The notes below the pieces were generated by a model. The model had not been told where the DNA came from. It searched no databases and saw only the letters and a program-made list of their open reading frames with translations. The translations under genes were made by a program, and so were the position numbers. 64,000 nucleotides of DNA from Pocillopora verrucosa (Eukaryota > Cnidaria > Anthozoa > Scleractinia > Pocilloporidae). Position 1 is the stretch's first letter; each line of letters begins with the position of its first letter. Location: the NCBI RefSeq assembly GCF_036669915.1, contig NC_089321.1, positions 6,927,163 to 6,991,162 of the forward strand. Direction: 5' to 3'. Positions 1-64,000 of the stretch are shown piece after piece.

Positions 1-3000
1 CCATTCGAAGGAGCTGAAAGACAGGACATTTCCAGACTTTCCATCTGAGTGTCTTCCGGTATAGTTTCCGGCGAAGTATCGAAATTTGGTTTTCTGTCAC
101 AGAGTCCACCACGATTCCCACTTGCAGCAGAGCTACGACACGACCCCATGGAACCTTCCATTCCAATATCTTGTCCCAAACTTTTCGAACCACTTGCCTC
201 ACACGACTTAACAGCATTCTCTTTTTCATTTTCTGTAGGCATCTCCACATGAGCAGACGCATGGCCCCCATCCTCTTGACATGATTCATGATGACTTTCC
301 TTCGTAGCTGACCTTAGGCATAACCTTTTCCGACTTTCCATCCTGATTTCCGACTCTTGTTGTACTTCTGTTTCAAGTGACGTCATCTTGCCTTTTTGCA
401 TGTCACTCTCTGTCGCGGGAGCTTCACGGATCATGATGGAATTTTTCAGCTTGACAACCGATGCATCCCGCGTACTTCTGGGACTCTCCATATCTACTTT
501 TTGCTCTATGTCTTGAATTATTTCCACATGAGATTCATCTAGCTGCTCTTTTTCATCGCAACAATCGGACAACTTTTCTCTTCTAGCAGATCGAATGTTC
601 TTTGATTTAGGACTTTCTCCTTGGGTGTTTTGTTTGCTCTCTCCTTGTGAACGAGAAGCATGAGTAATGAGATAGTCAACGCTATACTTTTTCTCAAGAG
701 TTTCCATCTCAATGTTGCTTTTTAGTTGTTCATCTGCTATCTGATTTGTAGACTCGATAGTTTCACAAGGATTTTCCTTTCCAGCTTGCCTTAGACGTGT
801 TCTCCCGATATTTTTATGTTGGAGCTCCAGTCTGGACTCGTCTGACGAACTAGCTTTACATTTAACCAGGTCGACTTCACCTCTATCAGAATGGGGTCTT
901 CTAGGTCGAAGCTTCGTTCGGACAACGCTGTCTTCGTCACAACTCGCAATGTTACAACGAAAAACACTCGACTTAGGTTGTTGGTTAACTTTACTACCAT
1001 CCTCGCCGGAAGATCCTTGTTCATGGGTGTGCATTTTCGCATCTGCACTCTTTTTCTCCACATTTTGGGCGGGAGATACTCTCTTTCTTCTTTTAGATTG
1101 GCTCTTCTCGAGGTCTTCACGAGATGCGGGAGAAGACGCATATTTATCGCTTTTAGAACACGTCGCAGTAGGACTTAAAGACGACGACCGTACTCTGGTG
1201 TTGGTTACCCGTTCTGAAGCTGTCTTCACACTCGTTTTCACCAAGTTTACACGCCTTTCTCTAAAATACCCAACTGTACGTGCGGATGCATCCTCTCCTG
1301 GGCTGTTCGTTTTGCTTTCAGAGCGTCTGGGACTGCTGCGCAATTCTCGCCTTTCAGCCTCTTTGACCTCAAAAGAACCTTTGCCGATTCTCCGTCCTGA
1401 CGTTTTCCTTGGAGTATCATAATCAGTACAATTCCTCTCGGGGGTGGAGTTGGTGGCAGATGTGCGACAAACAGGTCTCTCATGCGAGGGGTTGATGGGT
1501 GTTTGACAGCCTTCATTTTCCTTGAAGCCTTGGTCTGGAGGAGTTTGATACACCGGAATCATTTCCTGGTTATTTTGCTTTGATGGTGTTTTTTCTTCAG
1601 CTTCAACCGCGACGGAGTTTTGAGAACCAGGAATTTCAGTCCTAAATCATGAGAACGGAGGGAAAGAAATGAATAAACTACACTGTACAGTTCAAGTAAC
1701 TGACTGAAAATTTAAAAGCTATAATTATGTGCACACTTGTATTTATTTAACCTTCTGTAGTCAAAATGCGATTTTCCCAAACATTTAAAGATACAAAGCA
1801 TTGAAAGATAGAAGTAGCTATGTTGAGAAGAGCTTTAGGAAATAATGCGCGGAACAAGTAGCCTTCACCAAACCTGTCTCGCTTTCACTGTAAAAACAGG
1901 TCTTAGAATATGCCTATAGATTGAAGACATTTTGCAATACCTTCCTGCAATATTTTCATAAGTTTACATTTACACACTTCACCCCCAATGGAGAAAGATA
2001 CAGTGGGCGTTCACCAATATCTTCTGTTAAGCTGTTCCTTCCCAGTAAAATTATTTAAGCTAATTTTTACCTGTTTTCCTCTTTCTTTTCCCTCTCTTTC
2101 TGCTGATGTTTTAACAACATATTTTCCAAAAAGTCTTGCAAACTTGGTCCTCTTCTGATCAGTTCATCCAGGCTTTTGTAGTTAGATGAGTCCCTCGAAA
2201 ATGCCTGATGACGGTCACTGTGAAGATGCTGGAGGAAAATTTATTACAAAAAAGGTTTGTTTTACGAAATTAATTTCAAAGAAACCTTTCTGTTGAAATG
2301 TGTGGGAAAAACAATGGTCAAATGGACTTCAGATCTGGATTTGAGCTAGGCTACATTTTATTATGTTGCTCTATTGGGAAAGACTCTTTCCTCTCAAAGA
2401 AAAAAAAAGTTATTTGCAGATAGTGGAGATAAATTCTTTAGTTTCAAATGGCTGGATCTTTTTACCAATTTTCCACGTAGAAGCTATTCAAAATATTAAT
2501 GGCAGGAGTATATGTACTTACCATGTCCAGATCCTCGTAATGAACACAGCAGCACTCACAAAATCCTTTCTTTTTATTCCTATCCTCTTCAACATTTTTT
2601 CTGAAGAAAAGAAGAAATTATATCATGAAATCCTTCACCATATTGTACACACGGCCATAATAAAATAGTTAGCTGCCATCAGAATAGAAGCCAGCTCTGT
2701 TCTGGGAATACATGCAGAAAATATGGTGCAATAAACAACACCACATGAGAGTACAGCTTGACACATCTCATATATATGTACATGTGGAAATCCATACACG
2801 GTTCTGGAGTCAGCTATGAGCACCCCATGATTAACCCTTTACTCATTAACATCAGTATGCATTTCCTCCACACTGTTCTCTATACATTTCCTAAGGTGCT
2901 GATAAGGAGAATTTGTTCAACAATCAAGAGCTTCTTTGGTTGGTGATCATTTCCTTTACTCTCATGACCTTAATGTGTGATTCAGGGGGGATACTGAAGG

Positions 3001-6000
3001 GAGAAATTAGATGCCAATCACTCTCAGGGGTCAAAGGGTTAAGATTGTAAGTATGGCTAATTAGAGCTTAGACACTGTATGTATAAGAACACCATCAGTC
3101 AGAACTGTAAAAAAAAAAAAATTTTGCAAACTGCAGTCATCAACACACAAAATGCGACTGAAAAAATTATATAGATTAGTGCTATTAACCTTGATAAACC
3201 AGACCATCTAATTTCAGCAACATTTCTTACAACTTAAACAAACTCAACATAGTTATGCTTCTATATGTAATGAAGTGTTGAAGCATCCTTCTTAACATGT
3301 CTAAAGGTATCACACTGTATCAGGCACACTGAATTTTTACAATTTAATTTTTTTTATCTACCTTTTAGTCTTGGCAGGCTCCCTACAGTCATGCTCCAAG
3401 TCTCTCTTTGGAGGGTCAAATGGACCCCTCCCCAATGCCCCATCAAAGTAAATCTTTGGCCAGTCCTTCAACTCATGAACCAGGGGCTTGTAAGCGCGAC
3501 TGTGATCTTCTACTTTGATGAATGGAGAGTGCAGCTTTCGTACCTTGGGTTTGACGCCTTGCTTGGCTACTCTACCAGTAACTAAAGCTTTGGATGTTGG
3601 TTTCTTTAGAATGCTACCATATCGCTCCAATTTCTCTAACATCTTTTCTAGTGAAATGATTTGAAGACCCCAGTTCCTTGCATTAGCAATGACATTGCTT
3701 GTTCCACACGTGTAGGTTATGGCTGCATGTGCTGCAAGTGCCTTGCCCCTCATATTATGTTTGGCAGAAGTCTGACCACTTTGTTCAGTACCACATGAGT
3801 CTGCACTTAATGGAGATGGAACGGCAGAACCTTTTGCTGATGAGCTACAGCAATCATAAAGGGAAAAAGCATTCAATACTTACTCACTTTTTAAATATAC
3901 TTTAAAGAAAGCTTCACTTAAAAATCCTGAACCATGGATTTATTCATTTCATGGAAGATTCATTAATGGACTCAAGCTTGAAAAACTGTCATTTGTTGGA
4001 GATTTGTTTGTAATTGATAACATTCAGTAACTTGGCCTGACTGTATCAAAAATAGGCTATTTGTGGAATTCGTCCTGGCCTTTGAGTCAATCTAGAAAAC
4101 TCAGATGGAGAATGTAGTAGTTTCTCCCTATCTGAATGACAACCACACACTGAAGATAAGCTTCTTTTGAGTGAAAACAAAATGAGTAAAACCCTTAAGT
4201 TAACACTTTGAGCCATAACAGTGACTAGCATCTAATTTCTCCTTACACTTTCACACCTGAATCACTCATTAAGGTCATGAGAACATAGGAAATGATCACC
4301 AACTAAAGAAGCTTTTGATTATTAAACGAATTCTTGTTTTCAGCACCTTTACAAATAGCATAGAGAACAGTATGGAGAATATGCATACTGATGTTAGGGT
4401 GTTAAGGGTGAAGGATATTTAGCCTTCGCTAGTAATTTGTATCATTTCTTTTTTACCTTTTTGTGTTTCCTGGAAAAGGACTTGGAATTGATAAACTAGG
4501 GCTTGGTGTTGAGTTGCTTCTTGGAGAGCAACGGCTGTCAGCATCTTTCTTGTTGGTGACAACACAGCTAATGTCTTTGCTCAAAAATTCTTCTACAGCC
4601 TTTTAAATTCATTGAAAACAATCATTAGCTTATTTAACAAAAGCATTGCTGGTATTACCTTTGTTTGCCGCCTGAAACTTAAGCCTATTCATTGAAGTTT
4701 TCTTCAAAAAGAACCATGAAAGACTGGCAAACAATGAAGGCAGGCTCAAGTTGTCTTTAAGAGAGAGGCATCTTGGCACCATCAGGGTACTAACAACCCC
4801 TTGACTCACAACTATTCATGCAATTTTCAGTAAAAATGTGATAAGGCTCACTTCTATACTGTAGTAACAAGCTGCACCCTAAAATTTTATTGTGATCTTT
4901 AGTTCAGACACACTTTCAGCAGCATCCTACATGAAGATTCATGTCCTTGATACATGTATATAAATGCTGTTACAGATAAAACCAGACGTGATTTAGCAAA
5001 ATTTTGTTTATGAAGCAAAATAAGGGATTGGTTGTTTGTCTTACACATTTATAATGCTGTTGCTCTAACTGGGATTTTACAAGCTGTTGAATTAAAATCT
5101 TCTCTTACCCCTCCAAGCTCTTTTATGTGAGCTTTTAAGCTGCCTGTTTTGCGATAGTTTTCAAGATCCAAGTAGAATGTACAGTCTTTTAATGGTTCTT
5201 GGTGTTTCTCGTGTTGAAATTCAAGTCTTCTTTTACCTCTGGGACTTATTTCTAGACAGGGAAAATACCATTTCAATCATATATGAACATATTTGAACTA
5301 AAAGAAAACAAAATGCACCCATACACTCAAAATCAGCTATGACAAGTTTGGTTTTTAGGTTGGTGGACTGTGGTACTTGTCACCCAACTCCCATGAGTGA
5401 TCAAGACAGAATTTCTCCTAAAAAGCCAATACAACATCAAGCAGACAAGAGATGAGAATTAAGAAAAAATCAATTAGGGGATTATCAGTTGATCCAATAC
5501 CAAATTCTCCAAAGTAACATCATAATAATTGTATGGCAGACAGTATGAAGAATTACTAATAAAATTTGGGAGTAAATGGGTTAATATTAGTCAGGAGTAA
5601 CTCCTGGGAATAAACCATTTGGGCCATCACCAAGAGATGTTTTGTAAATGTCCATTTTTCAGATGACCCATTTTTTCTCACACAGAATTCATTTATACTA
5701 TTTCTTGTCTGGATATGAATTCTTGGGGGTTTTGGTTGAGAATATGATTGGCAAAATAATGCCTGTAACCAGCTGTTTTTTCTTTTCACAAACCAAGGCT
5801 CCCTTGATAAAATCTTTCCATTCTTCCCCCTTTCCCCCATTTTTTTTAGACCGAGCAACCCATATTCAAGAGAGGGAGGGTGATGGAAAACAAAACATTC
5901 TGTGGGGAAGGCTTAAGGCATAAAAAAAGTCAAGTGCAGCTTTCTTTCTTGTCAACAATTATATTACAGTGGGGATTATAGAAAATAATCAATATAGAAG

Positions 6001-6728
6001 TGATCGACAATGCTTTCTAGAAGGAACTAAAATGAAAGCATACTTAAGAGCAACCTGAGGAGGATGTATAATTCATCAGGAAAATAAAGCACGTGAATCA
6101 AAAATATAACAGCTGGTCTGTTTTATACACTAACTTCCAGCTTCAATTAACCTGTCGTCCAATACAATCAAAACACTACCTAGCGATCACATAATGTGAT
6201 TTTCTCGTCACGACGCCAAAGATTTTTAACCAGAATAGTTTTAAACAAGAACAGCGGTGATATCTTGACGTTTGATGATTGTCTTCTAAGTGAAAGCATG
6301 TAACCGACGCAGTCAGAGGACACCAAGACGCGATCGGACTCAAAGGATTAAAACTTAACTAAATTTTACTCCGATCTTTGAAAATGTGGACGAACATGAC
6401 AAAATTTAACGGAAATTTAAAAATTCAACGGAAAATGAGCCAACATCCCGTAGTTTTTGTTGTAAACAATATCACAGCTGCCATGACGATTCACACAGCG
6501 GCGTGAAAACGAAAAGACGAAACAAAAACCTCCACGACAAAGACGTCTTCGAGAAGCTCCGCTAGATAGGAGCCCGTAACAAAAACGAAAACGATGTATA
6601 AAGAATGTAAATTTGTGTTACTTACTGTACTTCTTTGAAAGTTCATTCACTGAAGGAGTTTTCGTTCTTCTTCGCGGACTTCGACGAAGACCGATTGCTG
6701 GAACTGACGCTCGACGATTAGAAGACAT
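1..6728 (-). CDS. DBF4: DBF4-type activator subunit of CDC7 kinase (C-terminus cut by window edge)
   Basis: DBF4 binds and activates CDC7 kinase, which phosphorylates MCM at replication origins. Seven exons read on the minus strand: 6728-6626, 5251-5109, 4599-4457, 3844-3362, 2600-2522, 2228-2071 and 1641 to beyond base 1; the phases join without a break. Residues about 58-105 form motif N (BRCT-like, with FYLDL and then EEFLSKDIS). Residues about 175-285 hold motif M (NARNWGLQI and SPFIKVEDHSRAYKP). Residues 303-324 form motif C, the CCHH zinc finger (C305, C308, H318, H324). The order N-M-C is that of the family. The last exon stays open for 547 codons to the window edge and is rich in Ser, Glu and Lys, so the protein exceeds 915 residues, longer than vertebrate DBF4 (about 675). 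DBF4B is the other possible orthologue name. Confidence 0.93.
2831..3042 (+). mobile_element. MITE-like element, family M2, copy 1
   Basis: About 212 bases, starting TTAACCCTTTACTC and ending GGTCAAAGGGTTAA, which are imperfect inverted termini. Internal sequence (ATCAGTATGCAT, GGTGATCATTTCCTTTA) recurs inverted at 4199-4412 and direct at 34503-34709. There is no coding capacity, so it would be non-autonomous. It sits in a DBF4 intron. Confidence 0.7.
4199..4412 (-). mobile_element. MITE-like element, family M2, copy 2 (inverted)
   Basis: Reverse-complement copy of the element at 2831-3042, recognised by GGAAATGATCACC, the block around AGCACCTTTACAAATAGC and ATGCATACTGATGTTAGG. The ends are degraded (GTTAACACTTTGAGCC on the left, TTAAGGGTGAA on the right). 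Also in a DBF4 intron. Confidence 0.65.
5380..5584 (+). mobile_element. MITE-like element, family M1, copy 1
   Basis: About 205 bases running from CAACTCCCATGAGTGATC to a GGGTTAA right end. It shares ACAGAATTTCTCC, TTATCAGTTGATCCAATACC and GTATGGCAGACAGTA with the copies at 33995-34205 and 59257-59402. The left terminus is worn. Family M1 has the same TTAACCTTTAACTC / AAGGGTTAA style of ends as family M2. Confidence 0.65.
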
Positions 6729-6995
6729 GATTTGGGATCTTTGTCGATTATATCGAACTCGTAATTTCGCCTGATGGAAGTTCTCTTACAGGTCGACCAT
6801 CGATATCGACGAAAGGGGATAATTGAGCACGAAACCACAGGAAACGGCGTAAAATCTGCCCTTAACCAAAGCAGAATTTCAGCTGTTTCACACGCGAATT
6901 TCCCGGGCTAGTAAAAGAATGCAGATTTTCATGCAAGCGCGGGAAATCCCGTCATGCTATGCAACCTAATCCAAGCGCTGCTGACGTCAAGCGCC
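6729..6995 (-). promoter_or_regulatory. DBF4 promoter with E2F site and CRE
   Basis: Directly upstream of the DBF4 start. GCGGGAAA at 6939-6946 is a textbook E2F core (reverse complement TTTCCCGC); a weaker E2F-like TTTCCCGG lies near 6898-6905. TGACGTCA at 6982-6989 is a perfect CRE palindrome. E2F control of DBF4 at G1/S is known in animals, which fits. No TATA box is evident. The sites are visible in the sequence; their use is inferred. Confidence 0.6.
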
Positions 6996-8895
6996 ACTCA
7001 GCCATTATTTTTCGTCTTACGGCAGAGTTTATCAAGATAAACAACGCTGCATTATTTTGTGTTAAAATGAGTATACACTATGGTGATTTTGGATATTTTG
7101 AATGGCAAGAGGGAGGTTTCTGTCCTTTAAATTAGAGATAGTGGAGAACGGGGAAAATTAATTTGGGCGTGAGACGAACAAAATCTATGAAGGTTATAAA
7201 TAGGGCTCTTAAAATTGCATATCTAAATCACATTTTGGTCTGAATATCTCAATAAAGTTAAATGAAATGTTAATCGATGCATTTGTGGTACTTTATGGCC
7301 TTCGGCCAAAAGTAATTGCGAAAAAAGACGCTTCAAAGGGCCCATGAAGGCGAAAAGTTTTCAGAGTTTATTCATTATACTACCCTCATAGGTTTTGTTC
7401 GCCGCATGGCTCTAATAACCACAAACACCTAGTGCGGTCCGCCTGTGATTCAACTTCCTTTCCCCCCTTAACTTCACTCTTCTTAAAAACTGGAGTTCAA
7501 CAACAACAACAAATACAGCAAAATTTTTAAAAATTAGGACCAAAGTCTACATCCTCAGAATATGTCTCAAAGAATCAGAGCTTACACTCTATTGGTAAAT
7601 GGCTGGAGGATAGTAAAATCAAGGATTCTCTGCGATGCTTTGGGGCTAATGGAGATCAGATGAAAAGGTTGTCACTCACTATTTTCCAGGCATCATAAAA
7701 TAAATTATATCACCATCTGGATGTACAATACTTGCTATTAATGACTCAAAGATCACCATCTTTTGTTATAATTCATGTTTTCATTGTTTTATTTTTGAAT
7801 AACTCCTGTCATTTGAACCAAAAATAAGGTTCCTCCATGGCAATAATAATAATTCAAATTCTCCCAGAAATATATCAACAAAATTAACATTTTCTTCAAA
7901 ACTGGGAACATATCATTCATAACCAAACACAATTGGTAAAAAATTCATCAAGGGCACAGTCCTAAGCACTCTATTTTCACATAAGTTTTCAAAGGACCTA
8001 TAAATTAATTCCCAGGATAGTTCTTAAAATCATAAATTATTTACACTGTAGACTGTAATACAACAATATAATAATTCTTTTAAATATTCAAATATACAAT
8101 CCCATATTTGCAAAAAGAAACTTTGGAAATTGAACAGTAAGGGTAAATGGAGTCTAGTTTCCCCCTGAATTTTAGAATAAACAATAACCATAACTTTACA
8201 ATTTCAACTTCTGTGTATTTTCACTCTGTAGAAGTATTAAAACACTCACGACATGCTTTCCTTGAATATCAGAGACTTTTCACTTGTAGTTTAGAGTTTC
8301 AGGTTGACTTCTGAAAAACAGTCAGGAAAACACACCCTTTTTTCATTGATACTATGTAAATTTTGCTCTTGGGATTACCACTATTTATACTTTGTCCACC
8401 TCAATAGGATTTCAAGAGATTTTTGTAGACAAATAAGTTATAAATAAATTGTTTTCATAGTCTTGACAGGCAGTAGTATACTTTATTAAGCATTGTTAAG
8501 GCCTAGGATGAGACAACAAAACCACAATATAGATATAAGGGAAGGGGGTGGAGCTGCCCATGCCCCACCCTCACAGAGGGGTATATTTCTCTTACTCTAT
8601 AAATAATTATTACAAATTTTACATGATGGCCTAAAACTAAGTGAAAAAAATAGAAGATTACATGTGCTATCATGTTGAATACACAGGCCCTGCTGGGGTG
8701 TATGTGAAAAATGGAATGGTTATCAGTAAGCGAGATTGTCTCATGCGTACCTACACACATGGGAACACATGGATTAGAAGGTAGAATGAAATCCATTTCA
8801 TCTCTCAAAATAACACAACTGGATGGACTGAAAATAGCTGATAAATCATAAGAATATTTGACAAAGAGCTCACATCACCTCTTTGCATGGCTATG
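6996..8895. other. Intergenic: DBF4 upstream side and probable FBXL7 3' UTR
   Basis: No gene is supported here. The right part should be the 3' UTR of FBXL7, read leftwards from 8895; a possible polyadenylation signal on the minus strand is TTTATT (AATAAA reversed) at 8482-8487. An AATAAA on the plus strand near 7251 has no matching gene. Confidence 0.5.
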
Positions 8896-11800
8896 TTAGA
8901 AAAATGCAGGGCATGTATGTTCAATGACACAATTTTTGCAATGTTCCCTTATGTACATAAAAGTCTCATAACTAAGGTTGCATTCTTGCAAGTTCAGGTA
9001 CTGCACACTGCAACACTGAGCTGCAATAGTTCTCACCCCAGTATTGGTAATGCGGTCACATCCTCGTATACTCAATTTCTTAAGCTGAGGACAATGAATG
9101 CCAATCATGTGAAGTCCATTGTCTGTAATATCACACTTTCCTGCATCAAGAGACCGCAGTTTCAAGCAATTTTGAACAATGTGCGTCATTCCAATATCAG
9201 AAACAGCTTCGCATCCTCTGATGTTCAAGTACTTTAATTTGACACAGTGCTTTCCAATATACTTCATTGCTGTATCTGTTATAGGACATTTTGCCACACT
9301 GAGGTACTTGAGACTTGGACAATTCTTGGCAACTTCCTTCAGACTAAAATCTCTCACTTTGAAGCAATCACTGACACTGAGCTCTTTGAGATTTCCGCAG
9401 TGCTGTGCAATATGCTTGATGCCAACATCTGTCACACGATTGCACCTGCGCAGATACAAGCTTTCAAGCAAACCACAACTGAGACCCACAACTCTCAAAC
9501 CCAAGTCATCAAATGCCACACAATCACTTAGGTCCAAATGTCGCAACTGAAGGAATGACCCATGATGTCCCACACCAAATCCATTTGCTACTGGAGCTGA
9601 TACATTATTCACACAAGTACAGCCACTCGTATCAAGATGAGTCAGAGTTTGACAATTCAATAAAATGTCATGAAGACCTTTACTTGTGATACAGCAACAG
9701 CCAGACACATCAAGCTCCTCTAAATCTATGCAAAACCGAGCAACAAAACCCAGTCCTTTATCAGACAGTAGCTCACAACCATTTAACTTTATTGAATGTA
9801 CTGTCATACAGTAACCCTGAGTGTCCATGGCTAGTCTTGCCAGTAGATTCCGCAAAACTTTGTTGATGTCGCTTCCTTGATAATTGGAGATTTGAATGTT
9901 CGACCAAAGCAGTGGATCCCAACAGAGTGTCTGCCATTTCCGACAAACACCTGATGCCATGCAAAGGTCTTTTGTTGACAAATAAGACAGAATAAAAATC
10001 AAAATATCTTCTGGAAGATCATTCAAAGTCATCAACCCAAAATTTGACTTTCTTCTGGGGGAATGTGGAAATATATGGACATCTTCAAAAGCACTGTGAT
10101 CACTGATAGTTGTGGAGTCACTGTCATATCTTGCCCTGGGCAGAGGCGGCTTCACTTTTTCCAATTTTGTAATCCTGTTTCGTAAATGAGCTTGCAAAGA
10201 GTCCTTCCTTTTAACTTTACGAAGGTCTTCCTCAGGTGAACTTTCATTATAACCAAGACTGGTATTAAGTTTACTACTTCTTTGTGTAGAAGGCAGTGAA
10301 TCTGCATCCTCACTAGCAGCTCCAGGTAATTTTCTGGAGGAAGAAAGAAGTCCATTTGACAAACCACCTTTTAACACAAGGTTCCCATGATCTCTCACTG
10401 AAACACTAAATTTATCTTTCTCAGAAGACATTGTGGAAATAGGTTCAGTAAAAGACTGTGATGAAGTGCTCTGGACACTATCAGTGTCTGCAGGCCAGTT
10501 GTTTGATTTGCGCCTTCCACCAGGATCCATCTGCACCTTAGCAGAAGCCATAATTCTCTGTGAAACTTCTGAAGTGTCTTTCACACCATTTTGTCCTTTG
10601 TTTTTACTCTTATTGCCTCCTTTCTTGTATTTTCTTTTCAAGCAAGCATCATCATATGCTCCTAATTCCTCTCTTTTCTCCATGTCAACAAACATTATTC
10701 TATTCCTTGCCTTGAAATCACTGTCAGTGTCTGAACTTGTCTTTGAGTTCAAATTTTCTCTCACGTTTTGCCCCATTTGAGCAATTTTATCAGGTGAGTC
10801 AACTGTTGAGGCTCTGTTCAACCTTATTTGAAAGTCAGGAGTTTGTTTTTGCCCTGTTCTTGTTTCCTGATCTAGTTTATGAGCTGCAACAGCACCCTGC
10901 AAGTGACTGCGAATTTTCTGCTCTCCATTCATGGTAACAAAGTCTCTCGTGCCATTACTGTCTATTTTTGTATCACCATTAGTGAGTCTCTGTCTGTCAG
11001 CCCTTTCTGCAGTTCTTGCTCTGCTTTCATTTCTTACATTTCCGTGAGCGCCCCCAAATTTGCTGGCAACAGAAGTGGAGCTTCCACCGTGCCGTAACTT
11101 GTTATGTCCTTGTCTACCTTCACTGTTTCTAAGAAACTCAGGCACCACTAGTTCCTCACTAGGAATCATAAGCCCCTGTCCACCATTAGAGGAAAAATCT
11201 GGGTCTTTCAGATCCCTTTTGACCACTGGAGATGCCCCATTTTCATGCCAACGCTGTTGCTGGGTATCTTTCAAGAAATCTGGAACTTCATATTCCTTCA
11301 AAGGCAAATGAATTGAACTTTCTCTAGTCCTATGGTTGCTGTTTATTCCTACAGAACCATTTGAAGTGGAACTACGCTTTGGTGTGGGAGAAAATTCGTT
11401 GGCAGGAGAATTCTTAGATGTCTTTCCTTTCCTTCTTTTGTCTTTATCTGAAACAAAACAGGAAATTAACTGAGCACTCTCATACTAAGTGATCACACTA
11501 TGAGGAATACAAGTTCATTTGTAATAAAGGAATGAGGAACACTTTAAAGGCTCAGGACACATTAAGTGTACTCTGTGATTTAGAGTACTCACTTTAAAAA
11601 CTCAAAAGATTTTGCTGTACAAAAATTTACAACAAAAAAATGAGAAGAAATCTAATTAACATATTCTCCTGGCTTTCATACATGTAGATTTAGAATTCAT
11701 GACTTCTTGGGCTTTTGATTGCTTCATCAATTTAGAACAATTTTACTTTATTAGAATAATTAATTCAGAACAGAAAACAACTTTACAATCAGCTGAGGTT

Positions 11801-14800
11801 TTATATCAAGGGCTACAGTACAGGGTTGTAGATAAGAGCGAGCAGCCAGCAAAGTACACTGGCTTCTCTGCAAGGTTTCACTGGCTACTTTCATTGCTTC
11901 GAGAGCCTGTACAGAGATGATGTTTATCAGGTCTAAACTTGGGCTCAGTAAAAACATAAATTTGCCCTGCCTATCTTTTCTGAAAACATAAAAAGACTTC
12001 TGACTCAAGGTTCATTTAAAAACGTTCTGATGGGGACTGTCTTTTTGACAAATCTTGCTGCAGTGGCAAAAAAGTATGAATAATATGACGTTTTGTCCAC
12101 CATGTTGGATTTTGAGACCCACAACCATTTATCTTTAAAAAGGCTCTGGCTACTTAAAACCTTAAAGAAAATCCTGCAGTAACAGGGAATTTAGTGTAGG
12201 TGCTCCCAAGCATAAGTAATAACCTGCCACTTGCCTTACACAGGTCAAACTGTATTAATGGTTAAACCAATACACCTCGTATATGTTGTAGAAAGCCACT
12301 CATTAAATGTGTGGACATTTTTTAGTCAAAGATATCTCTTTTTTTAATCAAGATATTTTATTGCAGAGGGTAGTCAGCTACTAGCATATATTTATACAAC
12401 ACCACAAGCACAGAAATAGTGTGATATAAAGAAGTTACATTGCCCCTTAAGATTACCTCATTTATTTGATATTAAATTTATTTCTCTCATGATGACAATG
12501 ATAATTGTAAGTTGGAGATTAATTCATGTAGAGTAACTTTTCCTCCTTTGGGAAATAACATTGTTAGTAGCATAATCAGGATGGATTGACAGAGCTAAGT
12601 ATGAGATCAACAGATTTAATCCAAAGAGCTTTACAAGAGAGGGAGGAACCTTCATTTACCTATTGTTCTTCTCAAAAGAGGTAATTGAGGAGACATGGGA
12701 AAGCATGGCATTATTTTATGCTTTACATGACATTGTTGGTGTTCAGAAACTTTTCTGTTCAATTCTTTTCTGCAAATTAGTGCATTGGAAATTAATATCT
12801 ATTCTTTTGTCCATTACCTGTGACAGGTTATTTAGGTCTCTGAAATAATTAGTTATCAAAGATTTAAAGACTTAACTCTAAAAGGGTGACAACTAGATTA
12901 TCAAATTCAGGTGATGAATCCCATAAAATATGAAAAGCATTTGCTCCCACTAAGTTCATTTTTCATAGCTATTGATTTCAACTGCTACTTATTACATATT
13001 GTCTGGGTTGTATTGGGTGATAAAAAAACAACTTCTTGAGGGCATTTCATTGTTGATGGTTTCAATTTAATTAAATTTGTGATTCTTTAATAAAGAGCAA
13101 AAGAGATATTAAAATTTGTCCACTAACACAATACAAATTCCAAGCCTTGCAAGTAGCTTGCTGATTTTTAATCCTGCAATACTTAATACCCACTGGGAAA
13201 GTTGTCTTTTGATACCAACATGTGAACATACCATTTTTTATTAATTTCAGTTAATATTAGTTGTTTTTTCTGTTTGTATTTCTGCTAAAAATTATTTTCT
13301 CTGGTGAAACAATGGTGTCAGCAACTACATGTAGCTCATTAGTGTGTGTGCAGTCATGTAATTAAGTTGGAAAAATGATAACTATCATAACTTTTGCAGC
13401 TCCCTACCAATGGAAGTTTAAGGGTAAAAAAAGCATAGATCTAGTGTAATTTCACATTTGAAATTATTATTCTAAACATTTATGAACAACAAGTGAATTT
13501 TACAATAGAAATTACCATGTGTGAGCCGATAAAACAAATACCTCACTGTCTACATGTGTTCAGGTCAAATTTTGCACTCTCATCAATTACAAACAGTATT
13601 CAAAAGTGAACTCAGCATAACATCTCAATGGTAAATTTTTGTTCCCCAAAATTCCTTGATGAAATCACCAAAATGAATTTTAAAGTATAAATCAGAACTC
13701 ACTATCACATAGGTTGAGTTGAGTCAAGTTTATTAAATCCAATTCTTTCTTGTGGTTTTGTTTTCAATTGGATTTTAACTGAGTTTGTCTAGCTTTGGCT
13801 AGACATGTCGAGGACTACTTCAAATTCATTTGGAAATTTGAAACATTAGGACTTTGACCACTTGCTCCTGAATTCATAGTAATAAGACCACAAGATTACA
13901 TAGTCTCCTATACCTTACAACTGCATGGTATGAAAAGAAATACTTAAGATTGATTCTCGGACTTGTTAAAATCATTGCATGATTGATTTCTATTGAGTGG
14001 AGCTTCACTTTGACTTATTTTCATATATCAAGTGATATAAATATTTAGCTGACCATAGCAACAGTTCAATTTGATCATCATAAGGCATAATTAAATAATT
14101 ACAATCAGTTGGACAACACAAAGTAGTGATTCACATTAATGATAAAAATTAAGATGTATCTCAAAATTTGAGGAACAAAATAATCATATGCTAAGTAAAG
14201 AAATAAAACATCAATATGATAAACTTTTTATAAAGAAGTGTACATGAAAATTAAATAGGTTCAATCAGGGTGTTCCGTTTGTGCTCACGGTTTCTGCTGA
14301 TTATTTCTACAAAGTATGTCAGCCTTTTGTTAGTGTACATAGCTTTGATCAAATATATCATTTCAAACTAGTGTCCATGATTATGCAAAAACTAAAATAA
14401 ATCGATGCATCTGCTTTCATTTTACTCATGTTGAACACAAAGTTTGAAAACCTGATGTACAAATTTCATTGAATCAGTGAGGTATCGATATCAGAAATTA
14501 CAAGCCTGTCAGAGATAAGTCATAACGTGTAGTAAACATCTCAACTAGCATTCCAAATGCAGTATGCTTCAAAAAGCAAATTTGGTAGGCTGCCATGTTA
14601 GATTCAGTTCACGCACCTTCTACACTGAATGTTCCAACGTAATGTGCAATCATTTCACCAAATATCACTTAGCGAGGGATTAAATTTAAATTGATTCTAT
14701 AAAAACATCCTCCAACATGCGACAACAACTCTCTCTCGTTCGAAGTATATCCTTTAAAAACGCTCATCGTAAGTTATGAAAGATAACTTATTTCAACACT

Positions 14801-16253
14801 GAAGTAATATTGACGTAAACCAATATTATTCGACACACTCTTGAGAAATGAACTGTTTTTTCGCGGCTAGACGGCTTCTTCGTTTGACGGCTTTAGGCTA
14901 CATTTGAATAATTAAGGAGCGAGTCGAATTTCTCGACATTTAATCGCAGGAAATCACAAAAAGAAAAGATTAAATGTACAGGAACATTATTTTCCTTGTC
15001 TCTCGGAAAACATTCTAGAATATTATCCGCCACTGAGAGCTGGGATTATAGAGGGATGTAACACGAAAGCAGTTGCAAAAGACAACGATCGAACGTTCGA
15101 AATGCTTTGGTGACCAATATTGTTGTAGACGGAATCCCAGATCTCGGAAAAAGCTACATTTAAGACGCACGAATGGTTTTTCAAGACCCAATTTAGGTTT
15201 TCCAATTGCTCGATCGCCTCTGTCTTTAGAAGAGAAAAGAAAATTTTTAAACTAAATTTCCCGACCAGGTTACTGACATGCTCAGTATTCCCAGCGAAGT
15301 TAGAGCGGGATTTGGCTAAGAAATAAATTCGTAAGTTGCTAATGCATCTCCCATGAAAAATCGCATTACAGTAAACGTACTATCACAGCGGAAAAGGAAA
15401 TTAAAACAGTAGTGCGATGATGTATGTTTTCACAGGTCAGTAAATTGAAAGTATAATAAAGGAAAGGAAAATATTGATCATAGTAAGTGACAGACTAATT
15501 CTTGAAGAGGAAACATGTAAAGAACTTTCGATGATAAATATTGTGAGAGATAAATAGTCATTAGCGAGCTACGGATGGCGATTTTTTTCCGCTGGGAGAA
15601 AATTCAATTTCGTATTAATGCAATATATGAAATTTTGCTGAAGCAATAAAACGACAGAAAACATTCGAAATGAAAAGAATTCTGCGAATGCTCGATCAAA
15701 GCTGCTAGACTTACAATAACAGTAAAATTCTCCATATTGTTTAAACAAACTATAATCGCGAGTGGATTTCTGTGTTTGAAAAAGCTTACGCATTATGTAC
15801 ATATGTTTTTATCTGGCAAACAGACTTATACGGCCCTGGTGACTTACATGACAACATCAAGTTGTGCTGCAGGCAGATAAAATCGATCGATACAGACCAG
15901 AAATTTATTGTGACGCCGCAAGAGGTATTTTACAACAAAAGCCCGTTACTCTGCGAATTATTTACCAGGTATACGAAGAAAACTCCAGGGAAATAACTTA
16001 AATGAACAGCAGTACGTTTGATTAAGGCCTTGTTCTCCAAATAAATGGAGCAAACTCGCCTATAAGCTGGATAATGCGAAATAAACACGACCATTCCTTA
16101 ATTTTCCCAAGCTTTCGCATTGTCATGCAAAATTACTCTTCACAACTAACCTTGTCACACTTGAATTTCAAGAATGCTTGCCCTTCTTGCGACATAAAAC
16201 AGAGATATAATTTATATCTTACCTTCAGTACTTTTCCCTTGTGTATTTCCCAT
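8896..16253 (-). CDS. FBXL7: F-box and leucine-rich repeat protein 7
   Basis: Substrate-recognition subunit of an SCF ubiquitin ligase. Two coding exons: 16253-16223 (31 bases) and 11447-8896, joined in phase 1, giving 860 residues. Residues 1-10 are MGNTQGKSTE, a myristoylation-type start like the MGxxxGK of vertebrate FBXL7. Residues about 12-480 are low-complexity and rich in Ser, Lys and Asn. The F-box lies at about 480-525 (NDLPEDILIFILSYLSTKDL), followed by about 11 cysteine-type LRRs (LDVSGC, LSVSDC, LNIRGC, LSIRGC) to about 840. The C-terminus CVIEHTCPAFF is almost the vertebrate FBXL7 ending. The N-terminal region is about 370 residues longer than in human (491 in total). The frame opens before 11307, so a start there would be wrong: the acceptor TTTCAG lies at 11448. 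Confidence 0.94.
11448..16222 (-). other. FBXL7 intron 1 (4.8 kb)
   Basis: Long AT-rich intron with no coding frame that I can support. Short open frames near 11700-12850 and 15023-15996 lack splice context or family resemblance. Confidence 0.65.
16223..16253 (-). CDS. FBXL7: FBXL7 first coding exon (myristoylation signal)
   Basis: A 31-base coding stretch reads MGNTQGKSTE plus one base and ends in the donor GTAAGA (16222-16217). Its phase 1 end joins the acceptor at 11448 to give D-K-D-K-R-R. It is too short for an ORF search. Support: the donor, the matching phase, and the resemblance to the FBXL7 N-terminus with Gly2 and a lysine at position 7. Confidence 0.8.
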
Positions 16254-19200
16254 TTGCCCACAAGTAAAATCAACACTATAAAACAGATAAGGGCATCCAA
16301 CTACCGCATCTTAACACTGACGTTGGTCTGTCTCTCACTAGTCCTGAGTCCCAACCTGTCAAACGCTACCCATGCTGTTTATGCGCAAACAATGAGTCCC
16401 AATATAAATAATTAATGTGTCGGATTACCTAAAAGTATGTAAATACAACAAGGGAACAATTCTTATAACAATCTTGTAAATATTTCGTTTTTTGAGGATG
16501 AAATGAAGAATTTTCATCAGTCCATCGAGTACGAACGAGTTTCGTTTCGTGATGGGATATCATGCGCACGAGTGTTACGATATTGACAGCCTGCGGTTAA
16601 GTGAGTTCTTAAGAAAGTTATTTCTTGCAAACTTGCTTCCAGATCAATATCCTGCAAACATAACTCCCCAGTGACGCAGTGAGGCTGTTGGGATAAATTA
16701 AAGGGTTTTTATTTTCCAACTCCAAGAGGTGCGTGTTTCCACTCTTCTAGCGTGCTATCACAGCGATAACAGGATAACATAATCGTTCTGACCTCAAATG
16801 GTATAAACTACTCATGCACTAACTCGTTCTTAAAATAAAGTTAATTATTGCGAGACATTTCTTCATAAAATATGGCATATCGTTGTTCAATCTTGGTATT
16901 TTAATTGCCTGCATATTTAACTTCTTGAAACATAAGTTTTTTACCGACTCCATCTTAACCTTGCTGTGGAATCGATTTTTTTTCCGAGAGTTTCTATTTT
17001 TAGTATCGACGAAACAAAAGTCGATTTTCAGCGCGAAAAAATAATTTTTGACTCCACAATTCTTAGTCAAACATGCAATTTAAGTAACTTCGAACTTAGC
17101 AAATAGTTTGCCAATACAGAGCAATTGTGCAAAGTTGCACAAAGTTCAAATATTTCAGACCAAGAGTAACATTTTATTTTATTGGACTGAAGTTACGGAA
17201 GCAGTCAACCGCATCAACAATATTGGTACACATCCGTTTCTTTTTTTCCAACTTTACCTTTCCACACCAGTTTCTCTAATTTGTCATTTCCATGTCTCGT
17301 TAATGTTTCGTAGATGCTGGTTGATCAATATTTGTGATGAGAATCAGGAAAGGTAGACTAAGGTACTATGTGAATTAGGCGTGGCAAACAATAAACCATT
17401 TTATAAAACAGTGAACCTTTGATCAGTTTCGTATTGATTAACTTTCTATAACTTTGTGTATAAATATCGATGCAAAGCAATATCGCGGTATTGCCGATTT
17501 CCGTAATTCTACAAATATTGTACCGAAGCCTAAAAATTTGCAACGGTGGACAGAATTTCATGAACAATTGATATTAATATGACAACTATAGAAAAATTCA
17601 TTCACATGGTAATTATGCTTAAGACTTCACTCTCTACCGGTTTGCCGGTGTCGGTAATAACCCATGCAGGATGTTGGAAGAACACGAAAAATGTTTGCAA
17701 ATCACAGGCTTGGGGGTAGCGATTTGCACAATTTTCGAACGCTTTTATAAAAATAAACTGTAGGCTCACTTAACAGGTACATTGAACGATAGGTTTTTTT
17801 GGCCAAAAAAAAAAGCCGTCGGTCGTATCTCTGTTATTTTAAAGAATTTTGTCGTTTGTGGTTGATTGCAATAAAGCTATACCCCTTCAGCTGTCGTCTA
17901 ACAATCGTATCTCTTGTGTCTCTTAGACTGGTATAGCCGTAGTCGAACTTGGTATTAAGTGAATAAAGGGGTTAACTGAGTTTCTAAAGAAACTATGATG
18001 CTGCGTCGGTGGGTGAGTATAACTGGGTAATTTAGTGTTATCAACTGACAATCGCTCTGACGAAGGACTATAAACGCTCGAAACGTCAGCTTTTAAGCTC
18101 TTCACGATGGCCAATTTACGCTATCAACTCGGTCGATAATAGAAAATTACCGACGGAGAATGGCGAGGTGACCGCTGAATACAGGTTGTCCGCTAAATAC
18201 GTATTCTACAGAATAGGGGTATGGTATTGTAAAAAATTTCATTTTATGCCATAACTAACCACTTAATTTACAAATTCCTTGCTCAAAAATACTACTAGCT
18301 TGATTTCAGAAGATAAACATGGGTTAAATATACTTGAAAGCCTGTGCTTAGTTTTATTTGAGTGGTGGCGCTTCAAACGACCGTTCAATACAGGCAGAAG
18401 GTATTTAGAAACAAGCCTTGGAATAAAGGATGACCACAACCACTTAATAGAGGTGAAAAGCACAGAGTTTAAGGGGAAAGAATTTCGGGACATTGACGAT
18501 TGACTGCTTGGTATAGGGGTTAAAAATTTCAATCACCACCCCTTACTTTCCTTCCATATGGGATTCGTCACAAGCGGGACGGCTCGACTGTTCTACGCAT
18601 GTCACTTGTTATCCGCAGTCACTCAGTAATTGATTTGTATGAGGTTTGAATAACTGAACTTGGCCGCGGAATTAATGGGTCAAACCAGAAAGAGCTCGAG
18701 GTTTGACCGTACTTGTCAGTTGAACGAATAACCTTTTAATCAGTGGTTACTTCTCGTTAGACAAATTTGAGGGGAAAATTGATCGATCTGTGGCCTGCTT
18801 CTCGAAGGCTCGGAAACTTAGCGGGCAGAATGTCATATTTAAAAAAACTAAATGTTAGGAAAACTAATGAAGTTCTCTGATCTAAAACCCGTCTACTCTC
18901 TTTAATTTCCTGATATTTTTTATTGCTTTAATTCCAAAAATATTCATATCTCTATCTGCAATGTACGGCAAACAAAAGACATCTTTAGTTTCCGGGACCG
19001 GTAGTAATTGAGAATCTCGTAAAATGGGCCAAAGGGAATGATAAATGGCAAGATCGGATTTAAAAACATTCATTTTAGTATACAATACACTCCCCATCCC
19101 ACTAGGGGCTGTTTCAATAAAACCTTCACTTCCCTTCTTAATTTTTATTTTATTTTTGGGGGGGAGGGGGGGTTTGTTTGAAGGAGTTAAACAATAAAAT

Positions 19201-19516
19201 GATATCGATAATATGAATGATGATGACGATGATAATGAGACTAATAATAGGATTGATCACTCCTTCACTCGGCCCCAGAACCACGGTTTGGATTCAGCTT
19301 TAAATAACAGAAGAAGACAAATTAAATGATGATGATGGTAATAATGATAATAGTCACTTCGAAGAGAACTTTGGTGTAAGGCAGTTTTATTCACCCCTAA
19401 GAAGAATTTTTCTGAATAAATAAAATAAATTCAACTACTGATGTAAACAGGAGGGTTTCGCGCGAAATATCTAAAAAAAGGTTCTAGAAATAGTCAACAT
19501 TTCAAATGCGACAAAT
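16254..19516. other. Intergenic region with repeat relics
   Basis: Contains the FBXL7 upstream side, a Penelope-like relic (17995-18150), a transposon-end-like stretch (18150-18240) that resembles one near 50570-50650, a G-rich run near 19158-19172, and GAT-type simple repeats at 19200-19350. A minus-strand AATAAA for RSPH1 is at 19386-19391. No gene is supported. Confidence 0.55.
17995..18150 (+). mobile_element. Penelope-like element terminal relic with hammerhead-like core
   Basis: The block from GTCGGTGGGTGAGTATAAC to TATCAACTCGGTCGATAAT matches fragments at 26398-26470 and 30175-30275. It holds CTGACGA (18057-18063) and GAAACGTC (18080-18087) flanked by GCT and AGC that could pair, the layout of a minimal type I hammerhead ribozyme. 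Penelope-like elements are known to carry such ribozymes. The element name is inference. Confidence 0.45.
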
Positions 19517-21526
19517 CTATCCAATGATAGCTGGCTCAATTTCAGTTATACTTGCACATTTCCACTTGGCAGTCAACACGGTAAGTTGTTCATCTTCTTC
19601 GGTGTCTCCCTCTTGGATCTTTTCCTCCAAAACGTATTCCCCGTGTTGTTCACAACCGATATCAAACCGATATTTGCCCACGCCCTGGAGGTTATCATCC
19701 AAGAAATTTCCCATGTATCTGTGATTGGAGTGAACGAGTTCTCCCGTGCCGTCGCGCTTGCCGTGTACCCACGATCCTTTGTACTTGGTCCCAGTCGCTG
19801 AGTACGTGTACACGCCCTGGCCGTGCCTCTGATGCTCGTACCAGTCACCCTCGTAAGTGTCCCCATTCACGTAGTAGTAAATCCCATGGCCATTTCTCCG
19901 ATCTTCCACAAAGCCACCCTCGTATCGCGAGCCGTCTGGGTACCAAAACGTGCCCTGGCCGTGCTTTTTGCCTTTGACATACTCGCCGACATATTTGGCA
20001 CCGTTCTTGAAGCGGTACGTACCATTGCCGTGTCTTTTTCCGTGTTCGTACTGCCCTTCGTACGTATCTCCGTTTGGCAGGGTGGCTTTACCGTAGCCAT
20101 GGCGTTCTTCATTTTCGTTTCGGTCACCATCGTACTCCTACAGAAATGAATTAAGAAAATAAAACGTAATACAGTAATCAGATTCGTCGAATGGCCTTTG
20201 AACTGTATGTAGCGCTCATTTTTAGAAGCTCTGAGGGAAGGGTGGTCTGGAAAGTTTATGTCGTGAAACTCCCCATGGGATATCCTGCTCACAGCGGGAG
20301 GAAGACCCTTTCGGGGAGCCGGATATTTGAACCGGCCGGGAGCCGGATATCTGAACCGTGGGGTCCCTTAACTAGAGTTCCAAGTTCATCACGTTAGTGA
20401 AGGCCTGACTTAATTTCGCTCCGTAAGAAACCAAAAGATAACGTAACATGTCGTTAGGCTTAAATGTCCTTCTTCAATCTCAAAGGGGTAACCACAAGCG
20501 TCAAACAGTAAGCAATCATGCGTAGAAACAAACCACTTCACAAGAGATATTTCATGATAAACTTGAGATGCTGAATCGGCTGAAATGTATTCTCATTTAT
20601 TCACATGCTCCACTCTTTATCCGTCGATTATCGTTTTAATCATCGCAAGAGAAAGATCACATACAGTTTCTTAGAATAGCTTATAAGTCAATTGACAATT
20701 TTAATAGTTTTATAAAATATTAGCCATAATTATGTGCCTTTACGAGCAACAAGAAAAATGTACTTTACAAAAAGTGTCATCAGTAAAAATCACTTGAAAA
20801 TCCCTTGTACATCGATCACTTTAACATGAAGGCGAGTAAAAGCTTTCAGTTCGAGCGTCTCAACTAAGTTGACGCTTGGTACAGATTAACATCCGCTGAG
20901 GAGGGCAAAGCTATTGAGAGAGTTTAGAGGGTGGCTGTATTTGTTTATCAACATCGCTGTGGTATGTTGACTTTGACTGAAGCCAATTACTTTGCAAATT
21001 AAGTATGCACAAATCGCTGTTCCTGCCGGGATATTTTTTTGCATATTTAGTTATGACTGAAGAATGGCTAACTCGGCTGCGAAATAGTCTTTCGTCAAAG
21101 TTTTCTTCCTTTGATTAAAAGAGAGACAGAAAATTGCACAGAACTTAATGACACTTTCTTAGCTTAGATTGCCAGTCGACATTGAAAACCATAAGCTGTC
21201 AAATACTTATAATTTAGCGATCGATGCTGTCATTTTGATAAAATTGAAATGAAAGTTCAAAGACTTGACAGTTGACATTCGCAAGGTTTGCGTCGATTAA
21301 AGTTTATCAGTTTCAACACATTACGAAATTTCGGAGATTTAAGAACGAAAAGAGAGAAAGAAGACAGATAAAGGACGGAGCAAATTTTAGGCAAATAAAG
21401 TGACAGCTTTTGACAATTCAATTTTTCGCATATTAACCGAAAAAATTGCCGTTTAAACCCGCTCTAACTTACCCCAAGATTGATGCCTTCATCTTCTTCG
21501 AATTCTTCCGATCCAATATCAGACAT
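19517..21526 (-). CDS. RSPH1: Radial spoke head protein 1 (MORN-repeat ciliary protein)
   Basis: Component of the radial spoke head of motile cilia and flagella. Two exons, 21526-21473 and 20137-19517, join in phase 0 to give 224 residues. The start [14 protein letters not shown] matches the acidic start of RSPH1. Six MORN repeats ([18 protein letters not shown] and following) run over about residues 30-180, then the RSPH1-typical HRYMGNF and [11 protein letters not shown]. It ends soon after [13 protein letters not shown]; the long acidic tail of human RSPH1 (309 residues) is missing. A poly(A) signal (AATAAA on the minus strand) lies at 19386-19391. Upstream is an RFX X-box, as expected for a ciliary gene. 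Confidence 0.93.
20138..21472 (-). other. RSPH1 intron
   Basis: Intron of 1335 bases, GTAAGT donor at 21472 and TGTAG acceptor at 20138. It holds a short direct repeat of GGGAGCCGGATAT (near 20316 and 20338) and no gene. Confidence 0.7.
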
Positions 21527-21628
21527 GTTGATCTATGCGAGGAAAAGTAAACGGCAAGGTCTTGTTCGTGTTAAAAGCACGGCAAATATTAGTTCGATTT
21601 GTGTTTGCAGCGGCTCATTGTATCTTGA

Positions 21629-21643
21629 GTTGCCCTAGCAACC
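21629..21643 (-). promoter_or_regulatory. RFX-type X-box upstream of RSPH1
   Basis: GTTGCC-CT-AGCAACC is an almost perfect inverted repeat matching the X-box consensus bound by RFX factors, 103-117 bases upstream of the RSPH1 ATG. X-boxes at this distance are typical of ciliary genes in animals. The site is seen directly; binding is inferred. Confidence 0.75.
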
Positions 21644-22962
21644 ATTTGAATAAAGTCGAATTTGAAAGTCAAATGCGGTTCTTTGCCTCCAATAGGGAGG
21701 CGGTCTAAGTCCAAACTAACCGATGGTTACCTTTTGTACGTGACAATTCGAAAGATTGCAAACCTGTTGTGGAATCGAAACAGCAGGCTCAAGGAACTGG
21801 TATTACTGGCATTGACCATTTTATCGAACTTCGCTTTCACAAAAAAGGTACTTTTAAATTCTGCTCATTTTGAAATATTCATATATGTACAGGAAACCAA
21901 GAGAAAGTAATGTCCCATAATTCTCTCTTGGGGAAACCTGACCATTCTCTCCTCCGGCGTCAGGCATTTGCCATACATTTATAAAAGAAGGAAGAAAGGA
22001 TTACCGTTTCCAGAGACGGAGGTTAGAAATAAGGGAGTTTGTAGATAGAAGTTTGGCTGGTATGGGTTGTATGACTTCTTTATTTACTCACTAGCTAATA
22101 CCTTAAAAAAAATTGTGATGATCTGTGAGTAGAGGGCATATATTCACTAGGGAAAGAGGGGGAGGTGATCTTGGTAGGGGAAGTTACATCGACGAGGGGG
22201 CTCATCGCATACCAAGCGAGGTTTGTTTCGCTTTGTTTCTCTTTTGGAATCTGTGTTACTGAATCTGCAAGATTAGGTAACGTTTCAAAACCATCTCGAG
22301 ATGTTTTGCTTTCATATGTAAAACAAAAATGTCACAAGTTCCATGTGAACAAATAAACCGTGACATGTTGTTCATGACCACGAGAAAAAAAAGGGTATGG
22401 AATTTCACAATTTTGCGTCCTGCCTAAGGTGTCTTTGTTGACTTGAAGGGTTTTAACCGCCAATAACTGTCTGTAGAAACATAACCGCAAGTTTTTCAGC
22501 TTAAGTTTGTTAAAAATAGGTCCATGAAGTCGATCTGAAACAGTTTACCTATGTTTTTTGGCCTTACACGGAGCAGGAAAACAAACGGATTTTGTCTGAG
22601 TGGATCAGTCATGGCTTAAAAGCCTTGGCAACACACCCTTAGAAAACCCCGCCGCTCCGCCTTGCCCCTCCCCCCAGGTCCGCAGACTTCGCTCTTTACT
22701 CTCTTGCCCGCTAAGTTTGTGCGATATCAGAATATTATTGTTTTACTCATTAGAATCTTCTAAACGTTGTGATACAACTGTAGTCCAAAGAGCACGAGTA
22801 CTGCAATCGCCTTCTTATAAGCTTCCGCTCCTATGTTTTTATTTGCTTTTTAATCGCATATTTCATCAAAGTAAATATCACTTTTCATTCCGTAGATACG
22901 TCATATCAACCGCTCACGAGAGACGACTTTTCTGTGGGTTGCCGTTACGCGTGAAATACACG
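21644..22962. other. Intergenic region before the CUB gene
   Basis: No gene is supported. This should contain the promoter of the CUB gene, but I see no clear TATA box or named site. Confidence 0.5.
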
Positions 22963-25900
22963 ATGCTTCCTAAATGGCTGTTTCTGCTCCTTTCACTTTA
23001 TTTCGCTGTGCAGATGGAAGCTGGATCGAGTTTGGGTAAGAGTCTTTATCAGTGCTTTAAGATCAAGCTCTAATGATGCGTACGACACAAATGTATTATA
23101 AAAGAAGACAGCCTTGACACCAACGTCATCCCAATTCTCGGCCAATCTTTTCCTCAAGATTCGACTTAAACTTTCCCCCAATTAAGTTTTTCAGTGTTCC
23201 TATTGAGGAAATGGCTGTGTCATTGCCTTTTCACTCGCTCTAACTGAAGTTCATCGCAGAAAATTTGCCATCTTCTTTGATTTTTTCGGATGTCTTCAAT
23301 CGACCAATAGCCTGCGTGTCGGCGTTAAGGATTCAAGTCCGAGGAATGTTTTGATTTCGCTTATGGTTTGTGTGTTTGATTTCAACATTTTGATCTTAAA
23401 CTGAATATTTCATCGTCTTCGAAGCAATTTCGTGTCATTCTGGGCAATTTTCCGCTTTCATCATTTCCTTAGCATTTTTTTTTATGCGCACGCCTTTTGC
23501 GTCGCACAGCTAAAGCTGTGTTGTGTTCTTGTCCCTGTGAACGGCCACGAAAATTCAGACTTAATTCCTTGACCCTTACGACACCACAAACGATTATCGC
23601 CTTTTTCCGAAACGCTTCGATCAGATACTGATTAACGATATGCAGTAAAATGATCACAGGCTGTACACCGCCGCGAAAATTAAAACCTGTTTTCTTGACC
23701 TTCTCAGCGCCGTCCAATTCCCAAATGAGAAGGGATTGACGAGATTCAGGAAAATAATCACAACCTCGTTAATTTGGGTAGTTCTGGTTTTTAAATTATA
23801 AATCAACGAATAAATCGATTTCGAAGAATTATTTTTATTAATATCGTGTTGAAATGGGATGTGTTCGTTGTATGGTTTTAAAGAAACCTCGAAGACAAGA
23901 TACTTGAGGTAATTTCATTTTCGTTGCCATTGTGGGAACTGTCGCCGGGGTCAGAAAAATTATAGTCACTCAATCACGCCGTGTAAGTGTCACATAATCA
24001 TAGCGTCACGGGATAAGAAAGTTCAAATTAATAGACAGGAAACTACCTAGGAATTAGCCATTTATCATCTTTAGACGTACATGCTTTATACTGTCTTGGA
24101 GAAAAAGAAAATCACTGCGTCAATATGCTATTCTTCAAAGGTCAGTGTGGGTATGATTGATGATGGATAATTTTCAGAGGGGAGGGGAAGGGGGAGGGGC
24201 ACTTGAATAAAGTGTGGATAGGGTACCAGTGTGTCATGGAAGACCTTAGAACTTTGATCATCCGTTCATTTTGCCACTCTGTTTAAGACATTAAGATTTA
24301 TAAATTGTGGCATATCGACCTTAGGCAGCTAAGGCGAGCACATTGGTCGAAGAATAATTTTTAAAGCTAAATGTAAAAACAATTCCGTAAGGACCACACA
24401 CCGTCAAGTTGACAAGCAGTTCAAAGCTTCCGATCCTTCAAGAGGGTAATAGTAACTTGATCACGTGCTCTTAGATCGAATATGGCATTTTATCATCGCA
24501 ATATCCCCTACTCGACCGGCCTTCGAGCAGGCCCCTGATATTTTTAGCGCTGCAGCACGTGCGGTTCTTCACCTGCGGCCTTGAGCAAGAGGGTCTTAAT
24601 GGGTTTAACCAATAGCCGTAAAACGGTCAAAAAATTTATACGGTAGGCGTAAAAATTGACAAATTTTAACCTTTAGTCGTAAACAATGTTAACCGTTAAA
24701 AACAAAATTTTTAGTACAAAAATGGCACACGTTAGCCGTACAATGGCCACAATTCTAACCGTTAGCCGTAAAAGCCATCACCCCATCGAGACCCTCTGAG
24801 CAACGCGAGCTGGCGAGAGGGCTGCCAATGAGGGCCCCTCATGATATAAGCCATCACCCCATTGAGACCCTCTTTCATTGGAACTGTTTCGTCTCCAGTA
24901 AAAAAAGAATATAAAAAAGTTAATTTGAAAAATCCTCTCTTTTTCAGCCTGCATATCACTTGGAGAATCCATCAATGCCTCTAGTGGTCACATTTCCAGC
25001 CCCAATTTTCCCAACAACTATGGCGCAAACAATGTTTGTATCTGGAACATCACGGTACCCGATGGGAAAATCATCAAACTGACCTTTTTGAACTTTACCC
25101 TGATAGCGGGTGAAAACGATGACTGTGCTGGAGCGGCAGCAGATAGTGCCCGAGTCTTTATCACAAACGTTGCCTCTCATGGAGGAAAACCTAATGACTT
25201 TAAGATCTGTGGACAAAAGCTACCCCTTCCAGTGTACTCCGAGGGAAATTTCATTCAAGTGAGATTTGAATCTCGCACCGGCCCTGTAAACAAAGGGTTC
25301 AATGCAACCTTTAAGGCGATAGATGGAGATTCACGTAAGAGCTTTTCTTCTATGGTGGTTCACTAACTGAAAGTATAAAAGTAAACAGTGGAGCATGTGC
25401 TGAGCGAGAGTTTTGTTGAGTATATCATACAATTAATTAAACAATCTTTGAACAGCTATAGTATGTAGAATAAAATATTGCATGTAGTCAAGCCTTTCAC
25501 TCGAACGCAAGCCACTTAGTGAAGTTCACGATCTCTATATTGATTAAAGCATAAAACCGTCAACATACGGAAGATGAACTGTGAGCGGTATTGGAAATTA
25601 TCCATTAGAACAAAGTGGACTGTAAACCTCGTGGAAAATCATCAAAACCAAAACAGTTTTCGGAGAGAAAGAAGCTTCGTTAAGATTTTTCTTTAAATAA
25701 ATTAAGTTTTTCATAGAAAGTAAAATGCATTTTCCTAAAGCTGACAGCCTTTGTTATTCTTTTCAGTGTGCCCAACAGATATGATCCTCGCTGAAACATC
25801 AGGTTCTCTCTCCTCTCCTTTTAATCCAAGAAACTATCCATTCAACCAGGCATGTAGCTGGAATATAACAGGGAAACAAGGATACCGTGTTGAGCTCACA

Positions 25901-28900
25901 ATACCAGACTATAATCTTGAACGTTGCGCTGCTTGCTCGTGTGATTATGTGGAAGTTCAGAATAGCTTCAGTGATGAAGTGCCGCCTGGAAAACTATGTG
26001 GTACACCAAGGGATATTCCTGTCATATTTTATTCGCTGCACGAAAGCCTGAGGGTGGTGTTTGTGTCCGATGATACAAACATGGATTATGACGGATTTGG
26101 GGCAACTTATAAGCTGTTGAACTACAATCCTCCAAGTAAGTAGAGAAAACAACGTCATGAGATCTAAGAGTTCGCTGAGAGAATATGTTTTATGAAATAA
26201 ATTCACCCATACAAGTAATGATAAGGAGCTTAGTTAATAAAATTGGAGGTTTCCTCTGTTATCAACTCAGGGTGAATGCGAACAGCTCTGATATATTGTG
26301 TAAGCGGTGATGTATTGGGAAGCTATGCCAACTTTAATTTATCTCTTAACAATCTTCATATTCTTGAATTAGGGGGTAAGTTTTTAAAGAAAATGTGGTG
26401 CTGTGTCGGTGGGGGAGTATAACAAGATAATTTGGTTTCATCAACTGAGTTTATAATGTAAATTGGTCACCGTAACGAGTTTCAAATATTCATATTCTTG
26501 CCTTGGGGCTACTTCCTTATAAGCACCATATTGGAATGTATCAGACTGAAGAGTATAGTTTTGAGCCGTTTTGGTTTGTATAGATTTTGGCCATTGGTCG
26601 AATCAACAATTAAAAGACAAGCATTTTGATTGGTTGTTACTAATTACTTATTGTCCCACACTCACTTGCTCCTTTTTCATTGTTTACAGTTTGTCCCAAG
26701 GAGGCAATCACTCTCTCAGGCAGCGGCAAAATAAGCAGCACAAACTACCCAAAGAGTAACTACAATGCGTCTAGAGATTGTACCTGGAACATTACCGCGC
26801 CAGCTGACAAAATTGTCAAGTTTAAGTTTACTGACTTTGTCTTAAGTGAGTGTTCAGCCAATAATTGTTCGGATTCTTGCTCTTATGTGGAGCTTTATGA
26901 TGGTGGGTCAACAAGTTCGCCTTTGCTGGGGCGATTTTGCCAGGGGTCGTCTTGGAATGAGACTCAGTTGTCGAGTGGAAACCAAATGTTTGTAATGTTC
27001 CATCCTGGAAAAGCAGTTGCTCGTGGATTTGAAGCGAAATATGAGGGTGAGTACCCTCTCACGTTTATTCTGAATATCGTCTTTTATAATCTTCAAATTT
27101 TCCTCTTACGCGAGTTTGGTCTTGACGCGTTACGCAACCGACTGTGCACTAACTTTCAACTTATTTCACACTTCTATATTTTTAAGAGACAGACAGACTT
27201 TCGCCGCTCACCACGATCACGCTGAGTTACTCTCGCCTTCTTTTGAAAGAAAACGTATTAAACATTTCTATTTCACGTGGATCTCAATGGGGCTAACCGA
27301 TAGCCTTAAAATGGCCAAAAACTTTACACGTTAGGCGTAAAAATTGACAGATTTTAACCGTTAGTCATAAACAATGTTAACCGTTAAAAACAAAATTTCT
27401 AGTACAAAAATGGCACGCGTTAGCCGTACAATCGCCACAATTTTAACCGTTAGCAGTAAAAGCCATTACCCATTGAGACCCTCTGAGCGACGCGAGCTGG
27501 CGAGAGGGCCGCCAGGGATCTGGCACTAATAATGAGGGGCCCTTATTATCAGTCCCAGAACCCTGGCAGACCTCTCGCTTTGTTCGAGACCTTATACTTA
27601 CCTGCTCGCGAAAAAATAATCGGGCGGAAGCACTAATGACGAGGACCTGCGCACAGGCTGTTAAAAACTCGAAGAATTTCTATCATTTTTCCCTTTAGCC
27701 AGCCTGTCAGACGAGTAAACAAATACATTTAAAAATATCGGAATAATTCACGTCTCCAAGTAATTTCGAGGAACGGAAGTCAGGGGTTGGTATCTAAAAA
27801 ATTTTCCATCTTTATATTTATATTCTGCGTTCTTATTTTCAATTGGTAAATTCCACAACAGCTGGAAGTGCGGCCTCTGTGGTCACTTCGTTTGTTAAGC
27901 CGTTTGTTAGTCCGTCATCGCCAGTTTTGCCTCTGTCGTTCGCATCCCCTAATTCATCTTCTGCTGAACGTACAGCATCACCGTCTGTAATGTCTTCCTC
28001 AGTCTACTCATCTGCTTCTCCAACTTCGTCTGCTTCTCCAACTTCGTCTGCTTCTCCAACTTCGTCTGCTTCTCCAACTTCGTCTGCTTCTCCAACTTCG
28101 ACTGCTTCTCCAACTTCGTCTGCTTCTCCAACTTCGTCTGCTTCTCCAACTTCGTCTGCTTCTCCAACTTCGTCTGCTTCTCCAACTTCGTCTGCTTCTC
28201 CAACTTCGTCTGCTTCTCCAACCAGCAAATCAACTGTCCAAGTGACAGGTATGTGTATGGAATTGTGTTATTAAACATATTTACATAAAACGCTTTCCAA
28301 ACTATTTTGTGTTTTCCAAAATAGCACATTTTTGGATAAATCAATGGTTTTTCTCCATGTTTCATTAAAAATGAATGAGAATTACGTGATTTAGAACATT
28401 GATTGACATTTAAGCTTTGTACTTTGCATCACATTTCAGTCAGTAAATCAGTTTCAAAAGGAAAAGTTTTAGTGTAATTTGCTAACCTGAAACAAGCCTT
28501 TAAGCTAACTTGTACCCAGCGGCCCGCCACAGAAATCGAATAATTGCAATATCGTCTCAATAAACAACAATCAAATAATACGATTTGTGGTGGATCAGTT
28601 CATCGGCATTACTTTCTACGCGGAACACTCTACATGCAACCACTCATACACTGGGTGTCCCAGAAATTCTGCGAACACTCATACACTGGGTGTCGCAGAA
28701 ATTCTGTGACTACCCATACACTGGATGTTGCAGAAATTCTGCGACCACTTATACACTAGGTGTCGCAGAAATTCTGCGAACACTCATACACTGGGTGTCG
28801 CAGAAATTCTGTGACCACTCATACACCTGGTGTCACAGAAATTCTGCAACTACTCATACACTGGGTGTCACAGAAATTCTGCGAGCACTCACGCACTGGG

Positions 28901-31900
28901 TGTCGCAGAAATTCTGCCACCTTTCATACACTGGGTGTCGCAGAAATTCTGCGACCACTTATACACTGAATGTCACAGAAATTCTGTGACCACTCATAAA
29001 CTGGATGTCGCAGATATTCTGCAACCACTCATAGAATGGACGTCACAGAAATTCTTGGACCATTCGTACACTGGATGTTGCAGAAAATCTGCATCCTCTC
29101 ATTCACTGGAAATTCACCCATGACGTAATGGATACAGGAATATAGCAGTCGTTTCCTAACCTGTCAATAACAGATGCCACAAATATTCTGTCAATTAACT
29201 TTCAATAGGAATTATGTACAATAGCACATGGTTTTAATGCAATATGATAAAATTTAGAATATAAAAATTTTAAGAAAGTAAGCAAAACAAAATACAGTTC
29301 AAGTCACATCACTTTGTTATGTGATCAGAAACAAAAACTAAATGAACAATATTATTAACTCTATCAATTAAATAGAATTTTGTTATCTAGCAAATGAGCA
29401 ATCTACTTTAGCCAAAATATATTAACAAGTCACAATTTCAGTCCTTTAACCTATTTTAAAAGATTTGTATATGTAATGAAAAGAGTACAAATACATCATT
29501 TGACTTGGTAAAGTTCACAAGGGAAATTAATGCTCAACCTTCAAATGAAAACCTTACACTCTTCACTATCCAAGGGGAATATGCTAAATTGACAGGATCA
29601 CAGATTTGAATTAATATCCCCAACAATATTTATGATAAGGAAATATGTAACATGTGTGTCTCAATTAAAAAGGGCTAAAATAAGCTTCTAGAAAAAATAA
29701 TCCTCTCTCTCTGTCAGCTGCAACAATGTTTCCCGAATAGGAAAAAAAATCAAACCGTGCCATGTTGTCTAATGAGTGACAAACCGATGAAAGGGAAAAC
29801 GTACTGGAGAACCACTCCACAAAGCCATTTTGAGGGCGCCTTCTGATTTTGCCGGGTTCTACACGGAAAACAACGACGGAATCCAAGAACTGAAATAATT
29901 CACTAATTTTTAGCCAAGTGCATTTCAACCAAAATCAACTATGTATCGTATCAGTTTTCGCGACAACAAAATTGGCCCAAAACGTGCCTCTATCCAAAGT
30001 TTGTGATTTCTACATCTCCAACGAGGACTTAAAACATACAAGACACAAAATAAGTGATATTGTAGACTAAGACATGACGATTCGATAAGCATTTAGTAAA
30101 ATTGTATCTATATCGGTGATCTCGCAAACATGCGCCTGGCAAACAAAGTTTCGCTCAGACCACTTATTGTTACCTGATCGCTTTGACGAAAGGCGAACGC
30201 TCGAAACGTCGGCTTTGAAACTCTTTACGGTGGCCAACTTTTTACGTTATCAACTCAGTTGATAATACTAAATTACATTTATCGTTACGATACGTTACGA
30301 TTTAAGTTCGCGCTACCTGTCATTTGTTAAATCGTGTGGAAAAAAATAAGGTAGGTGCTTTGAAATGCATGTATATTGCACACTTCTGACCTCTTATCAA
30401 CCCTTAGATTTGACTTATCGGCACTGAACTGACTGCGCGTAATACTTTGTATTCAGGTGTTCCTAACTTTACCTTCCATTTCTAATTGACTCCCTAAATC
30501 CAGAATTATTTCTCCATAAATGAAAGATTCTGCACTCAAAGAATTGTTTGAGTCATCCAAGTCAACCCACCGATCTTCGTTGGGAAGTCTTCCCTTTGGT
30601 GGTGATTCCGGAATCATAAAAATCAACATAGCTCGTAGAACTGGGAGATGTTTGCGGTGTACTCGCCATCATCGGTTGAAATATTTTTGTAGGACGGATA
30701 CAAGTTAACTCCACCAAGAGTGACAAGAGCGCTTAGCAATCAAAAAAGACAAAAGCTCGATTATTAAGATATCATGAGCGGATGTTGGCGGTTTGTAAAA
30801 CAATAGGTTGAAAGAACTTTTGTCCCTCATTAGTGAAATTGCACAGTGAACAGCTTACGAGTTCTAGTCGAAATACTAAACCTTTTTTTCGCCGATTAGG
30901 TACATAGTGCATATGAATGGACACTTCATATCTTTGACTAGGCCTACCGTGCGCGATAAGCGTGAGAAAGTCATTATCGATTAAGCGAAACCTTAAGCTT
31001 TTCGTCACGGCTCATAAGTTATATAATTAACTTTACTTGAGTGCATGCCAGTGTTGCTATTGAAAAACATTTATCTCATATGAATTAATGACGATATCGT
31101 CACTCGGTAAAGGTGATGTAAATTCGGTACTAAGTGTCCTCATTCCAAGGTCTTCTAACTTTAAATTTCTTTAAAAATGAACGAATCATCTTATTCTGCA
31201 ACAGATGAGCTATTTATTCCAAGACAGATTTACTTCCATCTTTTCTTTGATTAAACGAAATTTTAAAAAAAGTTAAAAACAAACCTTTTTAAGAATCTTA
31301 AATGTGTACAAAATTTAACTAAACGATTTTTCATTCTTTTTTCTTTCAACAACTCCCCTTTTGGAATTTGATTAAAGGCCTGAGTTATAACTAGTTTTAT
31401 TTAATAAAGCGGCTATAGGCCTCTGTTAAAAGCCTTTAGTTTCCAAACTGTGGAGTAATTTTCACTAGTTTATCCTGTAATTCAAAAAGCATTGGACGTC
31501 AAACCTTGCAGAAGTTCTGCAGCCCTGCAGAATTTCTGCATCATTGGACGCCATACTATGCAGAATTTCTGCATGGTTGGGCCGTCAAACCTTGCAGAAT
31601 TTCTGCAGCATATGACGTCGTACCTTGCAGAATTTCTGCAGCATTAGACGCCATACCATGCAGGATTTCTGCAGCTTTGGACGTCAAACCTTGCAGAATT
31701 TTTGCAGTACGGGTCGTAATACCAAGTCAAATAAAACTAAAAAAAAAAACTTGAAAAAAAACGCTTAAATATATTGAGGGCTAAAATCATAGACTTAATC
31801 GTTCCATTTTTAAAAGTGCAGAGCATTATGTGCACTTTGACCAGAGTTAACAACCAACGCAGTTAAAAATTGATTATTTGTATGAGTAAAATTGACCGAA

Positions 31901-33331
31901 ATTTAACTTCCCGTTGAATTATACAAAATGTTGCTCTTTTAAAGCAACACATTTCTTAATCCGTGAAAACTAAAGCATTTTGCTTTTATTACATAGGAGA
32001 AATTTCCGTGTTTTCTACCTAAATAGTGCTGCTTTGAGGCCAACATTTCACTGTGTCTGGGAAAGAGCCATTTTTCACGGAAAATGCTATTTTGGAAAAC
32101 ACAAAATAGTTTGCAAAGCGTTAATTAATTAGTAAGAAATTTAAAGTTAGGGGTTCTCAGTGAATGATAACGGCGCCTATCACACTTGACTACAGTGTTC
32201 CATAAAATTGTGTCTGAGATATTTTTTTTCTTTACGCTTCTACGTTGCCATCGATTTTCGCATCGCCATACCTAAGTTGTCGCAGTAATCAGGTAAGAAA
32301 GCGCTCACTGGATCTAGCAAAAATTCGACGTCAATCTTAAGTTAGCACTGTAACCTCTAGAGTTTATCAACCATTTGTTTGACCCAATATGTCCTAAACC
32401 TTAGCATTGGCACTTGTGATGTACTTATAACCTTTCTCGACGAAGCGCAAGGACAAATAGAAGCTGTTTAATAACAATTTATGTTTGAAAAATGTTGCCA
32501 TATCTCTGTATGATCACTAAAGCCATCATGACCAGCTCATTTTTTAAACACTTTGAAGTAGCAGAGGAGATATCTACTTTGGAAAGCGATAAAAAGTTTT
32601 AAGAAGTCTTCCTGCCATTAGATATCTCGTATCCTCCTCAACTGTTATGATGTAAGATTTCAGTGGCTTATAAATTTGATTAGACTCGATTTTAGAATAC
32701 AACTTATCACTGATCTCTTCGCTGAAATTCCAGGGGTCATTGGTTCAATTCAACTTCTCAGTTGGCTGGTTAATCATTTTTTCTCCTCTGTTCGCAACCA
32801 TGTTGATTTTAAGCATTGATCTCGTAGTACTCAATGACCTCATGCGACTGTTCACAATCATTACAAACTTCTCGTGTGATTTATTATTTATATTCAGGTT
32901 CCCCAGGTCCCACGCAAACCAGTACGACTCGGCCACGTCAGACCGCTAAAGGGAAAACTATCGGGCCATTGGAGGTAGTAGGATTCTGTATCCTTGCAGT
33001 ACTTGTTGCCGTTGTTGCTATTTTTGCCATTTATTACGTAGCCTGTCGAAAGCGGGAGGAAGACGAAGGCTCGAACGAGCCGATGGTTGACGTACCTGCA
33101 CGTAATTCAGCTAAACCAAAAGAAACGGAAATTGGAATAACTCACGACGCATTTGTGGGAGACTCAAATAGTCCAACGGAAGCTTCTGTTTTTAAACCGG
33201 AAGCCATGGCTTCAGTACCGGAAGTTAAAGTTCAAGAACCAGCAGCAAATGCTTCGGAGGTAAAACCAGATAATAAGGAAAGTAAAGAAACTGAGGCCGA
33301 CGTCGATGGCACTCATGACAGTGCGTTGTAA
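22963..33331 (+). CDS. Type I membrane protein with three CUB domains, Ser/Thr/Pro stalk and GITH-motif tail
   Basis: Probable cell-surface receptor or adhesion protein; I do not recognise the family. Six exons: 22963-23035, 24948-25334, 25767-26135, 26690-27046, 27862-28248, 32898-33331. All introns are phase 1, so the modules are interchangeable. The product is 668 residues. Signal peptide 1-22 (MLPKWLFLLLSLYFAVQ). CUB1 about 25-150 (SSPNFPNNYG, four Cys), CUB2 about 154-272 and CUB3 about 277-392, with the WNIT glycosylation site in each; CUB2 and CUB3 have extra Cys (CAACSC, CSANNCSDSC). Stalk 396-525 with twelve SASPTS repeats. Membrane helix about 551-574, then RKREED. The tail holds EIGITHDAFVGDS (602-614), shared with the two genes downstream, and ends D-S-A-L. 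Confidence 0.85.
24592..24870 (+). mobile_element. R3 repeat element, copy 1 (about 30-base internal period)
   Basis: Lies in CUB gene intron 1. It begins with a worn CTTAATGGG and ends near CCCATCGAGACCCTC. Inside, TAGCCGTAAAA or a variant recurs at 24613, 24644, 24674, 24733 and 24763, mostly 30 bases apart. The same sequence is at 27281-27550 and, degraded, at 35593-35760. The flank GACGCGAGCTGGCGAGAGGG-type block is shared with copy 2. Confidence 0.6.
26398..26475 (+). mobile_element. Penelope-like relic fragment
   Basis: The stretch GTGTCGGTGGGGGAGTATAA to TCACCGTAACGAGTTTC matches the ends of the relic at 17995-18150 but lacks the central CTGACGA...GAAAC part. Confidence 0.4.
27281..27550 (+). 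mobile_element. R3 repeat element, copy 2
   Basis: Lies in CUB gene intron 4. Better-kept ends: ATCTCAATGGGG on the left and CCCATTGAGACC at about 27468-27479 as an inverted match. The internal TTAACCGTTAGTCATAAAC and GTTAGCCGTACAAT blocks match copy 1, and the block CGACGCGAGCTGGCGAGAGG is common to both. Confidence 0.6.
28011..28226 (+). repeat. 18-base coding minisatellite, 12 units (SASPTS)
   Basis: Twelve contiguous 18-base units TCTGCTTCTCCAACTTCG in frame in the stalk exon of the CUB gene. Unit 6 starts with A (Thr for Ser) and unit 12 ends in ACCAGC. The near identity of units points to recent expansion. The encoded Ser/Thr/Pro stretch is a likely O-glycosylated stalk. Confidence 0.95.
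28642..29113 (+). repeat. 35-base minisatellite with palindromic core, about 13 units
   Basis: Tandem 35-base units built on ACTCATACACTGGGTGTCG followed by CAGAAATTCTGCGAAC. Each unit holds the palindrome GCAGAAATTCTGC. Units diverge towards the right end. Because 35 is not a multiple of 3 and the repeat is open, shadow reading frames appear in several frames; none looks like a gene. Confidence 0.93.
30160..30275 (+). mobile_element. Penelope-like relic with hammerhead-like core, copy 2
   Basis: ATCGCTTTGACGAAAGGCG, CTCGAAACGTCGGC and GTTATCAACTCAGTTGATAA match the relic at 17995-18150. The core is TTGACGA at 30183-30189 and GAAACGTC at 30203-30210, so the first hammerhead strand has one base changed. 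Confidence 0.45.
31490..31722 (+). repeat. 33-34 base minisatellite with palindromic core, about 7 units
   Basis: Units of the form GCATTGGACGTCAAACC followed by TTGCAGAATTTCTGCA. Each carries the palindrome TGCAGAATTTCTGCA, almost the same core as in the array at 28642-29113, while the linker between cores is unrelated. Confidence 0.9.
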
Positions 33332-33823
33332 GAACAAGAAGAAATATTTTGAAATTATTTTAAAACCAACTAGAAAATTCCCTCGACTGGTATCAAAATG
33401 TCTCTTTCATCACGAGTATGCTACAAGGCTACCGCTCTACATGATGCATAACTTTTTCTGAACATTCCTAGACTTATAAAATTTTACAACACTAAACCTT
33501 TTAACGCTTAAACACCAGGAAGTGATCAATTTGTACCTTCTTCTTACAATATCTATACATTATTCAACCGACGCGTAATGAAAAGAGACAAACGAACCAG
33601 CTAGAGGGTGTTTTCTTGATAAAATACCATATTCTCTGAACTAGTTCCTTTGGGAAATGTAAGGCAGCTAGAAACGAGAAATACAAATCAAATTTTGGGA
33701 CGGTAGCCTGCATTACCTGTTGTATTATCCATTATATTACTCAGAGTTGTCCTTAGTTCATATAAGGCTGCCACTTTTGGACCCCTGGATGTATTGTTTC
33801 AGCATAACTATTGGCATAAATTG

Positions 33824-33829
33824 AATAAA
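33824..33829 (+). terminator. Possible polyadenylation signal of the CUB gene
   Basis: AATAAA about 490 bases after the stop codon at 33331, the first clear one downstream. Confidence 0.4.
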
Positions 33830-33994
33830 CGATCATAATTTTTGCTCTTATGATAACCTGTAATTGGGAATTCTCCTTTTTTTCGGGCAGCGCGAAAGCA
33901 TAGTGTTTTGCGCTGCTAAACTTTTATTCTCTTTCGAAAAAGAGAGCGCTTAATCACACATATTTAGTCCTTTCAAATGAACCATTATCAGGTC

Positions 33995-34205
33995 TTAACC
34001 TTTAACTCCCATGAGTGACCAAGTCATAATTTCTCCTTACAATATCAATACGATATCAATCAGAAAAGTGACGAGAATAGAGAAATAAATCAATTTAGGG
34101 ATTATTGTTTGATCCAATACTAAATTCTCCAAACTAACATCACGAGAATTGTATGGCAGACAGTAAGGAGAATTTCAAATGGCATCTTGAGAGTGGAAGG
34201 GTTAA
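33995..34205 (+). mobile_element. MITE-like element, family M1, copy 2
   Basis: Complete-looking copy of about 211 bases from TTAACCTTTAACTCCCATG to GAGTGGAAGGGTTAA, with inverted termini. Internal matches to 5380-5584 include TTTGATCCAATAC and GTATGGCAGACAGTA. Confidence 0.7.
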
Positions 34206-34502
34206 AAGAGCTGTACCTTGTTTGATCTTTAAAAGATCGATCGAGTTCATGTGTAGATGTACACTTTGTTTTTTATATATTTCAGCCTTGTAACAATTTT
34301 ACCTTTTAACCTTTTGTATTTTTACTTATGTACTCTAATAACGGGACCCCCTTTGATACCAGCGCTTATTACACTGACGGGGTTATCCTTTATAATATTA
34401 TCATTATTATTTTCGTTCGCCTTGTGGAGGGAGAGTGTTATCACATTACTGCCTCTTTCGTTGCCAAGGGAAAAGGTGCCGACAGACTTATATTAGTTCA
34501 CA

Positions 34503-34709
34503 ATAACCCCTAGCTGACGCCCTAACATCAGTATGCATATTCCCCATACATTCCCTCAGGTGCTGACAAGGAGAATTTGTTTAAAGATCGAGAATTTCTT
34601 TGGTTGGTGATCATTTCCTTTATTCTTGTGATCTTGGTATATGAATCAGGGGTGGTGTTGTGAGGAGAAGTAAGATGTTAGTCACTCTTACTGGCGGTAC
34701 GAAGGGTTC
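34503..34709 (+). mobile_element. MITE-like element, family M2, copy 3
   Basis: Shares AACATCAGTATGCAT, AAGGAGAATTTGTT and TTGGTTGGTGATCATTTCC with the copy at 2831-3042. The terminal repeats are degraded. Confidence 0.65.
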
Positions 34710-35271
34710 ATTGTTATACTATTTACATCCTCACGTTTTTTTGCCCATTAAGTCACGTCTTCTATTCTGTTGTGAAGTCCAGTAGTTAAAAATATTTTGT
34801 AAGAGCAAATGTGTAAATTGTTAGCAATAGATATATGATTTGGAGTTGTTTTCTGTGTATTTTTTTTATCAGCATCCTAAACAAAAATAGTTCCAGCATA
34901 GTTGTAAGCATATGACTGTGCAAAATGGGGCAATGGTAGCAGCGTAATATGCAATTTTTCTAAGCCTGCTTTCGTTAGAGGCTCATTCCATCGAATACAA
35001 CCTCATAAAATGCCAAATAGGTTGCGCAGACTTCTAATTTATTTAGTCTTATTTTTTCTCTTCTGTAAACATCTGCGCTTGGAAGGTCGGCGATCGTTAA
35101 TTGTGTCTACATATGAAATAGCTGGTCGGGACTCGGTCTGTCTCGTCCCAACCTTTTCTCGTACAGAAAGATGTAGCTTCCTGTCAAAAGAAAAACAAAC
35201 TGGGTCATGTAGATCATGGCTAACAACATGCAGACGGCCGAATTACCGGGTTCGCCAATGTATGATGTAAA

Positions 35272-35344
35272 ATGAACTATGAACATTGTTTGACGTCTCT
35301 GTTCGTCTCTTTCCTACTGGGAAATCTCAGTTTTGTTGCGAAAG
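35272..35344 (+). CDS. Signal-peptide exon 1a, copy 1 (alternative first exon of gene 2?)
   Basis: ATG starts 24 codons (MNYEHCLTSLFVSFLLGN...) plus one base, then the donor GTAAGA. The phase 1 end matches every downstream exon of gene 2. Its paralogue at 41651-41723 has the same 73-base length, and the CUB gene first exon is also 73 bases. It may be an alternative first exon used instead of 36967-37054, or a remnant of a lost gene. No AG acceptor is needed for a first exon. Confidence 0.55.
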
Positions 35345-35592
35345 GTAAGAAAAGCTTGTTCAAGTCATGGAGGTCAAAATTTACCACCCACTATGCCCCC
35401 GTACCCAGACAAAATGTTTAATGTTCCGATAATTAAGATGAGCTCATGGTAAGTTTCATTGGGCATGATCGACCTCAGAACATGCTGTTGCTGTTGCCGT
35501 TGTTGTATATTTGTTCTTCTTTCTTTAAGATGAAGGAAGATTTGTCGCGAAGTGACATGTAAACAAACAGAGCAATAAGATTAATAATGTGG

Positions 35593-35760
35593 TTAACCAC
35601 TAGCCGTAATATGGCAAAAATGTGAAGCCGCTAGAAGTGACAAAACAAAAAGTAACCGTCAAAACTTTTTCTGTTAGACTTAGAGGAAAGAAATTAAACC
35701 TCAGCCGTAATATATACTAGGCTGGAAAAGCTATCACCCTACTGAGGCTCTCTAATAAGG
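35593..35760 (+). mobile_element. R3 repeat element, degraded copy 3
   Basis: GGTTAACCACTAGCCGTAAT, AACCTCAGCCGTAATA and AGCTATCACCCTACTGAGGC correspond to parts of the R3 copies at 24592 and 27281, with many changes. Confidence 0.4.
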
Positions 35761-36399
35761 CAACATAAGAACAACCTTGGCGGGTAACAGTTACTCTCTG
35801 GCCGGCTGGTTCAGTTGGAGTCTTGTTCAGTAACATGGTGTGGGCAATTTTGTTCGTTGTCCCAACACTGAGCAGTTAAGTTTTGATAAAGATGGCCTGT
35901 TGGCGTCAATATCAACACCGCAATTTACAGTGAACGGCTATAATTATCGCACTCCACCCATCAGTTATCATCGAAAATCAAACTGTGACCTCGCTTGCTG
36001 ATATATACTATCTGCGATCCTCATTGGATCTCGCTATGAGAGTTTCTCTTTTACAACTATGGTCGTTAGTTTTCACTGGGATCGCTAGAATTTCATAGAA
36101 ATAAGTTATTCTAACCCTCTAACGCGTAACAGAGGTTGGCATACCACTTACGATTACTTACAGTTTTTTATCATCATTAAGAGGATTTCAGCCAACACCG
36201 GAAACTTACCGTAGCTGTTTCTAATAACTTAAATATTAGTAATGTTTGCTGATATTTTGGTGGAAATTTATTGACAAGCTCTAGAGATATTAAGGGAGAT
36301 GTGACCCACAATCTGGTATCCAAAACTCAACAGACAAAACGAGATGTTGGCACTCATCAAATGATTTGAGATATAGTATGAGGCAAACGTATTTTTATC

Positions 36400-36660
36400 T
36401 AATCAGCTGCAAATGAGGTTTAGAAGAAGTCCATAGTAGTTTAGCAGAGCAGAAACACAGTAAATGGTTTGAATCCAGGGGTAGATAATGAAGACTGCTC
36501 GTCCGGGTGAGTGTAGTCCAGAGAAGGAATGTTGTCACCAGTGGTGACTGACGTTTCGACAACTTGAGTGGAAGGCAAAGGCAAGTCAACTTACTTGGCT
36601 CTGATGATATGCCTTCCGCTGAGGTTGTCGAAACGTCAGTCACCACTGTGACAACCGTTA
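36400..36660 (+). mobile_element. Penelope-like element relic with inverted repeat and hammerhead-like core
   Basis: Arms CAGTGGTGACTGACGTTTCG (36539 on, to 36563) and its reverse complement at 36624-36648 flank about 60 bases. The right half reads CTGATGA (36601-36607) ... GAAACGTCAG (36630-36639), the core order of a type I hammerhead. The motif GACTGACGTTTCGACAAC is familiar from Penelope-like repeats of marine invertebrates. Confidence 0.5.
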
Positions 36661-36966
36661 GTGGGGGAGTCGGTAGGGGAATGGGGGGGGGGGAGAGAAG
36701 AGGGGAGTTTATTGGTCGACGTGGATTCCCGAACTGCCTTGCGTCGGTACCAACATTATTACATTATCACAGTGGCTTTGCCAATTTCCTTGCCTGGGGT
36801 CCTCCTCCTCCCCCTCGAAGCAGATATGCACCGTTGATGATAACGTGACCTTTAAGATTTCGGTACTTGTCATTTTAATATTAGACATTAGAAGCAGACT
36901 TACACTGTTACTATTAAGGTGGAATTCATCAGCTCTCGATCTGAAGGAAACTTTCTCGGGTATAAA

Positions 36967-39797
36967 ATGTCTCAGAATTTTCTGTGTTTAGGTCTGTGCC
37001 TTTGTAACGTTCTATTTATGAACATTCAGACCGCTGATTCCTCTGCCCCAACAGGTAAGATAAAATAATCTCCTATTAAATTACTAAGTTAAATAATCCT
37101 AATCCTGGATAAGGGTTTTCTTACATTTCTAGTCTCTAAGTGTAGAACTCGGAAAAGTTAAAAAATGTCCCCCTTTCCCACACTTATTGTTGAGAATTTC
37201 CGCTCTTTCACAGATCGTGTAATTTTTTACTTCACGTAAGATACGTGCGGAAATTTCCTAAATTGCAAAGTAACTGACCACTCTAAGCTTCATAAATGTA
37301 TCCAAGCTTGAAATCTTAACTTGGAGGCTTGATAGACTGGATAATTCATAGAAACAACCAAGTGGTTGTTTCTTCATTTCTCGTTGTATTTTCAATCTGC
37401 ATACTGACCCGGAAACTTCGTTGAGATTTCGATACTACAAAGTTATTTGGGATATATACACTCACACCTAATAGTACGTGTTTGCTCTGATCCTCGAGTT
37501 AAGTTTTTAAGTCTGCTATCTTTAAAAATATTTTCCATCTTTTGTGTTTTGACTTATAACAGTAATTTAAAAAATCCTTACAGGCTAATATATTATGCAA
37601 AATTGATCACATTCTTGAAATTAGGTTCCGCTACTTGTCAGTGTAAACAGTTTCTGCATTGATTATAGCAAGTGCTCTATTGTTCGAGAGAACTTCGATT
37701 CTTACTTTTATTTTAACTCGATATGATTTTCCTCCTCTGCAATGGTTAGGCACTAACATGTTAAATTTGTTTTAGGAATAATCTTCGTTCATTATTCTGT
37801 TACAGTTCATTCCTGTTCTCATAAATACTTATCTGATCTTGCGAGATTTCCGCAATTCATTTTAGTGCGTCCTGTTTCAGTTTCCATCATGGTCTTTTAG
37901 ATTGTTTTGAACTTTTTAAAAGAGAGGGTAAGATCGGAAATTTACAGGCGTTCAGTTTTCACACAGTCATGTTTAAAGTTATACGTCTCCAATTAAACAA
38001 ATGAAAAAGAATCCGTGTGAACGTTACTTAAATTCAATACTGCATCGGAAAGCTTAAAAATCATCAGAGAAAATCGATATTTATCAATAATAGATAGAGT
38101 ATTTGGCCACTTGATTCCTTTGGACCTGTTCCTCGCGAGTGAAAATATTTGGTCGCTCATAACATCCACTACCTGCATTGTCCTCATGAGGGTGATGCTA
38201 CAAAACATTAATTGCAATACAAAATTATAATGTCGATTCTTAGACAAATCAGGCTCGAAATTTATAATTATAACTTCTAACTACACAACACTTCATTCAG
38301 GGAAAAGGTCTGACTAGTACTTCGTGTTTTATACAATTTAATTTAATACGTTTTATATATTAAGTGATATTGCAGGAATTTACGTTTCTGAATGTTATAA
38401 TGGAAGTTAGGGGTATAGAGCTGTTATCCATAACCTTGATCTCTAAATTTACATTTCCTCTTTCGCTTATCAAACAGAAAATTCCTCAAGAGAGTCAACA
38501 CTTTCTGCGCCAGAGAGAGGTAAGCGTGTAATCAAACATGTCTAAACTAACTAGTATGAGAATAAAGAGTTAATTTTTTTTGAAAATTTCAACAAATTTC
38601 AGATGATCCAACTGGGGCAATGCTACCCACATCTACCCGCGCACCTGACCAAAAACTCGCTCGCGTTTTTTTTTTCACTCCTCCGCTACTATCACACAAT
38701 TTCTGTTCCGCTCCGTTTTGCACTCTGAATGCCTGGTACAGGCTAGATTCATTGACTCACGCACTACTTGTAAAAGACTGAACACTTTAACACAGACATA
38801 TTTTCCGTATATTTTCATCGAAGAGTAAGTATAAAAGCATAATCTGTAAGAGGGTCTGAACAAAATAAACCGACTTGCAACAACTGACTACCGACAAAAC
38901 GCAAAAGCAATTACCAATTAGCGACAAGAAAATATTAAGCGACAAAGGAAATGGTTCAAAATTATCGATGTTTATGTATTCAGAAAGAAGAGCATTCTGC
39001 TTAAGAGGTAGACAACTCAAATTTAAGAATTTTTCAAACTTTTTAACGGCAGTGAAGGAGCGCGGGCTCATTCTGAGAACAACGTCCGCCCACAACGTAT
39101 GTGAATAATTAACTTGCATTTTGAATCATTTTTCAGATTTACTGACTACCATTAGAAATACAAAAATTTAACCGACTACCCACAAAGTGATGAAGTTCTA
39201 ACCGACAATCGACATGAGGACTCCCGGCCCCATTCCGACATTGCTGCAAGCCTTCCACCTATCGAAACAAATGATTAGCAGATCAGCAGAGTCTTGTCGG
39301 TAGAAAAACGTTTTTTGCGCTTACTCAAAAGTATGAGATTCAAGTACACCTGACGTACAAATCGATATAAGTTTTTGATCACTCGAAAATTATTCATGGT
39401 CGCCTTTTATTTGTTACGGATATAAATTTCTCATGCCCTGGAAGGGAGTAAAGCTTAAGTTTGTTAGGGGACATTTTCCCCAATTATTGAATATCAATAG
39501 TATTGCGCTGCTAAATTTAAATTAAATTTCGTTCTGAACTAGAAACTAAGACATACTTTTTCTTTCTCAGCTTGGCGTTTAAGCGGGTTTGTTATCGCCT
39601 ATTTCGTCACCTTGGCAGTAGTTGCAGCCATGCTTTACTGGTTGTCACGCCAAACGAAAAAGGATACGACAAATGGAGATGAGTTACAGATGAACACGTC
39701 ACCGCTGGAAGTTGGCATAACTCACCAAGCAGTTGCTGAAGACTCCGAGAGTCCAGAGAATGTTACAGTTCTCTTTAATGACAACACAAAGTTTTAA
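36967..39797 (+). CDS. Gene 2: short type I membrane protein with GITH-motif tail
   Basis: Small surface protein of unknown function, paralogue of the gene at 43416-46024. Exons 36967-37054, 38478-38519 and 39571-39797, all phase 1, give 118 residues. Signal peptide about 1-23 (MSQNFLCLGLCLCNVLF...), an ectodomain of only about 20 residues rich in Ser, a membrane helix about 49-68 (GFVIAYFVTLAVVAAMLYWL) and a tail with EVGITHQAVAEDS (90-102) ending N-T-K-F. A Ser/Thr/Pro stalk exon like that of gene 3 was not found. Exon 1a (35272) could replace exon 1. The small middle exon is the least certain part. Confidence 0.65.
37055..39570 (+). other. Introns of gene 2
   Basis: AT-rich, with the small exon 38478-38519 and the exon relic at 38603. 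I see no other coding sequence. Confidence 0.55.
38603..38665 (+). pseudogene. Relic of the stalk-to-membrane exon of gene 2
   Basis: After an AG acceptor, the frame reads DDPTGAMLPTSTRAPDQKLA, which parallels the start of the gene 3 membrane exon (DTGGKTTEAPSRSEKKLL at 45690). In gene 2 the frame then runs into a T tract and a stop near 38782 with no phase 1 donor. The membrane part reappears at 39571. The ancestral exon therefore looks split by about 900 bases, with this piece skipped. Confidence 0.5.
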
Positions 39798-41650
39798 GTT
39801 GAGGACAAAAAAAAATACATAAACTTCATTTACATTGTAAATTCTTGTAGATTTATCTACTAAACACCATTCTACTTCAGTACCACCGTAGTAGTTCGCT
39901 ATGCGGGCCTTAGTATCTTAGAATAGCTGACTCGCTTTATATCATCGATCGAGTAACGTCGAGTAAGAAAATTAATCAGAAAAATGGGTTTTAGAATCAG
40001 CAAGATTGTTGTAGAGTCTTATCCATAGCAGCTCTACGGCTAAGGAACAGTCGGCCAACTTAAATGCGTCTCTCTCTTATTCATTTTGATTAGAAGAGTA
40101 TTTCTTGAAAACATCGATGCTATGATGCCCGTTTACATTACCTGGATAATCTTAAACACGGCGTTTTTATTAGTAAAAAGCTACAAAATCCTTCGTCCAC
40201 ACTAGGAAATGGATGATAGTTTTTAGTCCACAGCAGAAAATTGAACGGGAAGATCATCTCCAGCTACTACAGTTGACTGCATCCTCGGGCATGCGTAAAA
40301 CAAGTTGTTGTTTTTTTTTTCTATCACGGCAAAAAAATAAAAGAGCGGTTAAGTCAGCGTTTTCTTATAACAAACGAAGACACAAAGCCATTGTTTTCAA
40401 TTTTGTGAGTAAGTTGCACTTTGTTTTTGGTAGACTGTTTGGACGAATTAAGTAGCCTGACTGGTGGACGTAGCCGTAGAAATAGATTCTTAATCTACGT
40501 AGTGTGGACGAAGCGCTGATCATTGAGGTTAATTCCTCTCGAAATCATTTCTATCTGTTTACAGTTTGCATGTTAGACGAGATTTTCAAGGAGTGGAAAT
40601 GTCCTAGATCTTCCGTAAATGTACTTTGTGGGCAATTATTTCAAACCCGGCTCGACATCGGAGGAAACGATCTCCGTTTTATTAGTAGTTTTTTAGGTTA
40701 TAGAGTTTTTAACATTTGCAAAAGACTTATCTGTGGCACCTTCAAGACTGTGGAATAGGGCGTCGACTTCACTGCGTGTCAGCGAAATTCTGAAATTTTT
40801 ATAAGGAAATAACGTCCCGAAACTGAATAAAAAAATATTTAATTCTTAACGCTACTTGCGCGATTATAAAGAAGAAACTACCCGTTCGAAAACTTCCTTC
40901 AAAGGTGCTGAAAACTCGATTTTAGACGACGTCATTTAAATCGATTCGGAAAGCTGTCTGCGCACGTAAGACCCACGGTTTTCAAACACCTGCAGCTCAA
41001 GTTATTTCTAGAAATGAGTCAAGGACACCTTTTCTTGTGGCGCCAAATCTTCAATCAGATCTCAAAGAGATAAAGAAAGTAGTGGGAGACTTTGTTTCAT
41101 TCGACTCGAGTAATCACGGAGTTAGCTAGCTGGGCAAGATTAAAAATGGCGGCTCCCTGCAACCTCAAAACGCATTCAACTTTTTATGATTCCGGCGATA
41201 CGCAAAATTCACAGTTAGGAGCAAATGCATTTGAAAAACGTGATCGATATTGTGATCGATATAAAGCGCAGTAAGGACCGGTAAGTTAGTATGATTCCGC
41301 ACTCATCTTTTCCGGCCTTTTTCGGCACTCATTTGAAAATTGCCTTACAATGGATATTATTGGATCGGATACGACATAAAATAAAAAGAAAAAAACTGGC
41401 TGACGGTCGATTGGAATACTTTTTGGTCGTATTGTGTCTCTTACAATCGAGCATAGAGGGAAAGCGATTCGCAGATTGTGGTTCGTACGGGAACTGGCTG
41501 GGTCGAGACGCAGTGTGTCTCGTTCCAATCTCCTCTCTTCTGAGGTTTCAGCGTCATATCAAAAGGAAACAAAATGGCTCACCATTGAAGCCCACCCGGC
41601 TTACTGACGTCTGACGGTGAACCGGTGGAATTGGAAATATATGTTTTAAG
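39798..41650. other. Gene 2 3' side and start of second duplication unit
   Basis: No gene. Holds the MITE-like element at 40191-40513 and, from about 41400, sequence homologous to the upstream side of 35272. Confidence 0.5.
40191..40513 (+). mobile_element. MITE-like element with perfect 14-base inverted ends
   Basis: CTTCGTCCACACTA at 40191-40204 is exactly inverted as TAGTGTGGACGAAG at 40500-40513. The 323 bases between have no credible protein. A target-site duplication is not obvious. A related stretch after gene 3 (about 46480-46760) keeps some of the internal sequence but not clear ends. Confidence 0.65.
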
Positions 41651-41723
41651 ATGACCTCAGGACACTGTTTGACGCCTCTATTCATTTCTCTCTTGATTGG
41701 AAATTCCAATTTTGTTGTTAAAG
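41651..41723 (+). CDS. Signal-peptide exon 1a, copy 2 (alternative first exon of gene 3?)
   Basis: Codes MTSGHCLTPLFISLLIGN... plus one base, then GTAAGA. Same 73-base length and phase as 35272-35344, with which it shares HCLT, LF, S and GN residues. It stands 1765 bases before the MSQN-type exon, against 1693 in unit 1. Confidence 0.55.
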
Positions 41724-42120
41724 GTAAGAAAAATTAGTTTAACTCGGAGAGCTCCAAATGAAGTATGGATGGTGCCCTATATCCAGAAGGAATGTTGAGT
41801 TTACCATCATGGTTACGAGTTCTTAACAACTGCATGGGGTATCGGATCGATCTTGAGTCATGTTCTTGATGTAGTAGCTAAAGTTTTTCCTTAGGTTACT
41901 GTTTTTCTTTTCTCTTTTCTTACTGGAATGCTGCAGATATTTTTGATATCCAACATTTTGACAAACGTAGCAACATACCCTCCAACAGCCATGGAAACAG
42001 TTGCTCTTGAGATAGTTATTTCATGTACTTCAATTCATTTTCAATTTCAGTATACCACAACATCATAACCTGCCACAGAAAATTTTGTTCATAATTCCTA
42101 CCCAAAGCAGTTCATCCGTG

Positions 42121-42378
42121 TCAAATCTGTTAGTCAATATCAACACCGCGCTTCAACCGCTGCGAACAGAAATAATTATTAAACCACAGTAACGCGTTCA
42201 TCTTTGTCAAATCTGTTAGTCAATATCAACACCGCGCTTCAACCGCCGCAAACAGAAATGATTATTAAACCGCAGTAACGCGTTCGTCTTCGTCAAATCT
42301 GTCGGTCAATATCAACACCGCGCTTCAAACGCTGCGAACTGAAATAATAATTAAACCGCAGCAACGCGCTCAATCACG
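42121..42378 (+). repeat. 86-base tandem triplication
   Basis: Three units start at 42121, 42207 and 42293 with TCAAATCTGT and contain GTCAATATCAACACCGCGCT and AAACCGCAGTAACGCG. Gene 2 has a single related copy at about 35904-35960 (GTCAATATCAACACCGCAAT). The expansion therefore followed the gene duplication. Confidence 0.9.
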
Positions 42379-42829
42379 AACCTGACCTCGCTTGCTACCT
42401 ACGATATTGTGTTGTTTCCGCTTTATATCATAATGAGAGTACATTTTCATTTGATTGCTAACAGTTACTAAGATCGCTGAAATTTCTTAAAAAGAAGCTG
42501 AGTTAGGCCATTAGGGTTAAATAGCATCTACTGATCTAAGAATTTCAACATTTGATTTTTGATGATAAATGGGATTTTAGTCTAATACCGGAAATTGATT
42601 CGTTTTGCCAGCTGGACTCTGGCGGAAACTCGATCGATGAGTCGCAGTGATCCATGGTATTGGATTTCTGCAGGACGAAGGGGGTCGAAGATCTGTCATT
42701 TTAGAAAAAAATCAGTGAGCAGATAATAGGGATTGAAAGGTCCAGACAAGAGAAATAATTGATTTAAAAAAGGAAAAAGAAGAAGGAAAAAACCATACGC
42801 TTAGAATCTTAAGAAAAAAGCGGAAACAG

Positions 42830-42836
<7 letters not shown>

Positions 42837-42860
<24 letters not shown>

Positions 42861-42862
42861 GT
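42837..42862 (+). repeat. GT run and G homopolymer
   Basis: GTGTGTGTGTGTGT is followed directly by a run of about 18 G. Simple sequence; its length may be an assembly artefact. Confidence 0.8.
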
Positions 42863-43415
42863 GCGTCCATCTACTCCACTTGTTGCACAACAGGGAGGGG
42901 GGATATGTTAGCTCGCTCTTGGGGTTTTGTTTCCAAAGCTTCAACGATTTTCGAACTGGCTTTATACGATCGTGTCGAGACGCACTGGACTGAGGGAGAA
43001 ACTTAACTGCAAGTCTGTTGCTAATATCGCTTTTCAGAGAGCAAAAGTTCGATTTAATTCAATACGTAAATTTTTGGGTAAGTATCGAATCGACGTTTTC
43101 GCTGTATCGTTATTGTAATTTAAAAAATGAAGTAGCAAACTGGATTTACTGATGTAGCAAACACAATGTTCGGTGGAGCGAACAAGTAGCGAATTCGAAC
43201 CGTAGAAAACCGGAAATGTAACGAAACCGGCTGCTGGAAGACGATTTCCTTACCCAAGGTCCCCTCTCCTCAGTGGTAGATTTGCATCAGCGGTGATAAA
43301 CAGATCACTCGGTTCAGGGTCGATGATTATCGGTCGGTTGAATCAGACTGACGGTGCAACTCTTCACGTACAGCCCATCGGTGTTTGATCCGAAGACTCA
43401 TCTCTCAAGCATAAA

Positions 43416-46024
43416 ATGTCTCAGAATTATATGTACCTTTTTCTCTTCCTCGGTTACGTTTTATTTTTGGCCATTCCGACCTCTGCTTCTAGCTCACCAG
43501 GTAAGATAAAATAATCTCAAACTGATTTGTACAACCCTATCTGAGGGATTTTGCTAAATTTGTAGTTTCTTGATAAAAAAAACCTCAGTGTTGAAAGCAA
43601 AAACGTCACACATGCACGTACGGATTCAGTTTTTTTTTTTGTTGATTGATGAAAGTTTCCGCGCCTACACAAACGACCGCTTAAATTTCCTTCACTGAAG
43701 TAAAACGCTTAACCGATTTTAATTTTCGATCGAGACGGAAATCGCGTTAATTGCTGAGTAGCAGGCCATTATAGGGTTCATATAGTTAGCTAAGCTTGAA
43801 TTTATAATGTGGAGTCTTGCCAGACTGCCCAACTGATAGACTGATCGATGGCCGGATTTTCTTTTCTACGTTTTTGACAGAATTTTCGTAAGGACCAGGA
43901 AACTTTGTCCCGTTTTGATTTTTAAGGTTATTTGGGATACATACACTATACCCTAAATAATAAATTTGGGTGATGATCCTTGCGTCAAGACCATTATCTT
44001 CTAGCACATCTTTACAGTCGATTTTTGTGTTTCGAGTAAATCAGCTAAACATTATTAGTTTCCGGGGCTATCAATCACTTAATATTGTGATTAACTTCCA
44101 TCAGTGTTAACTGTTGTAAGAGGATTCATATTTTAGCCATCACTTTCGCTTCCTATCACTCTGAAAAGTGTAAACAGTTTCTACATGAGTTACATCAAAT
44201 GCTCTTTCAAAAAACCTAAGATACTTGGGTTTTTTTTTAGTTTAACTTGACATTGACATGTTTCCTCCGCCTCGGGAGTTTCCTATACATTTCTTTCCAA
44301 TAAATATCTTTTTTCAGTTTTTCTGTTTGTAATTTATAAATGGACATGCTTTTCCTGTCCACCGTTTCCAGTTCGAATTTGGAATGAGGTTTTTAGTGGA
44401 GGGACGAAAACCTGAGGACCTGGAGGAAAACCCTCGGAGACTCGGAGCCAGAGCGAGAACCTTCAAGAAACTCAAACCACATGTGACGCCAACTCCGGGA
44501 ATCGAACCCAGGCCACAGCGGTGGGAGGCGAGCACTCTCATCACTGCCCCATCCCTGCTCCCAGTAATATTTACCCAGGGATCACGGATCTCTTCATAGC
44601 AAAACCGAATTGTTTTTTTTTTTCATTTGAGACTCAAGATCCCGAATACCGAAGCCAGTGCCGCTCTTAAATTCTTTGCGCATCTTCCGACGGGTCACTC
44701 CAAACATTAAGTGATATTGTAAGAATATAGCGCTCTAAATACTTTCAAGAAAGGCAACGTTGATGTTTTAGTCATTTTTCATTATCATATTTATATTCCA
44801 TATTCCTCTTTTTTAAACAACGCCTTGTCCATCATCAACAGTTTCGCCTACACCTTTGTCTTCATCTAAATCCTTCCCATCAGCCCCACCAGCGTCACCT
44901 ACACCTACAGCTTGGTTTTCAGCTCAATTCTTCCCATCAGCCCCACCAGCGTCACCTACACCTACAGCTTGGTTTTCAGCTCAATCCTTCCCATCAGCCC
45001 CACCAGCGTCACCTACACCTACAGCTTGGTCTTCAGCTCAATCCTTCCAATCAGCCCCTCCAACGTCACTTACACTTACAGCTTGGCCTTCATATCAATC
45101 CTCCCAATCAGCCCCACCAGCGTCACCTACACCTACAGCTTGGTCTTCAGCTCAATCCTTCCTATCGGCCTCTCCAGCGTCACTTATACCTACAGCTTTG
45201 TCTCCTACAGGCGGCCCATCAACTGCCCAAGAGAAAGGTATATGTGTTAACATGTGACATTAAACACATTTACTCTGACTTTGAAGTTCTCAGTATTAAG
45301 GCAGTGGGGACACTTCCGTGTTTACTAAAAAAGATTTCCTTATTTCTGCGTATGTTATCATCGTTTCTCATTTTACCATGGCATAAATAGAGATAAATTA
45401 TTCGTTGGAAAGTGCGAACGAACGATTTTTGTTTACAAGTTGCGATGCATCAAGTAACTCACTCAGGAAAAGCTTTTAATGTAAAATCTTTTTTGCGCTC
45501 GGTCTGTATTCATGACGTCGAGCCAAATATTCTCCCGTTTAGGCCTCTCACTCAGTCAATAATATAAGTTCATGGTAGTTCCCCTTTCAGCGTTTCTCAA
45601 AAAGCGAACCTAACTGAAATCCAAGAAAAACTTTGCGTTCTCATGACAAATTTCTTCTCCAAACAACTATTTTTTTTTCTTAACTCTAGACACAGGTGGG
45701 AAGACCACTGAAGCCCCGAGTCGGTCTGAAAAGAAATTATTAATCGGGTTAGTTGTTGCTTATATCACCGTCCTAGTACTTGTTGCGGTCACCTTCCACT
45801 GGATATCCCGCCGGGAAAAAATGAAAGCAGCAAAAGGAACTGAGTTCGAGATGGACGCGTCAGCGCTGTGTGGATCAGCGGCAACAAGGTTGGGGAACAT
45901 CAGTGAACCGGAAGTTGGCATAACTCACCAGGCATTTGCTGAAGACTCTGAGAATCCAGCGAATGAAACTGTCCCTGAATCACAGGAAGTTCCTGTTCAG
46001 TTTTCGGAAGATACGAAGTTTTAA
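43416..46024 (+). CDS. Gene 3: type I membrane protein with repeat stalk and GITH-motif tail
   Basis: Paralogue of gene 2 with an intact stalk. Exons 43416-43500, 44842-45237 and 45690-46024, phase 1 throughout, give 271 residues. Signal peptide about 1-24 (MSQNYMYLFLFLGYVLFLAI). Stalk 29-160 with nearly six 19-residue repeats (SAPPASPTPTAW...). Membrane helix about 177-199 (LLIGLVVAYITVLVLVAVTF), then RREKMK. The tail has EVGITHQAFAEDSENPANE (235 on) and ends E-D-T-K-F. The stalk is likely O-glycosylated; the function is unknown. Exon 1a at 41651 is a possible alternative start. Confidence 0.75.
44335..44562 (-). mobile_element. tRNA-derived SINE
   Basis: Read on the minus strand the element begins GGGAGCAGGGATGGGGCAG, an A-box-like GGCAGTGATGAGAGTGC follows, and GGTTCGATTCC (44508-44498) is a perfect B box. 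A GC-rich tail with GGTTTTCC-type blocks follows, as in widespread marine invertebrate SINEs. It lies in gene 3 intron 2. Confidence 0.8.
44877..45206 (+). repeat. 57-base coding minisatellite, about 5.8 units
   Basis: Units of 57 bases encode PSAPPASPTPTAW plus six residues, in frame in the gene 3 stalk exon. The first three units are nearly identical; later units diverge (LTLTAWPSYQ, LIPTALSP). The unit is unrelated to the 18-base unit of the CUB gene. Confidence 0.92.
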
Positions 46025-48288
46025 ATGTTGGACAATTTATTAGTAAACTTTCAAGCCGCATTCCTTTAAAAATTCTTGTAGATTTATAAACTAACAGTCT
46101 CGTAACATCATTTTTTCATTCTTGGTAACAGTTGGATGGCGAGCCATGATTTGCAAGAGTAGCTAAGTTCCTCAAAGAAGTAGTATGCAGCAGAAGCTGA
46201 CGCTAACTAATTTTTTTCACCGCCATTGAAATAGAATCCCTGAAGTTTTTACATTGGACGCTATTCATTAGTTCAAAGAATAGCCCAGCTCTTCGAGAAT
46301 TCTCTTTGAATGTGATTTATAAAATACGTATATATTTGAATCTTGCTTTACCAATCACCTGAAACGAAGAAAAGCCTCGCTCCACTTTAGTACAACTTTC
46401 AGTGTTCTTCGTAAAAATTTGAAGTTACGCGAAAAGGCATATATGATTCCAACTACAATTTATAATAGCAGAAGCTGCATTTCCACTACACGCTGTCGTT
46501 GCACGTGTTATCATCGACCCAAATCTTGTCTGCATACTCGAGCATGCGCACAACAGGTTTTTCTTTTCTTTTTTTTTCTCTGTTATCATAACCTCCAACC
46601 AAAATTTCCAAAGTCAGCAAGTTCATTTTACATAAGAGGACGCATGGCCGGTGTTTTCAAAATTATTTTCGGTGGACAATTAGACCACATTAGCTTGGAC
46701 CGTAGAAATACAGTTGGGTTTTTTGAAATCTTGATCCTCGTGGTGTGGAAGGGTGCCGTTGATTGTTAATGCTCTCCAAAACAAACAAACTTGTACAAGT
46801 GGGATGAAGGTAGAGAGAAGTTTAGTTAAGACCACGAATGGAAAAATAAATTAGAATGGTCGCAACCTTCTGTCCAAGTAACTATTGGTTTCACAATTTA
46901 ATTTGATCATAAGGCTGAGGTGAGGATTTGTTAACTTAACACGCGTAAATTCTATTGCAGTGAGTTTTTTTTTCCTATCGTCTTTTGTCATTACTGCTGT
47001 AATAGTGCTAATTGGTGATATGTCCTCGAAATTCTCTTTGCTGAGAAAGTTTTTATCAGACTCTCCCAGAAAAAAAAGAGGAAAATCTTAACGCCTGCGT
47101 GAATGTCCGACTTCTATATAGAATGTAGATCTGAGCAATTTTAGCTTTGCTCAACTCGCTCTCGTATCTATCTTTGTTTTCAGTACAATATCTTTCAATT
47201 TGGAAGCGGACACTTTGATATGATCGAACATCCTTTTACTAATTAAAGAGATTTCGGCAAGTTTTAATTGTACTTGATATCTCCCATCTCGTTCAAAATT
47301 GATTTCAAAAGAGCAATTTTTTTTCTTGACAAATAACGCTTCGAAAAAAAATTTTGGACTGAAAACTTAGACACTTTTCATGAACCAGTACATGACATTC
47401 AGACTGCATTTCAATTGTCTGCCCTTGCCATAAAAGACAGACGATACAAACAAGGGCTATTAAGAGTCTCAATAAATGCCAGTTTTTGGCCCTCAAAGGA
47501 AAGTTTAGAAAAACATCCTCCTCGTGTCTTTTGTGCGTATATTGGCCCGAGCATATCTATCAGAATATTTTGAAATATTTCCAACTGATAAAATTTCAAT
47601 GTTTACCCAACCGATAAGAACTTTTACTAGCCTGCAAGTTGTTCCCGGCTTTTCTTATTTTTTTCGAGAAAAAATTTCAGTCATGTTCTAACAGAAATTT
47701 CAAGCCAGAGATGCGGGTTAAACAAAACTTCTTATCAATAACAAATGATGGCTTTGTTTTTGTTATTCACTCGAGTGAGACAAAACAGTTCCAACAAATT
47801 CATAACCAAGAGCTAAAAGCCGTCGAAAATAAAGCAATTTACATAAACTTGGGTTCTGTTTGGCACGGGGTGTTTCACGACGTGGTAATTTATAATTTTC
47901 CTATTATGTGATATGAGTACAATGAGAAATTACCATAAGGACATGACCAAGATGTTTTTGAGAAAAATTGTCGAGTCTGGCTAATATTGATTATGTCATA
48001 TTGAATCTCTCTCTGTTCTGAGAATAAGATCTGGCAAAGCACATACGAGCTGATTCTCTCAAAACTACGGCTAGTAAGTATTACGTGTATCAAGACCTAG
48101 ACGAATTTATCACTTTCTAACACCTTATTGGATCGACAAAAGATGTATATTCTACCTACTTGGAAATAATATTGTGAGCTAGCAATTAATTATCTATTGT
48201 AGTTTGTAAATAAGCGCTTCTTGTTTTGACAGATATTCCTTCGGTTGTTAAGAATAATCCAATCAAGAGAGAAACAATGATAGCCTGT
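46025..48288. other. Gene 3 3' side and intergenic region
   Basis: No gene is supported. About 46480-46760 resembles 40270-40510, the 3' side of gene 2, marking the end of the duplication unit. Confidence 0.5.
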
Positions 48289-48380
48289 TATAAATACGAT
48301 GTTCAAATGTTTTCTTTAAAAGCGAAAAAAAGGACATCACATTTTCATATAGGACGAAGCGGAACAAAGCAAACATTCAG
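48289..48380 (+). promoter_or_regulatory. Possible promoter and 5' UTR exon of the VWC gene
   Basis: TATAAATA at 48289-48296 is followed by a short stretch ending AACATTCAG at 48380 with the donor GTAAGG. The next acceptor in this model is CCTAG at 52125, opening the exon with the ATG at 52188. Tentative: based only on the TATA box and splice signals. Confidence 0.3.
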
Positions 48381-51300
48381 GTAAGGATTATGGCCTACAG
48401 AATTAAAAAAATCAGGTTAATGACAGTTTTTGGTAGAAATCCTCACGAAGAACAAAGTACTCTTTGAAAAATAACGAGAAGTGCTTGAACCTGCAGGCTT
48501 CTGCTCATTAGACGCTGAATTGTCTTTTCATAACACAGCTGCATGAACTCTTAGTTTTACTGGCTTGCTTAAAAAAACTTTCTATATACAATTTTAAAGC
48601 ACACCTAAATCAAGGTGTTTATGGAATTTTTTGTAGAAATCCATTTGGGATACCAACTTCTCTTTGAAAATTAAGGAAAGCAACTAGAACCTGCATACTT
48701 CTGCTTAATAGATTACAGTATAAAATGACAAAACTAAATTCTCTTTCATCTTAAACTCATAACTTAACCCTTTAACTCTAAATAGTATATATCTTCGGTG
48801 CAAGCCCGAATCAAGGTCTTAATGTATTGGACTATTCCTTAGTAAGGATGTGGAATTAACTTTAAGATCTTTGATATAAAGACGAAAACTTTGGTGGTGC
48901 TTTTATTTTTTCTTCCTTCGGGATAAACTAGCATCTACATTCGTGTAGCAAGGGTTTTTTTTTCAAACATTTTCTGATCATGTTTTCATGCGCAAATTTT
49001 TTATTTTGTCCAGTAACTAAGGAGTTATATTAAACATATAAAATGAAAGCTGCACCTGAACATTAAGAATCTTTCATCCACTCCGATTAGCAGTTAGATA
49101 TTGGTAAATGGAAAACTCAAGTTCTCGGTCCGGGTGCTGAATATGCCAAGAAGAAGAAAACAAAAATGAGAAAAAGAAACGATGGAGAGGGGTAATGGAA
49201 AAAGAAGGGATATGAAAGCAGCTTATATCTTATAACATGCTACAATAAACTTTCTTGTGATCAGCAACTTACTCACCAAGTAGTTGGGAATAGACTGTTG
49301 CCAGTAGCGTTAATTCATTCAGTGGCTATTAATTATCACGCAACATGATGTCGAAGCACTCTAAGCACTCGGTTAGTCAACACATGCATGGATTACTGTC
49401 ATACGTGGAATAAACACAAGAGCCATATGAGTTTAAAATAACTTCTCACATGTGATTTTTAATTGTTTAAAATCTTTTGCTACTCAGCCATAGTCAGTCT
49501 ATTAACCCTTCGATCAATTTGAGTCCTAGGTTCGAATTTAATTTTTCTTCGTTCGAATTTGTTACCTTGTCGTACGTAAAGAAAATGCGAAATTGGTAAC
49601 CATAGATAAAATTAAACCTCAGCAAATGGTTACATTATAATTTCCGACTCAGACCCGATATTAAGGTATTATTTTAAGCCATATTGTACAGTTACACACC
49701 TTAAGTAAGTTACTGAAAAGTTAGATGAAGTAACCTGTTAAAGTCTCTCGTTTAAGTTGCTGGTGTTATTATTTCGTATTAGTTGGTAGTGACGAAGAAG
49801 AAGAGACAAGGAGACAATTCTCACGGTCCTCTTCAAAATATGAATGATGTGGAAAAAAAGAGAAAAGATTCAGTTGATTGCACGTAGATTTGAACCATTT
49901 CAGTCCATAAAAGTACCTAATAGGTGATATTTTATTGCACAAATGTTCTTCCTTGTTCCAACCAATCCACTGAAGGATCGTTCCTTCTCACTTAATTATT
50001 TTTGTCAGTGTTTTTGTTTTGTTCCAACCTTTTGTCTGTTTGATCGATGTTTTAATATAAGGCCATTTGAAATCATGCAGTTGCATATTTCTATTACCCA
50101 TGCAAACTGTCGATTGATTTCACAAGGTAATTTAGAATTATCTACTGAGTTCAGTGATAACGTAAATTGGCTACCGTAAAGAGTTTCAGATCTGACGTTC
50201 CGAGCGTCGGTTGATTTGGGCTGGAATGATCATGTTCACCGTGAGAAAGACTGCGGTTGGTAATACAGTCGAAGCTGTATTTAGCGGTCACTCCGTCTAA
50301 GCGTTCGGTTTTCAAATTTCCGAATTTTTTTCCCCGTAGTACTGTAATTTTCAACTCTAATAAGCGGTACGTCGTGCTCACCCCTTACTGAGTCCCGACG
50401 GCCTGATTGTATCGCTCAGGACCTGTATTGAACAATCAACTATAGTGGAACCACTCAAATAAAATTGGGGATAATCTTTAAAGTAAAATCTAATCCATGT
50501 TTAACTCCCGAAATCAATGTTAACAGTATTTTTGAGCGATATTTTGTACATGAGGGGTCAATTAGGCATAAAATGGCGTTTTTCATCGTTCTTTTATGAT
50601 ACCCCTATTCTTTGGAACCTGCATTAAGCGATCACCTCGCTATTCCCCATGAAATGCTCCTCCTGGACACGAAGTTGAGAAAGAAACTCGTTTCTGTTTT
50701 CCTCTTTAGCTTATCAACTCGAAATTCGAGATCAGTATAGCGCAGGTCCACTTCAAATTAATCTCTGGTAATGACCGTATAGAAACTTACATTTCTTTAT
50801 TCTATGACAATATCTACCTTTAGCAAAAGGGATATATGATCGATTTAAAAATAAATAGAAAAATAAAACTTAGTAGATTGACTACAAAAAGGCAGAAAAA
50901 GAGTTCAACCTTTTTCGCTTTGGAAACTTCAGTCAGTGTTAATTCAATGAAAAACTTAAGTTTACTATGTATAAATTTGTTCATGACGGCCATCCAGCGA
51001 CCAAACACACAAAATTTAATTTGACTCATTGTTAAATGGGATTATTAAGACAGGAATACGTCAAGTCTTCTTCTAAAGTGCCAGTTTCATAACAATATCA
51101 TAATTTGGTTAAAAGTGGGATTAAAGCTTTATATTTCGTTTTGATTAAAGTGTAAATAATTTGGCACTTTTCTTTTATGAGTTTAAAGCAGCGACTAATA
51201 TTATCTAGTTTTTCTTTTCAAGATATGTGATCAATTTGTGATGCGTCTCTTAAGATTTTCAAAAAAGACTTTTATAGTATTTAATGAAGTTCCATGAAGG

Positions 51301-52125
51301 TAAATCTTGCTCGAATTTCAGCATAGAAGAACGATTTTCACTAATTGAAGACTAAATGGATTTTCGACCTTGTAAACCGTCTTTTCGTTTCCATAGAGTC
51401 TCTAAGACTCTTTACGCTCTCGGGAAGAATTTTCTGCCTCATAAGGATTAAATATCTAATTTGAAAGGGTCTCTAGATTTCCAGTTCCTAATCTGTGTGA
51501 AAGAAGCTGTAAACGAAGGTAAAGTAAAGCTAAAAATGGTATCTCACAAGTGCCCGTTGTTTTACTCTAATCGTTAGTTTACCGATAGCCACAAAATCAC
51601 ATTTTACGAGGTTTGTAAATGGATTTTGGTGGTTAATAATAACGATTTTTTGCTGTGCTAATTGCTTATTTTGATAGCCTTATCTGTTCGCTGAGAAGTA
51701 AAGGAAGGTGTTTGACGAAATGCAATTATAACGAGGAACGAGAAAAGAATCAAAATAAGGCGAGGAATTCAAACAACAAGATTCTCTGCCGGTTTAATGA
51801 CACTTTCAAACACATGGGAGTGAAATTATTGTCGGAGCACGTTTGTAAATCGTAAATCGGCGATTCACCTGACAATATTTGATTAGTTTTAACTGCCAAA
51901 CATAGCAATGAGGTAATCAAATTGAGGTATTGCACGAAAAACTTCTTTACCAATGAAAGTAACGTAGATCAAAAGCAAAAAAGGGAAAAAAAAGAGAAGA
52001 TGTCGAAAAGCGTCCGAGGAACAAAGGCATAGTACTCAACATGTTTTTTTCCGGCAGTATTGTATGTTGCTTGTCAGTGAATTAACATATGTCCTGGAAA
52101 TCTTAATTTTCTTCCACAATCCTAG
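48381..52125. other. AT-rich gap, possibly intron 1 of the VWC gene
   Basis: No coding sequence is supported. 50130-50225 resembles the Penelope-like relics (GATAACGTAAATTGGCTACC) and 50264-50650 carries transposon-end-like sequence. Confidence 0.4.
50264..50650 (+). mobile_element. Possible degraded DNA transposon
   Basis: TACAGTCGAAGCTGTATTTA resembles pogo/Tigger-type ends (TA plus CAGTCGA). The right part ACCTGCATTAAGCGATCACC matches, inverted, GGTGACCGCTGAATACAGG near 18165-18190. No transposase frame is visible. Low confidence in class and borders. Confidence 0.3.
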
Positions 52126-52187
52126 GTTTCGTTCTGAGATTAGCAAAAAGAGACGAAGCAGAACTTCTCCAACAACCAAGAAAAGTG

Positions 52188-55100
52188 ATGAACGTAAGTA
52201 GGAACTTAATTTCGCTTTTTAAACTGCCAAGCACCAAGTTAAAAAGCTAAGAAAATATTTTGTCAGTAGGTTACCTTTTTTGATTTTTGCCACCAGAGCA
52301 AGATTTCATTACTGATTAAAGGAGCCACGCATGCACACCTGTTTTGATATCATCTCGGTGTTATGCCTTATTTCATTACAATAGGTAACAGGTAATGAGG
52401 GGTCGATTCTACCTCAACTTTTCGTATTTTTCATCAAAAATTTCATGGAAACACAGTTATTACAGCACAGTTATTACCTGACATGTTGGGATCATTTTTT
52501 TTCTTTTAAAAAAAAGACAGGTTAAACACTATTGATGATTTTTGTAGAAATGCTTCAATTTTGGCGTCATGTGTTTAACTCAAAAGCTACGACCCTTATT
52601 TTTTCATTGTCGATTAAAGTCAACGTATCGAAGTTTTAAAAATGTTAAGTAACAGGCTGTGACGTACCTTGACCTTTTTTTTTATTTACAGGTGATTTTA
52701 CTTGCTAGCGTTGTCTTAATGACAGCATTCGTAGTAAATGGCAATCCTGTTAAGGTTTGTAAAACAGTTTTTTTTTTTCATTGTCAAAACGCACAACCAG
52801 TCAGAATTCAGGCAGCTTTTAATCGCAGTGCTCATCGATAGAAATTTTAGCCGATCAAGCACAAGTCCTTAATTCTCTTAGATCTTTCTTCGTCTTCATT
52901 CCCGACAATTTCTATGGTGCATCCGGTTCAAACCCACAATCCTTTGTGGACTTGTCATTCTGGCCGCGCTCACCATCTCTGTTTTCTTTACTCCATAATC
53001 TTTTTTGTATTTCCAAATTAGAAATTCGCCGATCAAAAAGTGAACTGACATTTTCTTTTTTTCAGGGATCGAGGGACTTAAACGACTTACGTCGGTACAA
53101 AAGAGCAGGTACAGTTATCAGTTTCTAATGTTCTTCGCACCTCGACATTTGAATTTGTTGTTGCGTTCTTTCAAGAGAACCTCAGGTGTTCTCTATATTT
53201 CGTCTATTAACTAGCACCTTTTGTGCAGTCTTAACTCGCTCTTTTTTTCTTTTAACGAAATTCAAGGTCCTTCAAATTATGAACCAGTGGGTTGCTACAG
53301 TTCTGGGAAACTGAAAAAGGCGAAAGTATTCGGCAAGAAGTCATACAAGAAGATTAAAGCCGGAGCAGAGAGACCCATTGATCAGTGCAGTGAAGGCCAG
53401 GATTATGCCATCATTGGAATCCAGAGGATAAAGAAAGACATTTCGTGTTTAAATGGAAACGAAGCAAAATGGGACCCAAATGATTTCAAAGTGGAAGAAG
53501 AAAGCAAATGTCCCGGTGGAGCAGGATCGAAGAAGACAATCTTCATCTACAAGAAAAGCGTGAATCCAGGTAGAGGAAATTATAAAGCGATTTGCGTTTT
53601 TCAAACTTTTAATTTTCGCTGAAATTAAAATGTTTATAGCGTCAGGTACCCAACCTGCACGCAAATCGATTGTCCCATCATATGTGAGCTGAACGCTCCC
53701 ATTTTCGCTTCTATGAAAAGAACTGCCTTTAATGAACCTCAACATGATCCCTCACTTTCTCTATATCCTCTCTATATCTGCCAAGATAATCTTCATTTGC
53801 ATCCGTGTTTTTTCTGTTTCCTTAACTGGGCTGCGGCAAATACTGTGTCTGAGTGAACTTCTGCCACTCGGTTTTGCCTAACCTGTTTTTTTTTACCTAA
53901 CTCTTTGAAAATGCATCATCGCTAAAACCTAAAGGAGTTTGAGGGTAGCTAAAGGAAGGGTCATAGTCTACGGCTTTAGGATTTTCATTCACACTTAAAG
54001 TTATTAAGTTACAGGCAGTCTCCCGAAATTATCTTCTGAGACAACCACAAATCCCTTTCAATGCCTTGACTGTCCCTAGCCTCTCAATACTCGAAATTGT
54101 GGCTCAATTTCATGGCTGCAGTATATGCGCGCACATCGCCTGTCATATTTGAACCTGTAATTTCTTACCTCACAGAGTCTTCTGTTGCTCTGTGGTGTAG
54201 CATCGGTAGAATACTTCTAGGGACTCAGAATTTTTCCTTAGACCCACGCCCGAGACCATACGAAGACACTTCTTTCCTTAACCACATCTATGTTCCGTAA
54301 TGTCTTTTTAGGGATCGTAGCTGACGGAAAGTGCAGATACGGCGACAAAGTATTCAATGATGGAGAAGAAGCCCCAATATATCACAAGACAGGCGACGTG
54401 TTTAACGACTATTGTGAATTGTGTGAGTGTATTAAAGGAAACCTGACTGACTGTATGCACATCAAATGTGACACTGGGTTGATGGGCTGTAAAGAAATTG
54501 TTTATCCATCAGAAAGTGGGGAGTGTTGTCCGAAATGCAAATCAGAACCTTTAAGGAGAAGTAAGTATACTTCAAATACATTTTCAATGAAAAACTCCGA
54601 CTATTATAATGGTAATATTAACAATGATTATAATCAGGAATATGATGATAAAATCCGAACTCCGAGATAATAAGGCCTGAAGGAGACAGTAGTCACTGTA
54701 GAGAACTACATCTCCTGAGAACCAAAACTGCAATTAGTCAATCCGCTTTTTAATGCGCTGCTAGAGATGATGAGAACGAAATTCCCGATGAAAATCACCC
54801 CTGCATTACCCGAAAAACTTCAAAAATTGTAAACTTTTAAATTCTCACTCGATTTAGACAAGACTCAATACAAATGTATTACTGAAAGATATAGGTTAAA
54901 ATCAGTAATTTGATCCTGTCCTGAATAAACAATTTTGACTTATCTTTAATTTGGTGGTTTCAGAGTGCGACGGCAGGCGATCTTGGTTGAGTTACGAAGA
55001 TGACGTATGTTTATTTTGCGAATGCCACGGGCAAGTTTCCGCAACGTGCCGCGTTGTCAAACCTGCTTGCCAAGCTGTAAGTTGCAAAGATCCGGTTATC

Positions 55101-55486
55101 CCCGTCGGAGAGTGCTGCCCATATTGCGGTATTTACGAATTCTTTTTTCATCATAAGACTGCACATGATAACGGTGGTCCTTTTTTCCTTTGGCCACGGA
55201 TTAAAAATTAAACTGGAATTATGAGTGTCATATTGACGATATTTACCATAAAACTTTTAAATAAAGAGAAAGAAAATTGTGACCAGGGACAACAAAGGTT
55301 AAAGAAGGAAAAATGGCACTATATCTGTTGGTAAAATGAACGATGACGCATCAAGCTGTTTTGTTTTTCGTTGATCATAACGTTTCTTTCTTTTCTTAAT
55401 CAGAACCACAAACAACTCCTCCGCCAGTGTTTACAATCAAACCAACGGAGGATAGACCAGAACCACCCTTCCCATTTCCTTTCTGA
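52188..55486 (+). CDS. Gene A: secreted protein with 4-Cys domain and two VWC domains
   Basis: Likely extracellular matrix or growth-factor-binding protein; not recognised by name. Exons 52188-52193, 52692-52754, 53066-53108, 53267-53569, 54312-54560, 54964-55128 and 55404-55486 join in phase to 303 residues. The start codon sits in a six-base coding part (M-N); the signal peptide is VILLASVVLMTAFVVNG. A propeptide ends in RRYKR, a furin-type site, at about residue 36. Residues 38-138 form a basic domain with four Cys (GCYSSG, DQCSEG, ISCLNG, KCPGGAG), loosely like WSC-type folds. VWC1 (139-221) and VWC2 (222-276) each have ten Cys with CxxCxC and CCPxC. The Pro-rich end is EPQTTPPPVF to FPFPF. 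Introns after exon 3 are all phase 1. Confidence 0.85.
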
Positions 55487-58183
55487 AGTGAAATCAAGAA
55501 GTAAAGATGGTAAACCGTTGCTTAGTTCGTAATAAGGAATACGTCGTTGTTCTTATCTAGTTTTTTTCCTGTTGATCGTCTTCTTTCAGCTTCCAGTGAG
55601 CATTTCAGTTCTTTCTTTTCGACCTCTATCAGTATTTCATTTTTAATTTTTGTCAGACTACAATTTTTTCCAATAAGATCTCGTTTTTTTTTAATCTTCC
55701 GTGACTCTCTTTAGTGCTGCACTTTGAAAAAAAAAAGCATATATTCCTTCTGAATTAATAAGCGTCAATCTCTGTTCAATTCATTGGTCTTTGAAAACCA
55801 GCAGCACAGAACTTAACTAACTTTTCTGTAACTTATTTTCAGTTGCAGATGATCTACGAAATTTACAGTCTTATGGTGATTTCTCATCCTTCGTTAACTG
55901 TTGTATTCTGCAAATGTCATGTTGTTTTATAGAAATTACAACCAGAAATATTAAAAATGTTAAAAAGCAAGGAATTGGTTTAATTTATTGACTGTTATTT
56001 TATCTGGTGAGCTCCACATGCTTTTTGCATCAGTTTTCTTTGATAGCGTTATTGCAATTAGATGTAAGCGAATCGTCTGTTCATAGTTGCTATTTTCTAA
56101 AACATACTTCTCGCGCTAATTATTCAGGCTAAATCATTATTGCAAATTTGTCAAGATTCTCTCTTGAGATGGTCATGCGGCGCCTTTTACGAACATACAA
56201 AGAGAAAAAGAAAAAAAGCCACTCGTTTTAAATAGAGCGACGTGGCTTGAAATCTGCAAGTCTAAAGCCGATTTAACAAGAAACCTTGATGTGGAGGCGG
56301 TGAAATTGTGAAAAGTTTGTTGAGGGTTTTAATCGCCTCTGTAAAGTGGCCTTTATCCGCACAGAGTTCCTCTATCTGGGAGGCGATATAAATTAGTGCG
56401 CGCGTGTTAACTAAAATTCAATCCTGTGGCCAAGAAAGTGGAAGATGACTCTAATTTGCAATTATATCTATCCGCCTCACACTCAAACATGTAACTGAGG
56501 TTCCTTCCTCAAGGTATTTTGCGAAACATCACTCTGAGATAATATTGGTTGCGACACTTCCCAAACACAACGTTTATGATGTTCTATCGCCCCTCTCCTC
56601 TTCCTTACAATGTTTTAAAGTACTGATGCGTCCATACCATCTTGTAGACCAACATTGAGAGGGGCAGGGATTTCAGTAAGTGCACCAAGAAATGTGTCTG
56701 AGAGTATATCTCGCATGATACAATAATCCAACAAGCGGATCAATTTACTAGTTGTTAAAGTAAACTGTTTTTTCGCTAAAATGAAACTGTAGTGGCAAAA
56801 TTTCTAAATTTTGCCATCAAATCTATCAAAAAAGCAAAGAAGGTATCCCAGAGTTTTTGATACAAGGAGCACAATGCCAAAATCTTAATTAGTTTCTTGG
56901 AAGGGAGCACTTAGACATGACATAACAAGTGTTTTCTTTAGCATGTTTTGCCTGTGCGAAGTTTGTGGCTTCTTGATTTTCATAGACAATGAAGTAAGCA
57001 AACCGTAGCTGAAAAAAATGGAAATCATAAATGTCATTGTCTGATAAACGAAGAACTTAGCACCTTTTGTTACCTCCAGAGATTCTTCAAATGTCAAGGA
57101 TCACGTAAGCAAGACTTGCAGTCAAAAAGTCTTGATGCCATTAATAGAGTGCAATCCTATCAAGGGTCTTTCGATACCGTCAGTACAACATAATACTCAA
57201 ACCAAGTTGAATGTTCCTTGAATTTAGCATTGTTTATCTAGCTTAAAAAGCTTTAGCCCACAAGCGAATACAAAACAGAAATCCCGTAATTTATTGATGA
57301 ATTCGCCACTGACCAATCAGGAAAGACATTTTTTGTAGAGTAAAATAATGTTTGTTTTTGGTTTGGTTTCACATATCATTTGCATCTAGTAGCGACTGCT
57401 ACGTCTGCACAATAGTGCTACCAGTTTGTAAATGTTCCGGTAAATATTCAATATATCAAGTGAAAATATCCCGAATAATGACAACAAGATTGAAAAATAG
57501 TTTTTACTGCTGTACAATATAGGTTAAGCGTTAATCACTTAAAAGTTTAAGAAATTTCTCGTCGTATGATTTCCCTTGAGGCCAGATTACTTCCTTTATG
57601 AACTTAAAGGCGATAAGGATTAAATCTCCACCGGCCGGTGAGTTCTTTATCACGTTCTATCTTAATCACTTATGATATGGACTGATGGGGCTGGTTATAA
57701 CACGAAGTCTACAACCTAAACCACGGTTTTACGCAATCAGTGGGCCTTGGGCTTTCTCTATGAGAAGATTAATTTAATTAAACTAGTAATAATCAAAGAT
57801 TACTAAAGTGCATTCGATCTCTAGCAAAAGGTTTTCTTTTTTTTAATCGTACTGATTGTGCTGATCTGATCGAGGCTATTTGTGCCACATAACCAGCCAG
57901 CCGGTCCAAAATGGTGCCCAATACCTGAAATCGTATGGTATCCCGATCGATCCCCTTGGGACTGGTCCATAAAACCCTCGAGAGTGATTTCCGTAAAAAC
58001 GACACGATTAGTACGCGTTCTCCTTCGTCGAACGCAATAGATGTCCGTCCACTCTTAACACTCTTCACAAAAATAAATATACAGATAAGACCGTGAGAGA
58101 CCGACACAGTTTCGTTAAACAGTGGCTAAACTTTGTTTAAATAAACAGCCCATGAAGATTTTTACACTTTTTCTTTTCCACAG
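55487..58183. other. Non-coding part of duplication unit 1
   Basis: 3' side of gene A and upstream side of the peptide exon at 58184. TATAAA at 56387-56392 is conserved in unit 2 (60605-60610) with its surroundings, so it may be the promoter of the next gene, with an untranslated exon spliced to 58184. Confidence 0.45.
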
Positions 58184-58694
58184 ATGCTTTTTTTGGTGTG
58201 TCTTTTACTCTTTGAGGCATGCGCTGTGTCCATCAGTCCGATGATAAACCGCAATATGGAACGTGACTCCATTCGGGTAATATACAGCTGTGATGATCTC
58301 TCATAACGTGAAAACCGACGTCGAATAAGCGTTGTGTCCTGAACGTAATAATGAATAATAATAATGTTTATTTCTTATATTGTGCAGTCTAGCATGCGAT
58401 AAAGATATGATCGAGTGCGCAATATGATCGAGTGCGCAATTAATTATTATATTGGGCAGCCTTTCGCTGCTCATAAAACAGTGACTGTATTAAATCATAT
58501 CCTTTCTATTCTCCAAGACAATACAGTCTCGGCTTACGTCAGAGTGGGATATTTTCCTGGTGACAAACTGGCTCCCTTCCTCACTTTAAAGCGGTGATTT
58601 GTTTTCTTATTTTCAGGATAATTCAGATCCAGAGAACCATGAGTCCTCCATGGTACAAGCACGATATGCACGAGGCAAGAATAAAACGTCCTAA
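58184..58694 (+). CDS. Gene B: signal/propeptide exons, or a 56-residue secreted peptide
   Basis: Exon 58184-58276 follows CCACAG and codes MLFLVCLLLFEACAVS to RDSIR; exon 58617-58694 codes DNSDPENHESS to GKNKTS and stops. Phase 0 joins them into 56 residues with a clear signal peptide and no Cys after it. Alternatively exon 2 ends at 58674 in RYAR-G at a GC-type donor (GCAAGA), phase 1, like exon 3 of gene A (RYKRA-G). It could then splice to the terminal exon at 59591, giving 78 residues without VWC domains. The central exons seen in gene A are absent between 58694 and 59591. Close paralogue at 63235. Confidence 0.65.
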
Positions 58695-59256
58695 GAACTT
58701 GTAAAGTTCACCTTTAAGTCTCTTGTCCATAAATTATCCTACTTAAAAAACACACTGAATCGTAAAGCTCAGGAAACGGCAACATGATTATGTGTTATTA
58801 TGGACGAAAAATATGTCCAGCGCAGCCTAACTACTATTCTCTCGTAATTTTAGCGATGGCAACCTAATACAGATAGGTAAAAGTACGAATTTGTGGGATT
58901 GGAGTAAAGGTAAGGTGAAACATTGAGATTTTGCGCTTTAGGAACATTTTGAACGAATGACAGTAGTCGTCAACGTTCGTCCCGTCGTATTTACAACTTT
59001 TTTTTTTCTTTTTCATCTTAAGACTACACATGATAACGATGGTCGCTTTTTCCTTTTGCAAGGGTTTAAAAATTGAATTGGAATTATGAGTGTCACAATG
59101 ACGATATCTGCCATAAAATTGTTAAATAAAGAGGACGAATATTGTGGCCAGGGACAACAAAGGTTAAAGAAGAAAAAAATCGTGCATGAAACAGATCGAA
59201 AATCTGTCGCGGTTTCGAAAAAGTTTTAGCCGTTGAATTTTGTGGAATTGAATTTT

Positions 59257-59402
59257 TTAACCCTTTAATTCCCACGAGTGACCGAGACAGAATTTCTCCT
59301 CACAATATCGGTATAATACCCAGTGGAAAAGTGATGAGAAAAACCAAAAATATCAATTAGGGAATTATCAGTTGATCCAATACCAGATGATCTCCAAACT
59401 AA
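59257..59402 (+). mobile_element. MITE-like element, family M1, truncated copy 3
   Basis: Begins TTAACCCTTTAATTCCCACG and matches the family through TTATCAGTTGATCCAATACC, but the right end is missing. It is inside a stretch absent from unit 1, so the insertion came after the duplication or was lost from unit 1. Confidence 0.65.
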
Positions 59403-59590
59403 AGAGTCAAACAACACGGTTGGTGAATGTGCTTTCATCTTTGATGTCCAGTTCTCCAGGTTGTATTTTTCCAGAATCCGTAAAGCGTATATCACCACTG
59501 ATCATTTTCATTTGTTGGTAAAATGAACAGTGACGCATTAAGATGTTTTGTTTTTCGTTGATCAAAATATTTCTTTCTTTTATTAATCAG

Positions 59591-59676
59591 AACCACAAAC
59601 TCCTCCGCCGGTGTTCACAATCGAACCAACGGAGGATAGAACAGAACCATCCTTCCCATTTGCATTTCCCTTCTGA
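59591..59676 (+). CDS. Duplicated terminal exon of the VWC gene (orphan or gene B last exon)
   Basis: After TTAATCAG the frame (phase 1) reads EPQTPPPVFTIEPTEDR to FPFAFPF and stops: the same exon as 55404-55486 with small in-frame changes. No VWC exons lie between 55486 and 59591. It may be the last exon of gene B, an alternative last exon for gene A, or a relic. The open frame and acceptor are intact. Confidence 0.6.
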
Positions 59677-60686
59677 AGTGAAATCAAGAAGTAAAGATGG
59701 TAAACTCATAAACCGTTGCTTAGTTCGTAGTCAGGAATACGTCGTTGTTCTTGTCTAGTTTTTTTCCCGTTGATCGTCTTCTTTCAGCTTCTCTGAGCAT
59801 TTAAGTTCCTTCCTTTCGACATATTTCAGTATCTCATTTTTAATTTTTCTCAGACTACAATTTTTTCCAATATGATCTCGTTTTGCTTTTCCGTGACTCT
59901 CTTTAGTGCTGCACTTTGTAAAAAAAAAAGGAAAAACCCAAGGCATATATTCCTTCTGAATTGATAAGCGTCAATCTTTGTTCAATTCATCGATCTTTAA
60001 AAACCAGCTGCACAGAACTTAACTAACTTTTCTGTAACTTATTTTCAGCTGTAGATGATCCAGTGAAATTACTGTCTGATGATGACTTCTCGTCTGTTGT
60101 ATTCTGCAAATGTCATGTTCTTTTATAGAAATTACAACCAGAAAAAATTAAAAACGTTAAAACGCAAGGAATTGGTTTATTTTATTGACTGTGTTATATG
60201 TTCCGGTGAGCTCCACATGCTTTTTGCATCAGTGTTCTTTGACAACGTTATTACAGTTAGATGTAAGCGAGCCTTGAAATCGTCGAAATATTAATCGTCT
60301 GTTCATAGTTGCTATTTTCTCAAACAGACTTCTCGCGCTGATTATTCAGGCTAAATCATTATTGCAAATTTGTCAAGATTCTCTCTTGTGATAACCACCG
60401 CGGCGCCTTTTACCAACATACAAAGAGAAAAAAAACCTCTTTGTTTTAAATGTGGCAACGTGGCTTGAAGTCTGCGAGTCTAGAGCCGATTTAACAAGAA
60501 ACCTTGATGTGGAGGCGGTGAAATTATGAACAGTTTGTTTAGGGTTTTAATCGCCTCTGTATAGTGGCCTTTTTTCGCACAGACTTTCCCTTTCAAGCAG
60601 GTGATATAAATTAGTACGCACGTGTTAACTGAATTTCATCCTGTGGCCAAGAAAGTGAAAGATGACTCTAATTTGGCAATTATATG

Positions 60687-61565
60687 AGGGGAAATTATGG
60701 GTGATTGTTCACCTCGGGGGATTAATTACTCACAAATGAATAATATCGATGACTAATTCATGTTGTCATTGTATGGCCGAGATACCGCTGGTACTTAATT
60801 GCCCAAGAAACAATGCATGAATTTAATTTCAATGATAATTTATTACTCCTGATACAAGCCAATTCAATTTTGCAAATTAGTTATATTTTACTCTGGTTGT
60901 TATCTACTTGGGATCTCCCATCGAAAAAAAGAGAGCTGGAGAAAAACAACACAAACTTTGACCCAACCGCCGTATAATTTCCTTTGAGGCTAACAAAGGT
61001 ATGAAGAGTATAATACCAGAATAAAAAAAATTTGGTTCTAGACTCGTTCAGTGAATTCTTTAGAGCTGAACAGTTAGCTTTCCTAGTCAAAGGAAGAGCA
61101 GGTGACATTAACGCTATCACAATTTATCGTAAACTGTTTGCACAGCGTAGATAGAAAAAAAAAAGCGGGTCCTTCTTTTATTCTATTAAATTTAATAGCA
61201 TCAGAACTAATGCCCCATGAAATGGAATGAAAGTTAAACATTATAATTTAAACAACGAAGACATATCTAAACTGTACCACGGCGCTAAACAAAAGCTTCT
61301 AATCATTATAATCAGCCAAGCTTGAAATCAATTTAAGTTTGCATATTTATCTAAAGGTAGACTAAGACTATTGTTATAAAAAGACAATCTGCGAAGCTTT
61401 TACATCACTTAGTTACCGTGCGTAGGATCTGTTTCCACAAGTACACCATTCAAGGTAGGTTCAGTTCCTCTTGAAGATATAACCAAAACTCTTACTGTAA
61501 GAATCATCTCGGGATGTCCTTTTAAAAAAGCTATCCCCCTTTCAACTGATGTAAGGGTTTTTTGT
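60687..61565. mobile_element. Insertion specific to duplication unit 2 (about 880 bases)
   Basis: Unit 1 runs from AATTATAT directly to the CCTCACACT block (56461-56480), whereas unit 2 has about 880 extra bases here. No coding frame or clear terminal repeat is seen, so it may equally be a deletion from unit 1. Confidence 0.45.
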
Positions 61566-62654
61566 TCACCTCACACTAAAACATGTATTAATTTAGGTTT
61601 CTTTGGCAAAACTTCACTCTCAGGTAATATTAGTTGGGACACTTCTTAAAACAACGTTTATGATGTTCAATCGCCCCTCTCCTCTTCCCTACGATGTTTT
61701 TCAGTGCTGATGCGTCCATATCATCTTGCAGACCAACATCGAGAGGGGCAGGGATTTTAGTTGGTGTACTAAGAATGTGTCTGGGATTGTTTCTCGCATA
61801 AAAAAACAATCCAGTGAGAGGATCAATTTACTAGTTGTTAAAGTAAACTGTTTTTCGCCAAAACGAAACTATGTGGCAAAATTTCTAAATTTTGTTATCA
61901 AATCTATCAAGAAAAGTGAAGAAGGTATCCCAGAGTTTTGGATGCAAGGGGCATAATGCCAAAATCCTAATTAGTTTCTTGGAAGGGTGCACTCAGACAT
62001 TAAATAACAAGTGTTGTCTTTGGTATGTTTTGCCTGCGCGAAGTTTGTGGCTTCTAGATTTTCACAGACAATGAAGTAAGCCGCCCGTTGCTGAAACAAA
62101 TGGAAATCATAAATGCTATTGTCTGATTAACGAAGAACTTAGCACCTTTTGTTACCTCCAGAGATTCTTCAAATGTCAAGGATCACGTACGCAAGACTTG
62201 CAGTTGAAAAGTACTAATGCCATTTATACAGTACAATCCTATCAAGGGTCTTTCGATACAGTCATTACAACATAATACTCAAACCAAGTTGAATGTTAGG
62301 AATATTCTTGAAGTTAGCATTGTTTATTGATCTTTAAAAGCTTTAGCCCACAAGCGAGTACAAAACAGAAATCCCGTAATCTATTTATGAATTCGTCATT
62401 GACCAATCAGGAAGGCCTTTTTTTGTTAGAGTAAAATAATGCTTGATACTTGTTTGGTTTCACATATCATTTGCATTTAGTAACGACTGCTACGTCTGCA
62501 CGATAGTGTTACCAGTTTGTAAATGTTCAAGTAAATATTTTTACTGCTGTATAATACAGTTTAAGCGTTAATCACTTAAAAGTTTAAGGAATTTCTCGTC
62601 GTATGATTTCCCTTGAGGCCAGATTATTTCCTTTATAAACTTCATTTAAAGGCG

Positions 62655-62995
62655 ATGAGAGAAGTTCGGATATAACGCGCGCTGTCATTGGTTGAAAGAG
62701 CATGCTCTATGAGAGTATAGAGCATAGAGCTGAGCTAAAGCTGTCACGCCATCTGCCAAATTGTGCTATGTTCGACCTTTTCCGGGACTTCTTTTTAGCT
62801 TTTTTCCGATAATTGAAAGTGAAGTTTCGGAACAAGCGAGCCGGTAAGTAGCAACAGAAGAACATAGAAGTGGGGAGAAACTCAAGAAGTGGGGAGAAAC
62901 ACGAGACGTAGTCGAGTGTTTCTCCCTACACTTCTTTCGTGCTCTAGCCGCTTCCTGCGTGCTTTGTAACAGAACAGAGCACAGTCAAGGCTTCT
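62655..62995. mobile_element. Insertion specific to duplication unit 2 with nested repeats
   Basis: About 340 bases that replace a short different stretch of unit 1. It contains AGAAGTGGGGAGAAAC twice in direct order (62866 and 62885) and an inverted near-copy GTTTCTCCCTACACTTCTT (about 62919-62937), plus palindromes around GAGCATGCTC and TAGAGCATAGAGC. Probably a non-autonomous mobile element; class unknown. Confidence 0.5.
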
Positions 62996-63234
62996 CTATT
63001 TGTTAAATGATGTGGACTCATGGGGCCAGTTATAACACGAGCTCTACAACCTAAACCACGGTTTTACAAAATCAGTGGGCCTTGGGCTTTCTCTACGAGA
63101 AGTTTTATTTAATAAATGTTCGTCCGCTCTTAACACTCTTAACAAATAAATGTTCAGATAAAAGGTTCAGCTGAAACCGAGAATTGTTTAAATAAACAAC
63201 CCATAAAGAATTTTATACTTTTTCTTTTCTACAG

Positions 63235-63661
63235 ATGCTTTTTTTAGTGTGTCTTTTACTCTTTGAGGCATACGCTGTTTCCATTAGCCCAATAATAGGC
63301 CGCGATATGGAACGTGACTCCATTCAGGTAATATCAGTAAAACTGTGATAATCTTTCATGACGTGTTAACCGACATCAAATAAGCGTTTTGTCCTGAACG
63401 TATTCGCTTTCGCTGCTCATCAAGCAATGACTGTATTAAATCATATCATTTAAGCGCTCCTTTCTATTCACCAAGACAATACAACCTCGGCTTACGCGAT
63501 GGTCAGAGAAGGATATTTTCCTGGTAACAAACTAGCTCCCTCCCTCACTTTATAGCTGTGATTTGTTTTCTTATTTTCAGGATAATTCAGATCCAGAGAA
63601 CCAGGATGAGTCCTCCATGGTACAAGCACGATATGCACGTGGCAAGTATAAAACATCTTAA
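63235..63661 (+). CDS. Gene C: signal/propeptide exons, or a 57-residue secreted peptide
   Basis: Exon 63235-63327 (MLFLVCLLLFEAYAVS to RDSIQ) and exon 63581-63661 (DNSDPENQDESS to GKYKTS, stop) give 57 residues. The copy differs from gene B by one codon indel (H to QD) and several replacements, with signal peptide and RYARGK kept. At 63642-63647 the sequence GCAAGT after CGT-G is a consensus GC-AG donor in phase 1, the phase of the gene A propeptide exon. It may therefore be the start of a further VWC gene whose other exons lie beyond the window. Confidence 0.65.
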
Positions 63662-64000
63662 GAACTTGTAAAGTTCACCTCTAAGTCTCTTGTCCACAAG
63701 TTATTCCACTTAACAAGCTCAGGAAATGGCAACATGGTCATGTGTTACTATGGACGAAAATTTGTCCAGCGTAGCCGAACTACTATTCTATCGTAATTTT
63801 AGTGATAGTAACCTAATACAGATAGGTAAAAGTACAAATTTGTGGGATTGGAGTAAAGGTAAGGTGAAACATTGAGATTTCGCACTTCAGGAACATTTTG
63901 AGCGAATGACAGTGGTCGTTAACGTTCTTCCTTTGTCATTGATGATGACCGAGTACATCTAAAGGGTCCATTGCTTACGTCTGTGGCTGATGAATCCGAT
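63662..64000. other. Right edge of window
   Basis: The end of duplication unit 2 (to about 63928) and 70 unmatched bases. No gene is visible. Confidence 0.5.

Follow-up and report, generated by a model that had tools for sequence, protein, structure and literature searches.

A putative chimeric receptor gene of Pocillopora verrucosa with a widely copied three-CUB head and a locally shared GITH tail

Near-identical extracellular heads on varied membrane and tail parts are known from the CEACAM paired receptors of mammals; the sections cited here report that gene conversion keeps these heads alike and that one member acquired a new transmembrane exon (PMC7042247). In corals, the proteins of the skeletal matrix include REJ, ZP, mucin4-like and CUB classes, for which domain shuffling was invoked, and the portions cited here describe the CUB proteins as having a single CUB, a Thr-rich part and no other known domain (PMC4890752). 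The present study deals with three adjacent predicted genes, G1, G2 and G3, in a window of 64,000 nucleotides (the whole stretch of DNA that was analysed) of the coral Pocillopora verrucosa. The locus resembles the CEACAM system, as far as the cited sections describe it, in that near-identical heads lie in front of different membrane and tail parts, but the heads are CUB rather than Ig domains and the stems are of ZP, REJ/PLAT and NIDO/AMOP/VWD type. Some stem classes are shared with the skeletal matrix, whereas the cited portions of that work (PMC4890752) describe no REJ, ZP or mucin4 stem that carries three CUBs as its head, and G1 differs from a coral CUB-type matrix protein by its three CUBs, its helix and its tail.

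Tandem CUB domains are also the feature that G1 shares with the solved structures of cubilin (3kq4, E 2.3e-44), PCPE-1 (6fzv, 1.5e-24) and neuropilin-2 (8ivw, 2e-17), but the match is confined to the CUBs, and the other domains of these proteins are absent from G1 according to Pfam. In neuropilin the CUB pair is followed by F5/8-type and MAM domains; Pfam matches to both are absent from G1, and an identity as neuropilin was rejected. CDCP1 likewise has CUBs ahead of one helix, and two Pfam CDCP1 CUB models match G1 (36.8 and 31.2 bits, cut-off 27), but the general CUB model (PF00431) fits far better, in three stretches (E 1.4e-59, 199.7 bits against a cut-off of 21.4). The tail of CDCP1 carries Src-type tyrosine sites; that of G1 is free of tyrosine, and this identity was rejected as well.

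Three neighbouring genes with a common plan

The three genes lie on the plus strand at 22963-33331 (G1), 36967-39797 (G2) and 43416-46024 (G3) of the window (Table 1). GT-AG splicing with every intron in phase 1 yields three open proteins between a start at 22963 and an end at 46024, with predicted lengths of 668, 118 and 271 amino acids and the C-termini DSAL, NTKF and DTKF, respectively. Exon use is a prediction from the DNA. All three proteins follow a common plan of signal peptide, spacer, single membrane helix (one hydropathy peak per tail exon) and a tail with the GITH motif; splice models and hydropathy thus agree with the initial annotation, which had proposed this arrangement. The Ser/Thr/Pro-rich ectodomain that it assigned to all three genes is found as mucin-like exons in G1 and G3 but not in G2, where the modelled exons leave an ectodomain of only ~20 residues. 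The end of the 42-nt middle exon of G2 aligns with the end of the mucin exon of G3. CUB domains had been ascribed to G1 alone, and indeed no CUB match above cut-off was obtained for G2 or G3.

Could G1 be two genes that were misjoined, the first a CUB gene reaching from the leader to CUB3 or as far as the mucin exon, the second with mucin part, helix and tail? The intron between mucin exon and tail exon, 4.6 kb long and filled with repeats, would suit such a separation, but we consider it improbable: all five intron joints are compatible in phase 1, no leader exon with a start codon was found between 28248 and 32898 by the same, non-systematic means as used for the G1 model, and other copies of the head (group C14, see below) likewise show the order head, S/T-rich part, helix.

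A second, similar signal-peptide-like exon, absent from the initial annotation, is located ~1.7-1.8 kb upstream of the leader of G2 and likewise of G3. The coding signal of the exon upstream of G2 is weak, with similar dN and dS in other frames. An acceptor in front of the MSQN exons that would join both leader exons appeared weak by eye and was discarded.

Table 1 Predicted features of G1, G2 and G3 in window coordinates
Feature	Position	Strand	Basis
G1 leader exon MLPKWLFLLLSLYFAVQMEAGSSL, phase-1 donor	22963..23035	+	splice model
Dispersed repeat, left copy, bordering the CUB cassette	24591..24827	+	90% to right copy over 237 bp
G1 CUB1 exon, phase 1 to 1	24948..25334	+	splice model, Pfam
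G1 CUB2 exon	25767..26135	+	splice model, Pfam
G1 CUB3 exon	26690..27046	+	splice model; comparison with C5 copies
Span homologous in DNA to other copies of the head	24937..27484	+	starts at 24937 or 24589, ends within 27277-27484
Dispersed repeat, right copy	27279..27514	+	DNA comparison with left copy
G1 mucin-like exon, 18-bp repeats (SASPTS)	27862..28248	+	repeats, splice model
G1 exon: membrane helix, GITH tail (motif 33128-33166), end DSAL	32898..33331	+	splice model, hydropathy, motif scan
G2 possible alternative leader exon MNYEHCLTSLFVSFLLGNLSFVAK	35272..35344	+	similarity; weak coding signal
G2 leader exon (MSQN...)	36967..37054	+	splice model, similarity
G2 42-nt middle exon	38478..38519	+	splice model, alignment to end of G3 mucin exon
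G2 exon: helix, GITH tail (39708-39746), end NTKF	39571..39797	+	splice model, hydropathy, motif scan
G3 possible alternative leader exon MTSGHCLTPLFISLLIGNSNFVVK	41651..41723	+	similarity
G3 leader exon (MSQN...)	43416..43500	+	splice model, similarity
G3 mucin-like exon, 57-bp repeats	44842..45237	+	repeats, splice model
G3 exon: helix, GITH tail (45911-45949), end DTKF	45690..46024	+	splice model, hydropathy, motif scan

The CUB cassette and its copies in the genome

The three CUB exons of G1 form, together with their introns, a cassette of ~2.4 kb that is by our own count one of ~34 near-copies in the same genome; at the level of exons, the G1 head matches 125 places. Homology to these copies begins at 24937-24940 (at 24589 in copy C4) and ends at 27277-27484. 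The two repeat copies flanking the cassette of G1 share 90% mutual identity, and the best copy elsewhere reaches 83% (40 scored among 1030 candidates).

Downstream DNA was read for 14 head copies besides G1. Recognisable parts that differ from copy to copy follow on the same strand in 11 of them, and nothing clear follows in the other three. The parts comprise EGF-ZP-helix, CAP-NIDO-AMOP-VWD and REJ-PLAT (polycystin-1-like) arrangements, S/T-rich stretches with a helix and additional CUBs; Ig and NIDO parts are less certain, the Ig frames of copy C12 being ~5 kb away from the head. Near-identical heads are thus placed before different membrane and tail parts as judged by position and strand, on which the links between head and stem rest. 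In the C14 array the units are separated by the same dispersed repeat that borders the G1 cassette, and a mutual tblastx comparison of the C14 genes for conserved tails returned mostly transposon and CUB sequence. In front of the C7, C12 and C10 heads, the last at 5.63-5.65 Mb, lies conserved DNA that was searched for a leader exon; none was seen, and this DNA reads as non-coding. One intronless head copy adjoins a LINE-type frame and shows the predicted leader-CUB1-CUB2 splicing of the family.

Old domain lists have mostly been the basis on which exon shuffling is inferred. In the present case, a cassette with its introns and bordering repeats can be traced among gene contexts of a single genome, and since its exons elsewhere mostly retain 88-97% DNA identity to the G1 copy, the route of shuffling is open to direct test. 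Candidate routes are units of tandem arrays, the dispersed repeat, LINE-associated cDNA and exchange between loci. No published account of such a head cassette was found in literature listings, which does not prove its absence from print.

Origin of the G1 head

Shared tails, many head copies with sharp limits of homology and differing downstream parts, and low divergence are directly seen. We think it likely that G1 is a chimeric receptor, in which a cassette head was put on a local family of single-pass tail proteins with mucin-like or very short ectodomains. This family would consist of G2, G3 and the own spacer, helix and tail of G1, with the GITH block and an acidic PDZ-like end in common. 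According to the splice model, the leader and the mucin exon of G1 enclose the three CUB exons, all in phase 1, and their introns; the cassette may have arrived there by insertion or by replacement.

The synonymous divergence of the G1 CUBs from those of copies C7, C10a and C12 is 0.11-0.21, and that between G2 and G3 is 0.68, 0.32, 0.55 and 0.24 in four segments, with 12-31 synonymous sites per segment. The values for the MSQN exon (0.32) and the motif segment (0.24) are little above those of the head. The head therefore looks younger than the split of G2 and G3, albeit by a thin margin, and this apparent youth suggests that G1 most likely took a travelling head onto an older headless family, by gain or by overwriting.

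An old head may come to look young through gene conversion, and the CUB head might instead be ancestral to all three genes, lost in G2 and G3 and young-looking in G1 for this reason. Overwriting does occur, as the G1 head is, judged by its DNA identities, a mosaic: over ~26136-27125 it shares 96-97% identity with two C5 copies, the readable CUB1 part of which is only ~80% identical. We nevertheless regard an ancestral head as rather unlikely. No CUB relic was detected by tblastn (E up to 1) elsewhere in the window, including the introns of G2 and G3; the leader and the tail of G1 fall outside the homology of the head copies; the GITH tail is absent from all other stems read in the 14 copies; and the tails of G1 and G3, searched against the own 353-Mb genome, matched the G1, G2 and G3 loci only. 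The initial annotation had described one receptor plus two headless relatives. The restriction of CUBs to G1 stands, but the choice of the CUB form as reference does not, and the reverse fits better: the headless genes would be the older local family and the G1 head would stem from the genome-wide set of near-copies.

The shared tail and its possible role

The 13-residue motif common to the three tails, E-[IV]-G-I-T-H-[DQ]-A-[FV]-x2-D-S, has no fourth strict copy in a six-frame scan of the whole window. The best ungapped 13-mer identities are 9/13 (G1/G3), 8/13 (G1/G2) and 12/13 (G2/G3); when one tail was shuffled 1000 times, such values occurred 0, 2 and 0 times, respectively. The similarity exceeds chance, in agreement with paralogous tails that share the motif, and the search of Pfam confirmed that it belongs to no named family there: neither G2 nor G3 gave a family above cut-off, and their weak matches (CD34, Orf78, MFS and others), all below cut-off, were dismissed. 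Among the full texts searched, 0 papers contained the motif in any of six spellings. Pattern matches in viral and prokaryote collections were compared with the tail alignment and 0 of 28 and 0 of 45, respectively, were confirmed as relatives, as expected for an animal gene.

Recent conversion between neighbours, rather than function, could have made the GITH blocks alike. G2 and G3 share 91% DNA identity across 56 bp of the motif, where pS is 0.20 versus 0.39 in the helix, and G1 and G3 are 77% identical over 57 bp; however, the flanks fall to 27-40% protein identity while the block persists in all three genes, and the numbers of sites are too few to favour conversion, which we hold to be a doubtful explanation.

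The tails of G1-G3 are without tyrosine and thus lack ITAM or ITIM motifs, and no signalling motif was recognised in them by Pfam. The C-terminal residues SAL, TKF and TKF all match the class I PDZ ligand pattern [ST]-x-hydrophobic, as had been annotated, but the TKF of G2 and G3 was inherited from a common ancestor, so that there are two independent cases and not three.

For a chimeric G1, we assume that the head is spliced to the downstream parts and that it could provide G1 with a ligand or docking partner in common with further surface and matrix proteins that bear the head. The tail may, by its GITH block and C-terminus, anchor the protein or signal via one partner that all three proteins have in common, and the headless G2 and G3 might take up part of this partner, the competition suggested in the initial annotation, or merely coat the membrane. 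Provided that head and downstream parts are indeed joined by splicing, surface and matrix proteins of several classes have a binding head in common within a single animal, and the family of GITH tails offers a way into the intracellular role of this head. It is a speculative extension that the three-CUB head serves as a common recognition or docking key across the stem classes, with G1 coupling this key to a cytoplasmic partner via GITH. Exchange between loci would then keep the head near-identical on polycystin-like, ZP, mucin4-like and short mucin receptor stems, and cells, gametes and the apical or skeletal matrix might recognise or hold each other via one head, possibly like-to-like. Within the head of G1, CUB2 is the sole CUB that keeps the acidic residues which we take to be those for calcium binding.

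Gene models and their common tail

The three neighbouring plus-strand gene models G1, G2 and G3 splice cleanly, with introns that are all in phase 1 and have GT-AG ends. Membrane helix, tail and stop of G1 are encoded in one exon; the mucin-like exon is built of 18-bp repeats in G1 and of 57-bp repeats in G3. Pfam detected CUB in three stretches of G1 (E 1.4e-59) and gave no match above cut-off for the proteins of G2 and G3, in agreement with the initial annotation, which had placed CUB domains in the first gene only. The Ser/Thr/Pro ectodomain that it ascribed to all three genes has to be given up for G2, whose ectodomain comprises about 20 residues. Since the end of the 42-nt exon of G2 aligns to the end of the G3 mucin exon, G2 looks as though the repeat array had gone missing. 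The DDPTGAMLPTSTRAPDQK stretch of G2 may be the former start of its helix exon, from which it is now about 0.9 kb apart.

Features of the window and of two loci elsewhere in the genome (window positions unless a contig is named)
Feature	Position	Strand	Remarks
G1	22963-33331	+	leader, three CUB exons, mucin-like exon, helix-tail-stop exon; 668 aa
G2	36967-39797	+	leader, 42-nt exon, helix-tail exon; 118 aa
G3	43416-46024	+	leader, mucin-like exon, helix-tail exon; 271 aa
Stretch in G2	38603-39570		DDPTGAMLPTSTRAPDQK reads after acceptor-like site
Second signal-peptide-like exon, G2	35272-35344	+	73 nt, phase-1 donor
Second signal-peptide-like exon, G3	41651-41723	+	73 nt, phase-1 donor
5' limit of head homology	24937-24940		just ahead of CUB1 exon; 24589 for C4 copy
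3' limit of head homology	between 27277 and 27484		inside intron after CUB3
Dispersed repeat flanking G1 cassette	24591-24827, 27279-27514		direct copies, 90% to each other
Neighbour gene	8896-11484	-	F-box with leucine-rich repeats, by eye
Neighbour gene	19517-20137	-	MORN repeats, by eye
Neighbour gene	53215-55211	+	secreted, VWC-like, by eye
Intronless leader-CUB1-CUB2 copy	L026 3871-7159 (C5:15.954 Mb)		directly ahead of LINE-type reading frame
Lone CUB3 exon	L033/L034 (C3:6.42-6.44 Mb)		within array of ~0.85-kb large tandem repeats

The motif E-[IV]-G-I-T-H-[DQ]-A-[FV]-x2-D-S is common to the three tails. Its earlier recognition is supported by shuffling one tail of each pair: an identity as high as the best 13-mer match observed came up in 0 of 1000 trials for G1/G3, 2 of 1000 for G1/G2 and 0 of 1000 for G2/G3. 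Cut after the helix, all three tails are acidic and without tyrosine. The claimed PDZ-like ends are indeed PDZ-like in sequence (DSAL in G1, NTKF in G2, DTKF in G3), but represent two independent cases and not three, because G2 and G3 inherited theirs from a common ancestor. Searched against the 353-Mb genome, the G3 tail (95 aa) found three loci, namely G3, G2 (E 1.3e-7) and G1 (E 0.25), and the G1 tail matched itself and G3 (E 0.42). Outside the motif, the DNA of the G1 helix region does not align to the helix regions of G2 and G3.

The 73-nt exons of G2 and G3, about 1.7-1.8 kb upstream of the modelled leaders, are similar to each other and are possibly alternative leaders. Between G2 and G3, dN/dS was 0.24/0.68 for this exon, 0.37/0.32 for the MSQN (leader) exon, 0.43/0.55 for the helix region and 0.11/0.24 for the GITH motif segment, each of the four holding 12-31 synonymous sites. 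Two controls call for caution. The other two frames of the 73-nt exon gave similar values (0.28/0.51 and 0.30/0.53), and its coding signal is therefore weak; no constraint is visible in the MSQN exon.

Spread of the CUB head

The head of G1 (371 residues), a cassette of three CUB exons with their introns, has at least 125 exon-level matches in the genome at E up to 0.001, a lower bound with 110 of 379 candidates scored. The head copies number about 34: 32 CUB1-type rows (hand-counted at ≥66% identity, the window's own copy included), a further copy spread across two rows, and the intronless one. Contigs C4, C5, C6, C7, C10, C12 and C14 carry them, with many arranged in tandem clusters; only a CUB3 is present on C3. 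Between G1 and head copies from C7, C10 (two) and C12, DNA identity is 89-94% in the exons, 81-83% (ungapped columns) or 72-81% (gapped BLAST, aligned parts only) in intron 1-2, and about 87% (ungapped columns) in intron 2-3. Leader and tail of G1 are outside the head homology. The compared heads evolve under constraint (dN/dS 0.14-0.84 among the pairs printed; G1 versus other heads 0.27-0.48 for CUB1, 0.39-0.68 for CUB2 and 0.18-0.39 for CUB3), although a few positions vary freely, for example two residues of T-P-R-x-x-P-V in CUB2 (13 copies).

At ~26136-27125, G1 shares 96-97% identity with two copies on C5 (L021, L022), as against about 80% in the readable part of their CUB1 (161 and 185 bp aligned); the G1 head is a mosaic, and exchange between chromosomes has gone on. 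The best copy of the flanking dispersed repeat found elsewhere reached 83% (40 of 1030 candidates scored). In a tandem array on C14 (L023, L025), a shortened form of this repeat comes after the CUB3 of a unit and ahead of the CUB1 of the next; since the same repeat separates these units, the repeats bordering the G1 cassette look like spacers of such an array.

The intronless copy is a cDNA of a CUB-head gene caught beside a retrotransposon. The endonuclease match of the LINE-type frame (1.2e-5, 25.6 bits) is below its cut-off of 27.4. CUB1 and CUB2 are joined in this copy as predicted for G1, and the leader end is 97% identical over 36 bp to an exon of a C14 gene. We regard this copy as fossil evidence, for the head family though not for G1 itself, that transcripts are made and spliced as modelled.

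Stems behind the head copies

Downstream DNA was read for 14 head copies, G1 and the intronless copy excluded, and all links between head and downstream part are drawn from position and strand. Two C10 copies are followed by EGF-like exons, a ZP-N domain and a helix (Pfam EGF 5e-29 and ZP-N 1.1e-15 in the first copy, the one tested). Within about 10 kb downstream of the C7 head lie CAP (1.3e-15, at 1.1 kb) and then NIDO (4.4e-5; 24 bits, below its cut-off of 25), AMOP (1.3e-8) and VWD (3.9e-5; 24.4 bits, cut-off 22.9); one further C7 piece had no Pfam match. On C5, L044 continues into two REJ stretches (1.1e-36, 2.8e-22) and PLAT (1.2e-17), with phase 1 on either side of the CUB3-to-REJ joint. 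Two further L044 pieces had no Pfam match; a helix and a GPS-like stretch were recognised in one of them by eye only. Four C14 copies (L041, L045, L046, L047) precede an S/T-rich stretch and a helix, and the L046 tail, read by eye as KWKKQKNEDVPQPEMESLKQKSDN, differs from the GITH tail. More CUBs, more distant, follow the C4 copy. Less sure are Ig domains about 5 kb downstream of the C12 copy and an S/T repeat with NIDO (1.1e-12) behind the C3 copy. No clear downstream part was found for 3 of the 14: reverse-transcriptase-type frames come after the heads of L042 and L048 (C6), and L043 has an S/T stretch with no assignable helix.

By eye, the reverse-transcriptase and GIY-YIG-like frames downstream of the heads in L041, L042, L045 and L048 are Penelope-like. 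The lone CUB3 exon of L033/L034 is followed by S/T-rich frames and a NIDO domain.

Probable order of events and proposed working

Synonymous divergence is 0.11-0.21 between the CUBs of G1 and those of C7, the first C10 copy and C12, and 0.68, 0.32, 0.55 and 0.24 in the four G2/G3 segments. Because head divergence is the lower and no CUB relic was found elsewhere in the window, G1 most likely gained a travelling head or had an earlier one replaced. The main rival is that G2 and G3 lost their heads; with 12-31 synonymous sites in each G2/G3 segment, the age margin is thin.

CUB domains bind protein ligands, often via calcium, and what we take to be the acidic set for calcium is kept in G1 by CUB2 only. 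The mucin spacer of G1 would hold the head away from the membrane, and the GITH block and the C-terminus are candidate sites in the tails. In G2 and G3 the same tail would come with no head attached, and the initially suggested competition with G1 is therefore possible. By position and strand, one head is found on polycystin-like, ZP-type, mucin4-type and short mucin stems; REJ and ZP proteins function in gamete contact in other animals.

Literature searches found no description of a three-CUB cassette that stands, near-identical, before this range of stems. The principle of common heads is already known: in CEACAM receptors, different tails likewise bear heads that are nearly identical, and gene conversion occurs among them (PMC7042247). 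Domain shuffling is already known in corals, and the Acropora skeletal-matrix proteome lists several of these stem classes (PMC4890752).
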